Below, one piece after another: positions 1 to 64,000 of a stretch of DNA of 64,000 nt. The DNA is from Antennarius striatus (Eukaryota > Chordata > Actinopteri > Lophiiformes > Antennariidae). The position numbers were made by a program, and so were the translations under genes. How positions within the stretch are numbered: the first letter of the stretch is position 1; the number at the start of each line of letters is the position of its first letter. Under the pieces are notes generated by a model that was given only the letters and a program-made list of their open reading frames with translations, did not search any database and was not told the origin of the DNA. Where the stretch lies: the NCBI RefSeq assembly GCF_040054535.1, contig NC_090782.1:24230501-24294500 (forward strand). Direction: 5' to 3'.

Positions 1-339
1 CAGAGGGAAGACGAGGAGGAGCACGAACCAGTAGAGGAGACGGATGTTGTGAACGGGTAAGATATAAACCTTTGTGTTAAATGTTGAGTCCTGACGGCCA
101 AGAACCAAAAGCACCGGACAGGGAAGAACCTGGGCAGAAGAATCTGATGTCTCCTCAGGTTTCTGTCTCCAGACGAACGCCAGCGAGTCGGTCGTCTCTG
201 TAAACGTCTGATCGACGGCGGCAGACTTCACTTCCTGAAGACCAGGGGGTTCGCCGGTAAACTGAGTCGTTACGTCGGCAGTCAGGTGACCCTGGAGAAC
301 GTCTTACTGAGCGCCGTCCCCTCGCCCTCGTCCACATGA
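1..339 (+). CDS. trmt13: TRMT13, 3' end (last two exons)
   Basis: Only the C-terminal end of this tRNA 2'-O-methyltransferase is in the window; the family modifies position 4 of the acceptor stem of certain tRNAs. The coding exons are 1-56 (ends at a GT donor at 57) and 159-339 (AG at 157-158, stop TGA 337-339). They join in phase to give an acidic stretch followed by GFLSPDERQRVGRLC, KRLIDGGR and the terminal SLENVLL-type motif, here TLENVLLSAVPSP, close to my memory of the human C-terminus. The intron is only 102 bp. The gene converges on LRRC39, leaving 357 bp between the two stop codons. Identity is supported both by this motif and by the order TRMT13-LRRC39-DBT-RTCA-CDC14A. The catalytic part lies outside the window. 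Confidence 0.88.
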
Positions 340-500
340 GACGTCAAAACATTTTTTTCCTTTCAAAGAAAGTTTTTTAAAAATTTATACTGAATTATTT
401 TCTGTCGATTTTATTTCAAACCACACGATAAACGAAACAACACAAACGTTCGAACCGTTGGTGTTCGTCTTCTGTTCGCCGTCACCTTCCAAAATCAGAA

Positions 501-506
501 AATAAA
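501..506 (+). other. Polyadenylation signal AATAAA of TRMT13
   Basis: A canonical AATAAA lies 162 bp after the TRMT13 stop codon, in the spacer between the two convergent genes. Confidence 0.7.
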
Positions 507-696
507 GCTGTGAATGTACGAAAGTGTTGAGGCTTCGTCGTCTCCTCTGATGTTAACAGCTGTGGCTAACAAGAAGTAGTGAAGAACAAGTCACCATTCA
601 GCCAGAAAACAATCTTATTTTATATTTTGACTTCCGCCAATGATGCTAACGGTTGATACTAATGGTGGTTGTAGCAGTTGATGCTAACAGCTGATG

Positions 697-2585
<1,889 letters not shown>

Positions 2586-4362
2586 GACGACCACTTCCAG
2601 TCAGCTGTGTGATGTCACAGCGCACGGGCGGACGGCTAGGATGACCTCTGACCTCGAACCTGGAGCCACGCCTTCCGTCCTACCATCCTGTCGCATCCAT
2701 CGCAAAAGAAAAGAATAATCCTTGAGATTCAAATTTCATAAAATAACTTCCATTGAGGCGCGGTATCCTAGTACAGCTCTCTGATTGGTCGATCCTGCTG
2801 TCCTCCACCTGTACTTCCTGTTAGTACTACTGCAGTAGTACTCAGACGTACTGCAGTAAATCGTTTCTCACCTTGATGCGACGCGGCAGCGGTCCTCCAT
2901 GCTGCTGAAACCTGACCTCAGATCCGAGGGTTAATTTTAGCCCCCGGGGTCACGTGACCCGGCCCTCACAATGCTCAGTCACATGACTATTTAAAGAACA
3001 TCAGGCATGTGAGTTATGTTGAGTCTGATCAGGAGCAGCAGATCGTTATAAATAAGATGGAAAATTTTCGGAATGTTGAGGGAAAACATCCAAAAGTCCG
3101 TCTCCTCCTGAACGTCCTCAAAGGACCACTGAGATGTTTTTAGGGTTTCTGGGTAATTTTTTTCCCTTGTTTGGTGTCAAGTCTTTTCAAGTGAAAACAG
3201 GAAGTCGTCTGGAGGTTTTGTACTACAACTTTATTCACCAGGATGCAAGGAGTTCGTTTGTTCCCACCCCCACATTTAATCTGTCGCTAAAAACACAAAC
3301 AAAGCAGGAAATAGTGTTCAAATAAACAAACAAACGTGAGACAAACAAACACTCATGTAACATCTAGCCAACACCGCGTGTTCTTCACACGGCAGGAGAA
3401 GCAAAGGGGGGTGGGGGGGGGGCAGAATCCGGATCAGCTGATCGACGTTATGAAGACCCGGTCCTGGATCTGGGAAACAGACGTCACCAAAAGATCCAAA
3501 GAGGAACCGGAGGAGGATCCATCAGACCCGGATCCTGATCTGAATCAAGATCCTGATCCAGATCTGAATCCCTTCTGATCCAGGGGGTGGGGCCATGACA
3601 ACGTGACCTCTGTCCCATCTCCTGACAGTATATATCCAGAATGTTCCCAGCACACCACACATGGACACATGGGGGGCAGGGGTGGAGTTAAAGGGGGAGG
3701 AGTCAGAGTTGGAGACTCTCACCTGGGTCAGGTATATCAGGTCCAACAGCTGTTTGAACTTCTCAAACATCTCAGAGCATAAGGCTTGGAAGACACCCCC
3801 CCCACTGATCACCTGACTGCCCACATTTCTTAAAAAAAAAAAAAAAAAAGCAGCTAGCATCAGTTAGCCGCTAACCCAAGAACACGTCTTCAATTCTGGA
3901 GACGCCGTTTCCTCCATCATCATTATTATAATTAACTCTCTGGTATGTTTGACTTTTAGTTTTAGCACTAATATGATTTCAGTTACTTCTCTGACTACAA
4001 ACCAGGACCCCCCCAACCCCAGTACCCCCCCAACAGACACACATCAGCTTTTAGATTATTGGAGTGGATCAGCGCCAACCAGTAAGAAGAAACGTTCTAG
4101 AAGAGAAATCAGTTCACCCAAAGACGGAAACCAGAGGCCAGCCTGAACCCTCTCCCCTCCGCTGTGTGCTACTGGTCGTCATGGAAACAACATGATTGAC
4201 AGGCTGACTCCTTGCCCCTCCCATCGGTGTCTTCTTGTTCCAAGGCGGAGAGAAAAAAAACAGCATCAGCCGAAGGCGGAGGAGGAAGAGAGGAGCGCCC
4301 GTCCGTTAGCGTGGCGCCCCTGTCCTCCCAGAGGCTGATGGGAAATCTTTGTCCCTCACTGT
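2586..4362. other. Spacer between LRRC39 and DBT
   Basis: This 1.8 kb holds the 5' end of LRRC39 and the presumed 3' untranslated region of DBT. An AATAAA on the minus strand (3230-3235) lies about 1.1 kb after the DBT stop and could be its poly(A) signal; a second AATAAA overlaps the stop itself (4362-4367). There is an A-run at 3831-3849 and a short imperfect repeat around 3525-3575 (GATCCTGATC-like units). I see no convincing further gene; the open frames here are of low complexity. Confidence 0.5.
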
Positions 4363-7300
4363 TTATTTGAGGTCCAGCACCATGAGGGCCGGGTTCTCCA
4401 GATATTCCTTCCACAGGTTGGAGAAGCGACACATGGTGGCGCCGTCGATGACGCGGTGGTCGGCCGACCAGCTGACGTTCATGACGTGAGCGCGAACCAC
4501 CTGACCGGCGGCGTCGAACCGAGGGAGGACCTGACGGAACACACACACCCACTTCATTCATAACCGCAGCTTTCACCTCGCGTGTCGTCGACCAATCAGA
4601 GATGTCTGAAACCCACCTGGATTTTTCCCAGAGCTCCGATGGCGACTTCAGGAGGAAGAATGACCGGCTTGGCGTACGTCCCTCCGATCTGCAGACCAAC
4701 AGCAAACAGACCAAACAGGTTCGGTGTTACCATGGCGATACATCAGTTTCCAAGTGACCCCAAGCTAACCTCGGTAGCTGCCTCGCCGCTGTGCGCGACT
4801 CACCGATCCGATGTTGGACAGGGTGAAGGTTCCTCCGGTCAGGTCGGCGGTTCCCAGCTGCCCCGCGGCGCCGAGCGCCTGCAGGCGGTTCAGCTCGCGC
4901 GCGACCTCCAACACGCTGAGCAGCTGCACGTTCTTCACGTTGGGAACCAGGAGGCCCTGACTGGTGTCCATCGCCAGGCCGACGTTGTGAGACGCCTGCG
5001 GAGCGGAGAGACGGGATGCCTCGGTCACATGACTACCTAACACAGAATACATTACTGCTAAACTGACACCCCCAAGCTAGCAGAACCAACAAGAAACTAA
5101 CGCCGGCGTGACGTTACCAGGACGCCGTTAATAAAGTTTATACAAACTGGGATTCGCGTTCATTATTATGTTGTTCTGCTATCGATTTTGTTTCGTTGGA
5201 TCGATCCACCTCAAATCGATCCGTGGAGGGAGGATCTGCTGATTCGGAACACGCCGGCGTCCTCTCACCTTGTACGTGATGTTCTGGCAGCCGTCGTCCA
5301 CCGAGGCGTTCAGGACGGGGAAGTGCAGGAGGCTGAGGGAGGCGGCCTGGACCAATCAGAGCACAGCGTCAACGCTAAACCATCTACTCCATCAGGGGGG
5401 AGTGGGGGGGGGGCGGACGGACGTGAAACGACCGGCTCACACCTTGATGAAGAACGGCATGTAGCTCAGTCTGACCCCCCGGGCCTCGGAGACGGCCCTC
5501 AGCTCCGCCCTCAGCGCCACCAGGCGAGTCAGGTCCACGTCGTCGCAGTAACCGAAGTGTGGAATCTTCAGCGCCGCCGTCATCGTCTTCACCATCGCTT
5601 TATGGAAGCCTGGAGGGGGGCGACACGGGACACGCCCCAAAACGCCGTCAGACTGACACTAGCGCACTACCGCTAAAGCCCCGCCCTCAACCGTGTGTGG
5701 AAAAAGGAGGTGCGTGAAGAAACAAGTGGTGGTGGGGGCGGACCTTTGAGAGGCTCGGTGACGTCCTTCCCGGTGAAGATGGGTTTGGGCGTTGTGGGCG
5801 GGGCCTTGATGGCTGCCGGAGGGATGGCGGGGCTGCAGGGGGCGGCAGCCGCGGCTGCGGGGGCCGGAGGCGGGGTCGGGGGCAGGATGGCTCCCGTCTG
5901 CTTGGCCAGGTAGTTGAGGATGTCCTCCTTCAGGATGCGTCCGTCCCGGCCGCTCCCCACCACCTCGCTGAGCTTAATCTGCGATCAGAGAACCGGGAAC
6001 AGGATGACGCCGACATCGACGTGTAAGGGGAGGGGCGTGGACACCCGGGGGGGGCGGGCTTACGTTGTTCTCCATGGCCAGGCGTCTGACGGCGGGCGTG
6101 GCTTGCGTCTTGTGACCTTTAATCTCCTGGTGGGTGTGTTCCTCTCGAGCCATGGCGGGCGTCTCCACCACGTCCTCCTCCTGGATCACCTCTGGAGGAC
6201 CACAATCCCACGTCAGGCCACGCCCACGGCAACGGGTACGCCTAAACGCCGGACTCCGCCTCACCTGAGCCGGACTCCGTCTCGATGTCCACCAGCGGCT
6301 TGCCCACCAGCGCCGTGGCGTCCACGTCGTAGTAGAGCTTCCTGATGACGCCGTCGTAGCGGCTGGTGATGGTGACCGACGCCTTGTCGCTCTGAACCTC
6401 GCAGATGCTGTCGAACTGCGACACCCTGTCGCCCTCCTTCACGTACCTGCCAGACAAAACAAAACAAAGCGTGGGACTCATCAAGAACGTGCGCTCCGAC
6501 ACCCGTTTTCTGGAGAAAACGCCATCGCCACGTACCACTCCTTCACCGTCACCTCCATGATTCCCTCGCCGATGTCGGACAGTTTGAACTGGACGAGCGG
6601 CCCTCGACTTCCTGCAGGAGAAAAAAAACGCACCGATGACATCACCGCGAGCACTTCCTGTACGCCGAACTCATTTTATCCGCCGCTCATTCCTGATAAA
6701 AACCCGTTGATCTGGATTCTTAGAAAACTTCCTGCACAACAGAACAAATTCCACCAACCAGGAACGCCGTGGCGACTGCTCACCAACCAGGATGCACACC
6801 TGACTGACTTACCCACGGTGGTGTGCAGCGTCCTGACGCCCGACGCTTGGAGGCGCCGCACATATCCACACGTCAGCGGCTGCCGGATTCGTTCGGGCTT
6901 CGTGTTCTGCAGCCGGAAGCATCGGCGGCGGTACTGCTGAGTCAGCTGACAGGAAGAGCAGAGGACAAAACACGTCATCACGTCCTGATGTCAAACCTGC
7001 AGGACGGAAACCTGCTCCTGATTGGTCAGCACGAGTGTGTGTTCAATCAGAATGAAAACACACGCTGAGCAGCACGGATGACGTGTGGATCACGTGTCGA
7101 GCTCCTCACACTTCCAAGCACCTGATGTTGTTGCCGCAATGGCTGTCGGGAAAGTTACGTATAGAACCTCTCCGTACAAACAACCCGAGGTCATGGAGTT
7201 CGTGTCAGTCCGCGCTGAGCTCTCGGTTACCCAGCTAACAGAAGCTAACGTAAAAGCATGCTAACGCATCATTTAGCTGCTACTTTAACAGCGGGTAGCG

Positions 7301-7553
7301 CTAAACCTGCTAGTTGACAAGTTAGCAGCCGGCTAGCAGCTCCGATCCCATTTCATTACATTAGCATAGCACTAGAATCAAACTTACAGCGGCTAACACG
7401 CTAAGCTAACTGCCGACGGAAGCATGACGTGTTCAACGTAACATCCACGTTTGCAAATAAAAAATAAAAAATTAAAACTGCGACGGATTATAAACTTATT
7501 TTTCTCACCAGCCGTCTGAACACAGTGAAGGAGCCTCTGGTCACTGCCGCCAT
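4363..7553 (-). CDS. dbt: DBT, lipoamide acyltransferase (E2) of branched-chain ketoacid dehydrogenase
   Basis: Eleven coding exons on the minus strand: 7509-7553 (ATG), 6813-6933, 6536-6611, 6265-6446, 6064-6191, 5744-5978, 5443-5609, 5269-5346, 4804-4995, 4617-4688 and 4363-4530. The sum is 1464 nt, 487 codons plus stop, against 482 in human. The order is: mitochondrial presequence ([15 protein letters not shown], Arg-rich); lipoyl domain with the lipoylated lysine in EVQSDKASV; an E1/E3-binding domain ([28 protein letters not shown]); an Ala/Pro linker; and a catalytic acyltransferase domain ending in [11 protein letters not shown] with the active-site His. It forms the 24-mer core that transfers branched acyl groups to CoA in mitochondria. 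It lies head-to-head with RTCA (start codons 1.06 kb apart). Confidence 0.96.
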
Positions 7554-8615
7554 TTTTTTCCTGTCTGACGCCGCTGCTGGTGACGTCACAGCTGGACGCC
7601 TCTCTGAGTAGCCAATCAGCATTGAGATTCGTGGTCCGCCGCAGACTACGTGGAGGAACGTTGCGATGCTGCCACACAGCGGAACAAAGAGGAATTACAC
7701 TGAATTGTTATCCAATTACAACAGTGATAACACAGTGATAAAATGTAAATACAATAATAACACACTTCTCTCACAATAATAACATGCTAGTATTAACACC
7801 AGAGTCAACAGATACAAAAAGAATTGAAGGTAGAAAAATTGTAGTAGAAAATACAGTATTTTCTTCACTATTTGTTATTCTTTAATCTGAGGAAATTAAT
7901 TTTTTATTCGACCCACATCCTGATTTGAGCTGTTAAGTATATATATCAGTTATTTTTCAAGGTGTATTTTCTCTTTTTTGTCTTGCTCTTTTTGTATTTT
8001 ATTAGTTTTCGAATGATCTGTTGTCATGCTCTGTCATGGGTAAAGAAAGCTTTTGGTTTTTATTTAATTTTAGAATATGGTCAGTAATAGTTCCATTTTA
8101 AGAAACTGACTTCACAGTGACTCCGCATCCTCATGTGGCATCTTTCCAGCGTGTTGTTGTTCTTCACACAACCTGCAGGGGGCGACAACATTAGAATACC
8201 GGATGTAATCAAGCCCACGATCACATCAGAGGTGGATTTCAAAGTAAAAGTCATTATCGTTCAAATGTGGTTTTCCAGAAATGGACGTGGACATCCATCT
8301 TACAAAATAGAAGTACTGTATGATAAAAATATTAGATTTTAAATTAAGTTATAATTTATTCAAAGTGTTATACACTCTTTCCCCCACGATTAAAAAAAAA
8401 GTAAGAGTCAGATTAGATGTTAGACGCTTTGTCGTCGTCCAATAAAGCATCACCGGAATAACATTATTTTGAAAATTCACGGAAGTAGCTGGAACGTTTC
8501 CGCTCATAACTTGTCGCCCGGAGAAGTTCAACACCCACAAGAAGAGAAGTGCCGGAGGTTCAGCTCATCCTCAGCGGCAACGATTTTACGCAGAAGTCTC
8601 AGATTCCTTGTGAGG
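7554..8615. other. Divergent intergenic region DBT/RTCA
   Basis: About 1.06 kb separates the two start codons. The DBT end (7560-7680) is CG-richer and holds a CRE and a CCAAT box. The middle (7680-8460) is AT-rich with no gene. The RTCA end has an ETS-like ACGGAAGT at 8479-8486 and presumably the RTCA 5' untranslated region. No further coding sequence was seen. Confidence 0.55.
7581..7616 (-). promoter_or_regulatory. Candidate DBT promoter elements: CRE and CCAAT box
   Basis: TGACGTCA, the full palindromic cAMP response element, is at 7581-7588, and CCAATCAG, a CCAAT box, begins at 7612. They lie 28 and 59 bp upstream of the DBT start codon, where a TATA-less core promoter would be expected. 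The motifs are seen directly; their use is inferred. Confidence 0.5.
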
Positions 8616-10024
8616 ATGGATCCCGCGGCGGTGGAGATGGACGGCAGCGTGATGGAGGGAGTGAGTATCCCACTTTAATCACGGCGAGGCGCTGTTGTTG
8701 TGCGCTGCTAGCATGCTAATGGGACGCTAACGGCGGTTAGCAGCCGGTGATGACATGACACGACCGGAGGTTTTGCTGACCGGGGCCGGTTCTCCGCAGG
8801 GCGGGCAGATCCTGAGACTCTCCGCGTCGCTCAGCTGCATCACCGGGACGCCCGTAAAAATCACCAAGATCCGAGCCGGCAGAAGCACACCGGGGCTCAG
8901 GTGAGTTAGCGGCTAGCCTGCTAATGTTAGCCTATTCATTGAAACTGAGTGAACAATACAACAAACATTAAAGCCCCCCCTCTCCACCCCGGGGGTGAGT
9001 TTAATCCCAGTGTTTCTGGTATTCTGGGGGCAGTTTTGATTGCTCTGATTTTAAATCAGATCAGCTCGATCCAGGGTCGATTTGGGTGCTGCTGCTGAAA
9101 ACTTGAGTCTCTTATTCTAAGAGAAAAAGACAACATCGAGCAGACTTCAGTCAGATTAGTAGAATTTAACATAAATATAAATCTGACGTCTGTTCTTCTC
9201 ATTTTGTTGAATTTCAAGACAAATCTGAGTCAGAACCTGTGTGTTTTACACTTTTCTGTCAGTCATCAAGCAGCTGGCATCACGTTTGTAAATATAGATC
9301 TGGGAGTAAACTTGTGCTGATTTTACTGTAAGATCCATCAAATTCAAAATCAAACATCACCACGTTTGTCTAATGTCTGTTTTTTTCTTTAATAGAAACT
9401 CTTAAAGATTCTAGATTTACATCATTTCTGAAAGGAGTTTTGAATGACCCTTTATAATAAAAATATAAAAGTGGTGTCATGCAGCTGAACCCAAACAGAC
9501 GACATGGAGTCAGTCTCACCTGACGGTGATGTGATTGTGTGTTTCCAGGCCGCAGCACCTCAGTGGCCTGCAGCTGGTCTCAGATCTGTGTTCTGGCAGC
9601 CTGCAGGGAGCCACCATCGGCTCCACAGACATCAGTCTGAGTCCAGGAAAGATCCACGGTGGGAACCACACGGCCGACACCCAGACAGCAGGGTGAGCCC
9701 GTCCGCCGCCAGGAGCCTCCTTCACAGGCGTTTCACCATTCCAGTAGTTCATATCTATGAAAGGTGATAAAAGGTCGCAGTACCCCAGGAGAGCTCTAGG
9801 GGGCAGTGTAGGTATCATTCAAGCAAGACACAGCAAACATCTGGATACAACATCAGTGAGATCGGATCTGGTTTTCGTTGGTGGACGAACTGACTTTTTT
9901 GGTTTCCTTTCATTCGGATTAAAATGATTTTTAGTTATTTTAAATCTGGAAATTTTTTAATGTAGTTCTCATTTTCTGCAGTTTGTAGTCATGTTTTCTC
10001 CTCCCTGTCTGTGTTATTAATTTA

Positions 10025-10092
<68 letters not shown>

Positions 10093-12258
10093 CAGGAGTG
10101 TGTGTCTGCTGATGCAGGTAGCGCTGCCCTGCGCTCTGTTCTCTGACGGCGTCTCACAGCTGTGTCTGAAGGGAGGCACCAACGCGGAGATGGCGCCTCA
10201 GATCGACTACACAGTCAAGGTCTGCGTGTCCCAAAGTACCCCGATGCCCCAGGGCCCTAATGCCCTAATGCCCCTGTAGATGTCGCTCGTCTGGAGCTTT
10301 GTGTTCTGTCTCTTCTTCAGGTGTTCAAACCAATCGTGGAAAAGTTCGGGGTCCATTTCGACTGTGACATCAGAATGAGGTCGGTCTCCCAGGTCACATG
10401 TCTGTCTGCTTTTACCTGATTGGCTGTTAGTTGTTGAAAATGTTGCCCTGCCCGTGTCGTTGCCAGGGGTTACTACCCTAAGGGCGGGGGGGAGGTGATG
10501 GTGACGGTGAACCCGGTGAAGGAGCTGCAGCCCGTCGTCATGACGGAGCGAGGAAACATCACCAAGATCTACGGCCGGGCGTTCGTCGCCGGAGTCCTGC
10601 CCTTCAAAGTAAAGCTCCGCCTCCAGAGATACAGACAGGAAGTGATGTCACAGCTGAGAATCGTTCTCTGGTCTTCAGAGCTGTGGTGAAATTAGTGACG
10701 CGTTCCGTAATGTTTAATATCCAGTCCAGGAAACGGAGGGATGTTTATTGTTAGAGTCTTTGTTTCAGCTCAGACTGATCGGTATCGATCCGATCGATTA
10801 TTGATCCTTTCTGTTGTTTTTGTGTCAGTTGGCTAAAGACATGTCGGCGGCTGCGGTTCGAGCCATCAGGAAGGAAATCAAAGAGCTGTACATCAACATC
10901 CAGCCACTGCAGGAGAAGGACAAGGCCTGCGGCAACGGCAACGGTATCATGTAAGCCCCGCCCACCAACGACATCACTGCTGGAGGCGTGTCGTCTGTGT
11001 GCGGCTCTCTGATTGGTCTGTCCGCCCTCTGTGTTTCAGAATCATCGCTGAGTCGTCGACGGGTTGCGTGTTCGCAGGTTCGGCTCTGGGAAAGAAAGGT
11101 GAGGCCACGCCCACACCTGTCTGTCAGTCTGCATGCGTTGCCCCGCCCCTTCCTGTTTCTCACTTCCTGTTACTCCCTCTCCTCCTCTTCCGGTGACTCG
11201 TAAAGAAACACGAAGCACGTTTTTTATTCTCTTCAAAAGCGATTCCTTTTGACGACAGGTGAGCTGTGTGTGGGCGTGTCCTGGTAATGACTTAACCAAT
11301 CAAAACGTTCCTCATGGGCGACGCCTGCATTCAGGAGCCTTTTTAGAGGCTCGTGATCACCCGACCAAGATGTCATCACGTTTTATCGACTGGACTCGCT
11401 GTGATGTTGTAACACCCGTGTGTGTTCACCTGTGTGTGTTCACCTGTGTGTGTTCACCCGTGTGTGTTCACCTGTGTGTGTTCACCCGTGTGTGTTCACC
11501 TGTGTTTCAGGTGTGTATGCAGATAAAATCGGTATAGAAGCTGCTGAGATGTTGCTCAGAAACATCAGACACAACGGCTGTGTGGACGAATTCTTGCAGG
11601 ACCAGGTGAGACAACCTGAGGCTGACCTTTGACCTCACGCTGACCTCTGGATGCATGGTTACAGTACGTTAGCAGGACGTTCTCGTTCTACCTTAATAAC
11701 ACACGTTAATTACAGAGTAATAACTGCAGCCGTCATGGAAACCTCCCGGCTGGTGTAACCCCCGTGTTTCCATGGTAACAGCAGCTGAACTCTTGACTCT
11801 TTTTTGATCCGCGCTGCCTCCTCTTCCTCCTCAGCTCATCATCTTCATGGCGATGGCGAAGGGAAGGTCTCGGATTCGAACCGGCGCCGTGACGCTGCAC
11901 ACGCAGACGGCCATTCACATCGCAGAGCAGCTGACTCAGGTGTGTGTGTGTGTGTGTGTGTGTGTGATAACAAACACTCTCCCATGAAAAGACAAGGCGC
12001 ACTGAATTTTAAGGCGCACTGTGGGTTTTTGAGAAAATGAAAGGCTTTTAGGTGCACCTTATAGAGCGCAAAATAATCATTCAACCTTTAAAATTAATTT
12101 CACCTTAATTTTTTAAATATTTTTTTTCTGTTTTTCATTAAAAAAAATTTGTTTTCCAGGCAAAGTTTACAATCACAAAATCTGAGGAGCAGCTGAGCGG
12201 CAGCGTGACCTACATCATCGAATGTGAAGGATCAGGCCTGACGAACCCCAGCCTGTAG
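8616..12258 (+). CDS. rtca: RTCA, RNA 3'-terminal phosphate cyclase
   Basis: Eleven exons: 8616-8660, 8800-8900, 9549-9692, 10096-10219, 10321-10379, 10467-10608, 10829-10950, 11040-11098, 11511-11605, 11835-11939 and 12160-12258 (stop TAG). The total is 1095 nt, 364 codons plus stop, against 366 in human. The enzyme converts RNA 3'-phosphate to a 2',3'-cyclic phosphate using ATP, through a covalent His-AMP. Visible blocks are [20 protein letters not shown] and [16 protein letters not shown] near the N-terminus, [41 protein letters not shown], and [14 protein letters not shown] near the C-terminus, which carries the nucleotidylated His of the family. Every intron is GT-AG and phase-consistent. 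A (GT)n tract ends 5 bp before exon 4, and a 14-bp tandem repeat abuts the exon 9 acceptor. Confidence 0.96.
10028..10089 (+). repeat. (GT)n microsatellite in RTCA intron 3
   Basis: About 30 GT units run up to the RTCA exon 4 acceptor region (exon starts at 10096), so the usual polypyrimidine tract is replaced by GT repeats. Confidence 0.9.
11413..11509 (+). repeat. 14-bp minisatellite next to RTCA exon 9
   Basis: About seven tandem copies of a 14-bp unit (tgtgtgttcacc with two more bases, and a C/T variant) fill the last 100 bp of the intron and merge into the AG acceptor at 11509-11510. Confidence 0.85.
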
Positions 12259-12315
12259 TCCCCCACCCCCACCCCCACCCCCTCAGCTTCTGTCTCTCAG
12301 GGTGTTTCTTTCTTC

Positions 12316-12321
12316 AATAAA
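12316..12321 (+). other. Polyadenylation signal AATAAA of RTCA
   Basis: The canonical hexamer lies 58 bp after the RTCA stop codon and is followed by a GT-rich stretch typical of a downstream element. Confidence 0.75.
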
Positions 12322-12716
12322 GAATCAAACAGGTTTTTTTTGTTGTTGTGGGTGTCGTTCTGTTCTTTCTTCCAGCTCCCATGATGCACCAGTTCAGGAC
12401 CCCAATGTTCTCCCATTTCTGAGGGTTCAGGTGTGTCCCTCCTGGACTTTCCCAGGTGGATCAGGACTTCCTGTGCCCCCCCCCCCTCCTGGTTCCATGA
12501 TGTCATCAAGACGTCGCGGCCCTCTAACCTCTTTAACTGATGTACAGTTTGTACAGCAGGAAGTGCAGCTCCGACCTGAATGTGTTGAAACCTGAGGCGG
12601 CTGGAAAGTCACACCTGCGTCCCCTCTGGAATCAGGAGTAACCCGATCCGGGTCACCCGACACCCCCCTCAGTTCAGCCCGGCCGCTTCCTCCCAGTCTG
12701 CTCGCCGTCCTACAGC

Positions 12717-12843
12717 ATGGCGGACGGCGGGGCCTGGAGGACGCACCAGGAGGGGCTCCGGGTCCTCCGACCGGGATCCGGGCAGGGACAGGGATTTGGA
12801 CCGGGACCAGCTCCCAACCGGGTGTGGATTTCTCTGATCGCAG
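12717..12843 (+). other. Candidate upstream first exon of CDC14A
   Basis: An ATG in CG-rich context opens 42 codons (MADGGAWRTHQEGLRVL...) that end at CAG followed by a consensus GTGAGA donor at 12844. The exon ends in phase 1, the phase needed to join CDC14A exon 2 at 14906, giving ...[14 protein letters not shown]. The residues have no match I know of. It may instead be the first exon of an unrelated transcript, or not expressed at all. Confidence 0.3.
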
Positions 12844-13479
12844 GTGAGATTGTGACGTCATCGGGGTCAGGAGACGGGGACGGGTTTCAACAGGCTGATG
12901 AAGTCGGCTCACGAAGCGGGAGCCCAGAGGAAGCTGTGTTTTATCAGCAAATGATAGCAATAGAAGAATATCCAGCCTGTAGGTAATGATTCTGACTCAG
13001 ATGCAAAGAGAAAAGCTGAATCAACCTGTGTGAGATCAAGAGTAATAGAAGAAAAACTCCTCCAAACCGGAGGAAACATGCTAGTGACGTTGTTCCAACC
13101 ACATCAACCAGGTGTAACAGAACTACAAAACTACAATCTGATGAGATAGGTGCGATCAAAACATACAAGATACACAGATAGTACTTTTATTTCTCTTACT
13201 TTGAAATGACATTTAGACCCAGAAGGAACACCATAAAGTGAAATAGAAACAAATCTACTGCAGATGTCGAATTATTAATGGTCATTTGGAGCTATTAATG
13301 CTGATAAATGGAATCAATGTGGTAAAAATCAATACATATAGTAAATAAAGCTTATAAAACATCAGTTATTTCCAGTGTGTCCTCAGAATTATTGTAATGA
13401 CAAGCGAACAAATAATAAATTAAAAAGTAGCTCTAAAAATATTTTTATAGATGTTTCTACTGGACTGTGGGGTCCAGGA

Positions 13480-13830
13480 GGATTAATTATTAATGTTATG
13501 ACTAATGATAATATTATTAAATTATTATTATGAATAATTAATAATAATAGCAATAATTAAAGTAACAATAGCGATAACAATAATAATACTAATAGTATTA
13601 ATAGCAATACAGTAGAAATAATAATAAAAATAATAGCAATAATAATAGTAATGGTAATAATTATAGTAATAATAGTGATAATAATAATAATTGATCAGTT
13701 TTATACGATAATAACAATAATTGTAATAGTAATAATAGCATAACAGTAGCAATAATAATAGTGATAATAATAGTAACAATAATGGCAATAATAAAAATAA
13801 TACAGTAGTAATAACAACAACAACAACAAA
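13480..13830. repeat. Imperfect ATA/ATT trinucleotide-rich block
   Basis: About 350 bp of interrupted ATA, AAT and GTA trinucleotides. It has no other structure. Confidence 0.8.
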
Positions 13831-13880
13831 TTGTTATTTCCCAGCGGAACCTGAAGGCAGCACAGTCGGCTCTATTTCCT

Positions 13881-13905
13881 GATTGGCTGCGGTTGCTATG
13901 GTTAC
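13881..13905 (-). promoter_or_regulatory. CCAAT box plus RFX X-box upstream of CDC14A
   Basis: Read on the minus strand, 13892-13905 is GTAACCATAGCAAC, a perfect fit to the X-box consensus GTHNYYATRRNAAC. An inverted CCAAT (GATTGG) begins at 13881, five bases from the X-box. The pair lies 336 bp before the CDC14A start codon. RFX plus NF-Y sites are typical of ciliary gene promoters. Function here is inferred. Confidence 0.5.
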
Positions 13906-14240
13906 GAGTCTTAAGGAGGGATTTGCTCAATCAGAGTTTCAGACTCTGCGAGCGTCGTGTAGCATTGGCGGTGCTAACATGCTAACTCGGGAACGTTCAC
14001 CGGCGACAAACAGAAAACCGAACAGCGGAAGCGGTCGAAAACATCCCCTCGCGACCGAATAGCAGACGCAAGGGACGATGGGAAACTGAGGAGAAAGTTT
14101 ACAACTAGTTGACGCACTCCGCTCGCCCGGACTCGCTAGCTGAGCGGCTAGCCTGCTAACGGCTCATCGAGCTGTTAGCGCGTCGGAAAGTTTGTGGAAG
14201 TGGGGCGGAAGCGGCGAGGAGCCCGGAGTCCGACGGACCG

Positions 14241-20790
<6,550 letters not shown>

Positions 20791-20871
20791 AACTGAAGAC
20801 CTGACATGAGGACAACGTGACCCCGCCCTGTGTTGGAGGCTCAAAGGGATGCTAACTAAGCTAGCAATGCT

Positions 20872-20877
20872 AATAAA
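20872..20877 (+). other. Candidate polyadenylation signal of CDC14A
   Basis: AATAAA lies 82 bp after the CDC14A stop. Further AATAAA sites downstream (for example near 22492) could serve longer 3' ends. Confidence 0.5.
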
Positions 20878-23491
20878 GCTGAGCAGCCCGGTGCTAGCAG
20901 CTGCTGTCTCTTCGTCCTGTATGTAAATGTGATGTATTCTACACGCGTGTGTTTGCCTGAAACAACAGAGTCTATATTTAGGTAACAAAGAGAGATTTTA
21001 TATTTTTGTTTTAAAGATGATAATTTTGAGTTTTTATAAACTAACATCTAATGACGAGTGTTGTTATCGTCATGGATACAGTATTTTACTTCTTGCAAAT
21101 TGTTTTGCTCAGAGTCACTAATAAACGGCAATAAGAAAAAGGGACGAACTCAGGGGAGGGTCACAGATGTGTATTTGTGGGAAGGGGGTGGTGCTAATCA
21201 GGTCGACGCCCACTTAGCCTTAAAGAATAGATTTCTTATTTTTGAGGGGGTTGTTCGTGTGTGTGGGGGGGGGCAGTGCTAATTCATGGCTGATTAAAAT
21301 GTATTTCAGGAAGTAAAAAAAAAAAAAAAAGTCAAATAGTTAAAAAGCAATGCTAATTAGCATTCAGCTAATCACAGCTTTATGTAAGAGTCATTAAAAG
21401 CCCACAGTGTGTGAAGTTAACAATTTTTGGTTTTAAATATGTCAAAAAGTCATGATAAACAGGTTTACAGTGAATAAAATAAGTGAGAATGAATATTTAT
21501 TCCAAGATATTTTGAATGCATCAGGATAACATAATTACCGTCCTGTATTTCCTGATTAGAATTAGGTTCAATTTATGTTTTGAAATTAAAAAAAGCAAAG
21601 TTTAGTGTCCTCCCCACTTTACACCTCAACCACTAACATCTTGATTTTTAACTTGACAATATGAGGACCACATTTTCCCGTCTGAGTGTATTTAGAATGT
21701 GAATCTAAGAGTTTCCCCTGAAATGAAACTTTAATTATTTATTGTAATAAAAGTAAATTTTGCTTAAACTGAATCATGAAGGCTTTTAAGATAAAAATGA
21801 AGTCATGCAGTATTGATGTTATTTAAAGGTGAAATCCTACCTTTAATTAACCCGTTAATAATGTTTCAGAGAGTTTCATCGAAATCCTTTTTAAAGCGGG
21901 AATGGAGAAGAGATTTATTCAGAGGATTAAAGAAGCTCTTTTTTTTTTCTTTCACTGAAACTAAAGACAGAACATAAATTGTTGGACTGCTCCTTTAAAT
22001 GGTGTTTTTTTTTTTTGGCAGCATTCTGATTTTGAAATATTTAAATTCTTGTTTGTGTCTTTTAAATGTGTTGCTGGCTGAATACTTGACTGGTGGTCAA
22101 CTGATCTCCCACATCCGACGGCAGGAAGCGTCAAACAATATTTCAGAATAAAAGCTTTTGGGGACTAGCAAAGAACACGGAACAGGTTGAAGATAAAAGT
22201 TAGCTAAAGAGAAACATGTTTTTTTCTACTGCTGCTGAAAGTTAACAGATGTAACGCCGTCCAAAAGTGCCTTTAAACAAATTTTTCTCATGTTAAAATT
22301 ATCCTCAGAACAAAACGGTAAAGGGCTTCTATTTTGAAAGAATCGATGACACAGATATTTTTATGAGATATTCCTTGTATGTCACTCCTGGATGTCCTGA
22401 TGCTGTATATAAAATTATATTGGGAGTATTTTATTCAGAAAATCATTTGAAGGTCTTTCTTTAAAGTGACGACAGAGTTTCTATGTGAGAAAATAAAATA
22501 AAACTTATTCTTCTCATTCAGTTTCCTTTGTGTGTATTTGATTCATGTGTCTCAAGATAATTCAGAAGTCATGAGGAAATCTTACTCTTTATTTCCAGCT
22601 TGTTTAGTGAGGATATTAAATATATCCTAAGTCCAGCTAATTTAGCATTAGCATCATTGTTCCAGGAGCTTTTATAAAATCTGAGAAAATATATTTATGT
22701 TTTAAGAGCAAAATTTTAATAAAACATTGGAATATTATAAAATTCATTAATTTAAATAAAAAGTATTAGAAAGGATCGAAAAAAATCCTTGCAAGAATTA
22801 AAAAAAAAAAAGATATTAAAACATGTAGCTTCAAGTTGAAAACATTTATATTACATGAATAAAGATGTAAAATCGAAAGGAAATATCCTCTTTAATGCAG
22901 AAAATGGTTACCAGTGGCTGACAGCAGGGATATCGATGGTGGTATGAGCCCACAGTTTGACCTTTTTCTCACAATATTGAGACTACCTGTATATACAATG
23001 ATTTTTAAAAATTCTGATAAAATTATTTTTAATAACAGTTTGGAAGCCACCTCAGCTGCTTCTTAGAAGCCCTGCGGCCACCAGGGGGCGCCAGACAACA
23101 CTTGAAATGTCCCATGAGATTTTCACTGCTGGAGGAAGTGGACTACTGTCATTGGACAAAGACATCTGTTGTCCTCATCCAGTGGGTTCCGTGGATGTGA
23201 CCGCAGGTCGGCTGATACGGCTACAATTTTGTACAGTGAAAATACCAACTTTTTATTTTGAAAATATTCTGTTAGTTTTCCTTCAATGCTTGATTTGTGC
23301 TCACGAGAAAGCATCTGAGAAGACGTCTCTGCAGTTCAAGAATTGTTGACAACGTATATCCATATACTTAAATTCATACTTGTATGGATTTTTACAGTTC
23401 ACGGTTGCTTCTTTTAACTTGACAACTTGAAAAAGCTCTGCAAAGAGGAGGAAGTTATTCTGTCTGATTTGCAGACATCAGATGGGAGGTA

Positions 23492-23594
23492 GGCAAACAG
23501 ACAGGGTCCAGAGATCAGACAGGGTCCAGGGATCAGACAGGGTCCAGGGATCAGACAGGGTCCAGAGATCAGACAGGGTCCAGAGATCAGACAG
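23492..23594 (+). repeat. 18-bp tandem repeat
   Basis: About five copies of agacagggtccagagatc with single-base variants. Confidence 0.9.
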
Positions 23595-23869
23595 ACTCAG
23601 GTACAGAAGTCAACACTGACTCAACGGCTGGAGAGTCAGAGCAAACACTAAACAATCTGGCTAAGCTGGGTTTATGAAGGGTGGAGGCTGATTAGGAGAG
23701 TGGCTGCAGGTGAGTGGGGGGGGGAGGAAAGCAAGTGAATGGAATGAACTGATTGCGAGCAGGGCGGGGCAGGATCTGAAATGACAAGATATGTTAGTTG
23801 ATAGAGAAACAAAAAAAAGAAACCCAACAAGAAATGAACAGAATACCGGTCAGATGACCTGAAAGTGTG

Positions 23870-23965
23870 GCCTGGCGATAAGCTGGCATCTCTTCCAGAG
23901 TGTACCCCGTCTGTTACCCGTAGCCAGCTGGTACAGGCTCCAACATGATGAGGATGATGATGAAT
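23870..23965 (+). repeat. SINE/LINE-tail interspersed repeat
   Basis: The stretch resembles the common fish repeat tail (ggcctggcgataagctgg, gtgtaccccg, cagctggtacaggctcca) and ends in GATGAT runs. Related tails occur at 28583-28690 and 46900-47030. Confidence 0.55.
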
Positions 23966-24411
23966 TAACAAATTAAAATCGGCAGAAATCTGCTGATCAG
24001 AGGGAAAAAAACTGCCCTCTAAGGGTTCATGTTTCCTCTGACCTGTTTAAAATCGTTGTTTCCACGGTTACATTTCATTTCCAGATAGTAATGAAGTTAT
24101 TTACAGTAAATGTTCTTTATCCCATCTGATCTCACCTTCACCTGTCCTGACAGTGCACACAGAAACCACAAGCAGAAACTGAGAAACAATCAATGTAGGA
24201 TCCAACATGTGCACTTGGTTTATAATACCATCAAGTCTGATATTGTTGTTTTATGGTGGAATTTCCACGGGTTCCAGCTGATCACAATATAACAGAATTG
24301 AGGATTAATTTGTATTAGGTTTCAGTCCAGCACCAGAAACAAGAGGACACATCACACCACCACCAATATCTATCTGAGATCATTCAGAGTCAGTCATTCA
24401 AATAGATCTCA

Positions 24412-24417
24412 TTTATT
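24412..24417 (-). other. Candidate poly(A) signal of the Ly6/uPAR gene
   Basis: AATAAA on the minus strand, 227 bp beyond the stop codon of the two-domain Ly6/uPAR gene. Confidence 0.5.
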
Positions 24418-24643
24418 AACAAAGGGTAAAAAGTCAGGGTCAAAATAATATTTTATGTGTTAACTCACAAACTGCTGCAGATCAACACGACTCAAAAAGC
24501 TTGGCATAAGTTTCCAAAGTTCATCATGTTGCATCAATCAGATTCCATTCATGCCACATCGTCACGGTGATGATCGAATGCTAATGAAGTATAATAGTGG
24601 ATGTACTGTATATGAGGACCTGCTGGTGAGGTTCCTACTTGTT

Positions 24644-27631
24644 CTAAAAGAGATGAAAGAGTCCCAGTAGCAGAGGGATCAAACCCAGACTGATGGAACA
24701 AGCACCGCTGGTGGTTGCAACAGTGGTTGGAGTTGTAGTGGTTGGAGTTGTAGTGGTTGGAGTTGTCGTGGTTGGAGTTGTCGTGGTTGGAGTTGTCGTG
24801 GTTGGCATCGTATTACACAGACTGGAGTTACAACAGGTCGTGTTGGGTCCTAACGACACAGTCACATTGAGAGGAAGCTGACTGGAATCCGTCTGACACA
24901 GGTTGGCAGACATGCAGCCGAAGATTGGAAAGGATGTTGATTGTATGACCGCTGAAAGAGAAAACTCAAAGTCACTGGATAAACTGGTGATCTCAAGCAA
25001 TAATAATTACTAATTGTAATTTCAGAAACACAAAAAACATTTTAAAAAAAACAAAACATGAATGAACAGATCAGTGTGTCATGACAGAACACCAGGAATG
25101 CCGTGGGAAATAATCCAGTCTCGCTATATTGGTGTAAAAAAAATGCCATTGTTAAATGTCTGTGTCTGTCGTCAAGAGCGATGATAAGTGTGTTTATACG
25201 AAATGTTGTAATCTACAGCACAGACACTTAACAATGGTGTTTATTTAAACTAAGTAAGTGAGATGGGACTATTTCCCGTGGCGCAGAGGTTATGGAAATC
25301 ATAAGCATGAGAGTCTTCATCAAAAACCTCTCATCTCATAAAGTCTCACCAGATCCTTGAAAACAGCGGTCCTGTGTTCCCCTACACCGGACTCGCTGAT
25401 TGCATTGAGCTTCAAGACAACATGTCAGGTTGTTAGTTGTTTCACTAACAGGAACTGAAACAGAACAGAAACAAGAACCAAGGTAGTCAGAGACTGCAAC
25501 ATCCCACGACTTATCCTGATCTACTTCCACGGTAGGTCAGGGTACCCTGAAAATAGTACTTGACAAGACCCTTCAGGATAAGTCAAAGCTAGTGCACAGG
25601 TAGATCAAAGCACTAGCTTTGATCCATGGTCTTACTCTCACTGGCCTTCTCCCTCATCTTAGACAGACGGACGGACGGACAGAAAGACAGACAGACAGAC
25701 AGATATATACTTTAATAATCCCGGAGGAAATTGCACATATCCACTGCTCAGCCAAACACCAGGAAAAAACAAAACAGAACATCCCACAAGACATACACTA
25801 CACTGACACATGCAGCATTGACAGTACAGTATGGCCCTGAATTTAGACATGGTCCTGCTCCCCAGAACTGTCTCCACAGAGTCCAGGCTCAGCCCGACCA
25901 CTGAGTCCGCTCTGCGGTTGAGTCTGTTAAGACGGTCCATATCTCTTTTCCTGGCCCCCCCACCCCAACACACAATGGTGTATGACAGCACACTGGAGAC
26001 TACGGACTGATAGAACATGAGAAGGAGCTTAGGACAGATGTTGAAGGAGGCCAGCCTCCTTAGGAAGTACATCCTGCTCTGCCCCTTCTTGTACAAACAG
26101 TCCGAGTTGAGTGACCAGTCCAGTCTGCTGTCTAGCTGCAGTCCCAGGTACTTATAGTTTTCTACCACCTCCACCTCACTGCCCTCCATGATCACTGGCT
26201 GTGGAGAGGGAGGTGCCCGCCGGAAATCCAGCACCATCTGCTTGGTCTCAGAGACGTTGAGCTGGAGCTGGTTCTGTTGGCACCACTCCACGAAGTCAGT
26301 CACCAATGCCCTGTACCCCCCCTCATCAACCTCCCGGATACATGCCACAATCGCAGTATCATCGGAGTACTTCTGTATGTGGCATGTATCCGAGTTTGCT
26401 TGAAGTCCGATGTGTAGAGGGTGAAGAGAATGGGGGATAGAACGGTCCCCTGTGACGCCCCCGTGCTGCTGGTCACCATAGAAGAAAAACAGTCCCCCAT
26501 ACGGACGTACTGGGGTCTGTCCGTTAGGTAGTCCGTGATCTAGCTCACGAGGTAGGGGTCCACAGCCATGGAGGTCAGTTTGTCCTGTAGGAGCCGGGGC
26601 TGGATGGTGTTGAAGGCGTTCGAAAAGCCAAAGAAGAGGTAGGTAGGAGAGCACACGGTGGAGGAGTTACAAGACAGCGTCGTCAACCCCAACCTTGGCC
26701 TGATAGGCGAACTGGAGAGGGTCCATAGCACCCTGCACCTGTGGACGCATGAGCTCCAGGACCAGTCGCTCTTTCCATCGCTCTTTCCACGATCTTTCCA
26801 TCTTATCCAGTTCTTGAGTGTACAAAAGTTAAAATTTGACCTTGTCTTAGTTTTCTCAAGTTCAAGATCATCATCTCATTTTCATCCCCTTTGCTGCCCG
26901 AGTAATGTGCTTTTTGTTTCATCTTTCTATCTACAACGGTTGCAAAGATATATGGTGGACAAACAAACGGATGGACAGATGAACGAACAGACGAACGCAC
27001 GAAGAGTGACAATTACAATACATCACCACTTTGAAGCGGAATGTAATTAATTTATCTGATAAACATAAAACACAGATAAGGGTTAACTATTTCTACTCAC
27101 TCATATTTACCAGGGAAAGGTCCAGAGTTGCAGTTATCCGTGTTGCAGCATTCAAGATTTGTGTCTATACTGACACCAAGGTTGATTGAAAACATCTGAG
27201 TGGTATTGGTAGGGCATTGGGAGGACGGTGCACATCCCTTCAAGTTTTCCACTGTTGTGTTCGGACCTACAGTGACTATAAAACCAAAGAAGAGTCAGAT
27301 TCTGCTGGTGGAAAGAAGACAAACATGCAGAATTCACAGAGGAGTTGTGATGAAGAAAAACTGACTTTTAGTAGAGGCTGTTAAACACATCGTCTCTGAA
27401 GAACAATTTGTTGGTCGGGTGGTGGAGCAATCAGAACTATTACAGGTTTGACACTGAAAAGCTCCAACTAAAGCAAAGAGAACAACATGACTGACCATCA
27501 GCTGATGGACACATATAACTGACAATCAACTGATCAATACTGGTGAATGAATCAGGCTTCAAAGATGAGTTGCAGTTACCTGAGCCGGAGAGAGTCCAGG
27601 CTAGAGCCAGAGAAAGGATCAGCTTCACCAT
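24644..27631 (-). CDS. GPI-anchored two-domain Ly6/uPAR protein
   Basis: Five exons on the minus strand: 27580-27631 (ATG), 27366-27467, 27111-27275, 25350-25454 and 24644-24951 (stop TAG). Every coding junction is phase 1, as usual for this family, and the sum is 732 nt, 243 aa. Layout: signal peptide MVKLILSLALAWTLSGS; LU domain 1 with ten cysteines (FQCQTC, DC, NC, MC, GC, QC, ECCNTDNCN); LU domain 2 with ten cysteines (LTCCLEAQC, RC, RC, FGC, LC, TTCCNSSLCN); a stalk of PTTTT repeats; and a C-terminal hydrophobic tail (SISLGLIPLLLGLFHLF) fitting a GPI signal. Several N-glycosylation sequons are present. The ligand is unknown; fish carry many lineage-specific genes of this type, so I give no symbol. 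A LINE lies in intron 3 and a foldback element in intron 4. Confidence 0.85.
24727..24805 (-). repeat. 15-bp coding minisatellite (PTTTT stalk)
   Basis: Five near-perfect 15-bp units lie inside the last Ly6/uPAR exon; each codes for Pro-Thr-Thr-Thr-Thr. Copy changes keep the frame and alter the length of a probably O-glycosylated stalk. Confidence 0.9.
25098..25284. mobile_element. Foldback MITE-like element in a Ly6/uPAR intron
   Basis: The two halves are imperfect inverted copies. GCCGTGGGAAATAATCC near 25098 pairs with GACTATTTCCCGTGGCGC near 25284, and the inner arms pair as gccattgttaaatgtctgtg with cacagacacttaacaatggt. Arms are about 80-90 bp around a short centre. The superfamily was not identified. 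Confidence 0.65.
25660..26800 (-). mobile_element. Rex1/CR1-like LINE, 5'-truncated
   Basis: The minus strand encodes reverse transcriptase and C-terminal parts: [27 protein letters not shown] (Y-x-DD active site), LQLNVSETKQMVLDFRR, YKYLGLQLDSRLDW and LLLMFYQSVVSSVLSY. The 3' end is a short motif near tttaataatcccggaggaaa followed by an ACAG-type microsatellite at 25660-25710, as in fish Rex1 elements. It is truncated at its 5' side and carries frame breaks, so it is inactive. It sits in Ly6/uPAR intron 3 in the same orientation as the gene. Confidence 0.75.
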
Positions 27632-27929
27632 TATGAAGAGGAAACTACTGGAGATAGAGATACTTGACCTCTCCTGTACTTTAATGTCTGGGTGTTGAGA
27701 ACAGACAGACGAATACCTGAACGCTGGAGGCGTTTCTTGTTTATCCAATCACAAACTGAAGTTATTATGAAAACAACATTCCGCTTTAAATCTGGAAATA
27801 TCCTGTCTCACGATTTGACCAAACTCAAACAATATAATGTCAAGGTGAAGCAACATGACTCCACAGAAGGGTAGATTTTCAAATTTTTTCAAATGAGACC
27901 TTTGTTTTTACATATTTTTTTATTTTCAT

Positions 27930-28385
27930 GAAATTTGTTTTTAACTCCACCACCAGATGAACCACAATATTCTTAGATTGCCCATTTTTATGTATTCCAA
28001 GGTAACAAAGTTTCTTGATGTGTCTTCACATGAAAAACAAATAATGACATTAGTCTAGTTGGTAATTTACTAGTTATTTTGTCATTTTACACAATTTTTT
28101 ATGTTTCAAGCTTGATTAAATGAGAGATCCATGGGAAACCCCCAGAACATTTTAAAGAAACACAACCCAGTTAAAAAGGAAGAACAGCATTCAGGATTCC
28201 TGAGGACACTACACGAGGTAGAACTTCTCTCTTGGTCTCAACTTACTGATGAAGCTTGTGGGGTAGCATTTAAATCTACCAGAGTCAGCAAAGACAAAAT
28301 AAAATGTGAATGCATCACGTCTGAGTGAACTCCTGCTGAAAGTTAGTGAGAAAAGATGGGACTTCAGTTGAGAATTGAAAGACTT
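27930..28385 (+). repeat. Dispersed direct repeat, copy 1
   Basis: This block matches 30252-30715 over about 460 bp with interspersed differences (by eye around 80%). Shared landmarks are tttttaactccaccac, cagttaaaaaggaagaacag, aatgtgaatgcatcacgt and gagaaaagatgggacttcag. Element type unknown. Confidence 0.7.
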
Positions 28386-28582
28386 GATTATAAGACATAA
28401 TCTGGAACATCCTCTGTCATGTTATTGGATGACCTCAGGGTTCTAATTGAACTAATCATCACCACCAGAACTAAAGACTCTTGGAAAAGAGGTGAAACGT
28501 CTTCAAAAACTTTCTTAAAGTTCGTGTCAGTTTAACAGCTCGGTACATCCATGTGTTTCTGATCATACATCATCTACACCCA

Positions 28583-28690
28583 ATGAAATCAGCTGGGATA
28601 AGCTCCAGCACCCCGTGGCCCACGATGAAGAAGCAGGTATAGAAAATGGATGGATGGATGGATGGATGGATGGATGGATGGATGGATGAG
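28583..28690 (+). repeat. SINE-like tail with (GGAT)n microsatellite
   Basis: The sequence atcagctgggataagctcca followed by (ggat)n is a common fish retroposon 3' end. Confidence 0.6.
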
Positions 28691-29039
28691 TGGCTGTATG
28701 GATGGAGTCGTAAATTCAGAGTCAAATATGATTAAATCAGACTTTACATAATGCGAAAACTCAGTCGCCTTGTGGAGGATTAATGAATCAAAGGCAGAGA
28801 TGGAGAACTGTGGAGACTCAGTCATAGCAGACATAGCAAACACCAACCCACTGCCTGCAGAGGTGCTTCAGTCCAGGTTACATTGTAAACAGCTGTGAAC
28901 ACGTTTTTATTGCTCTGAAGAGTTAAGAGTATACACAGGCAACTGTTCAGTTAAATGTACTTATTCACGTCTGTACTTGTGTGTGGTCAGTGGTATTCAT
29001 ATTCCAACACTCATTGCCAGGATCTGCCTGGCTGCCCCA

Positions 29040-29575
29040 ACAATAGTTGTTGGGGGTACAAGGGGGTCAAGATCAAGATCAGAATCCATGAAGTGCACAC
29101 CTTCACAGATACTTTGTGGACAAGAACATAAAAGTCACCTGAGAGGATGTTAAAGATATCAGTTTTTCCCTTTTGGATCGTAATGTCCACATAAGAGAGG
29201 ACAGTACCTTGAGTGTTGGACTGTACAAGAAACCAGCACATAGAGATCTGTATCTGTTCTTTGACTCTCACCATCCAGTGTAGCACAAGTTAGGAGTCAT
29301 AAAGACCCTACAACACAGGTTGACAAGTTGTCCACCAGTACCGAAGGCCAGGAAAAAGAACATAAACACCTCAAGGGGCCTTGAAAACTTGTGAATATCC
29401 TGAATGGACCGCTGTGAAGGTTCACATAAGATCCAGAAAAGAGAACAATCCAGTGAGAACTGAAGATCAGGAGAGTAAGTGCAACCACACAGTGATTCCA
29501 TACCTGTCTGGAGTGTCTGAAAAACTTTGTGATTGTTACTGTCTTGAAAATAGTTGTCAAAAGTCCCAGTAAATA
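29040..29575 (+). mobile_element. Penelope-like retroelement fragment
   Basis: The plus strand shows, over two frames, LSVGLYKKPAHRDLYL, FDSHHPV, LGVIKTLQHR, KEHKHLKGALKTCEYPEW and HTVIPYLSGVSEKLC. These match the C-terminal reverse transcriptase/linker region of fish Penelope-like elements (the pattern YRKPTHTDQY, HPL.HK, CGYP.W, IPYV.GVSEKL). It is a short, frame-broken remnant. Confidence 0.7.
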
Positions 29576-30251
29576 TGAGTGAGTGCCCCCCTTCAGCAGT
29601 CATATGGATAGTTAGCGTTCCTGTTAGCCTGAGCTACCATGGGATCTGTCACTTCCTACTGGTATAGAAAGGCTATATCCAAAAATTGAATCAAAACAGA
29701 ATTAAATTCTGTTCAATTCTCTCCGGTCTCATATTGTAATTACAGAATGGTTAGAAAAACACTTGGAATATTTGTTGTTGTAGGCTTTGCCAAAGGGGTT
29801 GTAGACCAACTTGACTGTGTCCTCAGCCGGATGTGCCCAGCAGTCCCTCACTATCTGTTTATGTTTCCCAGCTCTTTTCTTGCACCTTGCCCCCACCACC
29901 TGATCCAACTCACCACCAGGTGGCAGTCATTTTACAGCTCATCCCATTCCTTACTTGAGTTCAGGAACAGGCACGGACAAACTATGGCCTGCGGGCCATG
30001 TACGATCAAAATCTTCTTATCCAATTTCTTTCTGTTGATAGTTTGCCTCATTTCTGCGTTCTATTATTTTTATCGAGTTTATTATTTGTGAGCTTGTTGG
30101 TGTTGAATCAGAAAATGGTCCCGTCAGACCTTCTTCAATCCTATTCATAGACTATTTGTTTTTTCAACATTTTCTTTTGCTTGTTTGATTAGAGTTTGGT
30201 TGATTTCGGTTTATGCAATCTTGCCTTATACAATCTTTTTGTGCCTTCAGG

Positions 30252-30715
30252 TACCTGTTTTTAACTCCACCACTAGATGAAGGACAGCATTCATTTTGAT
30301 GTATTTTAAGGTAATAATAAAAATGATTGATGTGTTTTCACATCAAGAACAAAGAATGACATTATTCTAGTTTGTAATTTACCATTTATTTTGTCATTTC
30401 AGGTTATTTTCATGTCTGAAAGTTGATTAATTGCGAGACTCTTGGAAAATATCCAGAACAGTTTAAAGCAGCCCAACCCAGTTAAAAAGGAAGAACAGCA
30501 CTCAGGATGACATTCCTGAGGAGACAGGGGTTTAGTTCACCACTTGAAGAACCTCCCTCTCTGCCTCTTCCTTCTAATGAAAATTGTGGGTGTAACATTA
30601 ATACAACCAGAGTCAACAAAGACAAAACAAAATGTGAATGCATCACGTTTTAGTGAACCCAGGATGAAAGTCAGTGAGAAAAGATGGGACTTCAGTTGAG
30701 ACTTGACAAATAAAC
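30252..30715 (+). repeat. Dispersed direct repeat, copy 2
   Basis: Second copy of the 27930-28385 block in the same orientation, about 2.3 kb away. The interval between them contains the Penelope-like piece. Confidence 0.7.
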
Positions 30716-31514
30716 AATATAATCTTAAAATTGATCCAAAAGTGGAAAAAGAAGCTAAAACTGGACTCATAAAATCATGTTTTCTAGTTGTGGTTAAATT
30801 CTAACCTGTGGAATTTTCCGGCAACTGCAAATGGCGCCGTCAATAGTGATCCACACCATACAGAGAGTTCAAAAGTGATAGACAGGACAATCGATTGGGT
30901 TTGCTTCCCCCGGGGCTTGTTACTAATTTACAACAATTACCTCAGATTTTGGGGGTTTGTTATCTCCTTGATTGCTATCATATAGGGGCTTGTATAGTTT
31001 GCAATTATGATGCAGTTATAAAATCGGGTAGTAATTATAGGGGATAATTACACCCCCAGCTGGGTTGACAGGGAACACCTCTTCCGTATCTGATGATGAC
31101 ATGACTTGAGACGATTTCTTGATAAATAAATGTGATAATGTGGGCTTGTTATGTTGTCGCTTGCCGTATATTTATGTAATGGCGCTGACATGGATTCACC
31201 CTGATGTCTATGATTGCGTCAGTTCCGCTGTGAGGCAGCACATTGTGACTAATGATATATTTTGTTTGGCCAAGGTCTCCATTGATCATAAAAAAATAAT
31301 AATGCCACCATAACTATTGTTTAATCATGTACTTCAAATACACACCTGGATCCTTTTGATTTTCCTGTTCCTTTAAAGACAAAAGTATGGAGTGATTGCC
31401 TGTGTGAAAGTCAGCAGTCAAGTCTAAAAGCATCAAAACAGATGGTTTAAAAGGAGGACACACCATCTTGATAGCTGTACTGATAGCTGGCCCTGACCAG
31501 TTGATCATCTAAAG

Positions 31515-32010
31515 CAGTGGCCCCCAACCACCGGGCTGCATACAGGCACCAATCCATGATCCAATTGGACTGCACAGTAAGAATACATAACTTACATTAT
31601 TTCTATTTTATTTGTGATCTGATTCTGAACAATATTTTGGTTTGGAAAAGTCCCAGATTGTACCAGAAAAGTACCAGATCCACCACATCCGTCTGTGAGT
31701 CACTGTTGATGCATGCCAAGATTGCCTCGTTCACATGGCTACTTTCCTAAAGGGAACGCTCGGGCCGCCAACACAGAATATATTACCGAGCAAAACATAC
31801 AAAAAACTAATGCCTTTTGAAAGTTTCTTTTGTTCAGGGTAAAAGAGTCAATGTGAAGACAGAAGAAGAACTTCAATGAAAAAGAAAGCTGTAAACTACC
31901 AGTTTTAGTCCTAGTCGTACCATTTTATTCAGTTGTATGTATCAGCCACACCTTAAGAGCTGGTCTGATGTTAAACAGGTCTGTGGGGAAAGAAAGTTTG
32001 GGGTCCACTG
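31515..32010. mobile_element. hAT-type MITE with target-site duplication
   Basis: Starts CAGTGGCCCCCAACC and ends as its inverted match GGGGTCCACTG. It is flanked by 8-bp repeats atctaaag (31507-31514) and ctctaaag (32011-32018), 7 of 8 bases identical. Length is 496 bp with no transposase frame, so it is a non-autonomous hAT derivative. Confidence 0.75.
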
Positions 32011-33364
32011 CTCTAAAGGTCAATATCTAAAGATGTATACGACTAGAACAAGGCCATTGGAGAAGATAACTAGTTTTCTTGGTATAGACGAGACACAAGG
32101 AGCTGAGATTCAGTGTTTGAAGGTGGGGGGTGGGGGTGGGGGGGATGGACTTACTCCAATCAAAAAAGGGGGATCCTTTGAGGAGCCTTTCACATCAGCC
32201 TTTAGAGCTCTTTTGATGGGGTCTGTCTATTATACTGCACTGTAATACAGTTGGACAACAATTGGTCTTGTGTTGTCGAACATTATCAAAGGCGGTTGAT
32301 GAACTGGAGTTACTGTTAGGTGATAGATTGATACATGTCAAGGTATTGATAAATAAATAAATAATAACATTAATAATAAAATTAATCCTTTAAAAGATTA
32401 AATTCAAACATTTTTAGATGAAATAATAAGTCGTAAGTTAATTTTTAGTCACACATTTCTGAGACCATTTTGACTCTTACTCTCCTGTTGACATTTCTTT
32501 GGATGGACGTGGAGTCGTGTTCATGAGGATCATTACATGATTAAATCACCTGTGTCTTTACATGTGTCATTCCTTCATTCCTGGACTGTCTGGTTAATCA
32601 GAAACTGCTTGCCTTCACCAGTTTATTTCCTCATACCAGTAAGTTTGATATGCCAGGATAAATTTAGTTGACTTCACTTCAATGTCAGAAATGTTTGGGC
32701 TCTACACCCATCAGATGAAATGCAACTGTGTAGATCCTGGTATCAATAAACAGATTAGTTTTTAGCCAATACTTGATTAATACACAATAGAGTTATTCAT
32801 CCCTTTTTTCTTTAGAAAGTCATGTCACAACGACATGAGGTCTCTGTTTTTTGTGTTTCCTCTCTTTTGTCTGTGTGTTCTTTTCTGTCTTGTAGGAATG
32901 AGTGAATGAATTAGGAGCAGGTGCGTCTTTTTTCGATTGCAGCCACATGATTGGTCAGGGGGCGGAGCCTGGGTCGATCTGAACTCTCGTCCTCCTTTTT
33001 ACAACCAGCACAGCTCTCAGTAGACCACACTCACATTAAAACTCCCAATGTACATCTGCATAACCAGTGTAGATTTGTAAATTGTAAATTACATATTTTT
33101 TTGTTTCTATTATTTATTTTTTCCTTCTTTATTTTGTATTGTTCTTATTATATATTGTTTAAAGGAGATAGGCTATGTTTATTTTTTTTTTCATATATTA
33201 TGTGTATATGATTTCATGAAACATGCTCCTCATGCGCCAGGATTCGCTTATCATTATGAAAGTGTAGCTTTAGCTGATCACTATTGGTGGTGTGAAAAAC
33301 AGTAACTTCATAGAATAAAGTTACTGACAGATGTGCTCGGGTCCAGGTAGTCAAGGTAGTCCAG

Positions 33365-33505
33365 TACCCAAACTCTTTCCAGGTAGAAAGGGTTTGGGAA
33401 CCCCTGAAAATTTTCAAGATTTTTCTTTATAAATTACTGGTTGTTTGGATTATAAAGGAAAATCTTGAAATTTCTCAAGGGTGCCCAAACTCTTTCATAC
33501 CACTG
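33365..33505. repeat. Palindromic MITE-like element
   Basis: The left arm aggtagaaagggtttgggaa and the right arm gggtgcccaaactctttcat are inverted copies that continue inward (cccctgaaaattttcaagat against atcttgaaatttctcaaggg). The overall form is a ~140-bp hairpin, typical of a Tc1-derived MITE. Confidence 0.6.
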
Positions 33506-33886
33506 TAATATACTGTAATCAGCAGTGCTTTCTTAATTACTCTGAAGAGGCTTTGAATTCTCTTGGTGGATCAACCAGTGCTGTGATGTGGCCGAACAGG
33601 TAAGTTTTGGATTGGTCCTTGTCTGAGAGAGGTGGAGTTTGTGCATTGATAGGTGAGTACTGCTGTGCGTATACTCCAGTTCCTACAGGTCCAGAGGGTG
33701 AATTCACCAAGGCTACGAAGAAGATAAAGACTTTCAGGACTGAGGTAAGGAGAATGCAGGACGAGATAGTGGTCCAAGTTTGTCGGGTTGTTTTGAGAAG
33801 ATTATAGGAGGATGGAAACAGGGAGGCAGATGTGTTCCTTCTCTCTCTAACTCTCAAAGACTCACCAACTCTCTGTAATATCAAAA

Positions 33887-34580
33887 ATGACGATGAAGGA
33901 TACTCTTGTCTGTATCTCTTCTTCTACAGATAAGTTAAAGAAGAAATTTAAGCCGATGCAGGATGCCATGGAAGAAATGACGAATGAGATGAAGCCAATT
34001 CAGAAAGATATGGAAGACAAAGACTGGTGCATTGTTGTCTTGGAACAGGGACCACTAAGATTGATGATTTCGACCAAAGGTTTTGCTTGAATGATTTCAT
34101 CATCACAGGAATCAAGATCAAGTCGTGCAATTACGCACATGCTGTGGCCAGGGGAAGTGGTCAGGCCACTGAGCACAACTCTGACACTGAGACAGAGGAG
34201 CAATAGTAGGTTAAACTCAGAGATATGGAGAGAACTACCAATTCAGACCAGATTGAGACATTTTATCCATTGCCAACTGGGGGTAGGAGACCACCTGCAG
34301 TGTTGATAAAATTCTACAACTGCAAACACAAGATTGCTCTTCTGAAACAAGGCCCTAAACTGAAAGGAAAATGTTTGCATCAATGAGAATCTAAATAAAA
34401 AGAATGCTGATATCGCCAAAAAAACTCAACAACTGAAGAAGAATGAGCTAATCGACAACATCTGGACTAACAACTGTAGGATCTTTGTTGAAACAAAGCC
34501 GCTTTTGCTTGAGCAGCTGAAAACAATGATGATCAGGACCATTGAGGAGCTGGCTAAGATTCTAGACCTGTTCTAGGAAA
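33887..34580 (+). mobile_element. LINE ORF1-like remnant (low certainty)
   Basis: A plus-strand frame with a coiled-coil character (KLKKKFKPMQDAMEEMTNEM) is followed in other frames by stretches such as LIKFYNCKHKIALLKQGPKL and NADIAKKTQQLKKNELIDNI. This resembles ORF1 or RNA-binding proteins of fish non-LTR elements. The frame is broken. Confidence 0.4.
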
Positions 34581-34805
34581 CTGACTAGGAAGACATGGAG
34601 AATGAAAGGACAACCTCCCAGACATGGAGATGAAGGTTGCATGATCATTTTGTAGCCAAAATGGAGCCAATTCCTTTAATTGCATTGTCTGAGGGGTTTT
34701 TAAAAGCTCTTCAAAAGTTTCTTCAAAAACAAACCACCATGAAATAATAGAAATATTCATAACACAATGTGATTCTGAGTTTTAGGGTGAGAAGTCATTA
34801 AGTGG

Positions 34806-34875
34806 GGGGCATGGTGGCGCAGCTGGTAGCGCTGCGGCCGCACAGCATGGTGGTTCCCGGTTCGAGTTCCGTTCT
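34806..34875 (+). mobile_element. tRNA-derived SINE head
   Basis: The sequence has a pol III A box (TGGCGCAGCTGG) and a B box (GGTTCGAGTTCC) at tRNA-like spacing. It matches the common fish SINE head that begins ggcatggtggcgcag. It lies 0.2 kb beyond the 3' end of CRAT-like unit A. Confidence 0.7.
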
Positions 34876-35090
34876 GTACGGAATTTAACACAAGTAACTT
34901 TCAGAAAAAATAATGTTGCCAGATTTAGAAAGTTGTCATTTATGTCATTTATCCCAACCCTAACCCACCTGAACAGGTGTGAATGTGTGCCAACACATCA
35001 CATTCAAACATGTCCGCCCTTTTACAACAAAGATCTCAATCAAAGGTAGAAAATGAAACGTCTCATCGATGTGTCACCACATCCATTCGC

Positions 35091-38000
35091 CTAGAAACAT
35101 TCAAGTGTGATGTTGTTTTCCAGCAGGGTCCTCATGTCCAGCATCGCGTCCTCCACGGCTCGCAGCAGATTTGCTGCTTTATTGTTTGTGCAGGTCTTGG
35201 AACCGTGTAAGTAGAACACTGTGAAGTTGAATTGTTCGTTGAAGGTACTGTAACACATGCTGTATGCATTGAAGTCTTCAGATGCCATAAATGATGTACA
35301 TCCGACCTTGGATGTCACCTTGTGGAGAAAGGCAGTGGTGAAAAAGAAGGGGTTAGTTAACCATCATCATCACTGTCCCCAAGAAGCCGGCAGTAGACTG
35401 TCTCAATGACTACCACCCTGTTGCACTTTACAAACTGGTCTTAACACAACTGCCTGTCTACCTACAATCCTAGACCCTCATCGGTTTGCCACAAGGCAAA
35501 CCCTTCCACCAAGGATGCCATCACTATAGCATTAGACTGCGCTGAGCCATCTCGAGCACCTGGGGATCTCCGTGATGATGCTCCTCCTGGACTGCAGCTC
35601 AGCTTTTAATATCATCCCGGAGCTCCTAGTAGAGAAACTTTCTCATCTGGGTCTCACCACCTACTTAATCACTACCTTGTAGAACAGCAACTATTGTATA
35701 TTTTAGTATATTTTAGTTGTCATTACCTGAGATGTCACAAGCTTGTAGTCAAACACTTTGAAGAAGGAACTGTCTGTGAAGATTCCTGGGATGGAGATGT
35801 TCTCCTCAGCAGCCAAAGCCTTCAGCATGAAGAGATGGGTTGTAATGGCCTGTCCACGACTTGCCTTTAAGATGGAGACAGTTCAGGATGTAACGTGAGC
35901 CACTAGAGAAGCCACCATTGACTCACAACAGAAGACTCAATAGATGTGTTCAAAGACATGATTTCCTTATAGTAATGTTGATGTTATACACCATTGTTGA
36001 TAGTGTAGGTAGTTTTGTTGTGCTACACTCTGTACCATTGCATACAGACATTCAAGTCAGAACCAGTTTCTAAAGCTCCTGTGGTCCGAGCCCAACTTGA
36101 GGTGGGACAACTGATTGTATCAAGACTTACATAATCGACTGAACAAGGACTAAATGACAGAATGGAGTGTTGCCTGGAATGATACTCACTTTCTTTGCAT
36201 TCCAGACATGTTCTTCCAAAGCTTTCTTCATTAAATGAACCCTCTCGGAATTCTGTGTAAATAGAGGGAAAAAACCCATCACTTGCAATTGGACCATGCT
36301 GGGGTATAGAATGGTTTATAGCACAAAATTGGACTATTCAATGAGTCTTGATGTAAATCCTGTTGAAAATCTGTGTAGGAAGCTCAAACATGCTATCTGG
36401 AGAAGATGTCCTTCAAACCCAACCGGAGTAGTTTGCTTAAATACCTGTTGACAGGTGCAGAATTCTCACTGACAGTTATAGAAATAATTTGATTGCCTCA
36501 AAAGGTTGTTCAACAAAATATTAAGTTAATGGTAGCATTCTAACAGATGGAGCATTGTCTGTACAACTGCACAGCATCACGTGTCCTCTGCGAGATAGTT
36601 CCATGTCTTCAGCAGTGCTTTGCACCTCCCCTGCTCTACTCGCAGTCTGTTGAGGTTCTTCCAGGTCGTCCATGGGAGGTTGTGTCCTCTGGCGAGGAAT
36701 TCACTACGTGTTATTCCTCTCTCCGTCCATTCTTGGTTCGGGTGTTGGGTTGGTGCCATTCCACCCTTGACATGTTGGTCCTGGCAGATTCCTTGGTAGA
36801 CTGAGGGGGGACTGTGTGCAGGAAACTGGCTCTGGATTTTAGTCTGGATGGGGGTGCTGTATGTCCGTACAGGGGGTGCCTCACATCAGATTCCTGTGCT
36901 CTCCACTCATCTTGTGCAACGATGGAGCGTCTCATGTGAGGGGGAGAGCAATGCCGGCCAGTGCGTAGAGGCACGGGATTGGCGCGGCGTTGTCTTTAGG
37001 CAGCCCATGAGGATGCGGCAGGTGTCGCCAATTTGGTGTGGTGGGTGGGGCTCCGGCTTGAGCATGCATACGCAGCCATGGAGAAACACAGGGCTAGGGC
37101 TGTGGTACGGATGCTTGTTGGATCAGCATCCCACTTTAAGTTCACCAGTTTACGCAACATATTTTGTAGGAGTTGACGCTGGCTTTGGTGTTGTGAAGGT
37201 GGGTTTTGAAGGAAAGGGTCCTGTCTAGTGTGACTTGGAGGTACACAGGAAGGGGATGATTTAGAAGTTTGTACCCGTCCCATGAGAAGTTGTTCTCTTT
37301 CTGCGTCTCAGTTTTTCAGGTAGAAGCTGCAAAGCTGTTTTTTTGATGTGTTGTTTTTTAGGTGGTTGTTACTGTAGTCGGTGGACATGTCTTCGAGGGC
37401 ACTTTTTGGCGTTTGGGTATAGCGACAGTCTTGGCTTTTCTCCATACAGGTGGGATGGTTTTCTTTGCCAAGCATGAGTTCAGCATTTCTGAGAGCCAGG
37501 TTTTTGCTTTTGGTTTTTGCTTTGGTTTGCTTTGGCTACGGTGATAGGCCAGTGTTGTGTATGGGAGATGGAGTTCAGGACCTCTTTCCCTGCTCTGGAT
37601 GCTACTTCGCTGCTCACACAGACATAGTCTGGGTTATATCCTTGTTTCCATCCGGCACTGTGGAAGGATTTCGGCAGTTTGGCGTCATGGATCAGGGTCA
37701 GATGTTTTGACTCAAGCCCGGTTTCTACCTCATCGCCATATTGTTTTCTTTATAGCCCCACAATGTGCTATGGATATTGAAGTCCCCAATGCTGATGTGA
37801 AATTTCCTCTTGCATCTATCTGGCAGTTCTGTGTGGGTGAATAGGCTTTGAGAGGGTTTGTACACTGATGTGACAGAGACATTTGGGAGGGCAACTGTGA
37901 TGGTTTCCATTTGCCCTTCTGTGTTGTGGGTGCAGACCTCTTGGATTGTGAGGTTTGGTCTGCTGAATACGGCTGATCCGTACTGTCTGTGACGGATCTC

Positions 38001-41000
38001 CGCCACCAGCTTCATTCCAGGCAGGGCGGATCAGTGCTGATCAGGGCCGATGTGGGTTTCCTGGATGCACACTATGTCAAAGCATTTCACAACTGTCATT
38101 AGTATGTCTGCCTTGTATCTGGAGAAGCCCTCAATGTTGATTGAGGCAATTGCTGGCGCAGGCCCCGTGGGGTGTATTTGTCTCTGCGGCATCTTTGGCG
38201 TCGTCATCCAATAGATTGATAAAGTTGGTATATAGATATTGGTCTACTGGTGGTGGTAATCAGATAGTGATATCAAATTATGCCAGTCAGCGTTTCCCAG
38301 GCTGCACCACCGGGAGGTTTCTGTATCAGCAGCCCAGATCTACAGTAATTCCTTGCTTGTTCCCGCTTAAAGATGCCCAGCTTCACTAAATCGTGTATTT
38401 TTAGTAGGTAGTCACATGATACCGTGCTTTAAACTGTCTATAAGAGTGGGAAAAAGTAATACAGATATAAGGTGGTTTAATATCGGTATGGGGAGGCTTC
38501 ATAAACTTTTAAATTACTGTAAATAATAAAATAAATAGCTGCTATATCGCAGAATTTTTGTTTTTCACGGGTGGTCCTGAATGGCATTAACCACGGGAAA
38601 TTAGGGATTAGGACATCATCAGCTCTTTACTCCCTGAACCAAAGGTGGTTCCAGTGCTGTGCATTGTATAAAGAATAAACCTGTCCTGACAACCAGACTT
38701 AGGACAGCCTGAGCAGACCTGAGAAAATTTTGTTGGTACTGTAAAGCACGATTATCATAGAATTTGTTGAGTGATTGGCTCGTGACATCATTACATTAGC
38801 CTATCATCAGACCTGTTTCTGAGGGTCATCAAAAGCCTTGACGAAGGCAACTGAGGTCCTCGTGTTTGAATTGATTGCTGTTAAACGGCCCAGTTTGAAC
38901 CTACGGAGGGAGACAGGTTCCTCTGTTGGGCAGCACTGATGGTGAATCCTGACAAAACAGAGGAGAGAGAAGTTTTCTACGCTTTAGTTGCAAAAAACGC
39001 TGTTGTCCTGCAAACTCGACATTCCTTTTTCACTGTTGCCTGATTATAAGAACAACCTGGAAGCTTTTGATGATGTGTTCATCTCCTTAAACGGATATAA
39101 GACCTCTTGTTGTTGTTGGACTCAAACACAACACCTCACCTGAGATCTTGCTGCAGTTGGTTCATAAACTGGAGAGAAAAATGCCCAATCACAAACAGTC
39201 TATGTACCTGTGATAACTGAGAAACTCACCTGTAGTAGGCCAGCTGTATTGCCATCTGTACAAAAGCATCGGGACTCAACTTTAGGGCCTTTAGAACATC
39301 TTTCCCAAAGTGCTTGAACACACTAACACTCAGATCCAGGTTCTGGGTCAGTCTGTGGCAGAAACGGGAGAATTTTTGAGACAGGGAATATTCTTTCCAT
39401 CCATCCATCCATCCATCCATCCATCCATCCATGGGCATCTGCTTTTCACGGATGCTTGGTGACAGTCCAACATGCACTTGGAACAGGTGTGACTTGTGAA
39501 CCAAGATCTGGTTTCAGTTATACACGGACTGCCCAGCCCTCAGCGAAGGGCCGCAAACCCCATAGTCCCGGAGCACTCCCCACAAGATACCATGAGAGAC
39601 GTGGTCGAATACCTTTTCAAGATCCATAAAGCATGTATGGATGGTTGGGCAAACTCCCACAAACACTCGAGCACTGGATAGAGAGTGTAAAGCTGGTCCA
39701 GTGTTCTGTGACCAGGACGAAAACCGCATTGTTCCTCCAGAATCCATGAATCGACTATGGGTCTGATTCTTCTCTCCAGTACAATGGAATAGACTTTACC
39801 TGGGAGGCTCAGGAGTGTGAGCCCCTATATTTTATTTATGAAATTAGAACTGCTCACATGTCCACGCGCTGCTTGGCCTCATCGATGTCCTTCTGGATCT
39901 CAGGTGTGATGTTGAAGTGAAGTTTTTGGGGCATGGGTAAAGGTTCCGAGGGAGACTGTATTACCTCTGGATTTTTCCTTTAGAGACAAGAGAAAAGGAC
40001 CTTGAGGAAAAACGAATGCCACCATTAACTGCATATCTTATCAAACACATAGAAACACTACCCCCACCTATCTGACAACTGACAGCAGTGTGATTATAGA
40101 TTCTGCAACTTTATAGAGAATACTACAAAATGTTATTAGAAGCTCAGAAGGAAATAACCTCACCACTCAGTCAGTTATTGAAATCTGGTGGTACAGTAAT
40201 GCAAAGTCCAATCCAAAATCTGTGTGTTGACTCTTCCACACACTCAATATGTGGGATATACAAAATGAGTCATTTCCTTTACCCCATAAAAAGTATTTTC
40301 TTAATGGGACAATGGTACAGATAAGAAATACTTCAGTCAATCATAACAATAAATGGACACAACCTGAAGTATACTTCATCTTCTGCATGTAATCTGAAGT
40401 AGATCATGAAAAACAGGCTAATTCAACTAAAAGGTTCTAGGTTTACTCAACACCATTTGAGAGCAGTTATTCCAAATTTATGAAGCATGAAGTCATCAAA
40501 TGTCTTCAGAAATCTCCATTAGGAGCTGCTAGGGTCATCATTACATCCCAACCCAAAGGACTATCTCCTCAAGCATAACGGCAAACACTGTGGGACTAGT
40601 GCTGATGGAACCACAACATGGAGAAGACTTGTAACACTACCCACCCTGGACTCATTGATATGACTATAGAGATGCCAACTGCATACATAAGGGTGGGGCT
40701 ACGTAAAATCCTGAATGTCAGACTTTTACTCTGCATCGTCACAATGGTCCAATCAAACCGCTGGAACAAATTGGTCAAGTCTTGGTACTCTGGGCTCTCC
40801 AGGACCACATTTGTGAAGCACAAAAAGCAATTCAGTCTTCTTACATTATTTTTACCAATTGATTGATGAAGGCCATCTTACTGGTTCCATCAATCACCGC
40901 GTGGGATTGGTTCAGACCACATGTCCCATCTTCTCCACAGATTACCTGAAACAATAAATTTAAAATGAGCATCACAACCCAGAGTCTCCCTTTAAAACCA

Positions 41001-44000
41001 GCAAAGACTTTGATTGACAGTCAACAGTGGCTGAAAACTCATTCCATTGATATGAATGAAAACAGATCCAGAGAGGAATCACCTGCATGGACTTATCAAA
41101 CCAGCGGTTCCCACTGTTCCACTGGCTGCCTCCTCCATGCAACATCTGGTGGTATTTGTCATTAGACACTGGGGGCATGGCTCCATCCAGACAAACTGTG
41201 AAGATGCTGCTTTCTATAGTTGACACTGATTGTCTGTTGGTCTCATCTAGACAGGCACTCAAAACAATCATCAACAAAACAGTGATTAATTGATCAGATT
41301 GTGACATTGGGACCTTCAAACTTGCCTTTGTTTTAATAGAGATGAATAGCTTTTCCTCACTTTTGATTTTACCATTTGTAGTCATATAGATTGAGCCTGA
41401 TTTTGGTTTTAAACCCTGACAACCACGCTATAGGCTCGGCTACCAGATGTTTTACAGAAACTGCTGCACTTAATGGAACTTTTTTCTACCTTAAATTGAT
41501 TGTTAGTCTGGTCTGAAGTAGTTCTTGGTTCCATTTGTTTGTGATGTTACCTTTTCATGCCCTCAAGATTCACATCAATGTCTTTTATTCTGGCTGCATT
41601 AGAACAGAGTTGAGCTCACCCTTGATCAGGTTAGAGTATGTCTTACTCCAGGTGTCACGATTCTGGGTGGTAAGGATACCGACGGGCTCTACGTCGCTCT
41701 GTTTTGATGAGTTGCGGATCCTGTCCAGCTGAACACAGAGCTGATCCACGGTCAGCCGTGTCCCGTCACTGTCGTACACATCCAACTTAAAGAACTGAAG
41801 AGGAGAGGGAGGAAACGCGTGACTGCAAGATGCAAAATTTGGGGAGCAAGTTAAAGAAAAAGATATGCAGTGATCACCACGTCTCATTAATTTTTTCTCT
41901 TACGCAAAAGAGATATCAGCTTGCTTAGTGGCCACAGTACTTTCACCAATCACCAATCACTTTGTCATTGTCATGTTCAATAATGGCGAAAAATGTTACA
42001 TGCAAAGTGCAAAGCTGCAAGAAGCCAATGCCAGGTATCGTGAACTGAGATTTTCCAGACATCACACATCCTGACATCGGAAGACATCGATGTTGAAAAC
42101 TTGAGCGGTACGACACAGCCTCGCATTCTCAACAAAGAAAAAGAACAGGACATTATATCTGATGTATTAATTCTAATTCTAGCAGCTGTTCAATCACAGG
42201 TGAGGATACGGAAGAACGTCTTCAGTGAACCTCGTTTGGATTACAATTTGTCTCATCTTTGAAGATACACCTCTCAACCAAGAACCAAAAAGGGTTTTGT
42301 TCAGAGTAAAACCCTAACATTATCGTCTCACCTGAAAGTTGTGGACTACAGTGATGTGTTTTGGGGGGGTGGTACTCTTGCTGTAGAACACCAAAGAGTC
42401 TGACTTCAGTCCAGGAACCTGGCAGGCGGACATCAACTGCTCACACTGCTTCATACACAGCTGCTTCCCACCCATGTACTCCACTGGTAGTGTCCCACTG
42501 TAAAACACACATTCACTCCAAAAGGACTCAGTCATTATATCCAGTTCATCCTGACCCAAAGAGGTCCCTGAAGCTACTGGTCCATCTAGAAATGGAACTG
42601 AAAGTTTTTTCGTGGACTTCCCTAACTAAAACATGAAAACTAAAGGATTCAAACACATTCAGCGCAACAAAACCCAAACCTTGGTTTCACCATTTAGGTG
42701 TGAAAGCATCACTTATGTATGAAGAAACATACAAAAAATATTGTTTGGATGCAAACCTTCCTCACTGACGCCACGTCTGATACTGTGGTCAGCTGCATTG
42801 GTGCTCCACAGGGGACTGTCTTGTCCCCTATCCTCTTCACTCTATACACGGCGGACTGCTACAACTCAGAACTGTGTCACATTCAGAAATACGCAGATGA
42901 TGCAGCAATTGTGGGATGTATCGGACAATTAGGAGCAGGAGTATAGATGCTTGTTGAGGGACTTTGTCGACTAGTGTCACAGCAACAACCTGCAGCTCAA
43001 CACCTCCAAAACTAAAGCATTGGTCATTGATTTCAGGAGGGACAGACCCAGACCTAGACCAGTTCTGATAGGAAAGGAAGAGATGGAGGTTGTACAGACC
43101 TATAAATATCTTGGGCTGTGGCTGGACAACAAGTTGGACTGGACAAGCGACACGAGGCGGCTGTACAAGGAAGCTGATAGCAGGATGTACTTTCTGAGGA
43201 GGCTGTTTGACAGTCCAAACTATCACACAGGGAATAAAAAGACGCTCTGCCTGGAAATATGAAGAACTGGCAAGACTAAATGGAACACACAGTCTGAATA
43301 CACGAGGGAGGGAAGTCCTCAAGAAACCGGTGAAACAGCTCAACTGCTGGGGAGGAGGCAAAGACTGGAAGTGCGACGACAAACAACACAGGAAACAAAC
43401 ATTAAATCAATTTGTGTGGAGGTAGAAGGAGCTCAGGACTCACCTGTCAATCAGTGCTTTTACATCCAGGTTTCCAGATATGACTTTGGCAGCACACCTA
43501 AACAAAGAAAACGTTCTCATTAGTGAAATGTTGACAGAGTTTGTTGTTGTGATGCCATGCATTGTGTTTTGTCTGAAGGTCAGATGCAGTTTCTGCAATG
43601 TTACAACAAGGTACCATTGGAAACAAGACCATCCAGGACGTCATCTAAAGTCAAACCATAGAGGATTCCAAGGTCTGCTTGGGCTTTTCAGCCTCTTGGA
43701 ACTTCCAGTGATGTTCAAGCTTCATTTTCTTTACAAATAAAGAGGTTTTCCTTGATGGAATCCATCAGCCCTTCTGCAGACTGCAGGTTTCCAGTGGACC
43801 AGGAAGCATTAACTGAGCCCTGGATATGCTTCATGCAGGAAGTCAGTTCATCAGCTTTGGAAACAAACACTTTAATGTCTGACTTGGTCTTGTGAAGAGA
43901 ATTATTTTACCTCAAAGTGAATGTGTATGGTCCACAACCAAGAGAATGAACAACAACTTCTCAGAACTAGATGTTTTCTTGACATTCATATAAAATATCA

Positions 44001-45462
44001 CACTTGAATTTTCTCAATGCTGGCATTAAAAATCTTGAAAAAGTCACACAATAGAGAATTTTGAAGAAGGGTCTTGTTGTCGCTACCTCTGTCTGGGTGA
44101 TCATCAGCGTGTGTCTGCCAATGTGATTACCTGGTCTGTCCTAGATCCGTATCCCTGTCGGTCACCGGGGAAAGAATTAGCGCAGCGTTGGAGAAAATCA
44201 CCAGAGGTTTTCGTAGGTCCATATAAAAAGCTTTCACATACCACTCTGTTAACTAAAGAAACAGATAGATATTGTTTGTTTGACAGGATTGCACAAAAAG
44301 TACTGAATGGGTTTCCATGACAATAACAAGAATGGTTGAGCAGTCCCCTTTAATTATTTTCTAGGGCAGATGAATGCAGCTGGTTGTGGTTCTGGAGCTC
44401 ACCCAGTTGTCGGTGCAGTCTGCTCTCTGCTCCAGGCTCCTCTGTAGTCTCTCCCCAACCCCTCCTGCTCTCTGGAACTCCTCCACCAGGTCTTTGGTTC
44501 TCTTCAGCTCATCTGGTTCCACCACTGGTTCCAGGGCTCTGAGGTAGAGCTCACAGGTCTGCCGCAGGGGGGGAACAGGCAGACGGGGCAGTTCATTCTG
44601 CTGGATCAGGTTTCTGACAGCAACCAGGGTCACTGGTACTGGTTTCACCAACTGGTAGGGCTTCACTGTCCCCACCTCACAATGATAAATAATAAGCAGT
44701 ATTTTCATTAGCATTACTAGCATTAATCTCCAGTAACATGTAGAATTAACTGAAGGATACGTGTTTACAGATATTTGAGAACTCTCAGATAAGCCTGATA
44801 AGCAATGATGCTCTGAAATAACAGCAAGTGTTTCAGCATGACTTGAGGGCTTCACTCTTATTTATTCAGTTACAATCATCAGAAATGAAGGGTTGAATTA
44901 GAAAATGTTTTTTTAAAATTTTACTTATGCTTATTTGGGAACTCACAAGAATGTTGTCAGCACGCTCGGAAATAGCACAGCACATTTGGGTTATACTTTA
45001 TATCAGTAGTATCTCTAGGATTACTCATACAGTAGCATGAAGCCTGGCTCGTGTGCTGTCCTGCTACATAACACAAGTGGTTTTGGACCACTGTCAACTG
45101 AATGTCCATCAAGATTCTCTGGTAAGAAACAGAATTTATGGTTCACACAATTTTCATGACTTGTACAGAGCCGGGCAGGATCTTAATTTTACGAAGTGCC
45201 ATGTTATTTTTAAACCAGAAGTACTAGAACAAAATCTTTGAAAGGTTCCACCTTTGTCTCATCAGTCCAAAGAATATGTTATCAAAACTTGGGGATCATT
45301 ATATTGTTTTTTTTGTGAAAGTGACACATTTTCAAAAAATATATACGCACACATGTAGATTCACAGATGGACAGGTGTGTTCATTTGCTAAGCAAATATT
45401 GTGAAAGTAAAATTAACTGAGGGGTCTTTACTTACCAGACCTCTGTTGCAAAGTCTCAACAT
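35091..45462 (-). CDS. Carnitine O-acetyltransferase-like gene, unit A
   Basis: Thirteen coding exons on the minus strand: 45436-45462, 44403-44675, 43444-43497, 42332-42497, 41620-41794, 41083-41246, 40845-40945, 39858-39977, 39230-39352, 38813-38948, 36190-36252, 35727-35864 and 35091-35318. The product aligns with CRAT along its length: MLRLCNRGL presequence, [95 protein letters not shown], active-site [50 protein letters not shown] and AMLDMRTLL. The family moves acetyl groups between CoA and carnitine in mitochondria and peroxisomes. The exon for the WW...SSPG segment (about 39 residues) was not found between 43497 and 44403. Flanking phases (0, then 2 required) do not join without it, so the gene may be defective or the exon hidden. 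Introns carry LINE and Tc1 pieces. Confidence 0.78.
35370..35695 (+). mobile_element. Rex1-like LINE fragment in last intron of unit A
   Basis: The plus strand reads, with breaks, [18 protein letters not shown] and, around 35590-35640, [15 protein letters not shown]-like reverse transcriptase words. The same fragment is at 53200-53525 in unit C, so it predates the A/C duplication. Confidence 0.6.
36290..36533 (+). mobile_element. Tc1/mariner transposase 3' remnant (unit A)
   Basis: Words such as [20 protein letters not shown] match the C-terminal NPIENLWR.LK region of Tc1 transposases. In unit C the same element continues for about 200 bp more (54120-54560), so unit A has lost its end. Confidence 0.6.
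36540..38390 (-). mobile_element. Non-LTR LINE with endonuclease and RT fragments (unit A)
   Basis: The minus strand has an endonuclease-like piece at 37725-38015 ([16 protein letters not shown], typical of the APE fold) and scattered reverse transcriptase words upstream in the element. The matching part of unit C (55170-56520) preserves [16 protein letters not shown]. Probably a Jockey/I-type element; it is frame-broken. It lies in the intron between the 38813 and 36190 exons. Confidence 0.6.
39396..39433 (+). repeat. (CATC)n microsatellite, unit A
   Basis: About nine CATC units; the counterpart in unit C is near 58578-58616 and is interrupted by one CTTC unit. Confidence 0.85.
39490..39840 (-). 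mobile_element. LINE reverse transcriptase fragment (unit A)
   Basis: The minus strand encodes [20 protein letters not shown] and [20 protein letters not shown], a reverse transcriptase palm segment seen in many fish LINEs (pattern DLEKAFDRVP...LREYGV). The copy in unit C (58673-59280) extends further, with [12 protein letters not shown]. Confidence 0.7.
42719..43265 (+). mobile_element. Rex1-like LINE fragment (unit A)
   Basis: The plus strand encodes [68 protein letters not shown] and [10 protein letters not shown]. The counterpart at 62370-62943 in unit C keeps 27 more bases inside the reverse transcriptase frame. It lies in the intron between the 43444 and 42332 exons. Confidence 0.75.
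43735..43885 (-). other. Unidentified open stretch in CRAT-like intron
   Basis: About 50 codons read without interruption: [52 protein letters not shown]. Part is conserved in unit C (63423-63533). I know no match. It lies where the missing WW exon should be but does not resemble it. Confidence 0.3.
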
Positions 45463-45743
45463 TTTGCTTTCAGATCAACTCCAACAGGCAGTATTTGATT
45501 GATATTTATCCTTTGATTGTTTGAGGGCTAGAGAGGATTAACTACCTGGAAAAGTTCTTGCTGTATAAGAGGAGTTGATAACTCCTTCCTGCTTTGTTGA
45601 AAAAATATTACGAAAGACAAGTGACAAAAGCAGGAAAACAAGAGAACAGTTTGTCTTCTTTACACACATAGAAGGGACACCCAACTACGATGGATTACTC
45701 CCCTTAAACTAACAAGGAATCAACATTACATCAGCTCATCGTG

Positions 45744-46855
45744 CCAAAAGTTTGGACACACCTTCTCATTCAATACGTTTTCTTTATTTTCATGACTATT
45801 TACATTGTAAATTCTCACTGGAGGCATCAAAACCATGAACGAACATGTGGAGTTATGTACTTAATAAAAAAGGTGAAATAATGGAAAACACGTTTTATAT
45901 TCTAGTTTCTTCAAAGTAGCCAATTTTCCTCTGACGACTGCTTTACTCACTCTTGGTATTTTTTCGATGAGCTTCAAGTGGTAGTCTTCTGAAATGGTTT
46001 TCCATTCACAGGTGTGGCTTACCAGGATTAATTGGTAGAATTTCTTGCTTTATTGAGAGGGTTGGGACGATCAGTTGTGTTGTACGCCAACAGCTCTATT
46101 ACACAGCTGTTAAAATTCATATTTTGGCAAGAATCAATCAGCTAACTAATGAAAAACAAGAGCCTATCATTACTTTATGAAATGAAGGTCAGCCAGTCCA
46201 GAAAAACATTTGAGGACCCACCCAAAAAAGGAAGACCAAGTCACCTCTGCTTCTGAGAAGTTCATCCGAATCACCAGCCTCAGAAATCGCAAGTTAACAG
46301 CAGCTCAGATCAGAGACGAGATGAATGCCAGACAGAGTTAGCAGCAGACACATCTCTAGAACAACTGTTTAGAGGAGACTGCACAAATCAGGCCTTCATG
46401 GTCAAATAGCTGCTAGGAAACCACTGCTAAAGAGAGGCAACAAGCAGAAGAGATTTGTTTGGGCCAAGATACACAAAGAATGGACATTAGACCAGTGGAA
46501 ATCTGTGCTTTGGTCTGATTTGAGTCCAAATTCGAGATCTTTGGTTACAACCACCGTGTCGTTGTGAGATGCAGAAAAGGTGAACAGATGGATTCCATAT
46601 GTACCTGGTTCCCTCTGTGAGTCATGGGGGAGGAGGTGTGATGGTGTGGGGATGTTTTGCTGGTAACACTGTTGGGAATTATTCAAAGTGGAAGGCACAC
46701 TGAACTAGCATGGCTAGCACAGCATCCTGCGGCGACATGCCATCCCATCTTAATTGGGTTTAGTTCGACGATCATTTATTTTTCATTAGAACACTGACTC
46801 CAAACACACCTCCAGGCTGTCTGAGGGTTATTTGACCAAGAAGGCCGGTCCAAAA
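45744..46855 (+). mobile_element. Tc1/mariner transposon remnant
   Basis: Begins with the terminal-repeat-like ccaaaagtttggacacacct and carries, on the plus strand, transposase words: HISRTTVQRRLHKSGLHG, RKPLLKRGNKQKRFVWAK, HKEWTLDQWKSVLWSD and YLTKKAGPK. It contains frame breaks and is truncated on the right, where a SINE-like tail follows. Confidence 0.75.
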
Positions 46856-46857
46856 TT

Positions 46858-47030
46858 GATCGCAGGTGTTTGTTTGTGTGACTGTTAGTCTGCAGTTCAG
46901 TGTGACTCTGCGGAGCAATTGGTATCCCTCCTGGAGTGCCCCCCACCTCATGCCCAAGCCAACTGGAATAGGCTCCACCTTTCCACGACCCGCAACAGCG
47001 GTTGAAGCGATTAAGAAGATGGATTGATGC
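46858..47030 (+). repeat. SINE-like interspersed repeat
   Basis: The sequence gatcgcaggtgtttgtttgt, then gccaactggaataggctcca and cgacccgcaacagcggttga, matches the general fish retroposon tail; it directly follows the truncated Tc1 element. Confidence 0.5.
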
Positions 47031-47102
47031 TTCATCTCATTCCTCATCGGCTAAAGTTCCTTCTTTAACTCTTCTATAGAAGAGGAGATACGGACTAGAG
47101 CA

Positions 47103-47600
47103 ATGGTCCCCAACCCAAAGGGCCGCAGACCGGTCCGTGGGTCATTTGGTCCTGGGCCAAATAACCCACGGTGGTTGGGGACCGATGATCAAGGTAAGAA
47201 AAACTAATAAAACATCCGTTTTATTTTATTTTTTTATTTATTACGGAGTCTGAAAGAGGTTTTTATTTTTTAAAAGTGAAGTCTGTGCGGAATGACGCAC
47301 AGAGGAATGCGTGCGTCTGTCATACTTGACAGGTCTCAGTTACGTGACAGGTTATCAGCCACTACCCCTAAATTAAACGCCCACAACCGCGCCAGTGTTC
47401 TGGATTAAAGTTAAGGCAGATTATCCTGTCATCGCCCAAAAAGTACCAAAAACCCTGCTTCCATTTCCAACCTCCTGTCTCTGTGGAGTGGGATTTTCTG
47501 CAGTGACCATAAAGAAAACCAAACTGCGGAGAAAAACGGACGTCTGAAACACACTTCAGGTGTCATTGTCTCCCCTTATCACTAGATTAGCTGTTCCCAA
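47103..47600 (+). mobile_element. hAT transposon relic
   Basis: A hAT-type end (caatggtccccaaccc, with the inverse ggttggggaccg at 47173-47187) is followed by a short plus-strand segment LLSLCGVGFSAVTIKKTKLR, resembling the conserved C-terminus of hAT transposases. Most of the element is gone. Confidence 0.55.
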
Positions 47601-48272
47601 CCACTAATTTTCATTATTGTAATTATTATTATTGACTTGTTCACCCTTTTATTGGAAATGATCAGTATTTTTCCTATGTTGAATGCACTGATTGCAAGTT
47701 GCAATTTTTCAAAATAACCCTCATCAGTGGGGGAAAGGAGAGGACGAAAGTGTGTTCGTAGGATGAGAGAGAAGAGGAGCGCCAAGAGTAGAGATGTTAA
47801 ATGTTTGAACTGTGACACTGTTGAATAATGTAGGTAGTTCCTGGTGTGCTACACATACACATTAACTGTCAATGTCCATACACGGTAAGTTTTTTAAATG
47901 TCGGTTCGAGGGCATCAGAGCGTCAGAACGGATCTGGAACTCTGTCAGGAGAATTAAAAATTCCATGACAGACATGTGGTCATGCGTCATTTCCTCTGAT
48001 ATCATCATCAAGTTTCTCTGATGTGTGAGATTCAATTCAGAACCAGTTTCTAAGGCTCCTGTAGTCCGAGCCCAACATGAGGTGGGACAACTGATTTTAT
48101 CAAGACTTCTTACAGTGATAATCGACTTGACAAGGACTAAATGGCAGAATGGAGTATTGCCTGGAATGATACGCACCATCTTTGAATTCCAGACATGTTC
48201 TTCCATAGCTTTCTTCATTAAATCAACCTTCTCTGAGTTCTGTGAAAATAGAGAGAGTAAAAAAACTTGTTT

Positions 48273-48420
48273 CTTGCAATTGGTCGATGAGAGAGGACAT
48301 GAAGATAGTTGGTGTGAGAGAAGAGGATGCAGAAAAGAGGATTCGATGGAGGCAATTGATTCGCTGTGGCGACCCCTGAAGGGAAAAGCCCAACGGAAAA
48401 GAAGAAGACTTGCAATTGGT
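48273..48420 (+). mobile_element. LINE-tail insertion with 12-bp target duplication
   Basis: A 124-bp insert (48285-48408: ggacatgaagatagttggtg ... cgctgtggcgacccctgaag) is flanked by perfect repeats cttgcaattggt (48273-48284 and 48409-48420). Units A and C have an empty site at the same place. It is typical of a severely 5'-truncated retroposon. Confidence 0.8.
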
Positions 48421-48429
48421 TGATGTTTT

Positions 48430-49320
48430 ATAATTGGGTATAGCAACTTGCTATAATAACTTTATGAGATACACCCGGTTTGGTTGGTTGGACCCCCATT
48501 TGCCTTCAGAACTGCCTTAATCTTATGTGTCATAGATTCAACATTGAACTGGAAACATTCCAGTTTGGTCTACCTTGACATGATAGCATCATGCAGAGGC
48601 TGCAGATTTGTCGGCTGCACATCCATAGTTAGAATCTCCCATTGCACCACATTCCAAAGGTGTTCTATTGGATTGAGATGTGGTGACTGTGGAGACCATT
48701 AGAGTTCAGTGAACTCATGTTCTAGAAAACCAGTCTGAGATGATTGGAGCTTATGACATGGTGTTATACTGCTGGAAGTAGCCTTCAAGAGATGGGTTCA
48801 CTGTGGTCACAAAGGGATGGACATGGTCAGCAACAAGACTCAGGTAGACTGTGGCGTAACAATGATGCTCAGTTGTCACTGAGGGCCCCAAAGTGTGCCA
48901 AAAAAAATTCCCAACAACATTACACCACCAGGAGCTTGAACCATTGATGCACGGCAGGATAGATCCATGCTTTCTTGTTTTTGATGCCAAATTCTGTTGC
49001 AGCAGACATCCAGACTCATCAGACTAGTAAATCCTAGAGATGGTCGTGCGTGAAAATCCCAGTAGATCAGCAGTTTCTGGGTAATTCAGCAGTTTCTGAA
49101 TTATCCAGACCAGCTGGTCTGGTACCAACAACAACGACACGTTCAAAGTCATTTAAATAACCTTTCTTCTCCATTCCAGTGCTTGGCTTGAACTGCAGCA
49201 GTCTTGACCATGTCTACATGCTTAAATGCATTGAGTTGCCGTCACATGATTGGCTGATTAGAAATTTGCGTTAACGAGCCGTTGGACAGGTGTACCTGAT
49301 AAAGTGGCTGGTGAGTGTAC
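48430..49320 (-). mobile_element. Tc1/mariner transposon remnant in unit B
   Basis: The minus strand has HGSILPCINGSSSWWCNVVG, FFWHTLGPSVTTEHHC, VADHVHPFVTTVNPSLEGYF and other Tc1 transposase words. The right end aaagtggctggtgagtgta matches the known terminal repeat of a widespread fish Tc1 family. The element is frame-broken and its left terminal repeat is eroded. Confidence 0.75.
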
Positions 49321-50579
49321 ATCATCAGCTCTTTACTCCCTGAACCAAAGGTGGTTCCAGTGCTGTGCATTGTATAAAGAATAAACCTGTCCTGACAACC
49401 AGGCTTAGGACAACCCGAGATAAACACAAGAAAAATCTTGATAGCACTGTAAATCATTATTATCATAAGATTTGTTGAGTGAATGGCTTGGACTATCATC
49501 AGAACTGTTTCTGAGGGTCATCAAAAGCCTTGACGAAGGCAACTGAGGTCCTTGTGTTTGAATTGATTGATGTTAAACGGCCCAGTTTGAACCTACGGAG
49601 GGAGACAGGTTCCTGTATTGAGCAGCACTGATGGTGAATCCTGACAAAATAGAGGAGGGAGAAGTTTTCAACAAACTGTCCTCCAACACATCCACTGAAA
49701 CAAATACGGTTGTTCTACAAACTCAGCATTCTTTTTCACTGTGGCCTGATTCTAGGAACAACATAGAAGCTTTTTACAACATGTTCATCTCCTTAAACGG
49801 ACATAAGACCCCTTGCTGATGTCGTACTCAAACATTAAACCTCAAAAACCTAGAGAGAAAAATCCCAAATCAGCAAGTAATCTATATATCCATGACGACT
49901 GACAGACTCACCTGTAGTAGGCAAGCTGAAACGGCATCTGCATGAAAGCATCGGGGCTCACCTTGAGAACCTTTAGAACATTTTTCCAAGAGCGGTTGAA
50001 CACACTATCACTCACATCCAGGTTCTGGACCAGTCTGTGGTGGGACGGGGAGAATTTTTGAGGGAGGGTGAAAACTCATTTCATTGATATGAATGAAAAC
50101 AGATCCAGAGAGGAATCACCTGCATGGACTTATCAAACCAGCGGTTCCCACTGTTCCACTGGCTGCCTCCTCCATGCAACCTCTGGTGGTATTTGTCATT
50201 AGACACTGGGGGCATGGCTCCATCCAGACAAACTGTGAAGATGCTGCTTTCTATAGTTGACACTGATTGTCTGTTGGTCTCATCTAGACAGGCACTCAAA
50301 ACAATCATCAACAAAACAGTGATTAATCGATCAATCAGATTGTGACATTGGGACCTTCTTGTGAATGGAAATAAAGCCTCACTCAGTTCAGACCAGCTAA
50401 AGTAAGTTACATTTTTGATATTTCATTAGTAGATGTTTGATGTTGGTTTAAATTCGGCCTTATTGTTTTAATAACTTCAACTTTAAATAATACCAATTGT
50501 CTATAAAATTGTTATAAGTACACCTCTACAGAACATTGTATCCCTATTAACATGAGGACCAGCTTTCCACCATTCATCG

Positions 50580-50845
50580 CCAGTTCGTTTGTACTGCTTG
50601 TCAGTATCCACACCTTGGCTCTCTTGAACTCGCACCTTGACTTTTTGATAACTCTGTTCTCTCCGTGTTCCAGTCCCGGTCTGCTGCCTGTTGGACTATT
50701 ACCATTCCAGCCGCCTGCTTGCTTTCTCATCTCCTGCTGATTTACCTGCTCAGCCTGATCATCTGGTTCATCATCGCATCACATTCGTTGTTAAAAAAAT
50801 CTATTTTTCCCTTTTACCTGATGTCTGCGCATTTGGGTCCTACAG
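50580..50845 (+). mobile_element. LTR-like fragment, probably Ty3/Gypsy
   Basis: A C/T-rich stretch ending in cttttacctgatgtctgcgc and then tttgggtcctaca resembles the 3' end of fish Gypsy long terminal repeats. Only a fragment is present and the family call is tentative. Confidence 0.35.
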
Positions 50846-51959
50846 TAAACCTCGACAGCCCAAGGTTAGACCTGAGGTCTTTGTTCAGCTCAGACACCCT
50901 ACACCCGAGCAAGAGTTGTCAATGTATTTGTTGAGAGAAACTGCTCCTGATGTTTACCCACGTCAGTATTTAATCTTGCAAGGAGAATTTCAAAAAGGTA
51001 CAATGTTGTTGAAGATTAAAAGCCCTTGTGACACGAATCACAACCACATTGATTCCAAAACACCCATAAATTGCTGTGGGTAAGAGTGTAAGACCTGTAG
51101 GAAAACAACTGTTGACATATTGTAGTCCATGGTTAAATAGAGCGCAATCAGGATTAACATTTTGTGACCAGGGGATTATGACAGCAGTTTTCACTTTCCA
51201 GTGTCCCTTCACTGATGAAGGGGCATCCACCTACACTGAATGTTCCCCATCATTTATATGTGTTGCTCATAACCCTGCACTTCATCTTGACTCAGACCAG
51301 GACGTCTGCCATGAATGTTGTCAGGTTCAAGCAACCTAAAAACTCACACAAAAAGGAAAAGACAACAGTTGCATGTTTTACTCGCGAGGAGAACGGACAG
51401 AGATGTGATCAGTTACAGATCTCCACCCCGTTCTCAACATTTCTCTGCCGAACCCTCTTTTTATTTCATTTGGGCAGTCCCTGTTTACAATGTGTCCTAA
51501 AGGATGGAGGACAAAAATATCAACAATGCACCATCTACGGTATACTGTAACAAGAGTAGAACCCTTTTCTTTATATGGTATTGTCTTTATTTTCGGCAGG
51601 TCAAGGTTTACATCTTAAACTAGTCATCAGCTGCTACCTCAGCTGTGATCTTTTTGACCCCTACCTAAACATCAAGTCAAGGCATAGCAAGACACTCACA
51701 CACAAATCCTTTATTGGTTCAAAAATGAAAATGAGTAAATATGGGATAACATATGTACATAAATCTAACAAATGTTGCATCATTTGCACTGGAACTCTAA
51801 CACTAGCAATCCTGCAATTAAAATATTGTCACCAATGACTGGATCATGGTTACTACCAACCATAACTGGCTAATATGGAGTCCAAGTGTCCGCAACAATA
51901 CTGTCTACTCGTGGTTGCAATAATAAATCAGCATAATTTTCCAAGGATGAGCATAACTT

Positions 51960-52190
51960 GCAAGTTTTATTTATAAAGTACTTATTACATGAGCAGATAT
52001 TTCAAAGCACTTATATAGACAAAGAAACCCAACAAAACCTTCCATAGCAAGCATAAGCAACAGTGCTGGGGAAAAACTCCCTCACTGAGAAAGAATTTTT
52101 GGGCAGGACCCAGACTCTGAGGGTGGACATCCCCCTTGACCGGTTGGGTGGAAAAGAAATGCAATGCAGATAGAGACAGGGCAAGTAAAA
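51960..52190. repeat. Teleost interspersed repeat
   Basis: Landmarks such as aaaaactccctcactgagaa and cttgaccggttgggtgg belong to a repeat I recognise from fish intergenic DNA; I cannot name its family. Confidence 0.45.
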
Positions 52191-52921
52191 AGAGACAGAT
52201 AGAGTGGCAGACAGGCACTAGTGATTTGAGATCACTGTATTGGCAAAACTAAATCCTTGCATACAGCTTCCTCCGTTATTCTTTTGGGATGCATAAACGT
52301 CATGTTGTGATCAATAAATCAGGCACAATCAACTCCTGTTTCTTGTGCCTGTAGTTAGTCTGAATGGCGCCCCATTGGGCTTCGAACTGTTTGGGGCAAA
52401 TGTGCCGAAAACTGTTTCATTATTCAGCGTCCCGTTCATTGAGAAATCTCTTTTTATGATTGTGGGTCAAAATTAAGTGTTATTCATCATTGGAAATCCC
52501 CTGTTGTGAAAAAGCTAAATGATGGAATCATTTGTAAAGATGTCATGGAAGAATATTGACATTTAATGGGCATACATTGTCAAAATAAATACTTTTTTAA
52601 TATTATCAGGAATGACATAACTTTGGGATAATTAATAAAACAATATTGCCAGATTGAGGAAGTTGTCATTTTTGAAGTTTCATCTCCTCCAAGACACTGG
52701 TCAACATTTTACAAAGAAAGACAAAGAAGTTAAATTTAGGTTAAGAAACCCACTCTCAGTAACGCAAGCAGAATATAGTGTGATGTCATGGTGATGCACC
52801 TGAACAAGTTTAAATGTGTGACAAGACATAAGAATCAAACATGTCCACACTTTTATAACAAGGATATCAATCAAAGGTTGAAGATGAAATGTCTCACGTA
52901 TGTGTCATCACATCCATTCGC

Positions 52922-55900
52922 CTAGAAACATTCAAGTGTGATGTTGTTTTCCAGCAGGGTCCTCATGTCCAGCATCGCGTCCTCCACGGCTCGCAGCAGA
53001 TTTGCTGCTTTATTGTTTGTGCAGGTCTTGGAACCGTGTAAGTAGAACACTGTGAAGTCGAATTGTTCGTTGAAGGTACTGTAACACATGCTGTATGCAT
53101 TGAAGTCTTCAGATGCCATAAATGATGTACATCCAACCTTGGATGTCACCTTGTGGTGAAAGGCAGTGGTGAAAAAGAAGGGGTTAGTTAACCATCATCA
53201 TCACTGTCCCCAAGAAGCCGGCAGTAGACAGTTTCAATGACTACCACCCTGTTGCACTTTACAAACTGGTCTTAACACAACTGCCTGTCTACCTACAATC
53301 CTAGACCCTCATCGGTTTGCCACAAGGCAAACCCTTCCACCAAGGATGCCATCACTATAGCATTAGACTGCGCTGAGCCATCGCGAGCACCTGGGGATCT
53401 CCGTGATGATGCTCCTCCTGGACTGCAGCTCAGCTTTTAATATCATCCCGGAGCTCCTAGTTGAGAAACTTTCTCATCTGGGTCTCACCACCTACTTAAT
53501 CACTACCTTGTAGAACAGCGACTATTGTATATTTTAGTATATTTTGGTTGTCATTACCTGAGATGTCACAAGCTTGTAGTCAAACACTTTGAAGAAGGAA
53601 CTGTCTGTGAAGATTCCTGGGATGGAGATGTTCTCCTCAGCAGCCAAAGCCTTCAGCATGAAGAGATGGGTTGTAATGGCCTGTCCACGACTTGCCTTTA
53701 AGATGGAGACAGTTCAGGATGTAACGTGAGCCACTAGAGAAGCCACCATTGATTCACAACAGAAGACTCAATAGATGTGTTCAAAGACATGATTTCCTTA
53801 TAGTAATGTTGATGTTATACACCATTGTTGATAGTGTAGGTAGTTTTGTTGTGCTACACTCTGTACCACTGCATACAGACATTCAAGTCAGAACCAGTTT
53901 CTAAAGCTCCTGTGGTCCGAGCCCAACTTGAGGTGGGACAACTGATTGTATCAAGACTTACATAATCGACTGAACAAGGACTAAATGACAGAATGGAGTG
54001 TTGCCTGGAATGATACTCACTTTCTTTGCATTCCAGACATGTTCTTCCAAAGCTTTATTCATTAAATGAGCCCTGTCGGAATTCTGTGTAAATAGAGGGA
54101 AAAAACTCATCACTTGCAATTGGACCATGCTGGGGTATAGAATGGTTTATAGCACAAAATTGGACTATTCAATGAGTCTTGATGTAAATCCTGTTGAAAA
54201 TTTGTGTAGGAAGCTCAAACATGCCATCTGGAGAGGATGTCCTTCAAACCCAACCGGAGCAGTTTGCTCAAATACCTGTTGACAGGTGCAGCATTCTCAC
54301 TGACAGGTATAGAAATAATTTGATTGCCTCAAAAGGTTGTTCAACAAAATATTAAGTTAATGGTGCCATCATTTTTGTCCAGGCATGTTTTGTTTTTTAA
54401 ATGAATCTGTTGATACAAAATTCAAAAGCAATGTCTGAGTTTTATTGGTTAATTTTCAGTAAATTTGTGTCAATTGTTACTTTTGTATATTACTTATTTC
54501 CGTGACCATTGTGAGGTTTTCTTTCATTGAAAGAGGGGTACCAACAATTTTGTTTACCTACAACCCTAGACTGCAAGTAATGGATGGTGTGTATAGATCT
54601 ACAGTCTTCTTTTACTTTGAGTCCCTTGCAATCTTAGATATCTTAGCAATCTTAGTTGCTGAATGACTTAGGCACTGTTTGGTCTGTCCTCAGAGTGGTG
54701 GATCCTCAGCAATCGGTGACCTCTGTGTGCTTCATCGGCTGGTGGTGACTCGCTCTACTGGATGGATCGGCATGCCTTTGTTATACATTTATTGTTACTG
54801 TTATTGTTACTGTTATTATTATTGTGTTGTTAATCTGTACATGCGGTATCTATTGCTTCGTCTGTCCACTCCTGGAAGAGGGGTCCCTCCTCTGCAGTCT
54901 TCCTGAGGTTTCTCCCATCCATTTTTTCCCCTGTTAAAAGGGTTTCTGGGGGGAGTTGTTCCTTATCCGATGCGAGGGTCGCACTGCTTGCAGTGCACAA
55001 AGGTCAGAGGGATATCGTCCATGTGCAGATTGTAAAGCCCTTTGAGACATTGCTTGTGAATCTGGGCTATATAAAAATAAATAAACTTGAAACTTGATAT
55101 CATTCTGTCAGTGTCTGGCACACGATACAACTGATGGGGTCGGCTCAGCCAGGTCCTGGGGGGCGTTGTAGCATTCTAACAGATGGAGCATTGTCTGTAC
55201 AACTGCACAGCATCACGTGTCCTCTGTGAGATAGTTCCATGTCTTCAGCAGTGCTTTGCACCTCCCCTGCTCTACTCGCAGTCTGTTGAGGGTCTTCCAG
55301 GTCGTCCATGGGAGGTTGTGTCCTCTGGCGAGGAATTCACTACGTGTTATTCCTCTCTCCGTCCATTCTTGGTTCGGGTGTTGGGTTGGTGCCATTCCAC
55401 CCTTGACATGTTGGTTCTGGCCGATTCCTTGGTAGACTGAAGAGGGGGGACTGTGTGCAGGAAACTGGCTCTGGATTTTAGTCTGGATGGGGGTGCTGTA
55501 TGTCCGTACAGGGGGTGCCTCATATCAGATTCCTGTGCTCTCCACTCATCTTGTGCAACGATGGAGCGTCTCATGTGAGGGGGAGAGCAATGCCGGCCAG
55601 TGTGTAGAGGCACTGGATTGGCGTGGCGTTGTCTTTAGGCAGCCCATGATGATGCGGCAGGTGTCGCCAATTTGGTGTGGTGGGTGGGGCTCCGGCTTGA
55701 GCATGCATACGCAGCCATGGAGAAACACAGGGCTAGGGCTGTGGTACGGATGCTTGTTGGATCAGCATCCCACTTTAAGTTCACCAGTTTACGCAACATA
55801 TTTTGTAGGAGTTGACATTGGCTTTGGTGTTGTGAAGGTGGGTTTTGAAGGAAAGGTTCCTGTCTAGTGTGACTTGGAGGTACACAGGAAGGGGATGATT

Positions 55901-58900
55901 TAGAAGTTTGTACCCGTCCCATGAGAAGTTGTTCTCTTTCTGTGTCTCAGTTTTTCAGGTAGAAGCTGCAAAGCTGTTTTTTTGATGTGTTGGTTTTTAG
56001 GTGGTTGTTACTGTAGTCGGTGGACATGTCTTGCACGGCACTTTTTGGCGTTTGGGTATAGCAACAGTCTTGGCTTTTCTCCATACAGGTGGGATGGTTT
56101 TCTTTGCCAAGCATGAGTTCAGCATTTCTAGGAGCCAGGTTTTTGCTTTTGGTCCTAGGCGCTGTAACATTTCCGCCAGTACTTGAACAATTCCTGCTGC
56201 TTTTTCAGGTTTCAAGGAACGGTTGTTGCTTGGAGAATGGATCGAATTGCTACGGTGATAGGCCAGTGTTGTGTATGGGGGATGGAGTTCAGGACCTCTT
56301 TCCCTGCTCTGGATGCTACTTCGCTGCTCACACAGACAAAGTCTGGGTTATATCCTTGTTTGGTATATAGATATTGGTCTACTGGTGGTGGTAATCAGAT
56401 AGTGATATCAAATTATGCCAGTCACCGTTTCCCAGGCTGCACCATCGGGAGGTTTCTGTATCAGCAGCCCAGATCTACAGTAATTCCTTGCTTGTTCCCG
56501 CTTCAAGATGCCCAGCTTCACCAAATCGTGTATTTTTAGTAGGTAGTCACGTGATACTGTGCTTTAAACAGTCTATAAGAGTGGGAAAAAGTAATACAGA
56601 TATAAGGTGGTTTAATATCGGTATGGGGAGGCTTCATAAACTTTTAAATTACCTTAAATAATAAATAGTTGCTATATCGCGGAATTTTTGTTTTTCACGG
56701 GTGGTCCTGGATCGCATTAACATTAGAATTAGGGATTAGGACATCATCAGCTCTTTACTCCCTGAACCAAATGTGACCGGTTGAAAATGTCCCTCCTGGG
56801 CCACCAGAGTTGGGTAGCAGTCAGCTCCTCCTACCAATCAGCCAGAAATTGGTATAAGGTGTCACTATGCTTGCTTTCTGGCAAGGAGTTGACTGCTACA
56901 CATGCTGCCGTAAGTTGTCTTCTGTTTTTTAATGTTTGTGTGCTTTGTATGTGTTTTTAGATGTATTTTTGTCATATGTTAGGTTTTGTTCAGGAACTTC
57001 CCTCATGCCCACACAGGTGGATTCCTGGAAAGGATTGTTCCACAGGAGGTAAAGGGACAATTCCTTTAGTGTACAAACTGGTTTATTTGGCAGAGGTATT
57101 TAACCTGTCTTCTTTTTATTTTAGACAGACTGCCACTGCTGTTTTGTATTTAGTTTGGTTTCATTGTTGTTTTAATTGTTTTATTTTATTCAATTTTATT
57201 GGTTAGGCTTTTGTGCCCTTTTATACTCCTTGATTTTATTCTAGGCTTGTATTTTCCCCCAAGACAACAAACAGTACTGTTGCAGCAGTCCTGCTATCTT
57301 TTAACATGTTTTTAATCGTTCTTTCTATTGCATGAGTGTTGCGGGGCCGGTGCCAGGGAGCTGCTTTGGACGGTGGAGCCATCGGTGGTTGGGGTCCCTC
57401 ACTTCAGCACCACACTCCCCTTAATTTGTGTGTGTAGTGGTTTTTACACAGCCTTCACATTTTACACTTTACCCCTTGTCTTTTTGTTTGTTTGCTGTGT
57501 GAGTGTGAGTGTCGGGCACGGAGCTGGGTGAGCGCTCCGGCCTCGATTGGCTCCCTAATTAGTCATCCTGGCCGTCCTGCAGTGCTCATGTAGACCTGGT
57601 AGGTCTGATAGGTCTCTTGGCATTCTTGTTCTTTTTACTCTCTTTTAATAAAGTTTTTAGTCTTGGGGGAAGAACTTTGTCTCTGCCCATTATTGGACCA
57701 TCGCTTGTCCAATTTTTAAAAAAATATCTGTGGTCTGTTCACCAACTTAAACAAATCTTACAATTTGGTTATTTACTGTTCCTGAACTTCCTGAGTTCTC
57801 AGTACCAAGCAGCGGCTACACAAAGGCCGTTCCAGTGCTGTGCATTGCATAAAGAATAAACCTGTCCTGACAACCAGACGTAGGACAGCCTGAGCAGACC
57901 TGAAGAAAATCTTGTTGGTACTGTAAAGCATGATTACCATACAATTTGTTGAGTGATTGGCTCGTGACATCATTACATTAGCCTATCATCAGACCTGTTT
58001 CTGAGGGTCATCAAAAGCCTTGACGAAGGCAACTGAGGTCCTTGTGTTTGAATTGATTGCTGTTAAACGGCCCAGTTTGAACCTACGGAGGGAGACGGCT
58101 TCCTCTGTTGGGCAGCACTGATGGTGAATCCTGACAAAACAGAGGAAAGAGAAGTTTTCTACGCTTTAGTTGCAAAAAACGCTGTTGTCATGCAAACTCG
58201 ACATTCCTTTTTTCACTGTTGCCTGATTCTAAGAACAACCTGGAAGCTTTTGATGATGTGTTCATCTCCTTAAACGGATATAAGACCTCTTGTTGTTGTT
58301 GGACTCAAACACAACACCTCACCTGAGATCTTCCTGCAGTTGGTTCATAAACTGGAGAGAAAAATGCTCAATCACAAACAGTCTATGTACCTGTGATAAC
58401 TGAGAAACTCACCTGTAGTAGGCCAGCTGTATTGCCATCTGTACAAAAGCATCGGGACTCAACTTTAGGACCTTTAGAACATCTTTCCCAAAGTGCTTGA
58501 ACACACTAACACTCAGATCCAGGTTCTGGGTCAGTCTGTGGCGGAAACGGGAGAATTTTTGAGAGAGGGAATATTCCTTCCATCCATCCATCCATCCTTC
58601 CATCCATCCATCCATGGGCATCTGCTTTTCACGGATGCTTGGTCACAGTCCAACATGCACTTGGAACAGGTGTGACTTGTGAACCAAGATCTGGTTTCAG
58701 TTATACACGGACTGCCCAGCCCTCAGCGAAGTGCCGCAAACCCCATAGTCCCGGAGCACTCCCCACAAGATACCATGAGAGACGTGGTCGAATACCTTTT
58801 CAAGATCCATAAAGCATGTATGGATGGTTGGGCAAACTCCCACAAACACTCGAGCACTGGATAGAGAGTGTAAAGCTGGTCCAGTGTTCTGTGACCAGGA

Positions 58901-61900
58901 CGAAAACCGCATTGTTCCTCCAGAATCCATGGATCGACTATGGGTCTGATTCTTCTCTCCAGTACAATTGAATAGACTTTACCTGGGAGGCTCAGGAGTG
59001 TGAGCCCCTATATTTGAATGCACCCTCCAGTCCTCCTTTTTGAAAAAAGGGACCTCCACCCTGGTCTGCCAAAGCATGGGTACTGTACCCAGAGACGTGT
59101 CAACCAAGATAATCCCTGCACATACAGAGACTTGAGGTATTCAGGGAATATTTCTAATGATGCTAATTCCATACTGTTTCATGTCTGCGGGCTGTAGAGG
59201 TGGCAACAGGACAAAACATGAAAATCGCTTCAGTCTCCTTTAGTTTTTGCAGCTTTAAGATTGTCTGGTGTTAAATGAAGTTTATTTATGAAATTAGAAC
59301 TGCTCACATGTCCACGCGCTGCTTGGCCTCATCGATGTCCTTCTGGATCTCAGGTGTGATGTTGAAGTGAAGTTTTTGGGGCATGGGTAAAGGTTCCGAG
59401 GGAGACTGTATTACCTCTGGATTTTTCCTTTAGAGACAAGAGAAAAGGACCTTGAGGAAATCGAATGCCACCATTAACTGCATATCTTATCAAACACATA
59501 GAAACACTACCCCCACCTATCTGACAACTGACAGCAGTGTGATTATAGATTCTGCAACTTTATAGAGAATAATACAAAATGTTATTAGAAGCTTAGAAGG
59601 AAATAACCTCACCACTCAGTCAGTTATTGAAATCTGGTGGTACAGTAATGCACAGTCCAATCCAAAATCTGTGTGTTGACTCTTCCACACACTCAATATG
59701 TGGGATATACAAAATGTGTCATTTCCTTTACCCCATAAAAAGTATTTTCTTAATGGGACAATGGTACAGATAAGAAATACTTCAGTCAATCATAACAAAA
59801 AATGGACACAGCATGAAGTATACCTCATCTTCTGCATGTAATCTGAAGTAGATCATGAAAAACAGGCTAATTCAACTAAAAGGTTCTTGGTTTACTCAAC
59901 ACCATTTGATTGCAGTTATTCCAAATTTAAACTTGCATGAAGTCATTAAATGTCTTCAGAAATCTCCATTAGGAGCTGCTAGGGTCATCATTACATCCCA
60001 ACCCAAAGGACTATCTCCTCAAGCATAACGGCAAACACTCTGGGACTAGTGCTGATGGAACCACAACATGGAGACGACTTGTAACACTACCCACCCTGGA
60101 CTGATTGATATGACTATAGAGATGCCAACTGCATACATAAGGGTGGGGCTACGTAAAATCCTGAATGTCAGACTTTTACTCTGCATCGTCACAATAGTCC
60201 AATCAAACCGCTGGAACAAATTGGTCAAGTCTTGGTACTCTGGGCTCTCCAGGACCACATTTGTGAAGCACAAAAAGCAATTCAGTCTTCTTACATTATT
60301 TTTACCAATTGATTGATGAAGGCCAGAAGACTGGTTCCATCAGTCACCGCGTGGGATTGGTTCAGACCACATGTCCCATCTTCTCCACAGATTACCTGAA
60401 ACAATAAATTTAAAACGAGCATCACAACCCAGCTTCTCCCTTTAAAACCAGCAAGGACTTTGATTGACAGTCAACAGTGGCTGAAAACTCATTTCATTGA
60501 TATGAATGAAAAAAGATCCAGAGAGGAATCACCTGCATGGACTTATCAAACCAGCGGTTCCCACTGTTCCACTGGCTGCCTCCTCCATGCAACATCTGGT
60601 GGTATTTGTCATTAGACACTGGGGGCATGGCTCCATCCAGACAAACTGTGAAGATGCTGCTTTCTATAGTTGACACTGATTGTCTGTTGGTCTCATCTAG
60701 ACAGGCACTCAAAACAATCATCAACAAAACAGTGATTAATTGATCAGATTGTGACATTGGGACCTTTAAACTTGCCTTTGTTTTAATAGAGATGAATAAC
60801 TTTTCCTCACTTTCGATTTTACCATTTGTAGTCATATAGATTGAGCCTGATTTTGGTTTTAAACCCTGACAACCACGCTATAGGCTCGGCTACCAGATGT
60901 TTTACAGAAACTGCTGAACTTAATGGAACTTTTTTCTACCTTAAATTGATTGTTAGTCTGGTCTGAAGTAGTTCTTGGTTCCATTTGTTTGTGATGTTAC
61001 CTTTTCATGCCCTCAAGATTCACATCAATGTCTTTTATTCTGGCTGCATTAGAACAGAGTTGAGCTCACCCTTGATCAGGTTAGAGTATGTCTTACTCCA
61101 GGTGTCACGATTCTGGGTGGTAAGGATACCGACGGGCTCTACGTCGCTCTGTTTTGATGAGTTGCGGATCCTGTCCACCTGAACACAGAGCTGATCCACG
61201 GTCAGCCGTGTCCCGTCACTGTTGTACACATCCAACTTAAAGAACTGACGAAGAGAGGGAGGAAACGCGTGACTGCAAGATGCAAAATTTGGGGAGCAAG
61301 TTAAAGAAAAAGATATGCAGTGATCACCACGTCTCATTAATTTTTTCTCTTACGCAAAAGAGATATCAGCTTGCTTAGTGGCTACAGTACTTTTACCAAT
61401 CACCAATCACTTTGTCATTGTCATGTTCAACAATGGCGAAAAACGTTACGTTTTCAAATCTTTTGGGTCGTCTGGATACCTGGATAACACAGTACACACT
61501 GGATGGCTCATTTTCTCAAAATTCTTTGTTGTACATCTTTTTTTGTTGTTTGAGAAAATACATCAAAGCTGTTGAAAAATGTTATGTTCATGTGAAGATG
61601 GTGCGTTCCCAATTAATATAAAGTACAGTTTTTGTGTTGTGCGATTACATGCAAAGTGCAAAGCTGCAAGAGGCCAGTGCCAGGTATCGTGAACTGAGAT
61701 TTTCCAGACATCACACATCCTGACATCGGAAGACATCGATGTTGAAAACTTGAGCGGTACGACACAGCCTCGCATTCTCAACAAAGAAAAAGAACAGGAC
61801 ATTATATCTGATGTATTAATTCTAATTCTAGCAGCTGTTCAATCACAGGTGAGGATACGGAAGAACGTCTTCAGTGAACCTTGTTTGGATTAAAATTTGT

Positions 61901-63176
61901 CTCATCTTTGAAGATACACCTCTCAACCAAGAACCAAAAAGGGTTTTTTTTTCAGAGTAAAACCCTAACATTATCGTCTCACCTGAAAGTTGTGGACTAC
62001 AGTGATGTGTTTTGGGGGGGTGGTACTCTTGCTGTAGAACACCAAAGAGTCTGACTTCAGTCCAGGAACCTGGCAGGCGGACATCAACTGCTCCCACTGC
62101 TTCATACACAGCTGCTTCCCACCCATGTACTCCACTGGTAGTGTCCCACTGTAAAACACACATTCACTCCAAAAGGACTCAGTCATTATATCCAGTTCAT
62201 CCTGACCCAAAGAGGTCCCTGAAGCTACTGGTCCATCTAGAAATGGAACTGAACGTTTTTTTGAGGACTTCCCTAACTAAAACATGAAAACTAAAGGATT
62301 CAAACACACTCAACGCAAGAAAACCCAAACCTTGGTTTCACCATGTAGTTGTGAAAGCATCACTTATGTATGAAGAAACATACAAAAAATATTGTTTGGA
62401 TGCAAACCTTCCTCACTGACAGACCACAGTTCGTCAGGCTAAAGGACGCCACGTCTGATACTGTGGTCAGCTGCATTGGTGCTCCACAGGGGACTGTCTT
62501 GTCCCCTATCCTCTTCAATCTATACACAACAGACTGCTACAACTCAGAACTGTGTCAGATTCAGAAATACGCAGATGATACAGCGATTGTGGGATGTATC
62601 GGACAATTAGGAGCAGGAGTATAGATGCTTGGTGAGGGACTTTGTGGACTAGTGTCACAGCAACAACCTGCAGCTCAACACCTCCAAAACTAAAGCATTG
62701 GTCATTGATTTCAGGAGGGACAGACCCAGACCTAGACCAGTTCTGATAGGAAAGGAAGAGATGGAGGTTGTACAGACCTATAAATATCTTGGGCTGTGGC
62801 TGGACAACAAGTTGGACTGGACAACCGACACGAGGCGGCTGTACAAGGAAGCTGATAGCAGGATGTACTTTCTGAGGAGGCTGTTTGACAGTCCAAACTA
62901 TCACACAGGGAATAAAAAGACGCTCTGCCTGGAAATATGAAGAACTGGCAAAGACTAAATGGAACACACAGTCTGAATACACGAGGGAGGGAAGTCCTCA
63001 AGAAACCGGTGAAACAGCTCAACAGCTGGGTAGGAGGCAAATACTGGAAGTGCGACAACAAACAACACAGGACACAAACATTAGATCAATTTGTGTGGAG
63101 GTAGAAGGAGCTCAGGACTCACCTGTCAATCAGTGCTTTTACATCCAGGTTTCCAGATATGACTTTGGCAGCACAC
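52922..63176 (-). CDS. Carnitine O-acetyltransferase-like gene, unit C (5' exons absent)
   Basis: Eleven exons parallel those of unit A: 63123-63176, 61983-62148, 61070-61244, 60533-60696, 60295-60395, 59308-59427, 58413-58535, 57995-58130, 54021-54083, 53558-53695 and 52922-53149 (stop TAG). The reading frame is open in all. It differs from A by few residues: [13 protein letters not shown] in place of [13 protein letters not shown] at the active site, [10 protein letters not shown] at the carnitine-side segment, and [12 protein letters not shown]. The two N-terminal exons and the WW exon are not found up to the window end; homology to A ends at about 63533 and a Ty3/Gypsy piece follows. Without them the unit cannot make a full enzyme, unless the exons lie beyond 64000. 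Introns carry the same LINE and Tc1 insertions as A plus a solo LTR. Confidence 0.72.
53200..53525 (+). mobile_element. Rex1-like LINE fragment (unit C)
   Basis: Counterpart of the 35370-35695 fragment, nearly identical, in the last intron of unit C. Confidence 0.6.
54120..54560 (+). mobile_element. Tc1/mariner 3' remnant (unit C)
   Basis: Continues past the point where unit A is cut (54365) with ggtgccatcatttttgtcca and accaacaattttgt, the usual 3' part of this fish Tc1 family. It therefore shows the older state of the locus. Confidence 0.65.
54660..55105 (+). mobile_element. LINE-tail type repeat (unit C only)
   Basis: Contains gaagaggggtccctcctctg, ttccttatccgatgcgaggg and gggctatataaaaataaata followed by CTTGAAACTTGA. 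This is a common fish retroposon 3' end, possibly CR1/L2-like. Unit A lacks it because of an 805-bp deletion. Confidence 0.55.
55170..56520 (-). mobile_element. Non-LTR LINE fragment (unit C)
   Basis: The minus strand encodes [32 protein letters not shown] and [14 protein letters not shown], a reverse transcriptase N-terminal region. Compared with the unit A copy it has lost 579 bp carrying the endonuclease piece. Confidence 0.65.
56772..57820 (+). mobile_element. Solo LTR in unit C
   Basis: A 1,049-bp insertion absent from the empty site in unit A. It begins TGTGACC, ends GGCTACA and is flanked by caaa (56768-56771 and 57821-57824). It holds a TATA-like ggtataagg near 56852 and an AATAAAG near 57646, consistent with a long terminal repeat. 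No internal region is present; superfamily not determined. It is younger than the A/C duplication. Confidence 0.7.
58673..59280 (-). mobile_element. LINE reverse transcriptase fragment (unit C)
   Basis: Same element as 39490-39840 in unit A but longer by about 268 bp (59012-59279). The extra part continues the LINE, so the shorter form in A is a deletion. Confidence 0.7.
62370..62943 (+). mobile_element. Rex1-like LINE fragment (unit C)
   Basis: Counterpart of 42719-43265; includes [19 protein letters not shown] before [10 protein letters not shown], the usual sequence of this reverse transcriptase region. Confidence 0.75.
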
Positions 63177-63539
63177 CTAAACAGAGAAAACGTTCTCATT
63201 AGTGAAATGTTGACAGAGTTTGTTGTTGTGATGCCATGCATTGTGTTTTGTCTGAAGGTCAGATGCAGTTTCTGCAATGTTACAACAAGGTACCATTGGA
63301 AACAAGACCATCCAGGACGTCATCTAAAGTCAAACCATAGAGGATTCCAAGGTCTGCTTGGGCTTTTCAGCCTCTTGGAACTTCCAGTGATGTTCAAGCT
63401 TCATTTTCTTTACAAATAAAGAGGTTTTCCTTGATGGAATCCATCAGCCCTTCTGCAGACTGCCGGTTTCCAGTGGACCAGGAAGCATTAACTGAGCCCT
63501 GGATATGCTTCATGCAGGAAGTCAGTTCATCAGCATCAG

Positions 63540-64000
63540 CTTCATTCTTCCTCCTCCAGACATGCTGCTAATTCAGAGGCCCCTAGGCAGCATCCCAAAC
63601 CTTCTGATCTAGATGAATCTGAAGTGTCCATGTAGGAGAAGGAAAGCAGGAGACAGCTGCCAGGGAACAGGTAGGAATGTACACACGTCAGGTCCTTGAA
63701 ACCTGGTAGAAGTTTTTTGTAGGGTTGGAATTCTGACGGAGGAACAATGGTCATTTTAGGGATACCTGCTTTGTTACGTGCAAAACAACTCCATAACTGT
63801 CGAGGGACCGTATTGTGACATGAAAATTTCATGCCAGCAGCTTCGGCTCCCAGGCTGAAGCTGCTGGCATCGGCGCTCACCACGGTTGGTTTGTTGGTGT
63901 CGTGGAACACCAGCACTGGCGCAGAGGTCAGCATTTGCTATACCTCCTTGAATGCTTGCTCCTGTCTCCCCAAACCCAAGCCGTGTCCTTTCAAGAGGCT
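63540..64000 (-). mobile_element. Ty3/Gypsy pol fragment
   Basis: The minus strand encodes a segment typical of the reverse transcriptase/RNase H junction of Gypsy elements (LTSAPVLVFHDTNKPTVVSA, DASSFSLGA). The element is broken and reaches the window edge, so its extent is unknown. It starts where homology between CRAT-like units A and C ends. Confidence 0.7.

Follow-up and report, generated by a model that had tools for sequence, protein, structure and literature searches.

In a 64,000-nt stretch of the Antennarius striatus genome (the window) and in the sequence beyond it on the same contig, we found a local expansion of genes descended from carnitine acetyltransferase (CRAT). Four of these genes are intact (units A, C, D, and E), broken remains occupy at least three further loci (B, F, and the vicinity of D), and the genome additionally carries two ordinary crat genes (C15 and C3). 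The intact copies no longer carry the carnitine-holding residues but keep those that serve the acyl donor and the chemistry, and for this reason they may have a new job. Judging from sequence, we see an even chance that they form a CRAT-derived birth-and-death family which would still use acyl-CoA and would pass the acyl group to something other than carnitine. In literature searches, largely outside subscription journals, none of the matches listed described a family of this kind.

Organization of the array

The earlier note had read the interval 35091..63176 as an array of three units, A, B, and C, in one orientation and with the same exon words in the same order. Units A and C are intact full-length genes with an identical 14-exon set, but B proved to be a fragment with 4 of the 13 main exons. 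The single orientation was confirmed: the carnitine acyltransferase exons of all three lie on the minus strand, and self-BLAST aligns A (34966-43855) and C (52797-63534) in the same direction at about 97% (pieces 94.3 to 98.2%), while the block for B (48027-50358) matches A and C only partially. The limits of the interval are precise: A's stop codon ends at 35091, and C's exon e3 begins, in gene direction, at 63176.

Unit A (35091-45462, minus strand) has 14 coding exons with 1890 nt including the stop and encodes 629 aa, with no internal stops, no frameshifts, and GT-AG boundaries at all introns. The first coding exon, e0 (45436..45462), encodes MLRLCNRGL and is followed by a GTAAGT donor; its start codon and donor have matching positions in D and E, and the exon is identical in C. 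The spliced model continues on the same strand with e1 (44403..44675), which includes part of the presequence, e2 (44131..44252), e3 (43444..43497), e4 (42332..42497), e5 (41620..41794), e6 (41083..41246), e7 (40845..40945), e8 (39858..39977), e9 (39230..39352), e10 (38813..38948), e11 (36190..36252), e12 (35727..35864), and e13 (35091..35318), which ends in the stop codon TAG. Unit C (52922-68086, minus strand) runs past the window end and has 14 coding exons like those of A, again with 1890 nt, 629 aa, no internal stops or frameshifts, and only GT-AG introns. Its exons e13 (52922-53149), e12 (53558-53695), e11 (54021-54083), e10 (57995-58130), e9 (58413-58535), e8 (59308-59427), e7 (60295-60395), e6 (60533-60696), e5 (61070-61244), e4 (61983-62148), and e3 (63123-63176) come from the spliced model within the window, and e2 (66582-66703), e1 (66850-67122), and e0 (68060-68086) lie outside it, all on the minus strand.

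Unit B is a minus-strand pseudogene fragment (48180..50281) consisting of e6 (50120-50281), e9 (49914-50033), e10 (49505-49639), and e11 (48180-48239). The other main exons of A were not found there by peptide match at an E value of 1e-3, and spliced alignments of B require frameshifts. Fragment F (69519-72961), after C and outside the window, holds e13, e12, e11, and part of e4. D, about 0.17 Mb away, and E, about 0.64 Mb away, are the other two intact copies on this contig; with them and additional fragments, the expansion extends over about 0.68 Mb. D and E both have the 13 main exons and a matching first exon, with start codon and donor positions as in A, and their proteins differ from that of A by 21 to 22%.

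No further unit exons were found in window positions 1-34900 by peptide search at an E value of 1e-3. In the six frames of 20000-34902, Pfam returned only RVT_1 (below cutoff) and ALKBH8_N, a mark of fish LINE ends. NCBIfam gave no match above cutoff. A LINE-like piece with RVT_1 followed by ALKBH8_N, both below cutoff, lies on the plus strand in the intron of A between e3 and e4 (42734..43205), in a stretch that is duplicated in C. A plus-strand reading of unit A was rejected: in none of the three plus frames of 34900-44004 did Pfam show a carnitine acyltransferase, the only matches being RVT_1 and ALKBH8_N below cutoff, and one plus frame of this region had no match among PDB sequences.

Family membership

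Pfam family PF00755 was matched well beyond chance by one minus-strand frame (1.2e-40) and by the spliced unit A protein with 568.4 bits (cutoff 22.3) over profile positions 1-567 of 574. In the search of the genome for this family, 76 of 109 candidates were scored. The tree with crat genes that the earlier note had called for places the units inside the carnitine acyltransferase family, where they group with CRAT (98/99 for CRAT plus units), apart from ChAT, CROT, CPT1, and CPT2. Within the CRAT group, the intact units A, C, D, and E make up a single clade (100/100) that is separate from both crat genes of this genome, which supports the suggestion of a local expansion; the tree favors no particular branching sequence for the units, C15, and C3 with the mammals. 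Exon lengths equal those of crat C15 in 10 of the 13 main exons, the exceptions being e2 (122/119), e6 (164/179), and the last exon.

A match at C7:14.05 Mb was considered as a retrocopy of the units and dropped, as it stands far from them in the tree; its translation reads as what we take to be CPT2. We take the C9 locus to be crot and the cpt1 loci to be cpt1, in part from their tree position. The C9 and cpt1 models, built with a crat query, are rough, and the C9 model has Gln at the catalytic His position. The alignment and the tree omit the C16:7.8 Mb locus, whose model was poor and had a stop and a frameshift.

Active-site residues

Residue roles follow the ligand lists in the available text of PMC11820905 (including its Table 1) and PMC11852590. 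None of the three carboxylate ligands, Tyr452, Thr465, and Arg518, is kept in any of the four units: position 452 is Glu/Glu/Ala/Leu (Glu in A and C), 465 is Leu/Ile, and 518 is Thr. At the wall near the quaternary nitrogen, Phe566 is replaced by Met and Val569 by Glu in all four. In unit A, the TYES...GRTDTIRS region in e10 carries Y452E, T465L, and R469N with E453 kept, and DRHLL in e12 has become TTHLF (D517T, R518T). The GPVVPDGYG block in e13 is replaced and PTS1 is absent in every unit, with A ending in ECF. The reading of the copies as CRAT-like holds by descent, but with their carnitine-binding residues missing they do not count as ordinary CRAT. The contrast leans on few residues, since only three of the five carnitine-side residues are invariant among the four CRATs compared and in crat C3, too, positions 566 and 569 differ (Val and Met).

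On the other side of the active site, every unit retains the catalytic His343 (e7) and all four CoA-side residues, Lys419, Lys423, and Asp430 (e9) and Glu453, and Thr553 and Ser554 (the latter in e12) are invariant. Glu342, which adjoins the catalytic His, is Ser or Cys, and Glu347 is Asp. For near-invariant columns, we used 10 of the 12 reference rows from the rest of the family, omitting the C16:16.9 and C21:9 models, which have a frameshift or gaps toward their ends. Of the 81 such columns, 66 are conserved in every unit; the other 15 include E342, T451, Y452, R469, D517, P568, G573, and G575.

Overall, 70 of 294 CRAT-invariant columns are altered in all four units. The altered fraction is 2/17 at 413-440 (CoA side), 7/77 at 200-330, and 0/5 at 551-556, as against 7/12 at 338-352, 7/16 at 451-469, 3/9 at 513-523, 4/13 at 98-122, and 9/14 at 561-580. 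In e2, 5 of 20 such columns are kept across the units; residues 102 and 107 in this exon presumably lie near carnitine.

The retention of the CoA side with loss of the acceptor side would also fit CoA-binding pseudoenzymes, which would bind acyl-CoA without transferring the acyl group and act as sensors or partners, a role proposed for CPT1C with malonyl-CoA. This main rival gains from the loss of E342 beside the catalytic His and from a precedent in the same superfamily, CPT1C, for which the available text of PMC5934389 reports malonyl-CoA binding with only residual catalysis. The invariance of His343, Thr553, and Ser554 in all four copies would, however, be unexpected once catalysis is gone, and the residues adjoining His343 differ between copies. 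From these residues, we regard it as unlikely, though still a serious candidate.

Selection and divergence between copies

In a three-ratio model, omega was 0.121 for crat, 0.322 for the stem, and 0.467 for the units, and an omega of 1 for the units was rejected (2ΔlnL 38.0). The unit clade is thus under purifying selection, which is weaker than in crat. Omega in the units exceeds that of crat roughly fourfold, as relaxed constraint could also produce, and the A-C pair alone (omega 0.78) does not exclude neutrality.

These values give some room to relaxed, dying CRAT duplicates that are still unbroken and heading for fragments like B, and the fragments B, F, and those near D show that copies do die. 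However, in addition to the rejection of neutrality for the clade, there are no stops or frameshifts in the four copies, where 7.4 stops would be expected for D-E alone under neutrality and none was observed. Between A and C, we counted no indels in 1890 coding bases versus 24 in 8143 non-coding bases. The change is also uneven and concentrated near the carnitine side. We therefore consider dying duplicates improbable.

Divergence is distributed unevenly along the genes. Synonymous differences in the pairs A-D, A-E, and D-E are clustered by exon (0/2000 shuffles each), and D and E share a tract over e4-e6 with 97.1% identity over 908 bp, introns included. Between A and D, e7, the exon of His343, is the most diverged of all (57.6% nucleotide identity), while e12 (85.5%) and e13 (86.7%) do not exceed the CoA exon e9 (86.7%) in divergence. 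M2a was favored over M1a for all exons (2ΔlnL 18.7) and for e2, e3, e7, and e10-e13 (9.6) and not for the remaining exons (0), in a pocket/core split that was chosen after the exon divergences were known and includes e3 and e11 without a named pocket residue. Only site 351 (0.99) had a posterior above 0.95, followed by 106 (0.87), 101 (0.73), 452 (0.54), and 341 (0.51); these site models use four sequences only, gene conversion violates their single-tree assumption, and several top sites need multi-base changes.

Discussion

Two further explanations are weaker. The units may still be carnitine acyltransferases in which other residues hold carnitine, with a possible shift in acyl length or Km. 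Their CRAT ancestry is clear, His343 and Ser554 are retained, and Glu569 near the quaternary nitrogen could favor a cation, but all three carboxylate ligands are replaced in all four copies, and the Glu at 452 in A and C would repel a carboxylate, which makes continued use of carnitine quite improbable. An assembly artefact, in which two haplotypes of a single locus were assembled one after the other as A+B and C+F, could account for the A/C pair only and is the least probable of all: A and C differ by only 2.2% in their aligned non-coding DNA (pieces 94.2 to 98.2% alike), but this divergence, the 24 indels, several block inserts in C, one A stretch missing from C, the different exon remnants in B and F, and the absence of any N in the window speak against it, and the diverged intact D and E, which it leaves unexplained, make it unlikely for the whole family.

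In the preferred reading, a CRAT-derived family with another acceptor, the basic N-terminus would direct import into mitochondria, acyl-CoA would still be bound with His343 as the base, and the acyl group would pass to a non-carnitine acceptor because the carboxylate clamp (Tyr452, Thr465, Arg518) and the quaternary-nitrogen wall (Phe566, Val569) are gone. Gene conversion would homogenize several exons while others, including that of His343, grow apart from copy to copy, so that acceptor preference may differ among the copies. More tentatively, and with clearly less confidence than in the family itself, we propose that the units may be a new branch of the superfamily with its own acceptor or acceptors, in which scaffold and CoA exons would be homogenized and acceptor-side exons driven apart, giving mitochondrial transferases with different acceptors.

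To our knowledge, the established small acceptors of the superfamily are carnitine and choline. A constrained group of CRAT descent that retains the donor half of the site but not the carnitine half would amount to a natural experiment, either on a switch of acceptor or on how an acyl-CoA sensor arises. Unit-like fish genes may carry the plain annotation "carnitine O-acetyltransferase-like," and work that takes them as a sign of carnitine metabolism could therefore go astray.

Comparison with known systems

The units resemble CRAT (human 1nm8, mouse 1ndb) in sequence family, His343, and CoA-side residues, with 51 to 52% identity to human CRAT and exon lengths like those of the crat genes of this genome; they differ in the replaced Tyr452, Thr465, Arg518, Phe566, Val569, and GPVVPDGYG and in lacking PTS1. 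ChAT belongs to the same superfamily, uses another acceptor, and likewise departs from CRAT at 465 and 518, where both chat genes of this genome have Val and Asn in place of Thr and Arg. However, it retains Tyr452 and the GPV..NGYG block, and the units are only 35 to 37% identical to chat and cluster with CRAT. CPT1C is a carnitine acyltransferase relative for which CoA-ester binding with little catalysis is reported, but it is described in the available text of PMC5934389 as a mammalian ER protein; it belongs to the CPT1 subfamily and is not close to CRAT. In zebrafish, according to the available text of PMC8919083, crata ends in AKL and cratb has no such signal, and the crat genes here are similar in this respect, as C15 ends in SKL and C3 lacks PTS1. 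Tilapia CAT, as given in the available text of PMC11050330, keeps Thr and Arg in its published motif (GGRTE, GIDRHLLGL) and is not of the unit kind.

Gene structures and mobile-element pieces

The earlier note had described three CRAT-like units in one orientation (35091..63176) as a local expansion. The window is C7:24230501-24294500, and the gene content agrees with the note's view that the DNA comes from a fish. Spliced alignment with a purpose-written aligner showed that two of them, A and C, are complete carnitine acyltransferase genes on the same (minus) strand, while the third, B, retains only four exons, with frameshifts in its spliced alignments. A and C each have 14 coding exons (1,890 nt, 629 amino acids), no internal stops, and only GT-AG introns. 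The count includes a short first exon found upstream (e0, the remainder being e1 to e13), matching in A, C, and two intact units elsewhere on the contig, D and E. B consists of e6, e9, e10, and e11. Unit C extends 4 kb beyond the window end and is followed by a broken copy, F, with e13, e12, e11, and a piece of e4. Because B and F have common blocks that are 93.5 to 95% alike, the duplicated segment was probably A plus B, giving C plus F. Fragments also adjoin intact D at C7:24088229-24090099 (L028, L011), namely, e13 on the plus strand, 95% identical to A, and e8 on the minus strand.

A LINE-type piece lies in an intron of A (42734-43205, plus strand; RVT_1 and ALKBH8_N, both below the cutoff); C carries a duplicate of it, and another copy, 88% alike, is found about 3 kb away from gene D. 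Another occupies 25992-26647 on the minus strand, with ALKBH8_N (25992-26117) over the cutoff and RVT_1 (26396-26647) below it. The e10-e11 intron of A has a retroelement endonuclease match (Exo_endo_phos, 37722-38144, minus strand) within 37648-38224, a stretch to which C has no collinear match. An intron of C holds a 2.75-kb block absent from A (63534-64000 and the adjoining locus L009, to 66287), and beside the array lie two direct copies of a repeat of roughly 450 bp (27936-28378 and 30256-30706), 77% identical to each other.

Family inventory and descent

We searched the genome (548 Mb, 42 contigs) for PF00755 and scored 76 of the 109 candidates, so that the counts are minima. Together with gene models, the search gave at least two ordinary crat genes (contigs C3 and C15, 68.9% and 64.5% identical to human CRAT), at least two chat genes (C11, named by PDB matches, and C21, by identity and tree), and at least four intact units, including D (C7:24.091-24.096 Mb, minus strand) and E (C7:23.616-23.624 Mb, plus strand). 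From their place in the tree, we take at least one further locus to be cpt2, one to be crot-like, and four to be cpt1-like. Another PF00755 locus, at C16:7796448-7798544 (L019), is a divergent relative with a 1,303-amino-acid open frame across part of it, for which a crat query gave no usable model.

Identity is 97.5% for A-C, 78.8% for A-D, and 86.4% for D-E, and 51 to 55% between units and CRATs. A 16-row maximum-likelihood tree unites the units in a single clade (100/100) within the CRAT group (98/99), a placement that bears out the family assignment in the earlier note; the tree fixes no branching order among the units, C15, and C3 plus mammals.

Substrate-site residues

In carnitine acyltransferases, the carnitine carboxylate is bound by Tyr, Arg, and Thr, and the quaternary nitrogen is walled by Phe and Val (PMC11820905), which map to Tyr452, Arg518, Thr465, Phe566, and Val569 in our numbering. 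His343 is the base, Lys419 and Lys423 serve the CoA phosphate, and Asp430-Glu453 is a site-supporting pair conserved across the carnitine acyltransferases and ChAT compared (PMC11852590). All four intact units retain H343, K419, K423, D430, and E453. The carnitine side is replaced: Y452 is E, E, A, and L and T465 is L, L, I, and I in A, C, D, and E, respectively, and R518 is T, F566 is M, and V569 is E in all four. By eye, the broken copies are similar, position 452 being Gln and 465 Leu in B, and 518 being Ala in F. Both ordinary crat genes retain Y452, T465, and R518. By its sequence, the crat gene on C3 (L014) also differs from mammalian CRAT in the wall of the pocket, with Ser552 replaced by Phe, Phe566 by Val, and Val569 by Met.

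Ten other family rows have 81 nearly invariant columns in common (cpt2 or crot being allowed to differ); all four units retain 66 of these, and the 15 others include E342, T451, Y452, R469, D517, P568, G573, and G575. For columns invariant in four CRATs, 195/294 are retained and 70/294 are changed in all four units. Changed columns are frequent at 338-352 (7/12), 451-469 (7/16), and 561-580 (9/14), of intermediate frequency at 98-122 (4/13) and 513-523 (3/9), and rare at 551-556 (0/5), 413-440 on the CoA side (2/17), and 200-330 (7/77).

Proposed function and coding constraint

With the named donor-side residues and the base retained, the carnitine side lost, and the coding sequence constrained, the likeliest reading, at roughly even odds, is that the units are mitochondrial enzymes that transfer acyl groups from CoA to a new acceptor. 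The basic N terminus suggests mitochondrial import, and a PTS1 is absent from the C termini of A, C, D, and E; catalysis would be retained and the acyl acceptor changed from carnitine. Speculatively, Glu569, common to all four, could accommodate an acceptor that is cationic or neutral. A possible but less probable role, by analogy with the proposal for CPT1C (PMC5934389), is that of a noncatalytic sensor of CoA esters.

That the units are relaxed duplicates seems unlikely. In a three-ratio codon model, omega was 0.121 on crat branches, 0.322 on the stem, and 0.467 in the units, and fixing it at 1 cost 2dlnL of 38.0 for the units and 13.2 for the stem. A and C differ at 25 of 1,890 coding and 181 of 8,143 aligned noncoding bases, with 24 indel events, all noncoding. 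Neutral expectation was about 7 stop mutations for D-E and 0.9 for A-C, and none was observed. On the other side, the unit-clade omega is about four times the crat background, which we counted against real-gene status, and that of the A-C pair alone (0.78) is compatible with neutrality. Carnitine might still be bound in another way, which we consider improbable with all three carboxylate ligands replaced. An assembly artefact at A/C is the least probable reading of all.

Exon divergence and probable gene conversion

At the nucleotide level, A and D are most alike in e1 (97.8%) and e4 (98.2%), with identity of about 91 to 93% in e5, e6, and e8 (e8, 90.6%), and 85 to 87% in e9, e12, and e13, falling to 79.3% in e10, 74.2% in e2, 69.8% in e11, 68.6% in e3, and 57.6% in e7, the His343 exon. 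For A-D, A-E, and D-E, the synonymous differences are concentrated in particular exons (0/2,000 shuffles each); no such clustering was found in A-C (783/2,000). D and E share a 908-bp tract at 97.1% across e4 to e6, introns included, flanked by pieces at 69 to 83%. The plain reading of these sequences is gene conversion across some exons. The pocket exons would have escaped it only in part: on this reading e7 and e10 did, but so did others such as e3 and e11, in which no pocket residue is named, and divergence in e12 and e13 does not exceed that in the CoA exon e9. In the escaped exons dS is also high, so age accounts for much of the difference between copies.

The young A-C pair does show clustering by exon for nonsynonymous changes (20/2,000 shuffles), mostly in e2, e7, and e11; residues 346, 351, 352, and 454 are among those changed. 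With all exons, M2a was better than M1a by 2dlnL of 18.7; the figure was 9.6 for e2, e3, e7, and e10 to e13, 7.3 for e2, e3, e7, and e11, and 0 for the remaining exons, the sets having been picked after the divergences had been seen. The top sites were 351 (0.99), 106 (0.87), 101 (0.73), 452 (0.54), and 341 (0.51). Given the four sequences, conversion, and multibase codon changes, this signal is no more than suggestive.

Comparison with known enzymes

No description of such a CRAT-derived group was found among the literature matches listed. "Carnitine O-acetyltransferase-like" entries have been published for salmon and catfish and may or may not have this residue pattern. The units are CRAT relatives by descent and, as judged by the residue test, not carnitine acyltransferases of known kind. 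They differ from tilapia CAT, whose published motif retains the Thr and Arg that are replaced in the units (PMC11050330).
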